Shown here piece by piece: positions 1 to 64,000 of a DNA stretch of 64,000 nucleotides. The DNA is from Unio delphinus (taxonomy: Eukaryota > Mollusca > Bivalvia > Unionida > Unionidae). Numbering within the stretch: position 1 is the first letter of the stretch; the number at the start of each line of letters is the position of its first letter. Position numbers and translations under genes: made by a program. The notes under the pieces were generated by a model, which worked only from the letters and a program-made list of their open reading frames with translations, was not told the DNA's origin and ran no database searches. The stretch covers positions 2,263,501 to 2,327,500 of the forward strand of contig JAQISU010000193.1 in assembly GCA_029339505.1 (NCBI GenBank), in the 5' to 3' direction.

Positions 1-3000
1 AAGTAAACTATTTACTCTATCGAAATGTGACTGATATTTTAATATAAGTAAACTATTTACCCTATCGAAATCTGACTGATAATTTAATATAAGTAAACTA
101 TTTACCCTATCGAAATGTGACTGATATTTTAATATAAGTAAACTATTTACTCTATCGAAATGTGACTGATATTTTAATAGAAGTAAACTATTTACTCTAT
201 CGAAATGTGACTGATATTTTAATAGAAGTAAACTCTTTACTCTATCGAAATGTGACTGATATTTTAATATAAGTAAACTATTTACTCTATCGAAATGTGA
301 CTGATATTTTAATAGAATTAAACTATTTACTCTATCGAAATCTGACTGATATTTTAATATAAGTAAACTATTTACCTTATCGAAATGTGACTGATATTTT
401 AATATAAGTAAACTATTTACCCTATCGAAATGTGACTGATATTTTAATATAAGTAAACTATTTACTCTATCAAAATGTGACTGATATTTTAATATAAGTA
501 AACTATTTACTCTATCGAAATGTGACTGATATTTTAATATAAGTAAACTATTTACCATATCGAAATGTGACTGATATTTTAATGTAAGTAAACTATTAAC
601 CCTATCGAAATGTGACTGATATTTTAATATAAGTAAACTATTTACTCTATCAAAATGTGACTGATATTTTAATATAAGTAAACTATTTACTCTATCGAAA
701 TGTGACTCATATTTTAATATAAGTAACCTATTTACTCTATCGAAATGTGACTCATATTTTAATATAGGTAAATAATTTACCCTATCGAAATGTGACTGAT
801 AGTTTAATATAAGTAAACTATTTACCCTATCGAAATGTGACTGATATTTCAATATAAGTAAACTATTTACCCTATCGAAATGTGACTGATATTTTAATAT
901 AAGTAAACTATTTACCCTATCGAAATGTGACTGATATTTTAATATAAGTAAACTATTTACTCTATCGAAATGTGAATGATATTTTAATATAAGTAAACTA
1001 TTTACCATATCGAAATGTGACTGATATTTTAATATAAGTAAACTATTTACTCTATCGAAATGTGACTGATATTTCAATATAAGTAAACTATTTACCCTAT
1101 CGAAATGTGACTGATATTTTAATATAAGTAAACTATTTACCCTATCGAAATGTGACTGATATTTTAATATAAGTAAACTATTTACTCTATCGAAATGTGA
1201 CTGATATTTTAATATAAGTAAACTATTAACCCTATCGAAATGTGACTGATATTTTAATATAAGTAAACTATTTACTCTATCGAAATGTGACTGATATTTT
1301 AATATAAGTAAACTATTTACCCTATCGAAATGTGACTGATATTTTAATATAAGTAAACTATTTACCCTATCGAAATGTGGCTGATATTTTAATATAAGTA
1401 AACTATTTACTCTATCAAAATGTGACTGATATTTTAATATAAGTAAACTATTTTCTCTATCGAAATGTGACTGATATTTTAATATAAGTAAACTATTTAC
1501 CATATCAAAATGTGACAGATATTTTAATATAAGTAAATTATTTACCCAATTTAAATGTGACTGATATTTTTAATATAAGTAAACTATTTACCATATCGAA
1601 ATGTGACTGATATTTTAATATAAGTAAACTATTTTCCCTATCGAAATGTGACTGATATTTTAATATAAGTAAACTATTTAATCTATCGAAATGTGACTGA
1701 TATTTTAATATAGGTAAACTATTTACCCCATCGAAATGTGACTGATAGTTTAATATATGTAAACTATTAACCCTATCGAAAAGTGACTGATAGTTTAATA
1801 TAAGTAAACTATTTACCCTATCGAAATGTGACTGATGTTTTAATGTAAGTAAACTATTTACCCTATCGAAATGTGACTGATAGTTTAATATAAGTAAACT
1901 ATTTTCCCCATCGAAATGTTACTGATATTTTAATATAAGTAAACTCTTTACCCTATCGAAATGTGACTGATAGTTTAATATAAGTAAACTATTTACCCTA
2001 TCGAAATGTGACTGATATTTCAATATAAGTAAACTATTTACCCTATCGAAATTTGACTGATATTTTAATATAAGTAAACTATTTACCCTATCGAAATGTG
2101 ACTGATATTTTAATATAAGTAAACTATTTACTCTATCGAAATGTGACTGATATTTTAATATAAGTAAACTATTTACTCTATCGAAATGTGAATGATATTT
2201 TAATATAAGTAAACTATTTACCATATCGAAATGTGACTGATATTTTAATATAAGTAAACTATTAACCCTATCGAAATGTGACTGATATTTTAATATAAGT
2301 AAACTATTTACTCTATCGAAATGTGACTGATATTTTAATATAAGTAAACTATTTACCCTATCGAAATGTGACTGATATTTTAATATAAGTAAACTATTTA
2401 CCCTATCGAAATGTGACTGATATTTTAATATAAGTAAACTATTTACTCTATCAAAATGTGACTGATATTTTAATATAAGTAAACTATTTACTCTATCGAA
2501 ATGTGACTGATATTTTAATATAAGTAAACTATTTACCATATCGAAATGTGACTGATATTTTAATGTAAGTAAACTATTAACCCTATCGAAATGTGACTGA
2601 TATTTTAATATAAGTAAACTATTTACTCTATCAAAATGTGACTGATATTTTAATATAAGTAAACTATTTACTCTATCGAAATGTGACTCATATTTTAATA
2701 TAAGTAACCTATTTACTCTATCGAAATGTGACTGATATTTTAATATAGGTAAATAATTTACCCTATCGAAATGTGACTGATAGTTTAATATAAGTAAACT
2801 ATTTACCCTATCGAAATGTGACTGATATTTCAATATAAGTAAACTATTTACCCTATCGAGATGTGACTGATATTTTAATATAGGTAAATAATTTACCCTA
2901 TCGAAATGTGACTAAGAGTTTAATATATGTAAACTATTTACCCTATCGAAATGTGACTGATATTTTAATATAAGTAAACTATTTACCCTTTCGAAATGTG

Positions 3001-6000
3001 ACTGATATTTTAATAGAAGTAAACTGTTTACCCTATCGAAATCTGACTGATATTTTTAATATAAGTAAACTTTTTACGCTATCGAAATGTCACTGATATT
3101 TTAATATAAGTAAACTATTTACCCTATCGAAATCTGACTGATATTTTAATAAGTAAACTATTTACCCTATCGAAATGTGACTGATATTTTAATGTAAGTA
3201 AACTATTTACCCTATCAAAATGTGACAGATATTTTAATAGAAGTAAACTATTTACCCTATCGAAATGTGACTGATATTTTAATATAAGTAAACTATTTAC
3301 TCTATCGAAATGTGACTGATACTTTAATATAGGTAAACTATTTTCCCCATCGAAATGTGACTGATAGTTTAATATATGCAAACTATTTACCATATCAAAA
3401 TGTGACAGATATTTTAATATAAGTAAATTATTTACCCAATTTAAATGTGACTGATATTTTTAATATAAGTAAACTATTTACCATATCGAAATGTGACTGA
3501 TATTTTAATATAAGTAAACTATTTACCCTATCGAAATGTGACTGATATTTTAATATAAGTAAACTATTTACTCTATCGAAATGTGACTGATATTTTAATA
3601 AAGGTAAACTATTTACCCCATCGAAATGTGACTGATAGTTTAATATATGTAAACTATTAACCCTATCGAAAAGTGACTGATAGTTTAATATAAGTAAACT
3701 ATTTACCGTATCGAAATGTGACTGATGTTTTAATGTAAGTAAACTATTTACCCTATCGAAATGTGACTGATAGTTTAATATAAGTAAACTATTTTCCCCA
3801 TCGAAATGTTACTGATATTTTAATATAAGTAAACTCTTTACCCTATCGAAATGTGACTGATAGTTTAATATAAGTAAACTATTTACCCTATCGAAATGTG
3901 ACTGATATTTTAATGTAAGTAAACTATTTACCCTATCGAAATGTGACTGATATTTTAATATAAGTAAACTATTAACCCTATCGAAATGTGACTGATAGTT
4001 TAATATAAGTAAACTATTTACCCTATCGAAATGTGACTGATATTTTAATATAAGTAAACTATTTACCCTATCGAAATGTGACTGATATTTTAATATAAGT
4101 AAACTATTTACTTTATCGAAATGTGACTGATATTTTTAATATAAGTAAACTATTTACCCTATCGAAATGTGACTGATATTTTAATATAAGTAAACTATTT
4201 ACCCTATCAAAATGTGACTGATATTTTAATGTATGTAAACTATTTACCCTATCGAAATGTGACTGATATTTTAATGTAAGTAAACTATTTACCCTATCGA
4301 AATGTGACTGATATTTTAATATAAGTAAACTATTTACCCTATCGAAAAGTGACTGATATTTTAATATAAGTAAACTATTTACCCTATGGAAATGTGACTG
4401 ATATTTTAATATAAGTAAACTATTTACCCTATGGAAATGTGACTGATATTTTAATATAAGTAAACTATTTACCCTATCGAAATGTGACTGATATTTTAAT
4501 ATAAGTAAACTATTAAACCTATCGAAATGTGACTGATATTTTAATATAAGTAAACTATTTACCCTATGGAAATGTGACTGATATTTTAATATAAGTAAAC
4601 TATTTACCCTATGGAAATGTGACTGATATTTTAATATAAGTAAACTATTTACCCTATCGAAATGTGACTGATATTTTAATATAAGTAAACTATTTATCCT
4701 ATCGAAATGTGACTGATATTTTAATATAAGTAAACTATTTACTCTATCGAAATGTGACTGATATTTTAATGAAAGTAAACTATTTACCCTATCGAAATGT
4801 GACTGATATTTTAATATAAGTAAACTATTTACCCTATCGAAATCTGACTGATATTTTAATATAAGTAAACTATTAAACCTATCGAAATGTGACTGATATT
4901 TTAATATAAGTAAACTATTTACCCTATCGAAATGTGACTGATATTTTAATATAAGTAAACTATTTACCCAATCGAAATGTGACTAATATTTTAATATAAG
5001 TAGACTATTTACCCTATCGAAATGTGACTGATATTTTAATGTAAGTAAACTATTTACCCTATCGAAACGTGACTGATATTTTAATATATGTAAACTATTT
5101 GCCCTATCGAAATGTGACTGATATTTTAATATAAGTAAACTATTTACCCTATCGAAATGTGACTGATCGTTTAATATACGTAAACTATTTACCATATCAA
5201 AATGTGACTGATATTTTAATGTAAGTAAACTATTTACCCTATCGAAATGTGACTGTTATTTTAATATAAGTAAACTACTTACTCTATCGAAATGTGACTG
5301 ATATTTTAATATAAGTAAACTATTAACCCTATCGAAATGTGACTGATATTTTAATATAAGTTAACTATTTACTCTATCGAAATGTGACTGATATTTTAAT
5401 ATAAGTAAACTATTTACCCTATCGAAATGTGACTGATATTTTAATATAAGTAAACTATTTACCCTATCGAAATGTGACTGTTATTTTAATGTAAGTAAAC
5501 TATTTGCCATATCAAAATGCGACTGATATTTTAATATAAGTAAACTATTTACTCTATCGAAATGTGACTGATATTTTAATATAAGTAAACTATTTACCCT
5601 ATCGAAATGTGACTGATAATTTAATATAAGTAAACTATTTACTCTATCGAAATGTGACTGATATTTTAATATAAGTAAACTATTTACCCTATCGAAATGT
5701 GACTGATATTTTAATAGAAGTAAACTATTTACCCTATCAAAATGTGACTGATATTTTAATATAAGTAAACTATTTACCCTATCGAAATGTGACTGATATT
5801 TTAATATAAGTAAACTATTTACCCTATCGAAATGTGACTGATATTTTAATATAAGTAAACTATTTACTCTATCGAAATGTGAATGATATTTTTAATATAA
5901 GTAAACTGTTAACCCTATTGAAATGTGACTGATATTTTAATATAAGTAAACTATTTACCCTATCGAGATGTGACTGATAGTTTAATATAAGTAAACTATT

Positions 6001-7058
6001 TACTCTATCGAAATGTGACTGATATTTTAATATAAGTAAACTATTTACCCCATCAAAATGTGACTGATATTTTAATGTAAGTAAACTTTTTACCCCATCG
6101 AAATGTGACTGATAGTTTAATATAAGTAAACTATTAACCCTATCGAAATGTGACTGATATTTTAATATAAGTAAACTATTTACCCCATCGAAATGTGACT
6201 GATAGTTTAATATAAGTAAACTATTTACCATATCGAAATGTGGCTGATATTTTAATGTAAGTAAACTATTTACTCTATCGAAATGTGACTGATATTTTTA
6301 ATATAAGTAAACTATTAACCCTATCGAAATGTGACTGATATTTTAATATAAGTAAACTATTCACCATATCGAAATTTGACTGATATTTTAATATAAGTAA
6401 ACTATTTACCCTATCGAAATGTGACTGATATTTTAATTAAGTAAACTATTAACCCTATCGAAATGTGACTGATAGTTTAATATAAGTAAACTATTTACTC
6501 TATCGAAATGTGACTGATATTTTAATATAGGTAAACTATTCACCATATCGAAATGTGACTGATATTTTAATATAAGTAAACTATTTACCCTATCGAAATG
6601 TGACTGATATTTTAATATAAGTAAACTATTTACCCTATCGAAATGTGACTGATATTTATAATATAAGTAAACTATTTACCATATCGAAATGTGACTCATA
6701 TTTTTATGATAAGTAAACTATTAACCCTATCGAAATGTGACTGATATTTTAATATAAGTAAACTATTTACCCTATCGAAATGTGACTGATATGTTTAAAT
6801 ATAACTAAACTATTTGCCCTATCGAAATGTGACTGTATGTCTAATATAAGTAAACTTTTTACCCTATCGAAATTTGACTGATATTATTAATATATGTAAA
6901 CTATTACCCTATCGAAATGTGAATGTTATGTTTAATATACGTTAATTATTTACCCTATCAAAATGTGACTGGTATGTTTAATATAAATAAACTGTTTTCC
7001 CTATCGAAGTGTGACTAATATGTTTAATATAACTAAACTATTTGCCCTATCGAAATGT
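1..7058. repeat. 45-bp satellite DNA array
   Basis: About 157 tandem copies of a 45-bp AT-rich unit with a core like AAACTATTTACCCTATCGAA followed by ATGTGACTGATATTTTAATA. The array is in phase from base 1, so it begins outside the window. Most copies differ by a few bases; copies after about 6780 are much more divergent, as expected at an array edge, and it stops near 7058. Because 45 is a multiple of three, the reverse strand stays open for long stretches; this is periodicity and not a gene. Longer blocks are repeated inside the array (see findings). Confidence 0.97.
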
Positions 7059-7130
7059 GATGTAAATTAATTCACGTTTCATTAGAAATATGTCCCTGAC
7101 ATCTTACTCAACAAAACCATTTAAAAAATA

Positions 7131-7770
7131 ATGTTGTGTGCGTCCCTGTCCACATATTATCTACGTCGAAAAAGGAAACAACCGCTTACTCCATCATATG
7201 TCGTTGGATCTCAGCTCAAACCAGACGTCCGAAGCATTGATTTTTTGAAGAGATTGTTAACTCACCTTAAGTTTTGCGGTTCTTTAATCATGTTGTCTAG
7301 GTTAGAAATATTTACGTGTTGATTAGAACTGGTAATGATTTTGACTGTTTGATCGGTTAATTTCTACAAATCTTAGCTATTAACAAATAATTAGATACAA
7401 TAAGAATCCTTTTATTTGCATAACTTCATACTTGGTTTTCATAACTTCTGATTCATTTAATAAATATTTTTGTATGCGTCACTCTCCTCATATTATCTAC
7501 GTGGAAAAAATGGAACAGCGGTTTATTCAATCATATGTCGTTGGATTTGAGTTCAAAGCAGCAGTTTGAATTTTTGATCGTTTGAAGCATTTGATAACTC
7601 AGCACAAGTTTTGCGGTTCTTTCATCTTGTTTTCTAGTTTAGAAATATTGAGGTATTGATTATAATTGATAATGATTTAAATTGCTTGATCTTAGTTAAT
7701 AATACAAGTTTAAAAGAACAGTAAGAATCCTTTTGTTTGCACAACTTCAAACATTTGTCTTCCATGTTAG
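7131..7770. repeat. Diverged direct duplication, unit about 340 bp
   Basis: Two copies lie side by side, about 7131-7440 and 7472-7770. Shared landmarks in the same order include CATATTATCTACGT, ATCATATGTCGTTGGAT, AAGTTTTGCGGTTCTTT and AAGAATCCTTTT. The copies differ by many substitutions and small indels. No coding potential is apparent. The pair may be the remains of another satellite or of an unrecognised mobile element. Confidence 0.75.
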
Positions 7771-8410
7771 CATTCGATGTATTTCGTGAATCTGCAATCA
7801 TCAAACTGAGTCTATTCATGCAATTGTACACATTAAAATAGGTGGTTAACCTAATACAGTATATGAAGAAGGAGCCATATTGGCCTTCCGACTAAACGTT
7901 AGACTACATGATGACATATAGAAAAACGTTATTACTACAGATGTGTGAACTTCCAAACGAAATGTAATTCATTGAATAATACAAAGGCTTATGGAATATC
8001 CAAAAATTATTATTATTAATATGAATTATTAAATATGAATTATGAAAACAATACATAAGTCTGCATATAATTCGTAGTGCTTTCACATAATCAACTTTGG
8101 TACACAACGATTCAATTTGTATATGATAGAGAGTCATGCCAGCAACCAGTGCTATTATTGCGGAGACGATGTTGATGTAAGTCAAGGAGCTGTCACCAAT
8201 CCATCACATTGCCGAAAAATCCAATTATGTGCGGATGATGAGGTATCTTTATATATGGAAACATAAACAGATACAAACAAACGTACAAAACGTGAAGAAA
8301 CTGACAATATATTAATTTGATGGATTCCTCATAGATTTTCTAAATTATTAGTCGATTGAAAACGACATTTGATGTTAAATGTGATACACTGTGAAGACGA
8401 ATCCGATTTT

Positions 8411-8412
<2 letters not shown>
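7771..8412. other. AT-rich intergenic DNA, nothing recognised
   Basis: No gene or repeat is recognisable. The short reverse-strand open frame at 7904-8185 has no recognisable domain and a composition typical of AT-rich noncoding DNA. Confidence 0.6.

Positions 8413-8482
<70 letters not shown>
8413..8482. repeat. (AT)n microsatellite
   Basis: About 70 bp of uninterrupted AT dinucleotides directly upstream of a tRNA-like sequence. Confidence 0.98.
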
Positions 8483-8484
<2 letters not shown>

Positions 8485-8488
<4 letters not shown>

Positions 8489-8600
8489 GCAGGATAGGCC
8501 GAGTGGTCTCAAGCGCTCACTGTTACGGATCACTGGCATCTCACCACTGTCTGCGTAGGTCGAGTCAATACGAGTACGTGAGAAAGCTTGCGATTGGGTT
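8485..8600 (+). mobile_element. tRNA-derived SINE-like fragment (tRNA-Leu-like head)
   Basis: GGCAGGATAGGCCGAGTGGT resembles the 5' half and A box of a tRNA-Leu, and a weak B-box-like GGTCGAGTCAATAC follows. The anticodon arm does not fold and the acceptor stem is absent, so it is not a functional tRNA. Placement next to an (AT)n tract suits a degenerate SINE. The downstream limit is uncertain. Confidence 0.5.
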
Positions 8601-9049
8601 GTGGGTTGGTTGTTCTGTAGGGATTTTCCCTCGTACTTTCTTCACCATTTATTCTGGCCGCCATCTATATTGAATATTGTGCTGAAAACAACATCAACAA
8701 CTCAGTACATACGATACTACTGCACTCAGGAAAGATTCATCGCGGGTGAGTGTTTATCATATGTCGATCATATAACACTTTTATACATCTATATAACTTT
8801 GCATCATTTATTTCGAGGGGCTGAATTCGCGTATTATTGCAAAAAAAACTAATGTTCCTGGGTATTTAAGTTCCAAGATTTGCCTCTCAAAGTTTGTCTA
8901 TTAATATGGATTTAAGTTTGTAGCTTCACCTCACAAATATACAACAAGAAGAATACAAAACAATTAAACATACGGTATGCAAACGGCAATCACTCAAGTG
9001 ATTGATTAATTCTTTTTTAACGGCACGCCTGCACTTTTATGCTATTTAG

Positions 9050-9051
<2 letters not shown>

Positions 9052-9119
<68 letters not shown>
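9052..9119. repeat. (AT)n microsatellite
   Basis: About 66 bp of AT dinucleotides. The flanks (8601-9051 and 9120-9424) contain no recognisable gene. Confidence 0.97.
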
Positions 9120-9124
<5 letters not shown>

Positions 9125-9424
9125 CCAAAATATTCAAAGTAAAACGGTAAGATTGCAACAGTAAAATATAACGCTTCCTGATCAATGGGAGATGTTAATG
9201 GAGTATGTTAATGACAGCTGATGAAATTTGTTTTTTAAAAAAAGGGCCGCTACATAAGAATGCTCTAGAGGATGGCATAAAAGTTATAGTTCTGAATAAA
9301 TCTTTACCTTCTTTAAGAAATCTATTATACAATGATGTTTATAGTATCAAAACGTTCCTTCATTAAATCCCGAGAGAAACAAAGAGGGCAGAACATTTTG
9401 GAACAAAAAAGTCCAATTTTGTTG

Positions 9425-10480
9425 GTGTTATGTTGGTGCTTGGTGGTTTGCAAAAAAAAAAATGGTAACCATTTGATGTAGACTGACGCTTACAGCAATG
9501 GCTTGCAAATTTGTGCTTAGAGGGATTTCGCTATGTGGGGCTCTATTGTTCACAACAACGGAAAAACCTCCTGAGGCCCTATGAAGATTTTGAAAGTTAG
9601 TGTTAAACAGGGAGTAATTTGTAAGTGTGATGTTATCCAAATCATTCAAGAAATGTTTCCTAAAAATATTACTGATGAGTCATGTTCGTTTAAAAGGAGG
9701 AGAATATCATTGTAATTGGATTTAAGTCCTCGTCAGTTATATTGTATGATGGTGTTCTTCATTATATGTTTTCGTTGGAGATTGCGGGATTAGGCTAGCC
9801 CTTTCGATGAGGCAATCTGTGTGGTTATTTCTCTGGAGAAACTACAGAAGGGATTATTTTTTGTTGGTTGGGATCGAGCCACTTTGACTACAAGTAGCAG
9901 TTTCCACTGCATCCATGCTCTCGATCTCTCCAAATCAGTTATTCATTTTGATGTGTTCGTCGGACCCCCTTTGCTGCATATTTCCTTGATTTTTTTGTTT
10001 GTTTATTCCTTGGTGTTTTCGGTGGTGGGATGTTATTGAAAGTTGTTTTGTTATTGAAAGTTGTTTGAATACATGCTGTGTTCTTCTGTAGCTGGTATTG
10101 GAGACTGTTAGTGCTTGATGTTGATTCGGATTCATCTGTATGTGTTTGAGGGTCCTTCTTTGTTGCGTGATTGTGTTTCACGACAGATGAGATGGATGGG
10201 CCAGGAAGGGATGTTTTTGCCTATACAAGTTTATCGGCCTCTAGACAGGGAATGTTATATGTGTATTGTACCCTCTAAATCTCCTATTCCTGTTTCCAAG
10301 TGTCACACTCCTTGGAATTAGCGTGATAATCCATTCCGCAGTAGACACATAGTGGAGTCGCTCTACGCTCAGATATCTGATGAGACTTCTCCCCGTATCG
10401 GCCACTTATTTAGACCTTTGAGCAGCGGCCTTGATGCTGGTCACGTTTCTGGCACTTATGGCATCGAAAGGGGAATTTCA
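9425..10480 (-). mobile_element. Degenerate non-LTR retrotransposon (Jockey-like), reverse strand
   Basis: Read on the reverse strand, about 10300-10480 encodes a zinc-knuckle-like CHKCQ-(x)-H-(x)-C and then CVYCG, typical of Jockey-type ORF1/gag proteins. A polar region follows (about 9939-10181), and at 9428-9649 comes the start of an APE-type endonuclease domain (NYSLFNTNF, a glycine-rich GGFSVVVNN, then PLSTNLQAIAVSV). Stops and frameshifts are present, and it is truncated before the reverse transcriptase. It matches the forward copy at 24150-25480 over the ORF1/ORF2 boundary, so both belong to one family. Confidence 0.7.
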
Positions 10481-12233
<1,753 letters not shown>

Positions 12234-12859
12234 AAACCGTAATTTAAAAATTATATATACATTTTATAATGTTGTCGTTTACAGAGACAAATTTAATGGT
12301 CAAAACATTGTTTTCTGTTTATAAAATATTTCATCCTAATCCAATATCCCAGTATCAGAAAGATTTTACAGGAAACTGGCTGATGGTTAGATGTCATACA
12401 AGGACATTCGTGGACACAGAACAAGGGCTAAATAAGTATTGCTAAGGGATAATTAAACATCGGGGGTTAATGTATTCCGGAGTTAAGTATAGACTAGAGT
12501 GTTCAAGCCGGAGTGATATCTAGTCAGATACATAAGCTGTATAGTTTACAAGAAGGATCAAAGTTATCGGAATGATAGCAGTCGATGTGGTTTTAGCTGC
12601 AGACCTAACCATATAAATTGACCATAGCAACTATGAAGCTGAACCATAGCAGATCTAGCAGCAGAGATGGCGAACCCTACAAAATTTGGACATGACCCAG
12701 TTTTGTAAAAAAAAAAAAAACATTTTATCGATCTGAGAAAAAAAATATTGTAGTTGAAATGCTTACAGGAAGAAATCAAAGCTGGTGTTTTTCCAACATG
12801 GATTTGTTTTGTGGCGCCCACTCGGCTGATATTACTTAAGAAATTGGGTCAAGACCGAT

Positions 12860-13300
12860 TCAATACCTTGTTCGAGGATCATGTAAATTTATTATTATAA
12901 ATCCGTTCGGAGTTGACTGAGCATGATTAAAGAAATATTTAAATTTGTTTATATCCATGTCTCCGCTGCACCATGCTTGATGAATATTTCGTAACGTGCG
13001 AGTGTCAACTTCGTAAAACACAGCAAGTATATTATAGTTATGCCTGATTACTTTAGGCATTTGTGTATATCGCTGGGTAACATAAATCGCGTCTGTGTTT
13101 GTGTCGACTTCGAAAAATATCCTAGCTTGGTTTGCTTGTTTATCGAATATCACATCATCGCGCACCACTAAATTGTTAACGGATCCGGATGGAGCATCTA
13201 AATATAATTTCTCCCATTCCATCTACTTCATTATTAGATTAACTAACATCTGTGTCTTACCTGACGCAGATGGAGCAATTATAATCATTAGAACAGAATT
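12860..13300 (-). pseudogene. Packaging ATPase (FtsK/HerA, A32-like) fragment, element B
   Basis: In the family this ATPase pumps DNA into capsids. The fragment retains the C-terminal half: a Walker-B-like VVRDDVIFD, then IYVTQRYTQMPKVIRHN, equivalent to the ATPase sensor segment, and the C-terminal FIIINLHDPRTRY. These correspond residue for residue to the element A gene at 26400-27152. The Walker A region is damaged: only a fragment of the P-loop area can be followed near 13230-13290. The inserted-looking segment present in the element A copy is absent. It sits divergent to the PLA2-like gene. Confidence 0.7.
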
Positions 13301-13385
13301 TGGTAACACCGCATGATATTTGTTCGCTCCCGTTTTCGTATCGCAGAAAAGCCAATGATTTCCATTAGAAATAACTTAAAATAGT

Positions 13386-13875
13386 ATGGATTTATATTGT
13401 GTGAAATGCAGGGCACGCACGCCAACATGCAATCTAATAACCATTACAACACAAAATAATAGACAAGCACTTATAGGTAAATGTACACGACGTGGTACAA
13501 AGTAATTTAAATTTTTCTATTAAAATACAGCAGCACAGAAGTGATATTGCCGCAAAATTAACAATGTTACCGGGAGCTCTATTGGCTAAATACCCAGGAG
13601 ACAAAAACATCTTCCAGGGTATAATTACTGCAGGCCTGGAACTCGGCTTGACATCAAATTTGATAACCAAGATCAACCCACACCAGGCAAATATCCAATA
13701 AACGCTACCGAGAAAAGCATGTCATGCTCATGATGTTGCTTATACAAGTAAAGATCTTCAGCAACGACATATCGCAGATGTAAAATCAATTCACTGATAA
13801 ATCTTTCAAGGAAATGTTAGCTAGTTGGTTAATAAAATCCGCGATGAAAGGTAAGTTTGTATTAGGAGCTTGTAA
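13386..13875 (+). pseudogene. PLA2-like capsid-associated protein remnant, element B
   Basis: The frame opens with MDLYCVKCRARTPT, a CxxC motif probably part of a zinc site, as in the element A copy. After frameshifts it continues with LPGALLAKYPGDKNI and then, near 13690-13740, with a degenerate AC...HDVAYT motif. The HD pair preceded by a Cys matches the catalytic centre of secreted-type phospholipase A2 domains, which parvovirus VP1 and some Polintons use to breach membranes during entry. At least two stops interrupt it. The identification rests on the HD motif and on the matching copy in element A. Confidence 0.6.
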
Positions 13876-13885
13876 TTAATTATAA

Positions 13886-14853
13886 ATGCAATCAAGGTAT
13901 TATTCGCCAAAAGAAGACCGGAAAGGTAACGCAGTGATTAGTAAACTCGCCAGCGCAGCAACAGTCACTCGAACCACTGCAGTAGATTGTTTTTCCCAAC
14001 AAGCAATATGGCAAATGTATTTACCACCGCCTAAACAAATTCACTTCGTACATTTTAATGTCAGCGTTCCTATTGAAGTTCACCAGGCTGATATATTATT
14101 TCTGCCGGTATGATACTTTCATAAACCATACATACAAATACGCGATAGCCATCGTTGACTTTGCAAGTAGATACAAGGAAGCAGAATCATTATCAACAAA
14201 GACATCAACTGAAATAGCCTCTGCGTTTAAACGAATTAGCCAACGAGGACTTGGACCACAAGTTGGTCTGCGATGGCCAAAATAATCACAAGTTGATCCT
14301 GGCAAAGAATTTCAGGGTGTAGTATCATCGTTGATGAAGCAGTATTATGTTGCAAAAAGACGAGGGCATACTGCAATTTATCGTCATCAGGCAATTGTTG
14401 ACCGATGTAATCGAAGACTTGCTGATCAGTTATTTGGAAATCGATACGCAAGAAATTTATTCAAGACAAGTAATCTCGTGAATGGGGTGCAAGATTACGA
14501 AGTGTGATAAACGTGTTAAATAATGAGATTACCCGAACAATCAAAATGAAACCTATTAACGAAGTCACACACAAAAACATATACTTGCAACGTCGTGAGT
14601 TTTTAATAGAGCCAGTATTAATCAATGTCACTGAAAGATTTTTATTATGTTTCTGGTGAACTTGAAGGTGGTAAAAACAGATCAACTGATCTTATCTGGA
14701 GTGTAACCACGCACAATATATCTAGTGTTGTTACTTCTACAGGTAGACCCGCAATCTACAGACTAGATTAAACTGCATCTCAGCGTGGATTCACACGTGA
14801 ACAACTACATGTGATTCCCGTGGATATTCAATTACCACCACATTCACTTAATT
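13886..14853 (+). pseudogene. Retroviral-type (rve) integrase remnant, element B
   Basis: The order of fragments matches the better-preserved integrase of element A: HFNVSVPIEVHQADILFLP (first Asp), IAIVDFASRYKEAE, RWPK, a VDPGKEF equivalent near 14293 (second Asp), and the glutamate helix near 14390. The C-terminal tail with the arginine-rich REQL and LPP motifs can still be traced to about 14850. Numerous stops and shifts make it inactive. This integrase would have inserted the element into host DNA. Confidence 0.65.
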
Positions 14854-14889
14854 AGCACCACGACGTCGATTGCACTCCAGACTGATAAA

Positions 14890-16110
14890 CATCACATTTT
14901 CTCACGTATGACCACGACTATTACCTTTTCTATCTACGATAAATTGTTGTGGATTTATCCCACCACGACCACAGCAATATACAATTACAACTCGCGCAGT
15001 AATTATCTTGTTGTTGTTTTGATCTTACAATAAATTCAACGTCAAGATAAAAATTGCGATTATTTTAGTATCACCTTGTTTATACCCGGTGAGTTATTTT
15101 ATTTTCTTATTATGCCATCGCTGACAATATTCGTGATGGTGTTGTTGTCGAAATTTATTACAACCCTTCGAAGTTGAGATATTTTTTCTGACTCGAGACT
15201 AAATAATCTAAGTTCGACCATTCAATATAGTCATCAACAATGCAAACAACTGTGTTCTTGTGATGAATGAATCGTCATTGCGTATCCTAATCTCCATGAA
15301 GATTTTTCAGCGTTCACTGCATCTCTTAAAACATCAATGTTGACTAGTACAATATTATTTAATACAAGATTTCTCCTGATATATCAACATCGATATTCTT
15401 TCGTCGTTTATCAGCTTGTCTATAACACATCGGTACTGGTAGTGTCGGAAATATTTCTTCGTGCACGCAAAACAATTTAATCTGAAGTTGGTCTCTGACT
15501 ATCATTTTACTTGATATTATCAAATCATCTGGTTTCCACGTTTCCAAAAAATCATCGATGAAAGTTTCTGGAATAGTTTTACGCGTTATTTCACATTGAA
15601 TTTTATTCGATTGTAATCTTACTGACTTTTTAAGCGTTTTTAATGATTCATCAAGTGCAAGATGATCAGTACTAATTTCTTCATAATAATCTACACTTCG
15701 TTTCAGCCACTCCTGTGGAGATAATCCATTAAACGGCGATGGTTGACTGTGATCGCCACACATTATGACAGTTGTTGTTTTCTTTTGTTAATAACTAATC
15801 CAGAAATATTTGTAATACCCTTACCTTTTTGTACATATTTCGTCAGTAATAATTATCTCCGGAATATATTTTGTTCCCATTCGATCAGGAGTCTGCATGT
15901 CACAGTTCCATCGAAAAAAGCTGTTATAAGTACAAGAATTTACTTCTCGGGTTTTCATCTCCCTGACAAGTCTGTGCGTGGGTGTTATCAGGATCATATC
16001 AGAAATCTGTCAAAATAATTTAATCACACGAGTCGTTTACCATATCCTCCTGGCCTGTTTAGATTTACAGTTTTGTGTCTGGATACTGGATCTTAAACGG
16101 ATGGCAACAA
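14890..16110 (-). pseudogene. SF1 helicase (Pif1-like) remnant, element B
   Basis: The best-preserved stretch (15359-15763) contains the motif-III-like CGDHSQPSPF and the following segment LSPQEWLKRSVDYYEEI, nearly collinear with the element A helicase. Upstream, the P-loop region near 16000-16070 is recognisable only as decayed fragments, and downstream the motif V/VI region near 15000-15300 is broken by stops. In element A this helicase is fused behind a DNA polymerase; here that fusion is lost. It cannot be functional. Confidence 0.65.
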
Positions 16111-16427
16111 CAACGATAATTCTGATATTCTCCTCCACGATTGTTATCCTCGTTTTTGACTAACGCCATGATACCATTATTTACAATACCAATTCGATCA
16201 CCATCTCCATAATCTGTATCATCCGTCTTTAAATGTTTACCTTCTATTTCGATAAATACCTTAGCAGGCAAGAAATATCTACTTGTATCTTGAGCTTATA
16301 ATTCAATTATTTCACGTGCATCAGGTACACGTGCGTCATAAGAAAAATATTTATAATCACGCACTGACTCATCTTTGCGTACTGGTGGTTTCATGTCAAA
16401 TGCGGTGTTAGATTCGCGTTTAAACAT
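16065..16427 (-). pseudogene. Capsid-protein-like N-terminal fragment, element B
   Basis: The frame starts at an ATG (MFKRESNTAFD) and contains one in-frame TAA. It then reads DTSRYFLPAKVFIEIEGK and later RIGIVNNGIMALV. The pattern 'aromatic-x-P ... strand-rich EIEGK ... NNGIM' resembles the beginning of a jelly-roll capsid protein widespread in invertebrate Polinton-like elements. Only the first 120 or so residues remain before the frame runs into helicase sequence, which marks a rearrangement junction near 16065-16110. The family assignment is from motif memory and is moderate. Confidence 0.45.
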
Positions 16428-16633
16428 TTTATTATAATTGATTATCGTCTAAAACGAAGACCACTTCCTGCTACTAGACTGGCAGTTTTGTTTGTTTCTC
16501 TTTGATTATCAGGTACACCAACGAACTCCGATAGTTTTTGATTTTCGGCTTGATTTATTACTTTACTAACATTTGCAGACATATCTTCAGTACTGGGTAA
16601 TTTTACTGGTTAGACCGCTTTCATTGTACTTGT

Positions 16634-16828
16634 TTAAGGTTGGCGTATTATTCTTTCTAATCTATTTCTGCCCACCGAGAATGTTTTACCAGCAAGAGCG
16701 CCAATAGCACCAGTAGCTTTATCACGAATAACGTCAATAACTTTCATCGATAATTGTTTTGCAATTGTCACCGCCTTGGCAGCCATTCTTCTAAAAAACC
16801 TGAATAACATTTCCAAGTCCATGTACAT
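16634..16828 (-). pseudogene. Small basic amphipathic protein, element B
   Basis: A 64-residue frame from ATG at 16828 with a helical, basic and alanine-rich pattern (FFRRMAAKAVTIAKQ, then AGKTFSVGRNRLERI). Position, just upstream of the capsid-like fragment on the same strand, suggests a virion or minor capsid component. I cannot name a family. It is intact as an open frame but may be only a fragment of a longer gene. Confidence 0.35.
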
Positions 16829-16879
16829 AAACTACTTTATATAATGGTATTCGTGAATTTACGATTTGTTGTCGCCGTT

Positions 16880-18060
16880 GAAAATGTATAATCATCTTAT
16901 ATAATTGTTCTTTTATCTAAAACAATTAATCACTGTCGCAATCACCAATGATTTCATCAATAAGAGATCGATGTACATCGATATCCTTGATACTACCTTG
17001 AAATAATCTTTGAAAAATATCAGCTGCTTCATTAATTGTTTCTTGAGAATTAATTCATCTCGTTTACCCCCTTATGAGAACTTCCAACCGGGATACATCA
17101 TCGATGAAATTGTTAGGACAGGCAATAAAATCACTTCCTGTTGTAAAACCCTTTCCATCTTTTTTTCCCACGAGACCAAGATCATCGAGAACATCTCTTT
17201 CTGTAGATTGTTGTCTTTCTATTTGCGGCAGAGGTGGAGGGAGATGATAGGACTCTTGCTCAGGTGGCAAATAGGGTGGTGGTGGTTGTTGAGGTTGTGA
17301 TCTATATTTTTATCAAGTATTTTCATTATCTCTACAATATTCACAAATATTTTCTATTTTACCTGTTTTTGTTTTAGTATACACGATATATCCATTTGAT
17401 AATTTTTTTCATCGCTTAAGGTAGCATATTTTGGTTTTAAAATTGTGTCTTTATGATTCATACTTACTAACATTGCAGTATGTAAATTATCTTCTTTTCT
17501 TTCTTTAAGCTGCGTAATAACACCTTCTTTAATTTTTTAAAATCAGTTTAATATTTTCTTTTACTGATTTATGGTTAGGCGCAAGATTTTTGTTCACGTC
17601 GGTGATTTCAGTACGAATACCTTTAAATATTTCTTCACCGACGGGTATTGGCTGCCGAGCAGCTTTATTAATAGGAAGTTCTCGTAGAATCTTTTTCTTG
17701 TATTAGTTCTCTCTGCCTTTTTTCAGTTTGCTCACCGGTTTGCTTCAACACTGGAAGAATACCTATTTTTTTATTTCCTCCTCATCCTTAATATCTCCCA
17801 ATATAACTCTTTCAGTAACCGCTTTTGCATTTTCAGTAGCTGTTATAACAGGTTTAAATAATTGTTCTGCACTTGTTACAAAATCAACTTAAAGATTCTT
17901 GTCGTTGTTGAAGTTTTTGTCTAACACTATCTACTCTGCTGCTGATCTAAATAGTGATATTGGTTAAGTAGCAGGTGATCGGGCGTTGCTGATCGACATT
18001 GTTTGGCTCTTTTTGCTTGATTGACCAACCTGGAATACTGACGGCTTTATTGACAGGTTT
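16880..18060 (-). pseudogene. Scaffold-like protein remnants, element B
   Basis: Several reverse-strand frames, broken by stops, read as polar helical protein. Examples are TEITDVNKNLAPNHKS near 17540-17630, SMNHKDTILKPKYATLSDE near 17400-17470, ENAKAVTERVILGDIKDEE near 17790-17850, and a proline-rich part at 17064-17270. The composition suits a coiled-coil structural protein adjoining the capsid genes. No catalytic motif is seen. The right limit of element B is not defined; after 18060 coding-like sequence is lost. Confidence 0.35.
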
Positions 18061-20629
18061 CACAGGCAGACGAGTGTGCTCGTGACGAAGTAAATAACTC
18101 CCTAGTATGTAATCTTTAAGCCTCGGGTTAAATGTACGGGTTTGTAAAATAGAGTGCGTTTTTAGGACTGTATAGATAAAATGTATATCTGTTCCTTTTG
18201 CTTACACAATTTCACTTTTTGAGTGAATATACATTCTATCCTATGAGTAAAATACTACAATTTGTTTTGGTGGTGAACTCACTGTGAATCATTTCCGCCT
18301 TGCTTTTGTACTGTGCAAGGTCATTTACTTGTATATTCATTAATACGTCCATGCGTTTGTTTTAATTGATCCAATATTTGTATCATATACAAGCAAATAT
18401 TAATCATAATTAATTTCTCATCAATGGTGTCACCATCAATTGCGTTTTATTGTAAATCCAACATCCCACTCAGTTATCTTCTGACAAATTGTCATAATGT
18501 GTTAATCAGTATATATGTTTTAAGTGGATATGCCTATCATTCAATGCAAAATACAACGATTGTTTGCATTTAGGAATTTGAGATTCTGATCATTGTTGCA
18601 ATTTTGTTTTATATTGAATTTTCGAATACGTTCTACCAATCAGTTTATATGAATTATAAATATTTCATCTGCATTGAAGTTTTTGCTCATCATTAATTAT
18701 CGTTATTATCGTTATAACTAATCTTCTTGAGTTTGTGCGTCTACGCTATTTATAGTATATCGAATTACCATATCCATATTAAATATTTATCACATACATC
18801 GGGTTTTACAAAACTTGAGATTCCCCATATTGACTATTGTTCTATTACAGGTGTGTAGGACCACATCCAGAAATACCGCTGGGATCATTACATATGAATT
18901 TGGTTGTCACCAGCTGTTGGTGAGTAAATATGATATGGTTACATTAGTGGAGAGTTTGGTGTAAACAAATTGATGAACAAATTTATCACGATATGGCATT
19001 GTTACTCAGAATCGTTATTTATTTTTCTATTTATTTATAGCATGGAAAGGTCTAATGTTTCATGAATTTATCCGATGTATGTTGCAAATACTTATTGCTA
19101 AGGATTATGAAACCGACTTTATAATAACGATAAAAGGAATTGCGTAACGAATGTAAGAATTTCCAAACACGGATGTTTCAAAGTTTATGTATTTAAACAA
19201 ACAACATAATTATGAATAAAGTTTTAATAGCCATTGCATTTACAAAGAAAATTGATAGATCTTGTTAAAATAGCTTTGCGGATCCCATACTATAATAAAT
19301 CCATATTGGTTTAAGGGAAGTCTGTTATTAAGGGTAGTGATAAATCATCACATTAAAGACTATCGTATAAACAATGTCGGAGTTTTCAACGTTTTATAAA
19401 AGATTTATGGATTTAAATTATTCAAAAATACACACAGTGCATAGTCGGATGTGTTCTATATTATGGTAAACTCTGTCAGATAAATATCCGAAAATAAATG
19501 TTCTTGTAAACAGTTGTATAGTCATGTGTACTTTGTACAAAAACATAATAGAATAAAAGTTTTATAGATATTTGAAATTGATCTAAATGACACAATCTGC
19601 TATTATTTTATTGGGGTTTTTATTAAAATGAAATAGACCTAGAACGGAAATTCATTATGTATCGTATATACACGCTTATGAGTAGACCTTGTCTGCTTAA
19701 GCGTTGATTCTATCAAATCAGAAGTACTCTAGAAACGCGACATACAAAACATTAATACATTTAGAGATAGTGTTGGAAATTCCATATGTTTGAAAGTACA
19801 GATATATACTTTATATTCAATTATTTCCAAGTTTTGTATCGCTATTGTCCATCAAGAAATAAGTATATGTAATGCACTGTATTTATCCATTTCATGATAC
19901 TATTAATTAAGCGATACGTGCATGTACAGTTATGTGGATTTGTACATGGGAAAACTAAATTCAACTCACCATAAAGTGACGTTTCGGTTAGCGAGTGTTT
20001 GCTACCATGTATATCACTTCTATTATCAAGCAGGTTCAACAAAATTTATTTGTGCTACTTTTTCCGTTTTACGGTTCTAGCACTGTTGTTGATGAAGAAA
20101 CAGTTTGATTTACGTTGTCTATTGTTTCATAATTTCAATTTCATAACTCCCAACTGATTTATCTCAAATTGTCTATCACATTATATGACCCGATACGACA
20201 TTGGTTTGCAAAAGCAGAACTCACTTGGTTTAGAGTTGATCATCCATTTGATCGAGCCGGTAATTTAAAAATCAAAATAAAATTCCTCATCCTCAGGCGA
20301 ATGATTCATCTTAGGCGCTTTCAGCTTGTAATCAAAGCACTCTTTATTTTTCCATATGACAACTTTTTTTATCCATTCAACAAATAAGGGCAGTCGAACT
20401 TGAACTCTCAATGTTCAGTAATGTGCTTGTGTGATAGTCCTCTATGTTTATTATGCACAGTTGTTATTTGTACTAATATCTTTACAGTATTTCAAGTGTA
20501 AAAATACAGACATTCTTCCCAAATCCATTCTGAAATTTGTTTTAGGTTTTTAGAATAAGTTCGTTTTCGTTAATATATTTCTTTGTACCTGCTTTTTGTT
20601 TGTTTGTTTGTTTGATTAGAATTTTTAAC
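18061..20629. other. AT-rich intergenic DNA, nothing recognised
   Basis: About 2.6 kb without a recognisable gene, RNA or repeat. The short frame at 19842-20042 shows no known motif. Confidence 0.6.
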
Positions 20630-20920
20630 GTAACTTTAACAATGTTTCAGTCATATCGCTACGATGTCTGCAGTGAGGCAGTTTATAGTGATGTCTAGCA
20701 CTGAGACATCATGCCGCAGACATGTAGCATGATACCTCACCCAGTCACATTATCCTGACACCAGGCCGACCAGTCCTAACACTAACCTCTTTATGCTGAG
20801 CGTCAAGCGAGGCGGTTGTTAGTACCATTTTTGTAAGTCTTTAGTATGACTCGGCCAGGGATCGAACCGACGACCTCCCGCTTCCGGGGCGGACGCTCTA
20901 ACCACTAGGCCACCGGAGCG
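20630..20920 (-). mobile_element. tRNA-derived SINE, reverse strand
   Basis: Reverse-complemented, it starts with a tRNA-like head having A box GTGGCCTAGTGGTTAGAGCG and B box GGTTCGATCCCTGG. A body of about 200 bp follows (GTTAGTGTTAGGACTGGTCG, then GTGTCAGGATAATGTGACTG) and it ends with GCGATATGACTGAAA. The same sequence occurs forward at 40861-41158, so this is a dispersed family. Pol III transcription from the A and B boxes and LINE-mediated copying are the known mode for such elements. 20921-21230 shows nothing further. Confidence 0.88.
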
Positions 20921-21226
20921 ATTATTTGTACCTGCTACTCAATGACTAACATATATCGATTGTACAGTTTAGATATTTGTTAATTGCATTTCATCACAAT
21001 GTGATGGCATTTATAATACCAGTTATGACATTATTTCTTTATGAATTTGTAGAATATGTATAATTTATATTAATAGCCAAAACGTCTGACAGATCCACCA
21101 AATTAGTACACGTGTTAAATGATAGTTTCTTTGACTAACGCAACAAAATATAAAAGTATTTTTACTACATAAATAATTTGAGCATATCTCCTTCCAAAGC
21201 ATTGAAACATGCCTTTAATAGTACAG

Positions 21227-21415
<189 letters not shown>

Positions 21416-21905
21416 AGGGCCCTATAAATGTCATTATGTTTGAATGCTCTGTATTTTATTTAATCTTAAATGCTCGCCTATTGTTTGCAAACTATTTGAA
21501 TATTAAACGTAAGAGATATTTCGCGAACACTCTGATGGGCTTGATGTTACAAAATGCATTGTATGGCTGTACTGCCAAGCTGCTCGAAACGTGTCGAAGT
21601 AAAACGACACAATGGCCATAAACAAAGTATCAGAAGGAAGCAACACCAATATGTTGTGTAACAGTTAACAAAATTGCATAAATACGAGAAAGATGAACAT
21701 GTGAGAGCGCCTTGCATTATTTTGAGTATTATATATAAATAGACAGAAGTATGAAATATCAATTATACATTTCAGATCCGGGAATATATTGGTCGGCCAA
21801 GAATCGTGACGTCATCTAGAACTCCTTTTAATAATTCACAATAGTTAGAGAATAATATTATAGTATAACATCCACTTTCTTTTTCCACTGAATAATCCTA
21901 GCACA

Positions 21906-21938
<33 letters not shown>

Positions 21939-22432
21939 CCATCTGCACAACTTTATATACGAGCAACGGTGAATACGCACTTCGCACCACCCACATCCGT
22001 CACAAATATAAATTTCCTGCTGTGTAGAACGATTCAAACGACACACGATACATCCAAACCTATAACGGTTTACTTGATTTTAATAATATCCCGTCCGACC
22101 ATACTGTCGACTGCAAGAAAGCGCGAAACTCGTAAACATATTTACTAAAGATTTTTGTATCTGTACATGTCAACACATATTAGGCATCTAATTATAGATC
22201 TTCTTATCTTTATTAAAATAAATCTACCCTATGCACGTATCAAAATTCGACTAAAGATGATGAGCACAATTTGCATTCATGAATAACAATCAGATAATGG
22301 TATGTGCCAGTAGTTACATAACACAAAGTGAAATTATATATTTTCACATTCTGTCATGACATGACGTTTTTAATAAAAGATGTGAACCAAGAAAAAGTTA
22401 TTTAACTCAATGCTCTGAATTGTCAATTTCAG

Positions 22433-22606
22433 CATTGTCAATTACTTACGATAGTGAATCTCGAAATGCATGGCGTCAACTCTGGCGTTGATCTGCAACA
22501 TTTTCAAGAAACGGGTGAAATCATTGGACGAAAACGTCAAATTGATGTGTGTGACATTTGCTGTGGAGATGGTCTTTGCAACGATGGTATTTGTGAGTCA
22601 GTCAGC
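22433..22606 (+). CDS. Possible host exon of a small cysteine-rich secreted protein
   Basis: An open segment lies between a plausible splice acceptor (GTCAATTTCAG ending at about 22432) and a good donor (AGCA|GTAAGTAC). It encodes about 58 residues, including a basic GRKRQ site that resembles a furin cleavage site and a cysteine cluster DVCDICCGDGLCNDGICES. Cysteine-dense segments after a basic cleavage site are usual in secreted precursors. No upstream or downstream exon was identified. Chance open frames in AT-rich DNA are rarely so Cys-rich, but the call stays tentative. Confidence 0.35.
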
Positions 22607-23004
22607 AGTAAGTACATATCACGAGACCTTCTTAAGGTGTATGTAAAGAAAGTTTCAACTCCAGTCATTTTACTACATTGAAATAGGAAGACAGCGAAGC
22701 TTACATAAAACTATAACTCGGCAGTTAAGAGAATTTTCTCGATTATTCCTTGGCCCTATGACATATGCATGGAAAGGTGTCCCTACTATATACGACCTGT
22801 TCTACGCGGATGTAAACAAAAGAGCAGAGATCTAAAATGTACAGATGTAGAATATACTCCAACAGTCTTTATCAAAGATAGATAGATAGATGTCACGCAT
22901 GAAAGTACTTTGTCTTGTCTGGACTTCCTAATGTACAGAAATGTATGCAGGCTGCAAGAATAATTATTGTTTTCTAATAATATATTCTTAATAGTGGTGG
23001 TTGT

Positions 23005-23005
<1 letters not shown>

Positions 23006-23049
<44 letters not shown>
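23006..23049. repeat. (TAG)n microsatellite
   Basis: Fourteen or so TAG triplets. Reverse-strand poly-Tyr frames over it are artefacts. Confidence 0.95.
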
Positions 23050-23052
<3 letters not shown>

Positions 23053-23293
23053 TAACAATAGTAGTGTGGTCATAGTGGTAGCAGCAGCATCGTTCATTGT
23101 TTTCATCAGTAGAAACAATACTGATGAGTAGTAGCAATAGTACTAGCATTAGCAGAAATACAATAAGTTTACCAGTAGTTCAATATTTACAGATGCACGT
23201 GCTATAAAAATGAATACGTATAATGTGATTAAAATATATGTATTCAAATAAATAGTACGTTTGCAATATTTTCCATACTATAATTATATATTG

Positions 23294-23668
23294 CATTATT
23301 ATTATTATTAGTATTAGTTTTATTATTGTTATTATTGTTATTATTATTATTATTATTAGTTTTATTATTGTTATTATTATTATTATTATTATTATTAGTA
23401 GTAGTATTAGTTTTATTATTGTTATTATTATTAGTATTAGTTTTATTATTGTTATTATTATTATTAGTTTTATTATTGTTATTATTATTAGTAGTATTAG
23501 TTTTATTATTGTTATTATTATTATTAATATTAGTTTTATTATTGTTATTATTATTATTATTAGTAGTAGTAGTAGTTTTATTATTGTTATTATTATTAAT
23601 AGTAGTAGTTTATTATTGTTAGTAGTAGTAGTAGTAGTAGTAGTAGTTTTATTATTATTATTATTAAT
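23294..23668. repeat. (TTA)n-based minisatellite
   Basis: TTA triplets alternate with TTAGTATTAGTTTTATTATTG-like blocks, giving an irregular higher period of about 24-36 bp, and it ends in a (TAG)n run. The forward poly-Leu frame is an artefact of the triplet repeat. Flanks 23050-23293 and 23669-24149 contain nothing recognisable. Confidence 0.95.
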
Positions 23669-24149
23669 TGTTTAATTGCAGCAAGACTAGTCACATTTGC
23701 CAAAGCAGGCAGATTTAACTACACTACCTTAAGACTCGTACAGTGAGGTACACGGGGCGAGAAGATGTGGACAGTTGCATTGATGGATATGCAGTAAAAT
23801 ATTATATTTCAAACTGTCCTTTTACGATATATACGGTTTAATCAATATGTTTTAAAAAGATATCACATAAAATACACATCTTTCTGAAAGAAGCAGTACA
23901 AATAAATGATCACAAAATGGAAGAATTGTTTTTTTTCGTATCCAGCTAAGAGAGGAATAGTTCATGCGCAGCATTGATACTTAATACTTTAATACTTGAT
24001 ACTTTACCCACGGACCTGGTTTCAAATCTCCGTTGCGTACGAACTAAAACTTCTCTAACCGGTCTGAGAGTATTATTCGTATTAGAATATTATATCTGCC
24101 AACTAGTATTAATCATTAATCATTCGTATCAGCAAATAAGCAGCAAAAG

Positions 24150-25480
24150 TGGTCAGATGATCCCATCAAGCTCTAAAACTGGCTTAGAGACAATGGCAGC
24201 ATGGCTGCAGAAAAACAATTGCTTCATCTGCTCAAGGTGGCTCCAAACCTACTAACAAAAAATAGCCCTCCTCCCTTCCAGAAAATCAATCACACAGATT
24301 GCCTCCGCGAAAGTTCAAACCTAGCTCCACAATCTCCAGTCTAAACTTATAATGAAGAACACCATCATACAATGGAATACTGTCGAGGACTTAAAGGTAA
24401 CTGCAACGATATTCTTCTCCTATTAAATGAACACGATCCTGCAGTGCTATGTTTAAAGGAAACAGTCCTGAAACACACGGATAACATTACATTTAAAAAC
24501 TATTCCCTGTTTAACACCCACTTTCCAAATGCTGACATAGCCTAAGTTGGAATTTCTGTTGTTGTGAACAATGGAGCCTTTCACAGAATCATCCCTTTAA
24601 ACACAAATTTGCAATCCATTGTTGTAAGCGTCACTCTACATCGAGTGATTACCTTTTGTTCTATGTACCTTCGAAACGACAAACACCAACTTAGTAGCAA
24701 ACGAATCAGACAATCTTATTCAACAACGTCCCGCATTCATAGCTATTCTCGGGGAGCTTATTGACCATAACATTCGATGGGGATCGACATAAACGACAGA
24801 GGCCACAAAGTAGAAGACGTCATTTCTCGACACGATTTGTGCCTATATAGCACAAAATCACCGACATATTTACACCCAGGAAAGGGTACATACAGTTGTA
24901 TGTATTTGACAATTTGCTCTCCTTCGCTGCTTTTGTACTATAAATAGATGGTCGCTGATGACCTTCACAGCAGTGATCACTTTCCAATCTACCTTGCAAA
25001 TATCAACTCTGAAACTGATGACGCAATTCTACAATGGAATATAAAGAAGGTTTACTTGTCTACGTTTGAAACACTGTTAAACTAGATTGAATGATGATAC
25101 AGTATTCAACGCTGTTAATCCTATACATCATTATACTTCCATTCTAACTGAGATTGCAGAATAATATATTCCAAAGTCCTCACCAAACTGTAAAAACCAT
25201 AACAAAAACGTGGATAACTAAGGAATGTAAAGAAGCCATTAGGCAACGTTGAGAAGCATTGACAAAATTCAAGAATCGTCCGAAAATTTAAGCAAATACC
25301 TTATTTTCCGAGCTAATGCTCGCCGCACAATCCAACAAATGTTTCAACGACCTTGTTGTGTACAATGTTATGCGTTTGGACAGTCTCTCGTATCGTTGAC
25401 GTGTGCATCGCAGGCTATGTTTTGGTATAAATCCTATATTTCTTACTCCAAAAACACACTGTCATCCTCGCTTTATAATA
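24150..25480 (+). mobile_element. Degenerate non-LTR retrotransposon (Jockey-like), forward strand
   Basis: Around 24370-24420 the sequence encodes the QWN-CRGL start of an APE-type endonuclease, frame-shifted within. It continues with LLLNEHDPAVLCLKET, KNYSLFNTHF and PLNTNLQSIVVSVTLH, and near 24960-25010 reaches the HSSDHFPI motif that closes the endonuclease domain. Further on, FRANARRTIQQ (about 25310) matches the linker toward reverse transcriptase. It ends before the RT catalytic motifs. Several stops and shifts show it is dead. It shares high similarity with the reverse copy at 9425-10480. Confidence 0.75.
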
Positions 25481-26177
25481 GCCTGTCGTTATAAACGATA
25501 AGAGCCTTAAATAGGTATACTAAACGTATGGCATCAATGGTCTAGTTCAGCGAGGACGGTATGGATGCGGACATTGATGCGGTATATGTTTGCGAGTGGA
25601 CAGATAAAGCGTTATCCCCAAGGTATAGATGTTAATCAAATGCAGGTAGACGTTCCATGTAGTATGATTAGAGGAGCCATTGTACAGTCACTTGGTTGCT
25701 GGTGGACTTTGTGTTCTTCTTACTCACCTTTGACATACCTCTTCATATGCTCTCTATACGAAAATATAAACATCGAGGTCAATGAGCAGATCAAGCTGTG
25801 CTCCCTTGGATTTTTAGTAAGGCCACGCAATCCATTTCAGAGGTGATACATGAGTTGGAGGTATGAGTTACTCTGAAGCTTTCAAAGGTGCATGTCTTGA
25901 TAATGTAATATTGTTTCCAAGTCAAGGGTATTCACGGATACATCGTTTCCATTTTTTTTAAAGAAGTAGGGTAAAACTTGAATCAGTGGTTGGCAAGACA
26001 AGATTTTAGTGATGAAAAACTTGACGGGCTTGTGAGTTTTCGTATATAGGCTACACCAATTTTAGAGCACATGAAAATCAATGGGGCAGATCTCCCGCCA
26101 CCCAAAATTACTTTTCTGGGTATCCCGTGATTTTATATTAATGCCCTCAATATGGGATAGTGCGGATAGCGGAGAAA
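25481..26177. other. Intergenic DNA, nothing recognised
   Basis: The 93-codon frame at 25565-25846 has no recognisable motif. The block ends at the target-site duplication of element A. Confidence 0.55.
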
Positions 26178-26182
26178 CACTG

Positions 26183-26400
26183 AGCAGCAGAGAGGGTGGA
26201 CAGACAAACTTTATAGGCGTCGATTTAGCTTCCTCCTCGTAAATACTTAATAGAAGGGCCGATTCGGTAAACCGAGGCTTCCTCGTAAATACTTAATAGA
26301 AGGGGTCGATTCAGCAAACCGAAGCTTCCTTGTAAGGGTCGATTTGGCACAAAAAAAGACGCCAATGTCGTTGGCACTCAACCTCTCTGCTGCTATGGGT
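26183..26400. repeat. Left terminal inverted repeat of element A
   Basis: It is the inverse of 35925-36126 with small indels. It contains an internal direct duplication (CTTCCTCGTAAATACTTAAT appears twice). Its outer end, AGCAGCAGAGAGGGT, is mirrored by its inner end, CCTCTCTGCTGCTATGGGT, so the repeat is itself an imperfect palindrome. Confidence 0.93.
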
Positions 26401-27152
26401 TAACTGAATATTTTTTCAAGTCCGATACGATATCGCGTCCGAGGATCTGATAAATTTATCGTTACAAATCCGTATGGGTTTGATTGGGCGCGACTAAAGA
26501 AATTTTTAAATTGATTAAAATCCATATCGCTGCACCAAGTTTGCCAAATATTTCTTAATGTATGGTTGTCAACTCCGTTAAACATACATAACAAATTGCA
26601 GTTATCTCTGATCACTTTTGGTATTTGAGTGTGCCGTTGAGTGGCGTATATCACGTCGGTGTTTTTATGTCTGCCTCTGGAAAATATCCTGGCAGGGTTC
26701 TTTTGATTATCTAACATCACATCGTCGTATACGACTCAGTTGTTAATACTTCCATCGATATCATCAATGCTCGGTGCTTCTTCGATATCTGTTATAAACT
26801 TAATAACATCCTCGTTGATAATCTCTATAACTCTTTCGTAATCATCATCGTTGTTAATATTTCCATCAATCTGTGCTTTCTTGATCTCGGTTATAAACTC
26901 GCTGGCCCTCTCGATGCCTTTTTCATTGTAGTCTTTTAACACCCGGTAACATCATTGATCATCTACGGTCGGTGCCACTAAATATAATTTATTCCATTTC
27001 ATCCATCTTATTATCATATCAATTAACAACTGTGTTTTACCACTCCCTAAAGGTCCAATGATAATCATTCGAAAAGAGTTTGGTAACATAACATGATGTT
27101 TTACGGGTTCTGGTTCTCGTGTTGATGAATAATCAATTACATTCATATCCAT
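26400..27152 (-). pseudogene. Packaging ATPase (FtsK/HerA, A32-like), element A
   Basis: A genome-packaging motor ATPase. From the ATG at 27152 (MDMNVIDYSS) it has Walker A GPLGSGKTQLL about 35 residues in, an acidic middle segment, Walker B VVYDDVM, and the following ARIFSRGRHKNTDVIYATQ that is diagnostic of the family. The frame is the same throughout but is cut by two TGA codons, at 26952-26954 and 26736-26738. The gene ends at the edge of the left inverted repeat and is divergent from the PLA2-like gene. The acidic segment (26736-26942) contains an internal duplication (DGNINNDDD and DDIDGSINN). Confidence 0.75.
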
Positions 27153-27168
27153 ATAACATAAATATATT

Positions 27169-27715
27169 ATGGATTTATATTGTGTGAAGTGTAAGAAGCG
27201 TACTAGCACAAACGACTTGACGACGATTACAACTAGCAATAACAGATCAGCACTTTCTGTTAAGTATGTACAATGTAGTACAAAAAAAAATTAGATTTGT
27301 TTCCAAGAATTTAAAAAAAACGATTAGGTGATATTGCAGCCAACTTAGTAAAACTCCCAGGAACACCATGGGAAAATACCCAGGAGAAAAACACCTTCTA
27401 GGGTATAGTTATTGTTGACCCGGGACCAGACTCGATATCATACTCGATGATCAAAACCAACCCCGGCCCGGTAAATATCCGATAAACGCTATTGATAAGG
27501 CATGTCAATCTCATGATGTTGCTTATAAAAGCAGCAATCTGCAACACAGACATATCGCAGATGTGAAATTAATTCACACGTTGAATTCTATCACTGATAA
27601 ATCCTTCAAAGAAAAATTGGCTTCATGGTTAGTAAAATCGGCAAAAGGATACTGGAGGGGCAAAGCGGCAATTGGTAAACTCGCTAGCGCCGCACAGGTG
27701 AAAATACCACTGTAG
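27169..27715 (+). pseudogene. PLA2-like capsid-associated protein, element A
   Basis: The start, MDLYCVKCKKRTSTND, gives a CxxC motif that may pair with a later Cys (VQC) as a zinc site. After a frameshift near 27290 the sequence reads LGDIAANLVKLPG, then a GxY-type loop, and near 27490-27530 DKACQSHDVAYK. The Cys-x-x-HD-x-A-Y pattern is the active site of phospholipase A2 domains as in parvovirus VP1. The tail (SWLVKSAKG, then GKLASAAQ) is basic and helical. At least three lesions break the frame. In related elements the PLA2 domain is thought to help virions leave endosomes. Confidence 0.65.
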
Positions 27716-27719
27716 CGGA

Positions 27720-28564
27720 TTGGTTATCTAAACAGGCGATATGGCAAATTTATCTACCACCGCCTACACGAATTAACTCCTCGCATTTTGATGTGACCGT
27801 TCCTAATGAAGTTCATCAAGCTGATATATTGTTTCTGCCGCATGATGGTTTCTACAAGTACGCGTTAACCGTAGTTGATGTTGCGCATCGATACAAACAA
27901 GCAGAGCCGTTAAAAACAAAATCATCAACTGAAGTGGCTTCTGCATTTGAAAGGATTTATCGAAGAGGTCCTCTGCGATGGCCGAATCTATTACAAGTTG
28001 ATCCTGGCAAGGAATTTCAGGGTGCGGTTCTATCAATAATGAAGAACCATAATACTGCGTTACGACGAGTTCATACTGCACTACATCGCGATCAGGCAAT
28101 TGTTGAACAATTTAATCGCACACTTGCTGTGCGGTTATTTGGATATCAATACGCGAAAGAATTCATCCAGGATAAACGATCTCGTGAATGGGTCAAGAGA
28201 TGACCTAGCTGTAATTAACGCGTTTAATAATGAGATTACTCGAACAATCAACATGAAACCTAACAAAGCAATTAAGAAAAAGTATATACCTGAAAAACCG
28301 CAAAAAGATTTTTCAAAACAATCAATACACGGTAATGTCACTGTAAGATATTAATACGAACCAGGAGAGCTCGAAGGTGGCACAAAAAGGGCTACTGATC
28401 CTATTTGGAGTGTTACTGCACATGAAATATCTAGTATAACACGATGTACGGGTAGACCAGCAATCTATAGACCGGATTCAACTGCTCCTCAGCGTGGGTT
28501 TACTCGTGAACAACTGCAAGTGATACCCGCGGATACTCAATTACCACCGCGTGGTCTTAACTAG
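27720..28564 (+). pseudogene. rve integrase (DDE), element A
   Basis: It would insert the element into chromosomes. The catalytic residues are visible: Asp in VHQADILFLP, Asp in LLQVDPGKEFQG, and Glu in DQAIVEQFNRT. The core frame is open from 27793 to 28203 and is followed by shifts. The C-terminal tail in another frame contains GELEGGTKRATDPIWSV and RGFTREQLQVIP, ending at TAG 28562-28564. There is no chromodomain, in contrast to the element C integrase. It directly follows the PLA2-like gene, as in element B. Confidence 0.75.
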
Positions 28565-28741
28565 CACCTCTTCGTCTGTTGCACTCATGGCAAGTCAGCA
28601 TCACATTATCTCTGGTATGAACAACGCTGCTATTTTTTATATCTACGGTAAATTGGCGAGAATCTTTATCCCACCAACTCCAACTCATTCTACAACTGCA
28701 ACTCGCGCGGTGATTATTCTGTTGTTGTTTCAACGGTGTTA

Positions 28742-31700
28742 TTAATTCGGCATCAATATCAAATTCTCGTTTATCTTTTGTATCTTGATGTTTATAACCA
28801 GAGAGTTTTTTCTGATTATGTCAACGCTGACAATATTATTAATTATATTGTCATTATCATCTAAAACAACTCTTCGAAGTTGATTTATTCTTCTTACTCT
28901 GGACACTGCAAGATAAACTAAATTCGACCACTCGATGTGATTATCTACTATCCAAACAACTGTATCTGATATTGTCAATCCCTGTGAAGAATGTATCGTC
29001 GCTGCGTAACCTAGCGTCCACGGGGATTTATCAGCACGCAATACATCTTCGACGACATTGATATCAACCAGCACAATATCATTTAACACTAAAACCTGTT
29101 TTTCAGTTTGTCCTGCAATATCAACTTCAATATTCTGTGTTGCAAATTTTTCTTTATGCAATTCCAATAACTTCCTACTATCAAATCGTTTGGTCTCCAC
29201 GCTTCCCAAAAATCGTTTAATGGTGTTTCCGAAATTATTTCACGGGCTATTTCACATTGGATTCTATCCGGTTGTAATCTGATTAATTTCTTGAACTCGC
29301 GTAATTGTTCATCATGTGCTCTATGATCAGTATTAATTTCTTCATAATAGTCTACAAAATTCTTTAGCCAATCATGTGGGGATAAACTGACAAATGGTGG
29401 TGGTTGACCATGGTCGCCGCACATTATCACGCTTGTATTCGCTAGCAATAACCAATCGAGAAACGTTTGTAATACATCTAATGACAAGGTGCATATCTCG
29501 TCCCAAATTATGACTTCAGGAATATATTTCTCGCCCATTCGATCTGGAGTCCATTCGTCACCTTTCCATCGAAAGAAACTGTGATAAGTATAAACATTCA
29601 CCCCTCGCTCTTTCATCTCTCTGTGGGTCGGTGTTAGCAAAATCATGTTTGTAGGATTTTTCCCACGAAATAATTCAATCTCACGAGTCGTCTTTCCTGA
29701 CCCACCACAGCCGTTTAAATAAACGGTTTTATATCTGCATATTGGATCAGTTATCAGCGGTGCATTAGATAGTTCTGATATCTGATTATTTTTCAAGTAA
29801 TTGTTTTCAATGGTAACATCTGCTGATTTGGAATAATCTTGCAGCATTTCTTTTTTAATTTTCCATGATATCCAACTCTCGTCAGAATTTGTGAATTCAG
29901 CCACCACTTCGCTGTGTTTCGAGTTTAATTAAAATGAATCAGTGGCTACCCTGACCGCAAATTCAGGAAATCTATTTATCATTGAAAATAAATTAATAGA
30001 AGCATAAGCCAGCATAGATGCCCTGAAATTTGTATACTGAAGACTGTATCCTTCGTTGTAAGTCACAATTGTACCCAATTTGGTTCCATCCGACAAGAAA
30101 GCGTCTTTACGATCGACGTATATACCCTTAGATGTTATATCCGCGATTATAAAATCATATTCAACGTTATCTATAATCAACAGCGAAGAATATCGTTTAT
30201 TGTCGTATTTTCCACCCTGAGTGAATTTACCAATTATTCTTCTATGAGTTCTTTCACATCTTTATTTCTAACTTCAAATATCTGTTTGGACTATTTCACG
30301 ATATATTCTTGAGATCAGGGAATTATTTTCTATTTTCGCTGATTATTCTATATAGATTAGGTTGTGGTAACCAGACTTCAGTCTGCGCTCGATATGATAT
30401 AATCGCTTCACTGACAATCAGCGATATCAGCATTTTAGAATCAATCATATACCGTAATAACACTATTGGCATCCAGTGTTTTTCAGATACATGTCTACCA
30501 ATCCAAACATAATCCAAACATAACAACACGGATGAAGTCCTGAAGCCAATTCAAATGATACCACACGAGCGAATCCGGTTAAATCAAAATCAGGCAGTGG
30601 CCCATTGATAGCAACACATGCCATCTCGTGTGTAGCATGTCCAAATCGCTTTAAGTACTCAGCCCATTCTCCGTACCCCAGGATAACACGCAACCATGTC
30701 AACCAAAATAATAGTTTTGGGGTCATATTTTGTATTCCATAATCCGCCATGGTTATATTTCACGCAGCTTGATTTGATATCTGATAGAAATTCAGCTCTT
30801 GTTGGTTTCCACGTGTTTTTCTTTCTCGCAAAATGAGCTGCAACCGACGGAATTGTAAAACAATTTGTTAATAATTGTTCGTCGTGTTCCGTTGAAAAAC
30901 TACTAGCTAGACTTTTCATCGCATCATGGAGGGTTTCAGTACGGTATAATTCGCCGTTTGGTCTTACAAATTGATCAAATTTGTCCTCCTCGTTTTCAAA
31001 ACTTTGAAGTAACCACACTGACACAGGATCGTTTTAACTCAGCTGTTAAACAAAATCAAATAATTTCTCCTCAGAGAATTCCGGGGAGAACTCCGCGGGT
31101 ATATATTTTATTGATCTATCCCGTGGAAATATTGTTACTTCAGATGTCCATGCGTGTTCACTATCAATAATCAATGATCAATAATTTTGATTGTAGCTCC
31201 TCTCGATTTAACTCTGCCACATTTTGAATTGTTGCTCCGTGCTCCTTCAATGTTAACTCCCCACTCGTTTATTTGTTTGCGTCAGTTTGTTTCCACGCAG
31301 CGCATTTGTGAAGTGTTCTCTTATTCGTTCTGCTACACAATTCATTTTTTGACGAAGTCAACAGTGTCAGTTTCATTGGTTTTAGTTTTTCAATACTCGG
31401 TTAATCATTTAACGGATATATCCCATAAACAACTGCTGTTATAGGATAAGATATCTCGTAGTACGGTTTGTCAATTCCAGTCATAAATCCTGGTTTGGAA
31501 TCTCGACTCACAGTGATAGTTCTTTTTCCTTCAAGATGGGGTCAAATTTAACTCTGATAATCCAATCTCATGTTTCCGAGTGGGTAATGAATTTCACTCT
31601 AAAAAAATACTTTTTCTTGTCAAGATGTGAGATTATCGCGGCTGCTTTTTCGTCGTTCATGGTAGCGTCAACGCTACCATCAATTCGAAATGTTGACCAA

Positions 31701-31865
31701 CAGTGAGATGCTCCATCGCGCTTGAATTCATTAAAACAATCACGAATTATACTTATTATGGTTCTATCACTTATTAGACTTTTTGGCGTATCGTAGACTC
31801 TATCGAGATTGAATTTAGCCTTTTTTCTAGGGTTTAATTTTCGATAATCTATCGAACTCCTTCAT
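28742..31865 (-). pseudogene. Protein-primed DNA polymerase B fused to SF1 helicase, element A
   Basis: The reverse-strand gene starts at ATG 31865 (MKEFDRLSKINPRKKAKFN). The polymerase part shows a motif-A-like ILVDMVACYPG (about 30670) and motif C VATDSF (about 29935), preceded by the typical YASINLFSM helix. In the same frame, after a TAA at 29929-29931, come the helicase motifs: Walker A NGCGGSGKTT, IIWDEIC (motif II), CGDHGQPPP (motif III), and, in a second frame after a shift near 29190, TIHSSQGLT (V) and YLAVSRVRR (VI). The shared frame shows that polymerase and helicase were one polypeptide. More stops lie in the N-terminal third (31030-31860). Confidence 0.7.
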
Positions 31866-31960
31866 ATTATAATTAAAACAAGTATTTAAATAAAGAATTT
31901 ATATATAATGAATCATTGCAAATGGCTTATGATTGGATCAGTAACCCCGTATAACAAATC

Positions 31961-32230
31961 ATGCAGAAAGGAAATCTGTGGGTATCATATGCAAAGCGTA
32001 CGGGGGGGGGGTCTTGGCCCGGCTCCTTGTATACAATGTGGGGTAGGGGTGCGATGAAAATCGCAGTTGTGTCTTTTTGTGGTGGTAAGAGATACAGAGA
32101 GTTGAAGCATTATTATGATAAACGAGTCAAGAACTCCATTAAGAATTCCATCAATGACTCTGACTGCGTCCTTGACTCTGTCAAAAACAAAATCATAAGA
32201 ACACCTCAAGATTATATTCATAGATTCTAA
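31961..32230 (+). CDS. Small open frame of unknown function in element A
   Basis: An 89-codon frame from an ATG that includes a run of ten G residues. Its C-terminal half is basic and helical (KRVKNSIKNSINDSD). It precedes the HNH relic and could be that gene's broken N-terminal part. No known domain is seen, and it may not be a gene. Confidence 0.25.
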   Translation: MQKGNLWVSYAKRTGGGSWPGSLYTMWGRGAMKIAVVSFCGGKRYRELKHYYDKRVKNSIKNSINDSDCVLDSVKNKIIRTPQDYIHRF

Positions 32231-32630
32231 AGTAATGTAATCATTAGTCCAAATAATATTATAGTATATAAATTAACCAAGAATTCCGACCACATCCTGT
32301 GATTGGAAATTAATGGATTGATCAGGGATGGTTTTGTTATTGATCATATTAATGGATGTCCTCAAAATAACAGATTGAATAATTTGCGAGCTGTTACGCC
32401 AAGTGAGAATAATATATTTGGAAGAAACTGATCTTATAAATCATTTGGGAAAAGACCCGTAAAATCATTTAATACAGTAACTAACGAAGAAATTTTTTTT
32501 CAATCTATGAATGAAGCCGGTAGATATTTCAATATTTGTACTAACTCAGTACGATTTGTTGCAGAGGGAATAACCCGATCTGCGATTTCAAAAAAGACTG
32601 GACAAAAATTTAAATTTTCATACGTCTGAA
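32231..32630 (+). pseudogene. HNH homing-type endonuclease relic with NUMOD-like domain
   Basis: The sequence encodes GFVIDHINGCPQNNRLNNLR and then TPSENNIFG, the full HNH_3-type signature with its metal-binding His and Asn residues. After a TGA it continues in frame with FNTVTNEEIFFQSMNEAGR and SAISKKTGQKFKFS, which resembles the NUMOD helix-turn-helix DNA-binding module and ends at TGA near 32628. Such genes nick or cut DNA to spread themselves and are common in phages, organelle introns and large DNA viruses. Several stops, including one just before the HNH part, show that it is inactive. Confidence 0.75.
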
Positions 32631-33049
32631 TTCCATTTTGTACACTTCATAAACCCAGTCAGTTTATGTAGATTCATATAACACCAAGGGAGATAACTCG
32701 TGCAGGTATCTTACGGCTTAGCGAAGAGAGGTACTCTCAATGGTTTTCATTGGCTGATTATAATTATCGCTATTCTCAACCGGATAATCAATTATCTGTT
32801 TCTGTAAGAAAACGAATCAAATATGCAGTGTTTACAAACAATTGTATTCTTTTTTGTGTCTTTTTTTTCTTTCAAGTATTCGGTTCTGTTTCAGTGTTGT
32901 CAATGATCAGTACACGAAAGGTATATAGATTCATTCATTATCCTATATAATTCACATTCATTCATTCAATACCACGCCATTGACCTCATTCATTGTATAT
33001 AATCCATTCATTGTACATTCACACCTGTTAGCTATTGACTGTATTAACT

Positions 33050-33138
33050 TACATATATATTCGATTCAAAAGAGTATACCTGTATATAAGAACTTTCATA
33101 TATATTAGATTCAAAAGAGTATACCTGTATATAAGAAC
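33050..33138. repeat. 44-bp tandem duplication with TATA-like motif
   Basis: Two copies of a unit containing GATTCAAAAGAGTATACC and TGTATATAAGAAC. The motif resembles a TATA box, so this could be duplicated promoter DNA of element A. 32640-33049 holds nothing recognisable. Confidence 0.8.
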
Positions 33139-33385
33139 AGTTAGCTCATTCGTAACGCATTGCGGTTTCATCCTGAAGCCCATGGTTCAAATCCCGTTAT
33201 AGGCATATTATTAACGGTACCGACATATGGTTTTAATTGGGGGGTGGGTGAACACCCGAAATTCAAACTGCAACCACCGAACCAATCGCACCGCGCCGTG
33301 GTGTGAATGACTTTTTCATTCAACCCAGGGTGACTTTGTGGGGGGTATGTGGTGATTGCAGTTTGAATGAAGAGTGTCATCATTC
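33138..33385 (+). mobile_element. tRNA-derived SINE-like insertion inside element A
   Basis: TTAGCTCATTCGTAACGC resembles a pol III A box and GGTTCAAATCCCGT is an excellent B box about 30 bases later. A non-tRNA body follows to about 33385. It is different from the SINE family at 20630 and 40861. It lies between the endonuclease relic and the capsid genes, so it inserted after or with element A. Confidence 0.5.
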
Positions 33386-33389
33386 ATTG

Positions 33390-33664
33390 AAATCATTCAT
33401 TTAATGTTATATGTAGTATTGTCTTGTACTGTCCCTATACAATTCGCCATAAACTCGAATTGGGAATTGTATAATCATTCATTGACGTCATTCATTTAAT
33501 GTTATATGTAGTATTGTGCTGTCCCTATACAATTCGCCATAAACTCGAATTGGGAATTGTATAATCATTCATTGACATCATTCATTTAATGTTATATGTA
33601 GTATTGTCTTGTGCTGTCCCTATACAATTCGCCATAAACTCGAATTGGGAATTGTATAATTATC
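33390..33664. repeat. Three tandem copies of a 90-95 bp unit with an inner hairpin
   Basis: Each unit reads CATTTAATGTTATATGTAGT and then a perfect 9-bp inverted repeat (ATACAATTC ... GAATTGTAT) around GCCATAAACT. The copies are almost identical, so the expansion is recent compared with the decay of the neighbouring genes. Confidence 0.92.
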
Positions 33665-34038
33665 AAGGATGATATGCCGAAGATGATAAAAATACTTGAA
33701 GAAAACAAAAACCCCTCATGAGATAACCAACAACGTTGTATACACTATTCAACACGGATCATTTGAGTGGACACCTACAAACAACATATTAAATATCACT
33801 GCGGCCATCAAAGGTATTATCGATTAACACTAGTGACACCGACTAAATTTAATATATCATCGTCGAGTTCATTTGGGATCAACAATATGATATCAACGAT
33901 CATCGACAAGGATATAACTGAACAGTTCACGATAGCATCCACTGATAATAATCTGGCTCGGGTTTCAGTAACATGGTTCGTGGAATTCGAAGGGATTTAA
34001 GTAAACACGATTGAAATCGTAAACGATTTGAAAATAAA

Positions 34039-34359
34039 ATGACGTCAATGATGATTTCATTATCAACGATACCTTCAGTATCTCAGTACCGCTATGATCA
34101 GGTTAGAGAATTTCAAACTAAACTCAAAACACTCACTGAGGAGTATCAAACAAAAATAAAAAAATACCGACGAAGAATCACCGCAGTTGATGTTACTGTA
34201 TACTCTATGAGTGGTGTAATCACCAGAGCTGGTATAATACTATCCTCGGTGACAATGATTTCTCCGATAGCTGTTCTAATTTGTATATCCGCGTCGACAA
34301 CAATCGCTGGAATTATTTCAATAATAACAGAAACAAATATCATCATGCAGTCAGCGTAA
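34039..34359 (+). CDS. Coiled-coil membrane protein, element A
   Basis: A 106-residue frame from ATG with a charged helical N-terminal half (TKLKTLTEEYQTKIKKYRRR) and a hydrophobic C-terminal half with two likely membrane helices. It sits just upstream of the capsid-like gene on the same strand. Many Polintons carry a short membrane protein near the capsid genes. It is still open despite decay around it. Function unknown. Confidence 0.5.
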   Translation: MTSMMISLSTIPSVSQYRYDQVREFQTKLKTLTEEYQTKIKKYRRRITAVDVTVYSMSGVITRAGIILSSVTMISPIAVLICISASTTIAGIISIITETNIIMQSA

Positions 34360-34538
34360 ACTGCAAGATTACGTAGTTACGTTCCATGTTGTGTCAACCA
34401 CGTACGCGCAATTATCCTCAGTGATATTGTCGTCACTCGATTACACATTTATATCCGATAGTGAGTTTTCAGCTATGGTACATATTTATGATTCCGCGAT
34501 ATCGAAATTAGAGCAGGATAATAATAATAATAATAACA

Positions 34539-35891
34539 ATGACAACACCGCAAGAACTACTTCAACGAATAGTGGAGAACACAAACCCGGTGAAAACCAA
34601 CAAGATCTCAATAACCTCAACGAATCCTGAATTCAGTGTTAATTTCCCTACTCCGATTCCCATGAAGGAGATAGCATTAGCAAAATTACGAGTATATCAC
34701 AGTTGGCCTAATATTAGATCGGTAGCATTTGGCGGTCAACAACCAAATAATTCTTTGGTGTTTGCGAATAATAATCGCGAAGACGGAACTCCAGACTGGA
34801 ACGTTGTTTCGATACCATCAGGGTCATACCAAATCGAACAAATCAATGCTGAATTACAACGCAGAATAAAATCAATTACTGAAACAGAATCGAAAATCGC
34901 TATAACGGTTCACGAGCCGACACTATCATCTGCGATCGAGATAAACTCGCCCAGTTATGTCGTAGATATCTATCAGAGTTCAATAAGAACAATACTGTGG
35001 TGGCCTGAAAATCCACCTCGACAGGAACTAGTTAATCCTTAACCACAAAAACCCGATTATATTACCGACAGAATAAAACCCGATAATCCAATAAAAGGTT
35101 ATAACGAATACACCAAGTTGAATTTATTCACTGGAATGATAGAAGATCGCGTTCATAAAAGATACTACACAAATCGACGAGATAAAATCACTGAAAATTT
35201 CACAGCGATAAATACCGTAATGATTTTTCACTGTTGTTAATTTCTCTTAAATCCGGTACTCTCACCCGAGATGAATTTATCAGCGTCGTAGAAACATGTA
35301 ACAAAATCATCAATGATATGGAAACATTTCATCTGCAAATTATTCAAGTGGTATTAGCTGACACTAATCCTAAAACGAGCACAGAGTTTGCGACAGTATA
35401 TAATATACGCGTAGAAGATATTTCCACATTCAAACTACACGGATATAATATCTCAGAACTACGAAAAATCTCTCAATGATGCCATCGATGAAGGTTTCCA
35501 AAAAATCCATGACGCAAGGAAAAAAAAGCCACAACCACAAACAACAATTCTCAAATATAATAATGACCAAGATGGTGGTGGTAGGCATATCGCTCCGTTC
35601 AATGTAAATATATCCTCGGTGATTGCATTGAATTTAGTATGTGATGTTTTCGAAGGAAGCTATCAAATAAATCTCGAGTGATCAAATCAAGCTCAACAAG
35701 GATATATTTTATATTCATTTGCACCAACCGCTCCTCCAAGGTTTCTAATAATTGAGGATCCAACTAATCCAATTTATATGCGATGTCATAATTCATTAAC
35801 GAGAATTAATTTTAAACTCACTGATCAGTCCAATAATTTTATTGATTTATGAGGTGAGGTTTTACAAATTAGTCTGTTTGTGAAATCCTAA
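34539..35891 (+). pseudogene. Jelly-roll (penton-like) capsid protein, element A
   Basis: The N-terminal frame at 34539-35042 encodes EFSVNFPTPIPMKEIALAKL, IPSGSYQIEQINAELQRR and ending IYQSSIRTILWW, a pattern typical of the first half of Polinton penton-like proteins. After a stop at 35041 a broken middle part follows (35234-35479). Then comes the C-terminal half at about 35580-35890 (IALNLVCDVFEGSYQ; APPRFLIIEDPTNPIYMR; FKLTDQSNNFIDL; VLQISLFVKS), with two further in-frame stops. The PPxxxIxExPxxxIY ... DQxxxxxDxxGE arrangement is characteristic of the family. The gene ends at the right inverted repeat. Penton versus another jelly-roll class is uncertain. Confidence 0.6.
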
Positions 35892-35924
35892 ATTGTTTAC
35901 AATTTCATCGTAAAAAATATTTTT

Positions 35925-36126
35925 ACCCATAGCAGCAGAGAGGGTGAATGCCAACATTGGCGTCTTTTTTGTTTTGCCAAATCGACCCTTACGAGGAAGC
36001 CTCGGTTTGCTAAATCGACCCCTTCCATTTAGTATTTACGACCGAATCGACCCTTCTATCAAGTATTTACGAGGAGGAAGCTAAGTCGACGCCTATAAAG
36101 TTGGTCTGTCCACCCTCTTTGCTGCT
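35925..36126. repeat. Right terminal inverted repeat of element A
   Basis: The inverse of 26183-26400, slightly shorter through a small internal deletion. It ends TTTGCTGCT directly before the CACTG target duplication. It shows the same palindromic organisation as the left copy. Confidence 0.93.
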
Positions 36127-36321
36127 CACTGAATGTTGCTGCCATAAACTATGTGCTCAACGAACATATGTTAAATGAATCCTAATGTTGTTTAATTGCA
36201 ACCATATTCAATTCATAGCCTTTAATACGTTTCTTGTTTCATTACGGGTTCCTTATCGATCCTGTTGATTTATTTCGATATTGACAAACAAATTATTTTA
36301 TTATTCTTTATCGGAGAAATA

Positions 36322-36516
<195 letters not shown>

Positions 36517-36879
36517 TATACGTAAATGACATGGAAAAGCATATTAAGGCCAAAGGCTATCGAATCGCTATGATCCGACTTACCATGTTACAAGTATCTC
36601 ACCATAATTTGTTAGAGAATACATGCATCTCAATTTTGCGTTAGGAAAATACGAGCTTTTGCGCCAGATCTTATCAGCTTCCGATTTCACTTGAGTTTTT
36701 CCATTTAATCTAATCAGGCCTCTGCTGTGGGCTAAACTCTCTTAATACAAAGTAGAAAAGGCACACAATGAGAATCTTGGAAGAGTGTTTGATCAATATA
36801 TGGTCTATTACTATTCAATATCTTCACTGTCTGTTGGAGGAGCTAGGCAAGTTTTAAATTAGTCAATCTTTATCCAAGG

Positions 36880-37327
36880 ATTCCGCTAGCCATGCTCAGT
36901 GATGCTGGTACACAACTAATGTCAGTTAGTAAAAATTAGCTGTTTCCTATAAAGTTTTTCTTCACACTCTTAGGTAGAAACCAAACGTTGGATAAATGTA
37001 TACTTGGCCACAATTTGGTTAGTGTCTTTTAGTATAACCCCCATGTATGGATGCAAAAGACCAAACTCTAGGTAACTATTATTAACCAAAATTTGACAAA
37101 CTGCAATATTATCCCATTCCATAATGTACTGTATTACTCTTAGGCAGACACCAAATTTGGGTAAATGTATCCTTAGCAAAAATTTGTCTAATGATTTATG
37201 TTGCCATCTTCATTGAGGCTGGTGCAAAACTAATGTCCTTTTGCCGAACTGTTGCCAATACCTACAGAGCATTTCTTCACACTTTTAGAGAGAAACCAAA
37301 ATCTTGGATACATTTGCTTAGGGCTAT
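36880..37327. repeat. Diverged satellite-like repeats, left part
   Basis: Units of about 145-175 bp recur with strong divergence. ACTCTTAGGTAGAAACCAAA (36967), ACTCTTAGGCAGACACCAAA (37136) and CTTTTAGAGAGAAACCAAA (37283) begin comparable blocks, each followed by a GGATAAATGTAT-like motif and a TGGTTAGTGTCTTTTAGT-like motif. The family resumes at 38486 after an interposed sequence. Confidence 0.6.
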
Positions 37328-38485
37328 TGGACAATTCGGAAAAAGACAATTCGGCATACAAAACATTTTTTTAAAAATACATTTTATTTTTATTTTTAAT
37401 TTTTGTGAAAGCACTTAATTAAGTATAAAAATGTTATTCATTTCATCTTCGTATAAAATATAAAGTAAGTCATAATGATTATATCAGAAATGATCATGTG
37501 AATAATGATGTTCAGCTGTCACAGGAGAAATAACTACAATGAAGAGTTTACTTGTTTAATATGGTTAATCAAACATATGTTTAATAATTTCATGCCATAT
37601 TTTTTAATGATCAAAAGGGAACCAAGAAAACGATTACAGATTTAATGAACAGTTTCTTGTCGCATGTATCTGATACATACGTTATATGTGTGTAGTGACT
37701 AAAAAAGACATACACGTTGCAAACTTTCCGCTAATATTTTGAATCGGAAACTTATGATTAGAATGGTATTAATTTGACAACTTAAAATTCTTTTGGTCTT
37801 TTGAATATTCATTATCAATTTAAATGAAATTTAAAATACAAGAATTTTGGTAAAGATGCATATTTCGTTGTGCACATTTATTTGTCATATTCGTAACTTA
37901 TAACAGCAAAACGCAATAATGTTCTGAATTAAATTTATACAAATTTATCGCAACATACCTAATTATGCAATTTTCAACCATTTTCCCTGTATAAATTTAG
38001 TTATAACAAATACGTTCAAATACGAGAAGATCTCTTGTAACGTATGCATTTTGCTTGAGAATTAGATTTTTGAGACAAGGTTGGCAAGTGCCTAACAAAA
38101 TCGACCTTCTTCCACAGGAGATATGTTCTATCTCATTATTGTCTACGTAACTCCTAAAGCACCACGTCCATCTCTACTATACTACTTTTTTTTTCTCCAT
38201 AGTAATATTTGGCTTTGGGACGATATCAGAAAGCTCATAACCATTATAACTTCCGTAAACATTTATCTTGTTCACCAAATGTTTCAAAACTTTATTCTAA
38301 AACATATTATATAAGAATTGTCAAAATATATGTAAACAAAAAATACTTTTAAAACTATTGTCAGTTTTTTTTTTAAAATTTGGCCGAATTGTCTTTCGAA
38401 TTGGGAGGAATTGTCTTCAAAGATGGGCCGGATTGTCATATTTTCGGTCCAAGTTGGGCCAAATTTTCTTTGGACCGAATTGTCT
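37328..38485. mobile_element. Possible DNA transposon or MITE nested in the satellite
   Basis: The 1.16-kb segment has GGACAATTCGGAAAAAGACA at its left end and, inverted, GGACCGAATTGTCTATAAG at its right end, with extra GAATTGTCTT motifs just inside. The satellite stops at the left (ATTTGCTTAGGG) and continues at the right (TTTATGCTTAAGCC), so this segment interrupts a unit; TGCTTA on both sides may be a target duplication. No transposase is visible, so it would be non-autonomous. Confidence 0.4.
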
Positions 38486-38910
38486 ATAAGTCAATAAATT
38501 TATGCTTAAGCCAAACTTTCGCTAGTGTTTTTTAGTGTAACCAACGTGTATGGTTGCAAAAGACCAAATGCTAGGTAACTATAATTAGAAACAATGTGGC
38601 TATATTGTCCCTTACCTTAATGTATTGTATGACCTATGGACAGAAACAAGTTTGGAAAAATGTATGCGTAGCTAATAGTTGGCTATTGTCAGCAACAGCT
38701 TTTAATAAACAGCTGCATGTATGGTTGTATGAATTGATAAGCTTAAAAGCTCTATTATTAGCATTAGCTATATTTGGCCATCCACCTGAATGTTTCATTC
38801 CATACTGTTGTGTAAATGTCTGTTTTTCACATTGATGGCATTTGCCTGCAATGTTTCTTTTGTTTAACCAACAGTAATGACTCTTAGAAATCAAAATTTG
38901 GTTAAATCAC
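38486..38910. repeat. Diverged satellite-like repeats, right part
   Basis: GTGTTTTTTAGTGTAACC and TATGGTTGCAAAAGACCAAA near 38527-38570 match the units at 37020-37065 (TGTCTTTTAGTATAACC and TGGATGCAAAAGACCAAA). Later copies are weaker. Confidence 0.55.
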
Positions 38911-40860
38911 TCATCGGGAGTAAATGCAGGATTGGCTAAATATGTGTTTGAACAAATTTTGGGAAATGCCTGCAGGGTCACTGGTCATGATCACTATGGA
39001 TGGTGTCCAAAAAGAAATCTAGTATACTAATTTTTATGGTCACAAGAGTTTTGAAATGTGAGAAAATACAAAAATTAATTTTTGTCATAGCAATCACAGC
39101 TAAACAGGAGCAAACTAAATTAAAGTGACACACGTTTCCCAACAATGTTTAATATTACTTTTTAGTAAATTATTCTCTTGTAATGAAGACTGGTTATTGG
39201 GGACTATGTTGGTAAATCTTTGATACATACATTGCAGGCAATCTACAAAAGCGTCTAAACTGATTTTTCATATAGCTTTTCCTAGTCTGAATATACATCC
39301 ACATTTGTTGTACCCCCATACCAATTCTCTTTTAAAAACACAACCATAAATGAAATAAAACATTATTAGAACTTGATCACCTAATTTATTGATTTATAAT
39401 ATCAAATCAGTGTATGACCAGGTGGACCCTAACACAGTTATGGACTGCGTGGTTCATCTCAAACAGACGTTTTCAGTGTAAAATACTACATTGCTTGCTG
39501 GTCACTTCCAGTTCATGGACAAGTCTATTTTCAGCAAAGGGGTGGATGGATAACTACATGTATATGTGCACAGAATGTAGATACTATGTCCTCTGTTTCT
39601 GATATTTACAATGTGAAATCATGGAAAAGAATGACAACTACAGATTTGCTTTCACATGTATTTCACAGGTGGTTTAAGTTATATGTACATTTGTGCAATA
39701 TGATATAGCTCTCAACCTTATAGTAACTTATGGAATTATCTGGCAGTTATCAAACAGGATGAACTATGTCACTCTTCTGTCAGAGGAAAGTAGACTCACC
39801 CATAGTATACATAACATTACACAGTGTTAGTAAGGAAAGTACATTAAGCACCAAACCCACAGACGATGACAGTGCTAGGGCCTTCCTGGTCAGAGTCAGG
39901 TTAGAAATTATAAATCAGTGAATGAAATGCTTAAATAAGGTGCATTTTTATAACATCAATGGTTTTCATTATTGACATTTGGGCGGGGGGATATAATCAA
40001 AGTATTATTTATACAAAACTGTAAAACCTAAATGTTATACCTAGTCTTTAACCAATGAACCAATAGGAAGATGGATGCATATAAGGTCTAGAGAAAAGCA
40101 AAATATTAAAACAAATGACTAAATATGCGAAATATTTATTTCTTAACATCATTTAAATGAAATGTACATGTATAACAATTTTTAAAATATTATATGCTCA
40201 TGAAAAACACCAGAAAAATCTGAAACATCCCATGGGTGTTTTCTTTCAGTGCAAAATGAAAATGTCTTGTCTGCTTTTTTTGAAAGAACAATGTCTGTAG
40301 AATGTTTCTTTGTTTATAAAACAATTTTATTTTTCCATAAAAGATCTCTCTTTCATCCGTCTTGTTATGGCTATTCGCACTTTTTTTCAAGAAGGAAGTT
40401 CAAAGTCACCTGATATAATATTAATGACTGATGTCCTCAGGTGTTAGAATAATGTCACTGACACCTTAATTTATTTTGCATTGTATATTCCAAGTATAAC
40501 CTCAGTACAGTAGTCGCATCTTCCTAGACTTGACCGATTTGAATGATTGTTTCATCTATCAGATATAGAACATATTTCCTAACATTACATAATCTTCTGT
40601 CTGCAAAGCCAGCTCGATGTCCGCCTGATGCTTGTTGGGTTGTGGATATCTGAAACATTTGGTCAGTATTTGTTAATTAAATTTATTTTTTCAAAAACTA
40701 AATTAAACAAGTCTTTTGATTGATTGTTTCCTGTCACAATAGAAGAAATTAATATTAAAAATAATGTTTAAATTACATTGCAATTTAGTTGGAAAATTGA
40801 CAATTAAGATTCTTTTTATTAACTTGGACTACCATGTTGTAATCATGTATAAGTCTTCGG
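38911..40860. other. AT-rich intergenic DNA, nothing recognised
   Basis: No recognisable genes. Short frames such as 39414-39602 and 40190-40390 have no known motifs. Confidence 0.55.
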
Positions 40861-41158
40861 TAGACCGCCTTGGTGGATTAGTGGTTAGAGCGTCTGCCTC
40901 AGATGCGGGAGGTCATGGGTTTGATCCCTGGTCAAGTCATACCAAAGAATTACACAAATGTTACTAGCAACTGCCTCGCTTGGTGCTTATCATTAAGAGG
41001 TTAGTGTTAGGACTTGTCGACCTGGTGTCAGAATAATGTGACTGGGTGGGACATCATGGTACATGTTTGCGACATGATGCCCCAGTGCTAGGCATAACTT
41101 GAATCTGCCACACTGCAGACATAATAGCGATATGACTGAAAAATTGTTAAGTCTACAT
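40861..41158 (+). mobile_element. tRNA-derived SINE, forward strand
   Basis: Same family as 20630-20920: A box TGGATTAGTGGTTAGAGCG, B box GGTTTGATCCCTGG, body motif GTTAGTGTTAGGACTTGTCG and the 3' end GCGATATGACTGAAAAA. It seems nearly full length. Confidence 0.9.
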
Positions 41159-41195
41159 TCAAAATCCAAATATCACACACCAAACACACACGTCT

Positions 41196-41285
41196 TTGGT
41201 ATGACTCAAATGGGATTCAAACCTGTGATAACCCACATACAGGGAGGGGGGAGTGCTTGAGTCAATCAGCTGCTTTGCAATACAA
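41196..41285 (-). mobile_element. tRNA-like SINE head fragment, reverse strand
   Basis: Reverse-complemented it carries B box GGTTTGAATCCCATTTGA followed by GTCATACCAAAGA, matching the junction of head and body in the neighbouring SINE. The rest is truncated. It lies opposite to the SINE at 40861-41158. Confidence 0.55.
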
Positions 41286-41399
41286 AAGGGAGAACTATAC
41301 GAAATAAAAGTAGGACATACTGTTGCTGTTGAAGATATACATTTCGTATGGCCATGAGATCTTTTCTTCTCTCCAGGTTTGTGCACTTGGTACATTTTT

Positions 41400-41880
41400 G
41401 TTACTCTGAAAGTAGCAGTCTTAATTACACTCTTAAACAGTCTGTGTATATGTTACATTTTTGACTCTGATGAAAGTAACAGTCTTAATTACACTCTTAA
41501 ACAGTCTGTGTATATGTTACATTTTTGACTCTGATGAAAGTAACAGTCTTAATTACACTCTTAAACAGTCTGTGTATATGTTACATTTTTGACTCTGATG
41601 AAAGTAACAGTCTTAATTACACTCTTAAACAGTCTGTGTATATGTTACATTTTTGAATCTGATGAAAGTAACAGTCTTAATTACACTCTTAAACAGTCTG
41701 TGTATATGTTACATTTTTGAATCTGATGAAAGTAACAGTCTTACTTACACTCTTAAACAGTCTGTGTATATGTTACATTTTTGACTCTGATGAAAGTAAC
41801 AGTCTTACTTACACTCTTAAACAGTCTGTATATATGTTACATTTTTGACTCTGATGAAAGTAACAGTCTTAAGTACACTC
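41400..41880. repeat. 64-bp minisatellite, about 7.5 copies
   Basis: Unit CAGTCTTAATTACACTCTTA, then AACAGTCTGTGTATATGTTA, then CATTTTTGACTCTGATGAAA. Copies start at 41416, 41480, 41544, 41608, 41672, 41736, 41800 and 41864. Near identity points to recent expansion. Confidence 0.96.
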
Positions 41881-42690
41881 TGTTTCATAACAAGAAACAG
41901 TTTTGCAGACTGGTTTCATTCCTAATGGATGATTGCTTACACGTTAATGTATTTTAACTTCCATTTTTAAATGGCTTAATGAAAAAGGAGATACGTTTGG
42001 AATGGTTCACATGATGTATTTAATATTTCTCTCTTTGCTTTCTTAAAAGCTAAAGATATATGCAAAAATAGAATATAATGGCTTATGATCAGTTTGAATC
42101 TATCCTATAAATGAGGGATGTAGATACATCTGGTTGTCTGCTGACATGCTGCTAGGGTCATCTCAGGTCAGTTACGTCATCAGTTATACTTTGTATAGTT
42201 ACATCCCAGTGGGATGAAATGACGACTTAAAATGTTTAGAGGAGTGCCAGGTCAAATGGACGAGAATATAAATCCCGTCATCAGATAAGCCACCAAAGTT
42301 TGATACTATAATTTAGTATTCACGAACATTATCTACTTCAACTTCATGAGCAATAAGTAACTTACTCTTATTTCTTTAACATGGTGTAAAGATTTTATGT
42401 AAATAAATATATATAATACACTTTTGTTTATAAATTCCTTGAACTTAAAGCAGTAAAGTTGTATTTTTCAGTGAGTGCTTGAATCCCTATTATATACAGT
42501 ACAATACAATAATGAATCTATATGATTGAGATATAAAAAATTTGGGATATCTTTCATTTTATTTTCGTCCACAGTAGTATGAACCCGTTGATACCCCACA
42601 TATAAGTCCAAGTATTATCTGCTATTCCACTTTTGATGTATAACTTTTTAAATATTGAAATTGGGGGTGGCAATGGTCCGATAAAACAAG
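41881..42690. other. Intergenic DNA, nothing recognised
   Basis: AT-rich; no motif or gene recognised. Confidence 0.55.

Positions 42691-42772
<82 letters not shown>
42691..42772. repeat. (AT)n microsatellite
   Basis: About 80 bp of TA dinucleotides joined directly to a LINE fragment. Confidence 0.97.
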
Positions 42773-42775
<3 letters not shown>

Positions 42776-42954
42776 GTCTCACTTTCATATAGGAAGGTGC
42801 TGCTTAAACAGGCCCGGTAGACTTGGATCTTGTTGTGCCCTGCCGGCGCGTGATTTTCCCACACACGCATCGTACGTCGAACATGATGGTGTTTACTTTT
42901 CCAAACCATGTACAATGATGTAATATTAATATCACTTGTTAATCCTGTCTGCAC
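42776..42954 (-). mobile_element. Reverse-transcriptase C-terminal fragment of a LINE
   Basis: The reverse-strand frame contains [21 protein letters not shown], close to the 'K..VY.ACVLSTLLYGSE.W' sequence found just after the RT domain in many non-LTR retrotransposons. Only about 60 codons remain and they run into the (AT)n tract. Confidence 0.65.
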
Positions 42955-44582
42955 ACTCCAAAGTAGACATTATCGTAAAGATTTAATGATATGCCACTGC
43001 TGGTTACAAGACATCACATATTACTAAACTTTCTTTTTCAGTGCTGCAGATATGCATTGCTTTATAGTGCAACAATTTTTTTAAACTAAACTGAAAGAGA
43101 CAAAATGGAAACATTGTCAATTGTGCATAACAAGATGACTGACAATGGCATAAGATACGAAGCCATCATTATGCATTCATTTTTCATGCATGAAAAGATA
43201 CATACAAAACAGGGTTCCAACGTACTATGTTTAGTCAATGTGAAATTTAGTTGCAGTCGATTTGCCCTTAAAGTTTTATTCTTCGTCTACTTGCTGAGAG
43301 AATCACTAACAAAGTTTTGAGGAATTTTGACAAATGTAATTATGAAGAAATGACAGACAAACTCTATATTTTTATTATAGATAAAAAATGACCTCCCAAT
43401 AAAACTGATTTTGTATGGCTTTCGTTGAAATTTGATTACTGGTACTATTTAAATTTATTGTTCAGAATGAAATGCAGATTATTTTCAGGGACAATGACCA
43501 TGACTATCTAGTTGCAGTGCTAATTCACCATAGGTTTGGTTATTTTTTTTGTCTGAAGGGAAAACACCTATGATGTCTGCTGAATTCTGTACCATGGAAT
43601 GTATAAAATAAAATTCAAATCTAAAATTTATTGTAATAACAGTATATTTGACCTTCACGTTACTCAACCATCAACAAACACGAGTGGACTGGAAGCAACA
43701 AATGTATTTGAGTTTTTTTCTTAATTAATCTAGAAGAACGTAGTAGTTAAAAGAACTACAAGGGCATACAGTCACCTTGACCTTCAAGATAATGACCTAG
43801 AGACAGAGTTCATTATTTGACAGAGAGGAATGCAAACGTTGTTGCAATCTAACAACTAGATTTTAAGGAGATGTGTGTAAACGAAATTGAAATGCAAAAT
43901 ACATTTGCAGTAACAGTGATCTTTGCCTTCAAGATACAAATTGTTACACCAAGATTGTTTATTCAATTGGCTGATAAAACACAGATACTATGTTTGATTA
44001 AATTTTGACACTTCAAATTTTAAAGTTTTCATTCAGAAACAAAAGATGGACACTGCTCTGACAGACTGTACACTAAACTATAATACAATGAAACTTTTAC
44101 TGGATATACTGTTGTCACTTCATATTATATGCCTAACTCTTTTTGTTCTAAGTCATCCATACAACTGCATTGTTATCTCCCTTTATTCTGCCAATATGCC
44201 ACCCAAATACATCCCCATGATCCCATCCATTCTGAAATGCATGTTTTTTTTTCTTCAGCCAATGCTAGCTGATTGTGCATATTGGTTATATCTGACTTTT
44301 AATGACCATCATTAAAAGAATGCTGATGTGAAAGGTCATTTCCTGCTTATGAACTTATGAACACCGTTACCATGTCTACCTCGTGAGGACAGGAACAAGT
44401 GCATCACAGAGTCCACAGTGTTAATCACTTTGTTTTAAAACAAAATGTTCTACATTTTGCTCTCAGACCAAGTGGCAATGCAGTGTCTGACAACTATAGA
44501 TGTATTTTTCACAAACATACTAATTTGAATACTTCAAAAGGTATGCTGACCACACCACTAATTGCATCATTGCGAGGGATTC
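42955..44582. other. AT-rich intergenic DNA, nothing recognised
   Basis: No recognisable gene or repeat. Open frames here (43105-43320, 44046-44315) look like chance frames in AT-rich DNA. Confidence 0.55.
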
Positions 44583-44637
44583 ACTGCAGCTCATTTGGTA
44601 GAACATCTGACGTATAATCCAGGGTCTTAGGTTCGAT
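44583..44637 (+). mobile_element. tRNA-like SINE head cut at the left end of element C
   Basis: GCAGCTCATTTGGTAGAACA is a good A-box region and GGTCTTAGGTTCGAT begins a B box. The expected CCC after GGTTCGAT is replaced by AGGAGTAGTAATAGGGGG, the probable start of element C. This suggests that the element inserted in or next to a tRNA-like SINE. Confidence 0.5.
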
Positions 44638-44653
44638 AGGAGTAGTAATAGGG

Positions 44654-44905
44654 GGCACTATAGGGTCTATGGAAAACCCAGTCAAAAACAGCTTGGGGCA
44701 CTATAGGGTCAAGATTTATAGGGTCAAGGGAAAATCCAGTCAAAAACAGCTTGGGGCACTATAGGGTCAAAACAGCTTGGGGCACTATAGGGTCAAGGGA
44801 AATGGAACAGGGTGGGCCTATAGAGCGTCAAGGGAAATGGAACAGGGTGGGCCTATATAGCGTCAAGGGAAATGGAACAGGGTGGGCCTATATAGGGACA
44901 AGGGA
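44654..44905. repeat. Left terminal tandem repeats of element C
   Basis: Two kinds of short direct repeat. One is AGCTTGGGGCACTATAGGGTC, seen several times at 44650-44800. The other is CGTCAAGGGAAATGGAACAG plus GGTGGGCCTATATAG, three copies with period about 38 at 44805-44905. Terminal tandem repeats are known from ends of Polintons and adintoviruses. Confidence 0.85.
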
Positions 44906-44930
44906 AAAAAAGGGCGGCAAAGAAAGCTAC

Positions 44931-44968
44931 TATCTTTTCGAGACCTATGAGTGGCCCTGAAAAGGACC
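44931..44968 (-). terminator. Histone-type mRNA 3' stem-loop with downstream element
   Basis: On the reverse strand GGTCCT-TTTC-AGGGCC (44968-44953) forms a 6-bp stem (one U-G pair) and a 4-base loop, matching the metazoan histone consensus GGYYYU-loop-ARRRCC. About a dozen bases later comes TCTCGAAAAGATA (44943-44931), like the purine-rich U7 snRNA target. It lies 27 bases after the stop codon of the 44996-45229 gene. Confidence 0.75.
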
Positions 44969-44995
44969 GTTATGTGTAATGTTAACGTTGTCTTG

Positions 44996-45229
44996 TTAAC
45001 ACAGAGGACATCTCACAGATCTTCTTCTCTTCCTTAAACTTCTCCTTACTGTGGGTCCATAGAAGAGAACTCTCTTCAAGCAACCTTGTCTTTCCACATA
45101 GACTCTTCTCTTCCAATAGGCTGTCTCCGTCCTATGAATGACACTCCATGATGATCTGACATACATGGGTATGTCAGTCCTAAACAGCATGCTAGACACA
45201 AGGGTTGACGATTCAACGTTAGTCCACAT
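44996..45229 (-). CDS. Small arginine-rich protein, element C left end
   Basis: A 77-residue protein from ATG 45229, about 42 bases after a TATA box (CTATAAATAA, 45280-45271). The N-terminal half is mixed; the C-terminal 20 residues are very basic (RRSLRKRRRS) and end CPLC, so nucleic-acid or chromatin binding is possible. No known family is recognised. It is the outermost gene at the left end, shares a bidirectional promoter with the forward gene at 45448, and is followed by a histone-type 3' stem-loop, a strong sign that it is a real transcribed gene. Confidence 0.65.
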   Translation of the reverse strand: MWTNVESSTLVSSMLFRTDIPMYVRSSWSVIHRTETAYWKRRVYVERQGCLKRVLFYGPTVRRSLRKRRRSVRCPLC

Positions 45230-45270
45230 CTTGTGATGAGAACAGGTGAAGCGAATGCCGTGAACTGCGG

Positions 45271-45400
45271 TTATTTATAGGGGAAGAGCGGATTGAAACG
45301 GATTGAGTGTATCGACCAATCCAAACACGCGTTACAAAAGTCAGGCACAGCCATCCAATCGGAAGAGAGCGGTCTGTGACGTCACCTTTTCTATATAGAG
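45271..45400. promoter_or_regulatory. Bidirectional promoter with paired TATA, CCAAT and CRE motifs
   Basis: A reverse TATA (CTATAAATAA, 45280-45271) and a forward TATA (CTATATAGAG, 45391-45400) face outward. Between them lie two CCAAT boxes (45316-45320 and 45355-45359) and a perfect TGACGTCA (45377-45384), the CREB/ATF site. Both start codons sit 42-48 bases after their TATA. CCAAT plus TATA is also the usual arrangement of histone gene promoters. Confidence 0.75.
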
Positions 45401-45447
45401 GTACTAGCGTCTGTGCGCAATCAATCGATGAGACAGAGTTGTCAATC

Positions 45448-46101
45448 ATGGCGGACAGTAAGAAGACGATGAATTGGAGTGAGTCAGGAGTAGAGACAGC
45501 AAGTCATGGGCCAACAGTGACTACTAAAGTCATGACAAATCTACATCCAGAAGAAGTGGATTTTAACTGGGATATTGTGGATTTTTTAACATCGCAAGAA
45601 TTTATTCCGGAACCTTCGTTGCCTTCTGTATCTTCTTATGGACACGTCGATGATTTTAAGCAGAGACAAAAAGAAGAATTGGAGCGATTTTTACAACAAC
45701 AGAAAGTAGAAGAACAAGCTTTTCTTATGCAACAGCAGGAAGAAGAAGCAAGAAGGAAACACCAGGAAGAAACAGTAGCAGCAGCAGCAGCAGCAACAGC
45801 AACAGAGAAGAATGAAGACCAAGGACAGAAAGAAAATAGTGAAAATCAAACGGTCACGACGGTACTTTTAGATATTTTAGCTGAGTTAAGGAGTCTGAAA
45901 CAAATGTATCAGACTTCTTTATCACGACCGAAGAGAAAAAGACCTTCTCGAGCGAAACAACCCGATCTCTCTGTGACTACGTCTACCTTACCACCGTTAG
46001 TGATTTCTACCAAATCATTGACAGGAACCACCAGTCCCGAAGTAGGCCTTGGCCGTGGCAAAGGCTTAAGACAGCTCAAGAGGATTTCGTCCCGTTTCTG
46101 A
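45448..46101 (+). CDS. Q/E-rich coiled-coil protein with nuclear signal, element C
   Basis: A 217-residue protein. The ATG at 45448 (MADSKKTMNW) is chosen because it is the first after the TATA box at 45391. There is an acidic hydrophobic stretch (VDFNWDIVDFL), a long Gln/Glu coiled coil at residues about 70-120 with a poly-Ala run, a leucine-rich helix (LLDILAELRSLKQMYQ), then a basic SRPKRKRPSR that looks like a nuclear localisation signal. An acidic-plus-coiled-coil nuclear protein could be a transcription regulator, but this is inference. It ends 33 bases before a histone-type stem-loop. Confidence 0.7.
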   Translation: MADSKKTMNWSESGVETASHGPTVTTKVMTNLHPEEVDFNWDIVDFLTSQEFIPEPSLPSVSSYGHVDDFKQRQKEELERFLQQQKVEEQAFLMQQQEEEARRKHQEETVAAAAAATATEKNEDQGQKENSENQTVTTVLLDILAELRSLKQMYQTSLSRPKRKRPSRAKQPDLSVTTSTLPPLVISTKSLTGTTSPEVGLGRGKGLRQLKRISSRF

Positions 46102-46134
46102 GTTTGTTTTGTTTTAAACAATCAAAACACCAAC

Positions 46135-46173
46135 GGTCCTTTTCAGGGCCACTCCAATTATTTCGAAAAGAAA
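46135..46173 (+). terminator. Histone-type mRNA 3' stem-loop with downstream element
   Basis: GGTCCT-TTTC-AGGGCC (46135-46150) and, 12 bases later, TCGAAAAGAAA (46163-46173). Identical stem and loop to the reverse-strand site at 44953. The following ATACTATGTCAATTGCC recurs after the site at 63710. Confidence 0.78.
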
Positions 46174-46414
46174 TACTATGTCAATTGCCTATTTCAATGA
46201 AAACTCAAAAGTCCTTTTATATATTTTTTAAAATCCATGATGTACGTGTGAGTGAAGGAATGTGTGAGTGTAGGTTCTTATTCTATCAAATCAAAACCAA
46301 GAGACACTTACGTTTTTTCTCTCTGGTGTATTCTAGTACAAACGTTACAATTTAATATCACAACATAACATAACACAATACCATGTTTAAAAAGTTCATA
46401 AGTTTTCTTCTGTT

Positions 46415-46885
46415 TCACTCTTTCTGTTTTTTCATTTTCTTTACTGTCACAGCTTTTTCTTTTTCTTCGTCACTTTCGTTTCGTCTTCTTTTCTTGTTTT
46501 TGTGAACGTGACGGGGTTCTTCCTTGGAGGAGGGTACCTCTTTCTCCTCCTGTTCAGAATTTCTTTCCTCCTCCTCCTCCTCTTCCTCCTCCTCCTCCTC
46601 CTCCTCCTGCTCCTGTTGTTTCTTAGGACAGTTTGGAGACCAATGTCCTTTCTCTTTACAATAATAACAGGTATCTTGACTTTTGTCTCTATTGGTACCT
46701 TTTTTATTTTTGTCACGATCTGAACATTCTGTAGCCCAATGTCCTTTCTTCTTACAGATATAGCAAGTATCTTGACTTTTATCTCGATAGGAGGAAGAGT
46801 AGGCCGTCGGCTGGTCTGACGAAAACTTTCGTATGACCCCACGTAAAGCTCTAATGAGAAGTTCCACTTCTGTAGGTTCTTTCAT
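46415..46885 (-). CDS. CCHC zinc-knuckle protein with poly-Glu tract, element C
   Basis: A 156-residue protein from ATG 46885 (MKEPTEVELL). Two CX2CX4HX4C knuckles, CYICKKKGHWATEC and CYYCKEKGHWSPNC, each follow a SQD-T motif; such knuckles bind single-stranded nucleic acid, as in retroviral nucleocapsid and cellular CNBP. An uninterrupted run of about 20 Glu and a basic C-terminus (KKRRRNESDEEKEKA) follow. The two knuckles are a tandem duplication. It is divergent from the polymerase gene and uses TATA GCATATATAAA (46948-46938). An ATTAAA near 46351 could be its poly(A) signal; no histone stem-loop follows. Confidence 0.75.
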   Translation of the reverse strand: MKEPTEVELLIRALRGVIRKFSSDQPTAYSSSYRDKSQDTCYICKKKGHWATECSDRDKNKKGTNRDKSQDTCYYCKEKGHWSPNCPKKQQEQEEEEEEEEEEEEEERNSEQEEKEVPSSKEEPRHVHKNKKRRRNESDEEKEKAVTVKKMKKQKE

Positions 46886-46937
46886 CGTTCTGGTCAATGT
46901 GAGAGTGAAATGAATACTGAACCGTTAGACACTAACC

Positions 46938-46972
46938 CTTTATATATGCACGGATCGGACATGAATATATAG
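46938..46972. promoter_or_regulatory. Divergent TATA pair for the zinc-knuckle and polymerase genes
   Basis: A reverse TATATATAAAG-type box (46948-46938) lies about 53 bases before ATG 46885, and a forward TATATAG (46966-46972) lies about 47 bases before ATG 47019. Spacing equals that seen for other element C genes. Confidence 0.65.
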
Positions 46973-47018
46973 GGGTTATGGTCTTTAAAAGGTAGTCATT
47001 TGACTTTTTGCAGACAAG

Positions 47019-50000
47019 ATGAAAAGACCACATCATGTTGTGGAGAAAGGAAAAGATAGTAAGAGACAGAAACGTAATGTATCGCCTAGCACAGTAGCTG
47101 AAGTCTTGGCTCAAATTCATGCCAGTGATTTTGAAGATGACATGAGTGAGCCCGAATCTACGCCTAAGCAATCGACGTCCAAGCAAAGTGCACCACCCTT
47201 AGTAAACCCTGAAAATTACTATCACATTCGAGAGACGGAAAAGCGTTCCTCTCGAAAATTTAGAACAACGGCTTACACGTATGCCGTAAAGTTTAAAGAT
47301 TTCAAGGCCAATGTACCTTTGGAGAATACAGAAGGGTTCATTACCGAGGTGTGGGATTCTGTGTTAACTGCATTGAAACAGCAATGTCAAGCCAAAGAAG
47401 ACGATCGCTTGAGACTTTCTATTCATCACGATAATTTAAAGTCTCCCGTTTGGATCGAGTTTACTAGCCCATCAGAATTAACACCTTCCAAAGTCATTGA
47501 CAAAATTCAACATGTGCAACAATCCAACGACAAGTTTCACATCACCGATGGAAAAGCCACACTGTTCATGACCCACGTGTCTCTTCCTGAGGGGACCGGA
47601 CGCAAAAAAGTGTTATTGGTGGACAGCCTTCGTAACATGAAGCGAAGCCTCGTCCGAATTAACAATCCTCAAGACCAGATGTGTTTAGCCCGTGCCATCG
47701 TCGTGGGACAAATGTATGTCAACAAGAACGAGACGATAGAATGGAAAAGAGCCTGGGAAACTATTCGACAATCGGACCGAGCCAAACAAGGAAGTGAAGC
47801 AGAACTCCTGTTACAGCAAGCGGGGATATCCAAAGATACCCCTTGCGGTATTCCAGAAATGCAAAAGTTGCAAGACGTCTTGGCTCCACGTTACACTTTG
47901 AAAGTACACCCTCAAGAAGTGCGTGGTCCTCTTTTGTTTCGAGGCCACGATTTCAAAGACGGAAAATACATTCACGTCTATCATCACGATGGTCATTTTG
48001 ATACCATTACCAGTATCACTGGATTTCTGAAATTCAGTTACTACTGTGAAAAATGTGACTATGGTTATAACAATCGAGAACAACACAAGCATTGTGGATC
48101 GAAATGTGAGGGATGTTTGGCCTCTCAACCTTGTCTGGACAAAGGACAAGTACGAGTGCATTGCCCTGTGTGTCAGCGCACTTTTGTCAGTCTTACCTGT
48201 TACCAACAACATTTGAAGATGCAAGGTTCACAGCAGAAAAGTACTTGTCAGCTTCTGAGATTGTGTCCTACTTGTGGACAAGGCATACGTACCAATAGTG
48301 TTAAGTTACACGTTTGTCGAGGGAAGAAACGATGTCACATTTGTCGCCAAATTGTGGACTTGGAGCACGAATGCTTCATTCAAAAATATCAACCCCGACC
48401 AGAAGATACCCAGAAGAAAGGGAATTTTATCTTTTTTGATTTCGAATGCATGCAAGAAACTGGTATTCACATTCCTAATTTCTGCGTGGCTCACCGTGCG
48501 TGCGAGCAGTGCATCCAAGAACCTATCTTTAGTCATTGCCCTTACTGCAGCAAGATTCCTGGAGGACGTGAAAAAATCTTTCGAGGGTCAAATACGCTAG
48601 CCGATTTTGCCCAATGGATCCTAAACCCCATCGACGAAACGTGGAGTCCAGAAGACATCGAACGTTACGGCGAGTGTCATTGCCATGCCACAGTCATGGC
48701 CCACAATTTCTCGGGATACGATGGGCAATTTCTGCTTAGATACTATGCGGAACAAAGTACCGAACGGCCTCAAGTGACTTTGAACGGAGCCAAAATCATT
48801 TCTATGCAAGTAGGACAAGTACAGTTTAAAGATTCGATGTGTTACTTGGCCATGCCTTTGAGTCGCATGCCTAAAACGTTTGGAATGACAGAAATGGCCA
48901 AAGGTTATTTTCCACACTTTTTTAATACCGAAGCTAATCAACATGCCATTCTACCCCATTTGCCTGAGGTTGACGACTACGACCCCGACAACATGCGCAA
49001 CGAACAACGAGAAGCTTTCCATGCTTGGTACCAGACTCACGCCTCGGGCCCCTTTGACTTTCAAGAAGAAATGTTAAAGTATTGTCGATCTGACGTGGAC
49101 ATTTTACGACGCTGTTGTGGAAAATTTCGAGAATTGTTCATGGAATACGGAGGGATCGATCCTTTGAAAGAAGCTTGTACCATTGCCAAAGCATGTTCCT
49201 TAGTGTACCGAAAACGCTTTATGCCCGAAAATACTCTAGCGGTCATCAGTCCTCAAACGACGAATTTTGTCAAACGTCAATACTCGGTTAAAGCCCTACG
49301 CTGGCTCCATTACTTGTGCGACAAGGAAGACAAATGGATCCAACACGCTCGCAACGGAGGAGGCGAAAAGACCATCGGAACGTATTCGGTAGATGGTTGG
49401 AACTTAGAAAACCCTAAGATCGTGTACGAGTTTAACGGATGTTTATTTCACGGATGTCCTCTATGCTACCCTCAGCGTAACACCAAAAATCAGTTTTTAC
49501 AACGAACCATGGAAGATTTGTACCAGACCACGTGTCAGCGACGTTTGAAGTTAGAACAACAAGGATACCAGGTAGTGGAAATGTGGGAACACGAGTACGA
49601 TCTGCGTTTGAAAACCGATCCCGAGTTTAAACGCATCGTAGAAAGTTACAAGTGGGTGGATCCATTGAACCCCCGGGATAGTTTGTACGGAGGACGAACG
49701 AATGCTACTTGTTTGCTGTACCAAGCGGATGAAGAGAAAGGAAAAGAAATCAAATACTTGGACGTGTGTTCGCTGTATCCTTACGTGTGCAAATATTGTC
49801 ACTTTCCCGTAGGGCATCCAGAATTGATGACAGAACACATTGACTTGGACCACATTCGTCAGTACGAAGGATTGATCAAGTGTAAAGTCTTACCTCCCAC
49901 AGACTTGTACCATCCCGTTTTACCTCACCATTGCCAAGGAAAACTGATGTTTCCTTTGTGTCGCACATGTGCCGAAACGTGCAACCAAGACCAACCTTGT

Positions 50001-51089
50001 CAGCACAGCCTGGAAGAACGCGCCTTGACAGGAACGTGGGTGAGCGTGGAATTGTTTAAAGCTCTGGACCTGGGATACCAACTGTTAGAAGTGTACGAAA
50101 TTTATCACTTTCCCAAAACACAACAATACCGCAAGGGCAACGAGAGACAGAAAGGTATTTTTGCAGACTACGTGGATGCTTTTTTAAAACTAAAACAAGA
50201 AGCTAGTGGCTATCCTTCCTGGTGTCACACTCCCGAAGACCAAAAGATATTCAAAGAAAAATATCGGGAGCAGGAAGGTATCACTTTAGACCACATCGAG
50301 AAAAACGAAGGAAGGCGGTCGTTTGCCAAAGTGATGCTCAATTGCTTGTGGGGTAAAATGGCACAACGACCCTCTTTACCCAAGACGGAATATTTGTCCG
50401 AGCCGTCTCGCTACTTCCAGATGATTCACGACAAAACCAAAGTCATGAAACACGTGGACGTCATTCGTGAGGACTTGATCTTAGTCAATTACGAAGAAGA
50501 ACTAGACTTTGTAGAAGCCGACAAATTTGGAAATGTCATCATTGCGGCTTACGTGACAGCCCACGCTCGTTTAAAATTGTACGAAGTGTTAGAACTGTTA
50601 GGAGATCGTGTGTTGTATTTTGACACGGACAGTTGCATCTACATTCACCGACCGAACCAGTGTAACCCTGTCATCGAAGGAGACCGTTTAGGAGCCTGGA
50701 CCGATGAACATCCCAACGACAAGATTCTATGTTTTGCAAGTGGCGGTCCTAAAAATTACGGTTACGAATACCGAGACCCACAAGGAGAAATGCACACCGA
50801 ATGTAAAGTGAAAGGATTGACTCTCAATTATCGCACCAGTCGAGTGGTGAACTTTAACGTGCTACAAGAAGCCTTACAGTCGGGACAGGATGAAACGTTT
50901 CAAGTGACTACCCACGAACCGCACAAGATTGTCCGTTTACCTACACACCAAATCGTTAGCCGACCTTTGGAAAAAGTCTATCAAATCGTGTACCAAAAAA
51001 GAGTACGACTTCCCAATCACTTCACTCTCCCGTACGGTCACGTCGAAATTGGGCAGCATATAAAAAGGGACATTGTCCAAGACCAATAG
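47019..51089 (+). CDS. Protein-primed family B DNA polymerase (pPolB)
   Basis: A 1356-residue replicative polymerase, intact. The N-terminal third is basic and of unknown fold (possibly terminal-protein-like). Residues about 345-460 carry many CxxC/CxxH motifs suggesting zinc fingers. The 3'-5' exonuclease follows, with FFDFECM (D474, E476), HNFSGYDGQF (about 562) and YCRSDVDIL (about 690). Polymerase motifs are A LDVCSLYP (D915), B NCLWGK (about 1107, a variant of NxxYG) and C YFDTDS (D1202, D1204). Length and order match Polinton/adintovirus polymerases, which start synthesis from a protein bound to the terminal repeats. A TATA lies 47 bases upstream. It is the first of a long forward gene array. 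Confidence 0.95.
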   Translation: MKRPHHVVEKGKDSKRQKRNVSPSTVAEVLAQIHASDFEDDMSEPESTPKQSTSKQSAPPLVNPENYYHIRETEKRSSRKFRTTAYTYAVKFKDFKANVPLENTEGFITEVWDSVLTALKQQCQAKEDDRLRLSIHHDNLKSPVWIEFTSPSELTPSKVIDKIQHVQQSNDKFHITDGKATLFMTHVSLPEGTGRKKVLLVDSLRNMKRSLVRINNPQDQMCLARAIVVGQMYVNKNETIEWKRAWETIRQSDRAKQGSEAELLLQQAGISKDTPCGIPEMQKLQDVLAPRYTLKVHPQEVRGPLLFRGHDFKDGKYIHVYHHDGHFDTITSITGFLKFSYYCEKCDYGYNNREQHKHCGSKCEGCLASQPCLDKGQVRVHCPVCQRTFVSLTCYQQHLKMQGSQQKSTCQLLRLCPTCGQGIRTNSVKLHVCRGKKRCHICRQIVDLEHECFIQKYQPRPEDTQKKGNFIFFDFECMQETGIHIPNFCVAHRACEQCIQEPIFSHCPYCSKIPGGREKIFRGSNTLADFAQWILNPIDETWSPEDIERYGECHCHATVMAHNFSGYDGQFLLRYYAEQSTERPQVTLNGAKIISMQVGQVQFKDSMCYLAMPLSRMPKTFGMTEMAKGYFPHFFNTEANQHAILPHLPEVDDYDPDNMRNEQREAFHAWYQTHASGPFDFQEEMLKYCRSDVDILRRCCGKFRELFMEYGGIDPLKEACTIAKACSLVYRKRFMPENTLAVISPQTTNFVKRQYSVKALRWLHYLCDKEDKWIQHARNGGGEKTIGTYSVDGWNLENPKIVYEFNGCLFHGCPLCYPQRNTKNQFLQRTMEDLYQTTCQRRLKLEQQGYQVVEMWEHEYDLRLKTDPEFKRIVESYKWVDPLNPRDSLYGGRTNATCLLYQADEEKGKEIKYLDVCSLYPYVCKYCHFPVGHPELMTEHIDLDHIRQYEGLIKCKVLPPTDLYHPVLPHHCQGKLMFPLCRTCAETCNQDQPCQHSLEERALTGTWVSVELFKALDLGYQLLEVYEIYHFPKTQQYRKGNERQKGIFADYVDAFLKLKQEASGYPSWCHTPEDQKIFKEKYREQEGITLDHIEKNEGRRSFAKVMLNCLWGKMAQRPSLPKTEYLSEPSRYFQMIHDKTKVMKHVDVIREDLILVNYEEELDFVEADKFGNVIIAAYVTAHARLKLYEVLELLGDRVLYFDTDSCIYIHRPNQCNPVIEGDRLGAWTDEHPNDKILCFASGGPKNYGYEYRDPQGEMHTECKVKGLTLNYRTSRVVNFNVLQEALQSGQDETFQVTTHEPHKIVRLPTHQIVSRPLEKVYQIVYQKRVRLPNHFTLPYGHVEIGQHIKRDIVQDQ
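51058..51067 (+). promoter_or_regulatory. TATA box for the BIR gene
   Basis: ATATAAAAAG inside the last codons of the polymerase gene, 57 bases before ATG 51124. Confidence 0.6.
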
Positions 51090-51123
51090 TTCATTGTGAC
51101 TAACACAGCCAAGCGAAAAGAAG

Positions 51124-51789
51124 ATGAATCCATTTAAACAGACATCATTCAAGTTTGGGGATTGTAAAACAAATGTACCTTTCCAGAGTGTGAAAAGTAC
51201 TGGATGGATAAGACCTATGCATTGCAACGGAAGTTGTCCGGAAGGAAACTGTAAGTGTCATTGCGGTATGCACTGTAATTGCGTTACAAAGTGCGATGGT
51301 GAACCTTACGATTGTAGTGATGCCAGACGCTGTGACGTTAGCGATTCAGCTGGATATCGTGGGAACGTTGCTATGACTACTACCCCTATATCTACCGTGG
51401 AAAGTGATGCTGTGCGTGTCAACCCTGAGGGATGCGAAAGCGGTGCCACACGTTATCGTGGACTCCTAGGAATTTCACCGTACCTGCATCGAACAGAAGT
51501 GAGGAGAGTCGAATATTCGTTCCCGACGAGTTTGCCTGAATACTGTCACTTTAAAAGTCGATTTCAAACCTTCAAAGATAAATGGCCAAAATATCTGCCT
51601 GGACCAACTCCTGAAGAATTAGCCAGAGCTGGATTTTTCTACTTGGGCGAAGGAGATAAAGTCAAGTGTTTCAGTTGTGGTGTATCCATTTACGAGTGGG
51701 AACAGAAAGATTCCGCTTACTTGGAACATGCTCGATGGTCTCCGAATTGTCAATACCTACCTTTAGTAGGACCTAGTGATTGGAAGTGA
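51124..51789 (+). CDS. BIR-domain protein (IAP-like)
   Basis: A 221-residue protein. The N-terminal part (residues about 25-75) is unusually Cys-rich (NGSCPEGNCKCHCGMHCNC). The C-terminal 75 residues form a baculoviral IAP repeat: FKSRFQTFKDKWP, LARAGFFYLGEGDKVKCFSC, then HARWSPNC, giving the CX2C...HX6C zinc ligands and the GF(F/Y)Y motif. BIR proteins block caspases or serve mitosis. No RING domain is present, so ubiquitin ligase activity is not expected. Several animal DNA viruses carry single-BIR proteins to delay cell death; a host origin by capture is likely. Placed between polymerase and small accessory genes, with its own TATA. Confidence 0.85.
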   Translation: MNPFKQTSFKFGDCKTNVPFQSVKSTGWIRPMHCNGSCPEGNCKCHCGMHCNCVTKCDGEPYDCSDARRCDVSDSAGYRGNVAMTTTPISTVESDAVRVNPEGCESGATRYRGLLGISPYLHRTEVRRVEYSFPTSLPEYCHFKSRFQTFKDKWPKYLPGPTPEELARAGFFYLGEGDKVKCFSCGVSIYEWEQKDSAYLEHARWSPNCQYLPLVGPSDWK

Positions 51790-51801
51790 CACTACTACTC
51801 C

Positions 51802-52188
51802 ATGTCGTGTAACACGTCTAGACCAGTATATAAGCCCTCTCTAAAACATAATATTCAAGGATTACCATACGAATTGCAAGAGAAGATCTACAAGGACGTT
51901 TGGCAAGGTCTTGCTAAAGAAAAATCTCAATGCGTGACTGTAGAACATTTGTGTCGTGAAATTCACAAGAGGCAAGTGACAAAAATTAACCAACGTATTA
52001 GATTTCTCTGGATTAAGGGTATTTTTTTGCTCTGTTACCAATTTACTACGTTTACATCTGAAGATGTTGTGATCCTTCTTGACCGTTACCCTGAATGGCA
52101 GTGGGACGAAATTACACGTTATATTAATCACTTTTGCTTTTTGTGCAAATTTAATTCTGTGTTTAATTCTGGGTTGAATCTACACTGA
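51802..52188 (+). CDS. Small protein with F-box-like motif
   Basis: A 128-residue protein; the only Met is the first, so the start is fixed at 51802. Residues 18-32 (NIQGLPYELQEKIYKDVW) resemble the LPxELxxxI helix that opens F-box domains, which link targets to Skp1-Cullin ubiquitin ligases. The rest has no clear repeat, and an aromatic, hydrophobic segment (FLWIKGIFLLCYQF) might be buried helix. The assignment rests on one short motif and may be wrong. A TATATAAG at 51826 lies inside the frame and is not obviously this gene's promoter. Confidence 0.55.
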   Translation: MSCNTSRPVYKPSLKHNIQGLPYELQEKIYKDVWQGLAKEKSQCVTVEHLCREIHKRQVTKINQRIRFLWIKGIFLLCYQFTTFTSEDVVILLDRYPEWQWDEITRYINHFCFLCKFNSVFNSGLNLH

Positions 52189-52228
52189 TAGTCTTCGACC
52201 TAAAAAAGAAGTATAAAAGAGAACGACC

Positions 52229-52447
52229 ATGCCACAACCTTTATCATTGGTGATCCAACAGATTCCGTGGAAGGATATCAATGAGAAGATTCACACGGTG
52301 AAAGATTACGAACACTTATTGCAAGAACTGTACCCTATGAATTGGGGTCGACGTGTCGTGTGTGTTTTAGTGACTTGCTTTCTAGGATTTCGTTTACCTG
52401 TCGATTCCTTGTGGACACTTTACGAACACTACCTATCAAAAAAATAA
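52229..52447 (+). CDS. Small protein of unknown function, element C
   Basis: A 72-residue protein from ATG 52229 (MPQPLSLVIQQIPW) with a hydrophobic centre (VVCVLVTCFLGF) that might cross a membrane. A TATAAAAG box (52212-52220) sits only about 10 bases before the ATG, too close if transcription begins 30 bases after the TATA. So either translation uses a read-through transcript or the box serves the next gene. No family recognised. Confidence 0.5.
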   Translation: MPQPLSLVIQQIPWKDINEKIHTVKDYEHLLQELYPMNWGRRVVCVLVTCFLGFRLPVDSLWTLYEHYLSKK

Positions 52448-52453
52448 GACGGT

Positions 52454-52702
52454 ATGGTGACTCCTTTAAATGTCCACGAGAGACTTATTCTGTTCAAAGC
52501 CTTGCGCTTTCATCTGGATACGTCTCGACCTCTCCAAGAAAAAAAGATTCGTCAACTTTTACGTACGGAAGCAGTGTACGAAGATGTGTGTGTAGCTTGT
52601 GATTTACACCCTCATTGGACAGATGTACGTGACTGGAAAAGTTGGGATTTTGAGGCTTGGACAAACGATGCATCCCATTATGCCCAAGCGCTGTGTTCCT
52701 AA
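52454..52702 (+). CDS. Small protein of unknown function, element C
   Basis: An 82-residue protein starting 7 bases after the previous stop (MVTPLNVHERL). Mixed helical composition, with CVACDLHPHWTD containing a Cys/His cluster that could bind metal. It overlaps the next gene by 23 bases. No known family. Compact packing with neighbours supports that it is real. Confidence 0.5.
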   Translation: MVTPLNVHERLILFKALRFHLDTSRPLQEKKIRQLLRTEAVYEDVCVACDLHPHWTDVRDWKSWDFEAWTNDASHYAQALCS

Positions 52703-53048
52703 AATTCATCGTCGAGTGAAAAAAGTCACTTTTAAACCTGTGTTAGTGACAGTACCAGAAGAAGAGAAAGAATCTGTCACCGAAGACAATCCCTCTGTTC
52801 AAGACAAAACTGTCATGGACATTTCCCCACAAAGACCCTTTCGAGAGGACACGTATGTGACTATACCCCCTGTAGAGGAGACTATAAGAACATTACACAC
52901 TACCTCTAGGAGACGTTTGTTACCCAACAAAGAATGTTGTACAGTGACTTGTTTATATGCCACTTTGATCGTTTCCCTGTGTCTTTTATTCCTGTATTTA
53001 TCTATTTGGCTTTTATGTATTTTTGTCTTTCGTGTTGTTCGAATTTAA
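52680..53048 (+). CDS. Single-pass membrane protein, element C
   Basis: A 122-residue protein taken from ATG 52680 (MPKRCVPKIHRRVKK); 52668 and 52623 are alternative starts. A basic N-terminus and an acidic, proline- and threonine-rich middle lead to a strong C-terminal membrane helix (LYATLIVSLCLLFLYLSIWL). This suggests a tail-anchored protein with most of the chain in the cytosol. Function unknown. AATAAA at 53059 may be the poly(A) signal. Confidence 0.6.
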   Translation: MPKRCVPKIHRRVKKVTFKPVLVTVPEEEKESVTEDNPSVQDKTVMDISPQRPFREDTYVTIPPVEETIRTLHTTSRRRLLPNKECCTVTCLYATLIVSLCLLFLYLSIWLLCIFVFRVVRI

Positions 53049-53058
53049 ACATGCATTC

Positions 53059-53064
53059 AAATAA
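53059..53064 (+). terminator. Poly(A) signal AATAAA
   Basis: A canonical hexamer 11 bases after the stop of the membrane protein gene and just before the ATPase promoter. It may close the transcripts of the small-gene cluster. Confidence 0.5.
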
Positions 53065-53081
53065 ACGTGTCTTGAAAAAAG

Positions 53082-53090
53082 TATAAAAAC
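53082..53090 (+). promoter_or_regulatory. TATA box for the packaging ATPase
   Basis: TATAAAAAC preceded by AAAAAAG, 51 bases before ATG 53141. The sequence AAAAAA-TATAAAAAC recurs at 53890-53904 before the next gene. Confidence 0.65.
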
Positions 53091-53140
53091 CTCTTGTCTA
53101 GTCTGTTTTTGTGTCAATACTGTCATACCACTACACGACT

Positions 53141-53872
53141 ATGGCTCACTCTACTCTTTCTACTACTCCTTCCTCCTCCACATTCAAAGTCATTGACGAA
53201 CACTTAGATCAGGCTAGTTGGAAAGCCTTGTATCTTCGTCATCCTTTTAACATGTTAATTGCTGGACCGAGCGGTTCAGGCAAAACCGAATTTGTCAAAC
53301 GTTTGATCGAACATAAACATCATTTGATCGATCGTCCACCTCAACGCATCGTGTGGTGTTACAAAGAGTGGCAATCGGCATACAGCCTCTTGCAAGAAAG
53401 TCAAGGTGATTCCATTGTGTTTGTAGCAGGCATTCCTAAAGAAGACGAAGGGATCGTGTCTGACCCTAGTCAAACTCATTGGGTTATTTTTGACGACATG
53501 TTAGGAGAAGACGAAGAAGAAATTAAACTATGGTTTACGCGTAAAGGGCATCATCGTAATGCCAGTGTCATTTACATTACACAAAATTTATTTCAACAAA
53601 GTAAAGCCCATCGTACCATTAGTCTTAATGCTCATTACGTGGTCTTGTTTAAAAGTCCTCGAGATAAATCACAAGTGCAAGTTTTAGCCAAACAGTTAGG
53701 AACACCTTGGCTAACTCATGCGTACGATGATGCCACTCAAATGCCACACGCCTATTTACTCGTGGATTTAAAACCCACTACTCCTGATTATTTGCGATTT
53801 CGTACCGATTTGTTTCACGACTGGTGTCAAGATGGAGGACCTGTCGTGTACACGTCCTCCTCGTCGACATAA
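53141..53872 (+). CDS. FtsK/HerA-type genome packaging ATPase (A32-like)
   Basis: A 243-residue motor that drives viral DNA into preformed capsids. The start MAHSTLSTT lies 51 bases after a TATA box; upstream in-frame codons are non-ATG. Walker A is AGPSGSGKTEF (about residues 41-51), Walker B is WVIFDDML (D118, D119), followed by the family signature WFTRKGHHRNASVIYITQNLF, in which the Gln is the sensor residue. Length is typical for Polinton and poxvirus A32 ATPases. It lies between the accessory cluster and the core-protein genes. Note that the homologue in element A has a very similar domain plan but lies on the opposite strand of its element. Confidence 0.93.
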   Translation: MAHSTLSTTPSSSTFKVIDEHLDQASWKALYLRHPFNMLIAGPSGSGKTEFVKRLIEHKHHLIDRPPQRIVWCYKEWQSAYSLLQESQGDSIVFVAGIPKEDEGIVSDPSQTHWVIFDDMLGEDEEEIKLWFTRKGHHRNASVIYITQNLFQQSKAHRTISLNAHYVVLFKSPRDKSQVQVLAKQLGTPWLTHAYDDATQMPHAYLLVDLKPTTPDYLRFRTDLFHDWCQDGGPVVYTSSSST

Positions 53873-53895
53873 CACTATGAAGCACTAAAAAAATC

Positions 53896-53904
53896 TATAA
53901 AAAC
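53896..53904 (+). promoter_or_regulatory. TATA box for the basic core protein gene
   Basis: TATAAAAAC, 38 bases before ATG 53942. Confidence 0.65.
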
Positions 53905-53941
53905 CTTGGGTTACTTTGACCTGGTCTCATACATCGTCAAC

Positions 53942-54841
53942 ATGACGTCCCTTCAGTCTCATCTTCCCATCAAATTGATTCGTGCCTTGTACGGCATCAG
54001 TCGCGAAAAAAATCCACAAAGACGTGCTCACGTCTTAGAAGCCAGTCTCAAAGAAGTCTTACGATGGTTTACGGTGACAGCACGTCAAATACTGCAAGGC
54101 ATCATTCACATTCCACATCAAACCAAACGCTTTTTTGACAGAAACAAAGTAGCCTTGACGCAACTGGCCAATCCTCGCATCGACACTCACACCAAAAAGC
54201 AAATCATATTGAAACCTGGAGGTAGTGGTTCTCTAGGAGGTGTCATCATTCGTTCCCTTTTAAAATGGGATCCCAATACTCCCAAAGTTCACCCCAAGAA
54301 GAAAACAAAAAAAGCCAAACAAACCCCTAAGAAAAAGAACAAGGGTGCCAAGACCAAAACACAGAAAAAGAAAAGTCCACAGACAAAAGCGGTCACCCGC
54401 AAGAAAGGCACTTCGGCCAGGACACAACCTTACCTTCGTCAACCACGACCTGTAAGAAAAGATCTACAAGGACGTTTGGCAGGGACTACGTTGCCAGTAG
54501 CCTCAGGGGCTGTCACTTCTCCGTTGCGGGTGATGCCAGCCAAACCCAATTTGACACCCGTTTTTCCTAATTTGATGAAACATTGGAAATCTGCGTCTCC
54601 CAAAACGTCTCCTCCACCGGTGACACCCTCGTCCACATTAGCGGCAGTAGCAGCTGCTCACAAAGTACCTGCCCCGAAAGTGAAAGTCCAAGAAAGATCT
54701 GGCATGTTAAAGAGTTTACTAGATTTGTCCAAACAAGAACTGTCCCGATTGAGTCCGTTGCGAACCCCTTCACGACGTGTGTTACCTGCCATGAAGTTGA
54801 TACGACGCAAAGATAATCAGTGGCGACGCATTCCAGTATAA
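53942..54841 (+). CDS. Large basic virion core-like protein
   Basis: A 299-residue protein from ATG 53942 (MTSLQSHLPIKL). The N-terminal 110 residues are helical and include VTARQILQGIIH. A Gly-rich turn (GGSGSLGGVIIRSLLKW) follows, then a very Lys-rich part (KKKTKKAKQTPKKKNKG) and a Pro/Ala-rich tail. This layout resembles DNA-condensing core proteins of adenovirus-like viruses, so packing DNA in the particle is likely, but sequence identity to a named family cannot be judged by eye. It follows the ATPase closely. Confidence 0.65.
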   Translation: MTSLQSHLPIKLIRALYGISREKNPQRRAHVLEASLKEVLRWFTVTARQILQGIIHIPHQTKRFFDRNKVALTQLANPRIDTHTKKQIILKPGGSGSLGGVIIRSLLKWDPNTPKVHPKKKTKKAKQTPKKKNKGAKTKTQKKKSPQTKAVTRKKGTSARTQPYLRQPRPVRKDLQGRLAGTTLPVASGAVTSPLRVMPAKPNLTPVFPNLMKHWKSASPKTSPPPVTPSSTLAAVAAAHKVPAPKVKVQERSGMLKSLLDLSKQELSRLSPLRTPSRRVLPAMKLIRRKDNQWRRIPV

Positions 54842-54845
54842 AAAT
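54837..54845 (+). promoter_or_regulatory. TATA box for the small basic protein gene
   Basis: TATAAAAAT overlapping the stop codon of the preceding gene, 63 bases before ATG 54908. Confidence 0.55.
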
Positions 54846-54907
54846 ATGACTTGAAGACCACGACGTCAATCAGTATTTTTTTCTGTACCACTACTGAACA
54901 CTCAAGA

Positions 54908-55132
54908 ATGACTCCTCAAAAACGTGCACACCATCACTACCCTCGATTTTCTGCTGCCCAAAAAGGAGCTGGAAAAAGACAATCTCGTCATCGTACCAAA
55001 GGCTTAAAAACCAAACATCGACGTCCTTTCCTCCAAAGACGTAGTCTTTTAAAGAAAAAGAAGAGTCACCAAAATGGAGGATCCTTTGGTAATTTTGTGA
55101 AAGACATTGTTACCTTTTTGACGAAGCGGTAG
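54908..55132 (+). CDS. Small highly basic protein
   Basis: A 74-residue, Arg/Lys/His-rich protein (MTPQKRAHHHYPRFSAAQ, later RRSLLKKKKSHQNGG) with a short hydrophobic C-terminus (FGNFVKDIVTFLTK). It lacks the VRQKKKMLVQRGGF block of the next two genes but has similar size, charge and position. It is probably a virion core protein. The start is set by the TATA at 54837. Confidence 0.6.
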   Translation: MTPQKRAHHHYPRFSAAQKGAGKRQSRHRTKGLKTKHRRPFLQRRSLLKKKKSHQNGGSFGNFVKDIVTFLTKR

Positions 55133-55146
55133 TTCCCCAAAAAGTA

Positions 55147-55154
55147 GATAAAAG
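55147..55154 (+). promoter_or_regulatory. GATAAAAG box before the first pX-like gene
   Basis: GATAAAAG, 55 bases before ATG 55209. The stretch from here to the ATG is closely repeated at 55435-55496. Confidence 0.6.
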
Positions 55155-55208
55155 AGAGTGTGTACCAAGTCATTGACACTAGTAATATTGTGAAACGAAC
55201 AAGCAAAG

Positions 55209-55439
55209 ATGTCACCTCGCAGAAAACATTCTTCTTCACCCCACAAAGGAAAGAAAAGGAAAGGACGTTTAGCCAAACATCGACACGTTCATCGTCCAAA
55301 GGCCCAAAAGAAAATATCCGTCCGTCAAAAGAAAAAGATGCTGGTGCAACGCGGAGGATTTTTCCTACCCCATGATCTCTTTCCAGAAAAAGTGATACCA
55401 CTTATAAATCAAGTGATGGCACAACAAAAAAAAAGATAA
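55209..55439 (+). CDS. pX-like core protein, short paralogue
   Basis: A 76-residue basic protein: MSPRRKHSSSPHKGKKRKG, then AKHRHVHRP, then VRQKKKMLVQRGGF. The last block is the conserved end of a Polinton/adintovirus core protein compared with adenovirus pX (mu). Compared with the next gene it shares start and end but lacks about 70 middle residues, as if made by duplication and an internal deletion. The C-terminus is less hydrophobic. It may compete with or tune the full protein in the particle. Confidence 0.75.
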   Translation: MSPRRKHSSSPHKGKKRKGRLAKHRHVHRPKAQKKISVRQKKKMLVQRGGFFLPHDLFPEKVIPLINQVMAQQKKR

Positions 55440-55442
55440 AAG
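55435..55442 (+). promoter_or_regulatory. GATAAAAG box before the second pX-like gene
   Basis: GATAAAAG overlapping the stop of the previous gene, 55 bases before ATG 55497, the same spacing as its duplicate. Confidence 0.6.
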
Positions 55443-55496
55443 AGGGTGTGTTTCAAGTCATGGACGTCAGTGGTATTGTGGAACGAACAAGCAAAG

Positions 55497-55949
55497 ATGT
55501 CACCTCGCAGAAAATATTTTTCTACACCTCACAAAGGAAAGAAAAAGAAAGGACTACCTCCTCGTTTGGTCAAACACGGAGACGTGTTGTCTGTCCTGTC
55601 CAAAGCCTCTCCACCCATGCGAAAACAAATCATTAAAACGGCTTCCAAAGATGTCATCGATACCGTGTGCGAATGTTGTTTGAATGTCTTGAAAGGCACG
55701 ATACCTTTGTCTTCACACCAGAAAAAATGCTTAGCCAAACATCGACACGTTCTTCGTCAAATGGTCCAAAAGAAAATACCCGTCCGTCAAAAGAAAAAAA
55801 TGTTGGTGCAACGCGGAGGATTTTTACCTTTTCTTCTTCCTGTGTTGGGAGGATTAGCGAAATCCGGTATCCTATCCAGCATATTACCAGGTTTTTTACA
55901 AGGGATGTCCCCAGGGATGCACCAAGGGATGGCCCCAAGGTATGGGTAG
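55497..55949 (+). CDS. pX-like core protein, full length
   Basis: A 150-residue protein. The start MSPRRKYFSTPHKGKKKKG matches its paralogue. The central part is helical with a conserved Cys pair (SKASPPMRKQIIKTASKD, then VCECCLNVLKGTIPLS), a pattern found in adintovirus pX-type proteins. The block VRQKKKMLVQRGGF and a hydrophobic Gly/Met-rich tail (LPVLGGLAKSGILSSILPGF) follow. The tail could insert in membranes or be removed by the protease; a GG pair after LVQR is a plausible adenain-type cleavage context. Core or capsid-lining role is inferred. Confidence 0.82.
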   Translation: MSPRRKYFSTPHKGKKKKGLPPRLVKHGDVLSVLSKASPPMRKQIIKTASKDVIDTVCECCLNVLKGTIPLSSHQKKCLAKHRHVLRQMVQKKIPVRQKKKMLVQRGGFLPFLLPVLGGLAKSGILSSILPGFLQGMSPGMHQGMAPRYG

Positions 55950-55972
55950 CAATATGTATGATCCTTCCAGAA

Positions 55973-55980
55973 GATAAAAG
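55973..55980 (+). promoter_or_regulatory. GATAAAAG box that decides the next start
   Basis: It lies only 7 bases before ATG 55987 but 46 bases before ATG 56026. The other element C genes have 38-63 bases, so 56026 is the better start. Confidence 0.6.
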
Positions 55981-56025
55981 GGATCCATGAAGCACCACGA
56001 TCTCAGACGTAACCTTTGGAAGCCC

Positions 56026-56721
56026 ATGGAAGGACGAAAACTGACTTTGGTTCCTTACAAACGATGGATGGAATACCATCGTTGGCAAGAACAACGTACC
56101 CCCCATTTACCACCCAATCCTGATTTGAACGAGATGTCCCAATTACAACACGAATTGCAATCCTTGCTGCATCGCCACGATTTGTCCGAAACCGAAAAAT
56201 CGCAAAAGTACGGTCAACTTCTGCAACGACTACAACTCTTTCATCGAAAAGCTGTGGAACAAACAGCTCTACCCACACTGTCCGATTTGAAGGCACTAAT
56301 GAATAATCCGTCGCCTTTACCCTCTACAGTAGCCAAAACAGACGTCACCCCACCATTACCCAAGGAAGAAAAAAAAACCCATGATCTCTTTCAAACACCC
56401 ACTCCTACTCCCATTCCGAGTAAGATTGCCGCTTCCTTATTGACCCCTTCTCCCACGCCCCAACGAGAAGAACTCAAAACGTGGGTTAAAAAGATGATGG
56501 CTACTCCTGCTTCAACAGAAGTGAAAAAGAAAGAAAGGAAACCAGAAGTGAGAAAAGAAAAGAAGACCAAAGCTATCTCATTACCTCCGCCACCACCACC
56601 ACCACCACCAGCACCCTCGACGTCAACTCCTGTGGCACATCGGACACGTAAAACCGTTTCCAAACAACCCGCATTTCGTCCCACCCAAAGCAATATCCTC
56701 GAAGAGTGGGTCACTTATTAA
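56026..56721 (+). CDS. Virion-associated protein with proline-rich tail
   Basis: A 231-residue protein from ATG 56026 (MEGRKLTLVPYKRWMEY); the longer form from 55987 would have 244. The N-terminal motif 'KLxLVPYxxW' followed by a helical hairpin (LQHELQSLLHRHDLSETEK) is typical for a conserved Polinton/adintovirus protein of unknown function that sits beside pX and integrase. The second half is low-complexity: repeated PTP, a KKKERKPEVRKEKK stretch and a run of nine prolines. The last residues (FRPTQSNILEEWVTY) look conserved. Probably a structural protein. Confidence 0.65.
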   Translation: MEGRKLTLVPYKRWMEYHRWQEQRTPHLPPNPDLNEMSQLQHELQSLLHRHDLSETEKSQKYGQLLQRLQLFHRKAVEQTALPTLSDLKALMNNPSPLPSTVAKTDVTPPLPKEEKKTHDLFQTPTPTPIPSKIAASLLTPSPTPQREELKTWVKKMMATPASTEVKKKERKPEVRKEKKTKAISLPPPPPPPPPAPSTSTPVAHRTRKTVSKQPAFRPTQSNILEEWVTY

Positions 56722-56729
56722 CCTAAACC

Positions 56730-57842
56730 ATGGAGAAGGTCTTAGCCAGCATTTATTACGATCCAGCTCACCCTGCAGGTTACGGAGGCATTCAGAAATT
56801 GTATCGTGCTGCCAAAACTCGCTTGAAAAAGCTCCGTTTACCTACAGTACAACGATGGTTACAAGAACAAGCGACGTACACTTTACACAAACCCATTCGA
56901 CGAAAATTTCACAGAAGTCGCACTCAAGTGGAAGGCATCGATCATCAATGGCAAGCCGATTTAGCCGATGTCTCTCATTTAGCCACTTACAATCGTGGCT
57001 ACAAATATTTGTTTTGTGTCATCGACGTCTTTTCTAAATTTGCCTGGGTCGTACCATTGACATCCAAATCGAGCGGAGAGTTAGTACGAGCTTTGCAACT
57101 GGTGTTGAAACAAAGTGGTCGTCACCCTCTTCGATGGCAAACCGACAAAGGCACCGAATTTCTAAACCAAGCTTTCCAACGAGAATTAAAAAAACGTGAC
57201 ATTCATTTTTTCACCACTGAAAATCCTGAAACCAAAGCCAGTATCGTGGAACGTTTTCAACGTACCTTGAAAGAACGCATGTGGAAATATTTTACGCATC
57301 AACACACTCTCAAGTACATCGACGTCTTACCACACTTAGTCCAAGCCTACAATCAATCTTACCATAGAAGCATTGGACGTGCCCCACAAGAGGTGACACC
57401 TGACAACGAAGTAACTGTTTTTGAGCGTCTGTTTGGTACGTCCCGAACGAGGGCTGTCCCCAAGAAAGGTGGAGAAGTGTTAACCCCGGGAGATTGGGTA
57501 CGCATTGGCAAAACCAAACGCACTTTCGACAAAGGTTACTTACCCAACTGGACCACCGAATTGTTTCGTGTTACTGAACGAGTGCGTGACCGTCATCCTA
57601 CTGTCTATAAATTGGAAGACATGAACGGAGAAGTATTAAAAGGAACGTTTTACTTGCCTGAGTTACAACGTGTCACCAAAAAAGAAGACGACGTGTACGA
57701 CATTGAAAGCATTCTCGAACGAAGAACACGTAAAGTAGGAAAACGACGTGTCAAAGAAGTCAAAGTACGTTGGAAAGGATATCCTCCTAGTTTTGATTCT
57801 TGGATTGACGCTGCCCAAGTCATCGACTATAAAAAGAAGTGA
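56730..57842 (+). CDS. Retroviral-type integrase with C-terminal chromodomain
   Basis: A 370-residue enzyme that joins the element ends to host DNA. The N-terminal helical region (about 1-65) is followed by the DDE core: HQWQADLAD (D77), QTDKGTEF (D139) and SIVERFQRTL (E174). An SH3-like basic region (GDWVRIGKTKRTFDKGYLP) follows, and at residues about 322-367 a chromodomain (VYDIESILERR, VRWKGYPPSFDSW), which binds methylated histone tails and can steer insertion to heterochromatin. Intact. It begins 8 bases after the preceding stop with no TATA, so it may share a transcript. The integrase of elements A and B has no chromodomain. Confidence 0.95.
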   Translation: MEKVLASIYYDPAHPAGYGGIQKLYRAAKTRLKKLRLPTVQRWLQEQATYTLHKPIRRKFHRSRTQVEGIDHQWQADLADVSHLATYNRGYKYLFCVIDVFSKFAWVVPLTSKSSGELVRALQLVLKQSGRHPLRWQTDKGTEFLNQAFQRELKKRDIHFFTTENPETKASIVERFQRTLKERMWKYFTHQHTLKYIDVLPHLVQAYNQSYHRSIGRAPQEVTPDNEVTVFERLFGTSRTRAVPKKGGEVLTPGDWVRIGKTKRTFDKGYLPNWTTELFRVTERVRDRHPTVYKLEDMNGEVLKGTFYLPELQRVTKKEDDVYDIESILERRTRKVGKRRVKEVKVRWKGYPPSFDSWIDAAQVIDYKKK

Positions 57843-57847
57843 CCATC

Positions 57848-58267
57848 ATGCCCTTCAATGCAGCTTCAGCATCCACAGTGACTACTCCTTCACCCACGTC
57901 ATCTCTGCAAGATTTACAAAAGCAACCCTTGTGGGTGTGGTGTGGAGAACGTGTCCCTAAAACCCAAATCGTCTTTTTCTGTCAAATCTTTGTGGTGTAT
58001 TGTGTGATCGGTGCAGCCATTGCTAATTTGAGTTTGCAACAAGGAGACAAACAGTTGTGGACTATTTTACTCAGCAGTTGCATCGGGTATCTTCTTCCTA
58101 ATCCTTCCCTGAAATACTCTTACAACAGGAACAACAGTAACAATATTGGGAGTCTTGCGTCCAACGTTAGTCCTTCTCCTGACAGTCACCCTTCCAATCA
58201 CAATCCTCTTTTAGACACTCCTTTAACCTTGAGTGACTCCTCGGACAGAACAACATTGGAATTATGA
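57848..58267 (+). CDS. Conserved small two-helix membrane protein
   Basis: A 139-residue protein from ATG 57848 (MPFNAASAST). A WVWCGERVPKTQIVFF motif leads into the first membrane helix (QIFVVYCVIGAAIANL), a short polar loop, then a second helix (LWTILLSSCIGYLLP). The C-terminal 50 residues are polar and Asn/Ser-rich. The 'VPKTQ-TM-LWTxLLSSxxGYLLP' plan is shared by a small protein found next to integrase and penton in many adintoviruses. The function is not known. A TATAAAAAG box lies at 57828. It overlaps the penton start by ATGA. Confidence 0.75.
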   Translation: MPFNAASASTVTTPSPTSSLQDLQKQPLWVWCGERVPKTQIVFFCQIFVVYCVIGAAIANLSLQQGDKQLWTILLSSCIGYLLPNPSLKYSYNRNNSNNIGSLASNVSPSPDSHPSNHNPLLDTPLTLSDSSDRTTLEL

Positions 58268-59190
58268 ACCACACTATGAACCAATTTTACTTAACGTTAC
58301 CTAGTGACAGTTCCATGGAGGTGTTTCCTAAGAATACGTTGTGTTGTTACACGGCTAAATTACCTCAAGCCATGCATTTGGATCAAGATGCTCATTGGGA
58401 AGTGGCTTTAGTGGAAATGATACACCCGACACAAATCAAAAACATCATCGAAAATCAAAACACTTTTTCAGTAGACGTGTTTGACGAGCAATTGCAAGAT
58501 GAGTTAAACAAACGAGGCATCACTGTCGGAAAGAAATCAGATGACCCCAAAATTAAATCCACTCATGTGATCAGCATTCCTCCAGGCTACTATTTTAGTA
58601 GTCAACATTTAGTGACTACACTTGCTGCCAGGTTTAATGCTGTGTTTGGTAAAGCCATGGATAAACTACCCATCAGTAAAAGTGTTACCTTTGAGTACTA
58701 TCCAGTATCTCGTCGTCTCATGATCAAATTTCCAGAGAATGAAATGATAGGCATTAAGTTTTGTCCTGAATTGTTTGATATTTTGGGTGGAGACGTCGAG
58801 ATGCTCAAGAACAAAAAGCAAATACCAACCATAACCACTAACGTGGAATTTTCAAGATATTTTCGATCCCCTGTAGAAATGAACCAAGGACTCAACTTGA
58901 TGTTTGTGTACTCCGATGTGGTGGAGTACAACGTGGTAGGACACACCTCTGTACCGTTACTACGTGTCATTCCTTTCAAAGTGGATTCTACCGTCGCTGC
59001 TAAAGAGGATGGTGGAAATACCTATCACGTTCACCGCGAATTTGTACATCCTCATTATTTGCCTGTCAGTAAGTCGTATTTCGACAGTGTCAACATTACT
59101 ATAAAAGGAGAACTAGGACAAAATATTCCATTTACCAAAGGGAAAGTCACAGTGAAACTCCATTTTCAAAAACGATTCTCCAACAACTGA
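58264..59190 (+). CDS. Penton protein (minor capsid, jelly-roll)
   Basis: A 308-residue protein that forms the fivefold vertices. The start NQFYLTLPSDSSMEVFPKN and the following LPQAMHLDQDAHWEVALVEM are typical for adintovirus/Polinton pentons. IPPGYYFSSQHLVTTLAARF and the C-terminal YFDSVNITIKGELG with VTVKLHFQKRF complete the jelly-roll pattern. The length is usual. ATG 58264 overlaps the previous stop; the Met at 58276 is an alternative. Intact and placed just before the pVI-like and major capsid genes, as in relatives. Confidence 0.88.
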   Translation: MNHTMNQFYLTLPSDSSMEVFPKNTLCCYTAKLPQAMHLDQDAHWEVALVEMIHPTQIKNIIENQNTFSVDVFDEQLQDELNKRGITVGKKSDDPKIKSTHVISIPPGYYFSSQHLVTTLAARFNAVFGKAMDKLPISKSVTFEYYPVSRRLMIKFPENEMIGIKFCPELFDILGGDVEMLKNKKQIPTITTNVEFSRYFRSPVEMNQGLNLMFVYSDVVEYNVVGHTSVPLLRVIPFKVDSTVAAKEDGGNTYHVHREFVHPHYLPVSKSYFDSVNITIKGELGQNIPFTKGKVTVKLHFQKRFSNN

Positions 59191-59197
59191 AAAAGTG

Positions 59198-59638
59198 ATG
59201 TATCCTGTGTACCAAGGAGTCACTCGACAACGAGGACATGGTTTAGGAGATATGTTTAAATCCGCCTTTCGTTCTGTGGTCCCTGTTTTAAAACCGATGG
59301 TGACACGAGGATTGCACGCCTTAAAAGATGCCGCATTGACTCACGGCAAAGATTTTCTTCAAAATGTTCTCATTGACAAACAAAACCCTAAAGAAGCTTT
59401 TTTGAGAGCAGGCAAAAATGTCTTGCTTCAAACGGGTAAAGAGATTTTGGGTCGACGAGAAAGTCCTATAAATGCTCTGAACGGTACCGAGTCTGGCATT
59501 TCTGCTTCCCTGACGACACAGCAAGGACAAGGTAGAAAGCGACGACGAAGGCACCCTTTCAAAAGTCTCCGTACCTCTAAAGTGAGAAAGACGAAGAAAA
59601 AAAGAACCTCTCGAGACTTAGACATTTTTGATTATTAA
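59198..59638 (+). CDS. pVI-like amphipathic minor virion protein
   Basis: A 146-residue protein from ATG 59198 (MYPVYQGVTRQRGHG). Residues about 15-45 form an amphipathic helix (GDMFKSAFRSVVPVLKP). A KEAFLRAGKNVLLQTGKEIL segment and a very basic C-terminus (GRKRRRRHPFKS) follow. The plan matches the small conserved protein between penton and hexon in adintoviruses, compared with adenovirus pVI, which lyses endosomes and links capsid and core. The functional transfer is inference from position and helix pattern. Confidence 0.72.
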   Translation: MYPVYQGVTRQRGHGLGDMFKSAFRSVVPVLKPMVTRGLHALKDAALTHGKDFLQNVLIDKQNPKEAFLRAGKNVLLQTGKEILGRRESPINALNGTESGISASLTTQQGQGRKRRRRHPFKSLRTSKVRKTKKKRTSRDLDIFDY

Positions 59639-59665
59639 AAGTGAAGAAAAAAACATAAAGAAAAA

Positions 59666-60997
59666 ATGATGCACCAAGAATCTTGTGCCTGTTCCAAGTC
59701 GGAACTAGATCTCTTTGCCATGCCACCCACCATGACGACCATGCAAGAAGCCCAATGGGTTGAATTTCATCCCGTCTCCTCTTTGACGGATTCAGCTCCC
59801 ATCGAGTTTGAAATCAAAGGACAACCCGAAGATTACATCGATCTCAACAACAGTTACTTGTATTTGAAACTGAAAGTCACCAAAACGGACGGCTCCGCTC
59901 TAGCAGCCGATACCAAATCAGCTCCCGTCAACAATTTCATGCATTCCTTGTTCAGCGAAGTGGATTTGTACATGAATAACAAACTGGTCAGCAGTAGCAT
60001 GGATACTTACCCTTACCGAGCGTACCTCGAAAATCTCTTGACGTACGGAAAAGAAGCCAAGAACACTCATTTAGATGCTTGCGTGGTATGGAAACCTGAC
60101 ACCGCAGATAAGTTTAACATCACAATCACAGAAGCAAAAGACGGCAATGTGGGTTTTGTCGAGCGTCGACAGAAAATTCTTGGACGTAGTTTAGAACTGT
60201 GCGATCGTTTGCATTTGGACATGTGGTTTCAAGAGAAGTATTTGCTGAACGGAGTGGATATTCGCTTGAGACTAAATCGTAGCAGTGCTGCTTTCCATTT
60301 CATAGCTGATGAACCTCCTGAAGCTGAACAGAAGACTACCCACCACTGTAAAACCAAGATCGAAGAAGCCAGATTATACGTGCGTCGTGTGGAAGTGTTA
60401 CCTAAAGTGGGAAATGATATCAGTCACACTTTGAGCAGAACGACAGCCAAGTATCCGATACGACGCGTGGAAGTCAAAACGTTCACCATTGCCACTGGAC
60501 TCCAATCTAAGATCGAAGATCATCTGTTCCAAGGACAGTTACCCAAACGTTTATTCATTGGTATCGTCAGCAATGCAGCCTTCAACGGTGCCTACACTCA
60601 AAATCCTTTCGAGTTTAAGCACTACAATGTATCCAAAATCGAAGTCAGTCGCGATGGCAAAACTTTGTGTACCAGACCCTTCGAACCCAAGTTTGCTGCG
60701 AAGAATTACTTGAGGTCGTACTTGTCACTGTACGAAGCCACAGGACAGTTAGGAACCAATACCAGTCACGGTATTTCCTACGAAGATTATGCAGGAGGTT
60801 ACGCGTTGTGGGCTTTTGATTTCACTCCAGACCAAGGCAGCGACGAGGGACATTTCCACCCTATAAAATCGGGGCAGATACGTGTGGAACTTCAGTTTGC
60901 AGGACATCTTACCGAAACGGTGAATGTCATTCTGTATGCTGAATTCGATAATACCATAGAAATCAACAGTTTGAGAGAAGTCATTCTAGACTATTAG
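59666..60997 (+). CDS. Major capsid protein (hexon, double jelly-roll)
   Basis: A 443-residue protein that builds the capsid shell. Typical landmarks are KSELDLFAMPPTMTT near the start, WVEFHPVSSLTDSAPIEFEI, EDYIDLNNSYLYLKLKV, NNFMHSLFSEVDLYMNNKLV and TYPYRAYLENLLTYGKEAK. The second half has the second jelly-roll (FTIATGLQSKIEDHLFQGQL, PFEFKHYNVSKIEVSRDG, then GQIRVELQFAGHL). This is the protein family often listed in animal genomes as 'F54H12.2-like'. Complete and of usual size. ATG 59666 is followed at once by a second ATG. Confidence 0.94.
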   Translation: MMHQESCACSKSELDLFAMPPTMTTMQEAQWVEFHPVSSLTDSAPIEFEIKGQPEDYIDLNNSYLYLKLKVTKTDGSALAADTKSAPVNNFMHSLFSEVDLYMNNKLVSSSMDTYPYRAYLENLLTYGKEAKNTHLDACVVWKPDTADKFNITITEAKDGNVGFVERRQKILGRSLELCDRLHLDMWFQEKYLLNGVDIRLRLNRSSAAFHFIADEPPEAEQKTTHHCKTKIEEARLYVRRVEVLPKVGNDISHTLSRTTAKYPIRRVEVKTFTIATGLQSKIEDHLFQGQLPKRLFIGIVSNAAFNGAYTQNPFEFKHYNVSKIEVSRDGKTLCTRPFEPKFAAKNYLRSYLSLYEATGQLGTNTSHGISYEDYAGGYALWAFDFTPDQGSDEGHFHPIKSGQIRVELQFAGHLTETVNVILYAEFDNTIEINSLREVILDY

Positions 60998-61002
60998 ACA
61001 TT

Positions 61003-61500
61003 ATGGAAGACCCTTGTCCTTCTTTGAATAGTGGAGAATCCATGGAATGGGAGGTTACAGAAAAAGCAGTTCCCGAAGACCAAAAAGAAGAAGTAGTGAT
61101 CATGCAATCCAGATGGCCAGAACAGGAACAACAATTAGTGGCTTGTTTTGCACAACACTTGGAAGATAAAATGAGGGACATGATTAAAAAAGATTGTTAT
61201 GGATGTCAAATCGATCATCCCAGTCAAATTCAACACGATAAATGTATGATGATGAGTCAAGAAGAAAAATTGGATGATTATCTGAACGAAGCATGGAGTC
61301 TCATCTCCGAAGAAGACGTGTTACTTCAGTGGTATAAAGGCTTACGTGATCATTCCTCTCCTCCATTGTTTGCTCGAGAAATCGATCGCATCGAAGCTCT
61401 CTTAGCCCAGAGTAAAGAGACGAAGCAAACCATCAGTTACTTGTCAGACCGTTTCAAACAAAAAGTCTGGATTGAATTGATGACTTATCATCACCTGTGA
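61003..61500 (+). CDS. Acidic protein of unknown function between hexon and protease
   Basis: A 165-residue protein starting 5 bases after the hexon stop (MEDPCPSLNSGESMEWEV). Predicted mainly helical, acidic, with a CYGCQIDHPSQIQHDKCM motif whose Cys/His spacing resembles a small zinc site. Relatives often have a short gene at this place. No known function. The tight spacing to hexon suggests one transcription unit. Confidence 0.65.
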   Translation: MEDPCPSLNSGESMEWEVTEKAVPEDQKEEVVIMQSRWPEQEQQLVACFAQHLEDKMRDMIKKDCYGCQIDHPSQIQHDKCMMMSQEEKLDDYLNEAWSLISEEDVLLQWYKGLRDHSSPPLFAREIDRIEALLAQSKETKQTISYLSDRFKQKVWIELMTYHHL

Positions 61501-61536
61501 AAAAAAGGGAAAAAAAACAAGGCTACACAACAAAAA

Positions 61537-62094
61537 ATGGATACTTGGGAACTTTATTATCTTTTGAACCGTAGTTCGTACACTGCTTCTTGGAATCCTG
61601 TGGTGTGTGCTAAAGATGAACTACCTCATCGCAAACCTCAAGAGAATCAAGCTTATGTCATCAACACAGATGACAGTCATCTTCCAGGAACTCACTGGGT
61701 AGCAGTCTACTTTCCTCAAGAGGGTTGTGCGGAGTATTTTGATTCGTATGGATTGCCTCCTTTCGAAGATGATATCATTGACTTTATGAGAAGAAATGCC
61801 CAGACGACACGATTCAATAATGTGAAATTACAAAGCACAGATTCTATGGTGTGTGGACAATATTGTGTCTATTATCTGCATCATCGCAGTCTTGGATATT
61901 CTTTAGAACATTTAGTGACTTATTTTGATCGTCATTCGTCTCGAAACGATGACAAAGTAGATCGATGGTTTTGTGACCATTATGGCTATCTGTTGTCTTT
62001 AGCTAGGAAGCGTAGTGTACATCAATCGCCCAATGACTTCCAACAGTGGAAATCTCAATTTAATTCACAGCGTTGTCAACCATGTCAAAGATAA
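61537..62094 (+). CDS. Adenain-like cysteine protease (maturation protease)
   Basis: A 185-residue enzyme of the adenovirus protease/Ulp1 (C5/C48) class that trims capsid and core proteins in new particles. The triad is visible: His53 in GTHWVAVYF, Asp69 in EYFDSYG, Cys106 in MVCGQYC, with Gln99 for the oxyanion hole (LQSTDS). Size and residue order match adenain (His54, Glu/Asp71, Gln115, Cys122 in adenovirus). It is the last gene of the conserved core block; an AT-rich repeat with a poly(A) signal follows. Confidence 0.94.
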   Translation: MDTWELYYLLNRSSYTASWNPVVCAKDELPHRKPQENQAYVINTDDSHLPGTHWVAVYFPQEGCAEYFDSYGLPPFEDDIIDFMRRNAQTTRFNNVKLQSTDSMVCGQYCVYYLHHRSLGYSLEHLVTYFDRHSSRNDDKVDRWFCDHYGYLLSLARKRSVHQSPNDFQQWKSQFNSQRCQPCQR

Positions 62095-62106
62095 TGTATT
62101 CGTGTT

Positions 62107-62222
62107 ATGGAAGAAAAAAAATGTTTGTTATTTGAAAAAATATTTGTTATTTGAAAATAATGTTTGTTAGTTGAAAAAATTGTGTTTGTTATTTGAAATA
62201 ATGTTTGTTATTTGAATAAAAA
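62107..62222. repeat. 21-bp tandem repeats and poly(A) signal after the protease gene
   Basis: About six imperfect copies of TGTTTGTTATTTGAAAAAAT, ending in AATAAA at 62215-62220. It probably ends the late transcripts and separates them from the right-end cassettes. Confidence 0.8.
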
Positions 62223-62349
62223 TGTTGTGTTTTCAAAACCAATGCGTCTGTCGTTTGTTTTACATTTGTATTCATATAAATGCTCTTTGACTTTTCTTTC
62301 TATCCCTCACATCAAACTATCCCAACGTTTCAAAACCCTAAACCGCAGA

Positions 62350-62390
62350 GGGGTGTTTTCCATCACGTCCGCGCTTGAACCATATAAAAC
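62350..62390 (+). promoter_or_regulatory. Upstream element plus TATA, right cassette 1
   Basis: GGGGTGTTTTCCATCACGTC then CGCG (62350-62373), followed by ATATAAAAC (62382-62390), 53 bases before ATG 62443. The same element recurs at 63050 and 63119. Confidence 0.75.
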
Positions 62391-62442
62391 AGGGGTAGTC
62401 TCCAGTCTGGCCATCCATTGTTTGACTCATCCTCCTACGAAG

Positions 62443-62805
62443 ATGTGCTCAAGACTAGCTAAGCTGAACGAAGCTTACGTCACTCTGCATCGTATCAGAC
62501 ACAATCTGATGCCAAAGCCTGAAGAGATTGAGAATGTGAGAATGCTACAAGAAACGGAAGACCTTATAGAAGAACTCTTCAGAGAGGAAATTCAAAAAGA
62601 GAAAGAAGAATGGACTGAGAAGTATCGACTTCAAAAGCAGCAGAGAGAGCAGAGAGAACAGCAGCAGCAGCAACAGCAACAACAGCAGCAGGAACCAGAC
62701 AGAAGTTTTGTTGACTGTCGTGTGGACACGAAAGAGTTCTCTTTCTCTTTCCGAAGAAGCAGACCCTATCGTGTAGCCAAACGAGGACGCAATCTTAGAC
62801 GATAA
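62443..62805 (+). CDS. Coiled-coil poly-Gln accessory protein, right cassette 1
   Basis: A 120-residue protein from ATG 62443 (MCSRLAKLNEAYVTLHR), the first ATG after the TATA. A charged coiled coil (residues about 25-75: EEIENVRMLQETEDLIEEL, then EIQKEKEEW) runs into a pure Gln tract, and the C-terminus is basic (SRPYRVAKRGRNLRR). It is similar in start, coiled coil and flanking control DNA to the 63206-63682 gene, hence a tandem paralogue. It is followed after 34 bases by a histone-type stem-loop. The function is unknown; a nuclear regulator is possible. Confidence 0.7.
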   Translation: MCSRLAKLNEAYVTLHRIRHNLMPKPEEIENVRMLQETEDLIEELFREEIQKEKEEWTEKYRLQKQQREQREQQQQQQQQQQQEPDRSFVDCRVDTKEFSFSFRRSRPYRVAKRGRNLRR

Positions 62806-62839
62806 AAGATTGCCATCCTTCCTCGTACAAACAAAAAAC

Positions 62840-62876
62840 AGCCCTTTTCAGGGCTACCCAATATTCTCGAAAAGAA
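62840..62876 (+). terminator. Histone-type mRNA 3' stem-loop with downstream element
   Basis: AGCCCT-TTTC-AGGGCT (62840-62855), a perfect 6-bp stem with UUUC loop; the outer pair is A-U instead of the usual G-C. ACCCA follows, as in many histone mRNAs, and CTCGAAAAGA comes 11 bases later (62867-62876). Confidence 0.75.
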
Positions 62877-63038
62877 TTAATCATTCAATTTGCTTATGGT
62901 ATGTGAGGAAGTTAGAAAAAAAATTAGAAGTGAGTCTATAATCACTGTCTCTTTTTACTTTTGTTTTGAAGTGCGTCTATAAGCACAACGTATTTTTTTC
63001 AAAATAACTTGTTCAATTTATAATTAATAGGAGTCAAG

Positions 63039-63073
63039 TATAAAAGTGAGGGGTGTTTTCCATCACGTCCGCG
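63039..63073 (+). promoter_or_regulatory. Orphan TATA and upstream element
   Basis: TATAAAAG at 63039-63046, then the GGGGTGTTTTCCATCACGTC element at 63050-63073 without a gene of its own. It looks like the leftover of a third, deleted cassette. Confidence 0.55.
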
Positions 63074-63118
63074 TGTTTTTTGGTAATGATAGGGATACTG
63101 TAAGATTTTTGGATCTAG

Positions 63119-63160
63119 GGGGTGTTTTCCATCACGTACGCGCTTGAACTATATATAAAG
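63119..63160 (+). promoter_or_regulatory. Upstream element plus TATA, right cassette 2
   Basis: GGGGTGTTTTCCATCACGTA then CGCG (63119-63142), and ATATATAAAG (63151-63160), 46 bases before ATG 63206. Confidence 0.75.
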
Positions 63161-63205
63161 AATCACTCTTCAGTCTGGCTACCCATCGTTGGCGCATCAA
63201 AGAAG

Positions 63206-63682
63206 ATGAGCAGAGTTCAAAAGTTAAGAGAGCTTCAAATGCATCTGGAGAATGCTAGACGTCTCCTGGACGAGCTGGCAATGGAGGCCGAAGAAGAAGA
63301 GACCAGAATTAAAGAAGAGGAGGAGAGGAAAAAGAAAGAAGAGGAGAAGGAAATGAAAAGGTCAATTTTGCCTCACCCCATGATGAGGCAAACTAGTCAA
63401 GTTAAACCTATGGTGAGGACACCTTCACCAGAACCAGTTCGTCCACTACAGGCACAGCCCCCACCGCAACAACCACAGTCTCAGCCGCAACAACCACAAT
63501 CTCATCCACGGTTGCGGAATAGAGGAAGAAATGAAGAGACTTTCACTATCCCACAAAGTGAAGACTGGGATAGTGAAGCCACTCATTCTCCCTCTGCGCT
63601 CCCAATCACAAGAGTGAATTGGGAGAATGATTGGAGTAGGAGATGTGTGTGGGGGGCTAGACCTGGGAGATGCCAGCATTAA
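63206..63682 (+). CDS. Coiled-coil accessory protein, right cassette 2
   Basis: A 158-residue protein from ATG 63206 (MSRVQKLRELQMHLENAR). A strongly charged coiled coil (residues about 5-60, rich in Glu, Lys and Arg) is followed by a Pro/Gln-rich linker (QAQPPPQQPQSQPQQPQS) and a Trp-containing tail (NWENDWSRR). It is paralogous with cassette 1 by position of the start, coiled coil and control sequences, though the tails differ. A histone-type stem-loop follows 27 bases after the stop. Function unknown. Confidence 0.7.
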   Translation: MSRVQKLRELQMHLENARRLLDELAMEAEEEETRIKEEEERKKKEEEKEMKRSILPHPMMRQTSQVKPMVRTPSPEPVRPLQAQPPPQQPQSQPQQPQSHPRLRNRGRNEETFTIPQSEDWDSEATHSPSALPITRVNWENDWSRRCVWGARPGRCQH

Positions 63683-63709
63683 CCAGGTGCATTTTGAAGT
63701 TTAAAAAAC

Positions 63710-63746
63710 AGCCCTTCTCAGGGCTACCCAAATGTCTAGAAAAGAA
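63710..63746 (+). terminator. Histone-type mRNA 3' stem-loop with downstream element
   Basis: AGCCCT-TCTC-AGGGCT (63710-63725), then ACCCA and, 11 bases on, CTAGAAAAGAAA (63735-63746). The loop is UCUC instead of UUUC. The sequence after AAAAGAAA continues ATACTATGTCAATTGCC, identical to the end at 46170. Confidence 0.75.
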
Positions 63747-63829
63747 ATACTATGTCAATTGCCAATGGGTGTGAGAGAGGAGTAGTGTGATTATAAACAC
63801 TGACTCTATTTAGATAGTATATCGTGTGA

Positions 63830-64000
63830 TTTTGGATAGTATATGATAGGGTTTGTTTTGGCTGCTTCCCCGTGTGTGTGGTTAGTATAGGGTGTGATTT
63901 TGGATAGTATATAATAGGGTTTGTTTTGGCTGCTTCCCCGTGTGTGTGTGTGGTTAGTATAGGGTGTGATTTTGGATAGTATATAGTATGGTTTGTTTTG
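63830..64000. repeat. Right terminal tandem repeats of element C
   Basis: Imperfect copies with period about 70-73 bp: GATTTTGGATAGTATAT, GGTTTGTTTTGGCTGCTTCC and CCGTGTGTGTG with GGTTAGTATAGGGTGT. They run off the window. They differ from the left-end repeats, so a shared terminal inverted repeat must lie further right or be short. Confidence 0.85.

Follow-up and report, generated by a model that had tools for sequence, protein, structure and literature searches.

The locus analysed here raises the question of whether small genes near the ends of a virus-like element end in the same type of mRNA 3′ signal as the histone genes of its host. The window, i.e., the whole stretch of 64,000 nt that was analysed, comes from a 2.5 Gb genome (Unio delphinus), and a first-pass annotation had described four histone-type stem-loops in it. 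The element is very probably an adintovirus- or Polinton-like provirus with high copy number in the host genome, whose small terminal genes end in working host-type histone 3′ signals. These features suggest that a virus-like element borrows the histone-mRNA machinery of its host for several small genes.

Stem-loops and purine elements behind four terminal genes

All four sites were found as annotated, each with a 6-bp stem (6/6 paired) and a 4-nt loop. The outer pair is G-C at two sites and A-U at the other two, also in agreement with the annotation, and the third pair is U-G at the two left sites (L1 and L2). Distances from stop codon to stem were 27, 33, 34, and 27 nt for the L1, L2, R1, and R2 ORFs, respectively, within the annotated range of 27-34 nt. 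The purine-rich element was present at every site as claimed; its placement 11-12 nt after the stem, given for CGAAAAGA, was only approximately right, as GAAAAGA starts 13-14 nt after the stem (Table 1). The base preceding GAAAAGA at 63739 is A rather than C.

A covariance search, proposed as a check of the annotation, matched all four sites end to end with the Rfam Histone3 model RF00032. The gathering score of 34 was exceeded by the R1 site only (34.9 bits); the other three scored 25.1-30.1 bits, and the host H4 stem-loop scored 29.2 bits under the same model. When folded alone, the 46135 and 62840 sites folded as described (z -4.06 and -3.16). The 63710 (R2) site gave a z of -0.91, with 39/200 shuffles equally good or better, and an alternative fold was preferred for the 44953 (L1) site. 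Covariation among the four sites of the window was not beyond that of shuffles (84/500). The signal occurred within 130 nt after the stop codon in 4 of the 20 delimited window genes, and these were L1, L2, R1, and R2, in line with the claim that it is restricted to short terminal genes. The other 16 showed at least 4 mismatches; the zinc-knuckle gene and the family B DNA polymerase gene have no stem-loop.

Table 1. Features of the element in the window.
Feature	Positions	Strand	Basis
L1 purine (HDE-like) element GAAAAGA, 13 nt past stem	44933..44939	-	motif
L1 stem-loop GGTCCT TTTC AGGGCC	44953..44968	-	RF00032 25.1 bits, E 0.003
L1, 77-aa very basic ORF (pI 11.3), leftmost gene	44996..45229	-	ORF listing, homologues
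TATA-like box TATAAATA of L1, 50 nt upstream of ATG	45272..45279	-	motif only
TATA-like box TATATAGA of L2	45392..45399	+	motif only
L2, 217-aa ORF, basic stretch and conserved C-terminus	45448..46101	+	homologues
L2 stem-loop, histone-type	46135..46150	+	RF00032 29.8 bits, E 5.4e-05
L2 purine (HDE-like) element GAAAAGA, 14 nt past stem	46165..46171	+	motif
Zinc-knuckle protein	46415..46897	-	PF00098
Family B DNA polymerase, 1356 aa	47019..51089	+	PF03175, matched on pieces
BIR-domain protein	51124..51789	+	PF00653, 1.5e-23
A32-type packaging ATPase	53141..53872	+	PF04665, 29.6 bits (cut-off 22.8)
rve integrase, C-terminal chromodomain	56730..57842	+	PF00665, PF00385
Penton-like/minor capsid candidate	58264..59190	+	L001/L003 homologues, 33-35%; name inferred from gene order
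Double jelly-roll major capsid protein	59666..60997	+	1666 homologues; AlphaFold model and Foldseek
Adenain-like protease candidate	61537..62094	+	Peptidase_C5 E 0.029, below cut-off; L001/L003 homologues
R1 promoter block with TATAAAA	62350..62389	+	repeat D11, recurs before R2
R1, 120-aa protein, glutamine-rich, basic C-terminus	62443..62805	+	homologues
R1 stem-loop AGCCCT TTTC AGGGCT	62840..62855	+	RF00032 34.9 bits, E 6.4e-07
R1 purine (HDE-like) element GAAAAGA, 13 nt past stem	62869..62875	+	motif
R2 promoter block with TATATATAA	63119..63158	+	repeat D11, 93% identical to R1 block
R2, 158-aa protein, conserved C-terminus	63206..63682	+	homologues
R2 stem-loop AGCCCT TCTC AGGGCT	63710..63725	+	RF00032 30.1 bits, E 4.2e-05
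R2 purine (HDE-like) element GAAAAGA, 13 nt past stem	63739..63745	+	motif

The host histone array contains 6 stem-loops: two follow copies of H2A, and one each follows H1, H3, H4, and H2B. They lie 29-38 nt past the stop codon and are followed 13-14 nt further on by GAAAA-type purines, so that the terminal genes resemble these host genes in both the stop-proximal stem-loop and the spacing of the purines. With the metazoan replication-dependent histone 3′ end (RF00032) they share the 6-bp stem, the 4-nt loop, and an AC-type tail. However, unlike RF00032-type histone genes, they sit in a virus-like element and encode no recognisable histone; Pfam scans of L1, L2, R1, and R2 with E thresholds of 0.001 and 0.01 returned no family. 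The A-U outer pair of R1 and R2 (AGCCCT-AGGGCT) is absent from the 6 host stem-loops examined. The genome also encodes the SLBP domain PF15247, in two matches (59.5 and 38.5 bits) located 1.5 kb apart that cover positions 1-32 and 29-70 of the 70-position model; the weaker match contains one stop codon. PF15247 was unmatched in 14 control genomes, an observation that says little.

Gene content and copies of the element

The element has in common with adintoviruses and Polintons (Mavericks) a PolB, an rve integrase with chromodomain, an A32 ATPase, a double jelly-roll capsid protein, and a protease candidate. Under the adintovirus definition in the available part of PMC11071296, the rve integrase with C-terminal chromodomain is present, as is PolB (PF03175 on pieces). 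The first 394 aa of PolB, the N-terminal part where adintoviruses have an OTU-like domain, gave no Pfam OTU match with E values up to 1. In a capsid fold search of BFVD, the best match was a bracovirus protein (36% identity), and rank 7 was an Adintovirus sp. protein labelled penton (12% identity). PHROGs and PDB sequence searches gave nothing informative. The ATPase ORF opens at a GTG (53111), upstream of the ATG used in Table 1. The start of R1 was placed at 62443, giving 120 aa rather than the 187 aa from the first ATG, as this is where homologues of 112-126 aa begin.

Including the window copy, at least 150 L2 matches at 98-100% identity were found within the same genome. Homologues numbered 19 for L2 (58-95% identity) and 25 for R1 and R2 pooled, and those of L1 (57-76% identity) lay at five loci (L041, L044, L046, L047, and L050). 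The annotated right boundary near 63746 proved wrong. Other copies carry a further histone-type stem-loop after R2, behind a short extra right-end ORF, and it would lie past the end of the window. When terminal inverted repeats of the Polinton type were sought, inverted matches with E < 0.01 between 44400-46500 and 62000-64000 were confined to the stem-loop sites, the right end being beyond the window.

Retention of the signal in diverged copies and relatives

We examined 40 loci, the best 40 of 68 non-array stem-loop matches in the genome, and this choice enriches them for good stem-loops. A window protein was matched at 21 loci, only the composed 30-residue query at 13, and nothing at 6. The signal was found within 130 nt of the stop codon in all diverged copies of R1 (4/4) and R2 (11/11), at loci picked via another stem-loop. 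The corresponding count for L1 (5/5) is circular, because these loci were chosen as top stem-loop matches. At the same 40 loci, the signal was present behind neither capsid (0/2), protease (0/4), nor polymerase (0/1) genes; among random 130-mers it occurred in 57 of 3000, true sites included. Among five diverged copies of L2, just one had the signal within 130 nt. At L046 and L050, an L2-type stem-loop lies ~1.6 kb beyond L2, after an extra ORF, and at L041 and L047 no L2-type stem-loop was found.

When stem-loops with up to 2 mismatches and purines 6-26 nt after the stem were collected from the window and the 40 loci, 40 of the 41 sources yielded 61 sites, 53 of them fully paired. The gap between stem and purines was 13 nt in 59 sites and 14 nt in the other 2. 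Many sites showed two-sided changes that preserve pairing at pair 1; for pair 3 and for pair 6, a single site each did so. RF00032 scores at six loci were 23.5-43.6 bits for element copies and 29.2-41.5 bits for host genes. Absence of the signal from every related element, named in the first-pass annotation as evidence against it, was not what we found: diverged copies keep it. The claim that genes other than histones in a virus-like element carry histone-type 3′ ends is backed by the Rfam match, the likeness to the host array in signal, position, and spacing, the retention and paired change in copies, and the SLBP domain.

A metagenomic relative of L2 (P0136) has a reading frame that runs on into the same stem-loop element. 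Its tail scored 67.8 bits against the L2 3′ UTR, vs. 32.4 for the best of ~1000 random 90-mers; against the R2, R1, and L1 sites it scored 47.8, 31.8, and 21.8 bits, respectively, the last two being no better than the best random value. None of four distant relatives (L001-L004; capsid 26-46% identical) had a Histone3 match at E ≤1, nor did these four yield a clear homologue of L2, R1, or R2. Three of them (L001-L003) seem to be partial or decayed, and L002 contains a weak twister-like match. IMG/VR yielded no relatives by capsid, capsid alignment, integrase, ATPase, or L2 or R2 alignment. A stem-loop pattern search there returned 21 loci, which were rejected: an Rfam scan of 20 of these at gathering scores detected no Histone3, and they look like chance matches in coding sequence. 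A stricter stem-loop pattern found none in IMG/VR, and INPHARED phages gave no capsid match.

Alternative explanations

Chance hairpins, a reading compatible with the three of four window sites below the Rfam gathering score, were rejected as extremely improbable. The stem rule gave 0.085 expected sites per 64 kb (200 Markov shuffles) and the RRYYYTTYTCARRRYYACY pattern 0.01 (100 shuffles), vs. 4 found in each case. Positions 20-45 nt past the stop codon of an ORF that begins with ATG and encodes at least 70 aa make up 3.1% of the + strand and 1.5% of the - strand, and all 4 sites fall there; the signal in diverged copies likewise speaks against chance. A hairpin with some other role, either in DNA (replication, insulation, end function) or in stabilising or packaging RNA, with the histone likeness being secondary, is very improbable. 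The sites do lie near both ends of the element, and the outermost ones in the window point outward; however, the L2 and R1 sites are internal, and such models need none of the purines, fixed spacing, and fixed stop distance that match host histone genes.

The signal could also be the remnant of a histone gene 3′ end that was once acquired and is now kept by copying or recombination without function. The L1-type stem-loop and the L2-type stem-loop of L044 are identical, letter for letter, to the host H2B and H1 stem-loops; L2 and R2 have extended 3′ sequence in common, and many L2 copies are very young. We nevertheless consider such a remnant very improbable. In all four genes the stem is kept together with its AC tail and with purines 13-14 nt beyond it, although the stretch from stop to stem is hardly alignable; the pairing-preserving changes affect three pairs, two of these in one site each; the AGCCCT-AGGGCT type was found in 0/6 host stem-loops; and a relative at 59-65% identity retains the element. 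Less remote, though still unlikely, is a dual mode in which SLBP/U7 processing operates in dividing cells and transcripts read through to polyadenylation elsewhere. Dual ends are reported for some histone genes in the part of PMC3661734 available, and R1 and R2 stand in tandem on one strand. Against this mode, AATAAA or ATTAAA is absent within 150 nt after all four stop codons (0/4). Such a motif occurs within 150 nt downstream of only 3 of the 20 window genes, and its absence is therefore not specific to signal-bearing genes; the zinc-knuckle gene has ATTAAA 58 nt past its stop codon, and the protease candidate has AATAAA ~120 nt downstream.

Proposed use of the histone pathway

Histone mRNA is cleaved 4-5 nt after the stem and receives no poly(A), according to the available text of PMC7026596, and that of PMC12775136 describes metazoan histone mRNAs as a unique class lacking a poly(A) tail. 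For working histone-type signals on the terminal genes, we infer cleavage, mRNAs that lack poly(A), pairing with U7, coupling to S phase, and the roles of the terminal proteins. Host RNA polymerase II would transcribe the short terminal genes individually, each from a TATA promoter of its own, the SLBP of the host would bind the stem-loop of the mRNA, and the U7 snRNP would pair with GAAAAGA and cleave a few bases past the stem. The mRNA would then exit without poly(A) and be translated and degraded like histone mRNA, and the terminal proteins would thus be made mainly during host DNA replication. Tentatively, but as a serious possibility, a DNA virus lineage may have moved a set of terminal genes into the histone pathway, with poly(A)-less expression only where host DNA replicates (e.g., in germline and embryo).

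If so, viral gene expression would be linked to host DNA replication, and the tie of provirus expression to S phase may help explain the abundance of near-identical copies in one genome. Several non-histone genes would give a virus-like element access to the SLBP/U7 pathway, and such transcripts would escape poly(A)-selected RNA-seq. The element also supplies natural, diverged candidates other than histones for recognition by SLBP and U7.

In the portions of adintovirus and Polinton descriptions available, histone-type 3′ ends on terminal genes were not met. The accessible text of PMC11071296 lacks "stem-loop" and uses "histone" twice, including for the gene of a histone-like Histoid protein; PMC8097293 makes no mention of such 3′ ends by the terms checked. 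No earlier description of histone-type ends on such elements was found in the partial literature covered, the founding paper of Starrett et al. 2021 being outside this scope. A likeness is also seen with the clam Lucina pectinata, whose histone genes, in the available part of PMC6210712, have a palindromic stem-loop near the stop codon and, in some cases, purine-rich elements; they differ in encoding true histones and in the placement of the purines, which either precede the palindrome or lie at different distances.

Histone-type stem-loops behind the four terminal genes

Four histone-type stem-loops had been placed in the virus-like element by the first-pass annotation, behind two small genes of its left end, L1 (77 aa) and L2 (217 aa), and two of its right end, R1 (120 aa) and R2 (158 aa). 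All four were found at the coordinates claimed. The Rfam histone 3′ stem-loop model RF00032, proposed as a check, matched every site over model positions 1-46 of 46, including the downstream purines. The R1 site scored 34.9 bits (gathering score 34) and was the only Rfam match in the whole window at gathering scores; the remaining three scored 30.1, 29.8 and 25.1 bits (scan of 19.4 kb, E between 4.2e-05 and 0.003). The four sites fitting the stem rule compare with 0.085 expected per 64 kb (200 Markov shuffles), and the four fitting the fuller pattern with 0.01 (100 shuffles). Covariation among these four sites alone did not exceed that of shuffles (84/500).

The stems start 27, 33, 34 and 27 nt behind the stops of the four ORFs, within the 27-34 nt reported earlier; of the region's positions, 3.1% on the plus and 1.5% on the minus strand fall 20-45 nt past the stop of an ORF that starts with ATG and has 70 aa or more. 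The restriction of the signal to small terminal genes also held: in the 130 nt past the stops of the 16 other delimited genes, the best candidates had at least 4 mismatches. No AATAAA or ATTAAA occurred within 150 nt past the L1, L2, R1 and R2 stops. Because 13 of the 16 other genes lacked these signals too, their absence is weak evidence for histone-type ends.

A TATA-like box (motif only) lies 50-60 nt upstream of the ATG in each of L1, L2, R1 and R2, the distances for R1 and R2 being counted from the ATGs in the table. R1 and R2 have in common a promoter block of 40 nt that is 93% identical.

Positions of features in the window
Feature	Position	Strand	Remark
L1 stem-loop	44953-44968	-	
L2 stem-loop	46135-46150	+	
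R1 stem-loop	62840-62855	+	
R1 match to RF00032	62835-62881		
R2 stem-loop	63710-63725	+	
R1 ATG	62443		
R2 ATG	63206		
Repeated block GGGGTGTTTTCCATCACGT..CGCG	62350-62389, 63050-63089, 63119-63158		before R1 and R2; third copy without the TATA part
Zinc-knuckle (CCHC) protein	46415-46897	-	between L2 and polymerase; no stem-loop; ATTAAA 58 nt past stop
Internal direct repeats, 86-90% identity	55139-55266/55427-55554, 55259-55363/55721-55825, 51869-51911/54445-54487		
Tandem repeat, 45 bp	1-7060		~157 copies
Remnants	15359-15763, 27793-28203, 28742-29907, 34539-35042		no histone-rule stem-loop

Histone genes and SLBP of the host genome

The genome containing the window (2.505 Gb) has a contig, C15, that begins with a histone array, in which genes named from their sequences as H2A (two copies), H1, H3, H4 and H2B lie within 9.9 kb. 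Their stem-loops start 29-38 nt past the stop and are followed 13-14 nt behind the stem by GAAAAGA or GAAAAAG. RF00032 scored them from 29.2 (H4) to 41.5 bits (H2A); of the sub-threshold window sites, two lie slightly above the host H4 score and one (25.1) below it. The genome also encodes an SLBP RNA-binding domain, split over two matches 1.5 kb apart, of 59.5 and 38.5 bits, the weaker holding one stop. It was absent from all 14 control genomes, and the RF00032 search gave a match, below the cut-off, in one control genome.

Stem-loops in other copies of the element

A genome search with RF00032, in which 75 of 434,796 candidates were scored (the window's own sites not among them), yielded at least 74 matches, at least 69 of them over the cut-off; six of the 74 came from the C15 array. 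From the 68 non-array matches we took the best 40 and analyzed 6 kb of sequence around each. By tblastn (E 1e-4), 21 of these 40 loci matched a protein of the window's element, and 13 more matched only R3, a 30-residue query composed by eye. Six gave no match at this threshold (L043, L049, L053, L057, L060 and L074); L053 had an R2 match at E 1e-3. Upstream of the chosen stem-loop were L1 homologues (57-76%) in 5 loci and R3 matches in 24. R3, a short ORF of 31-38 residues where printed, is a candidate gene only. It was downstream of R2 in all 8 of the 24 loci where R2 was also found; R3 of the window's own copy would therefore lie beyond position 64000.

Copies were counted if the match reached to within 8 residues of the C-terminus and at least 90 nt followed. 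All R1 copies (4/4) and all R2 copies (11/11) had their own stem-loop with at most 2 mismatches. The control genes had none (protease 0/4, capsid 0/2, polymerase 0/1), and random 130-mers drawn from these loci, with true sites left in, had 57 in 3000. No copy of the zinc-knuckle, BIR, ATPase, integrase or penton gene qualified. The count for L1 (5/5) is circular, since those loci were picked by that stem-loop. L2 was the exception, with a stem-loop in 1 of 5 copies. The L2-type stem-loop was ~1.6 kb further downstream, behind an extra ORF, in L046 and L050, and was not found in L041 and L047. The extra ORF, coiled-coil-like and located between L2 and that stem-loop (L046, 4387-; L050, 4381-), looks like an insertion, as if by another element.

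L2 had at least 150 matches in the genome, the window's own included (150 of 5611 candidates scored), all 98-100% identical in protein, and 142 of the 150 lacked an internal stop. Judged from these sequences, the L2-carrying family is one of very recent spread or ongoing homogenisation.

Conservation of the signal

The window and the 40 loci, 41 sources together, gave 61 sites in 40 sources when selected for no more than 2 mismatches in the stem-loop and for purines 6-26 nt downstream. All six pairs were intact in 53 sites; 59 sites had a stem-to-purine gap of 13 nt, and the other 2 had one of 14 nt. Among the fifteen different stem-loops, changes on both sides preserved pairing in many sites at pair 1 (GC/AU) and in one site each at pair 3 (CG/UA; UG also occurs) and pair 6 (UA/AU).

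P0136, a metagenomic relative of L2 (59-65% identical), extends beyond the usual stop. When its C-terminal 24 residues were back-translated, they aligned with the window's L2 3′ UTR at 67.8 bits, against 32.4 bits for the best of ~1000 random window 90-mers; the R2, R1 and L1 sites gave 47.8, 31.8 and 21.8 bits. These residues point to a GG..CC stem, a tail rich in C and purines of the form GARAAR, third-codon bases not being fixed by the protein. We read the putative stem as lying ~28 nt past the former stop.

Possible processing of the terminal-gene mRNAs

The best reading of these sequence data is that the SLBP/U7 machinery of the host would process the mRNAs of the element's terminal genes. 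PMC7026596 places the U7 snRNP cut 4-5 nt past the stem, upstream of the purine element, and describes AAAGAG, the core of the histone element, as a sequence that can be matched by CUCUUU, the core of mouse U7. The purine element GAAAAGA behind each of the four stems could pair with a putative UCUUUUC-like sequence. Histone-type mRNAs are produced during S phase and broken down once DNA replication stops, and we infer that the element may benefit from expression of this type.

Our literature survey, which drew on PMC11071296, PMC8097293, PMC6210712 and PMC7026596 but not on the founding adintovirus paper, turned up no account of viral or Polinton genes with histone-type 3′ ends, and none of the terms searched for occurs in PMC8097293. 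What seems to be new is not the SLBP/U7 pathway, which is known, but the use made of it by a set of viral non-histone genes.

Affinity of the element and its surroundings

Pfam supported PolB (PF03175), BIR, an A32-type ATPase, an rve integrase with chromodomain and a zinc knuckle in the element, which is adintovirus-like by the definition in PMC11071296. Pfam showed no OTU-like domain on PolB, so we call the element adintovirus/Polinton-like. At E 0.001, 1666 of the 7995 candidates scored were homologues of the capsid protein; in the best 120 of these, the named animals were all bivalves (Mercenaria, Ostrea, Crassostrea, Saccostrea), accompanied by one symbiont MAG, from which the host would probably be a bivalve. 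The AlphaFold model of the capsid protein (mean pLDDT 75) matched double jelly-roll capsids from an iridovirus, PBCV-1, Sputnik and mavirus, and its best match among viral models was a bracovirus protein (36% identity).

The four remnants in the table look like pieces of a different mobile or virus-like element, with helicase fragments (AAA_19, plus UvrD_C_2 under the cut-off), an integrase core likewise under the cut-off, and ORFs of no recognised family. Relatives of the window's capsid gene are borne by four contigs filed as bacterial MAGs (L001-L004), which are probably host-animal contamination. One of them, L002, which belongs to the assembly of a Bathymodiolus symbiont and holds a decayed relative, has a weak twister-P1 ribozyme-like match at 11734-11798, shortly past the capsid gene (28.9 bits against a gathering score of 67.2, E 0.034).
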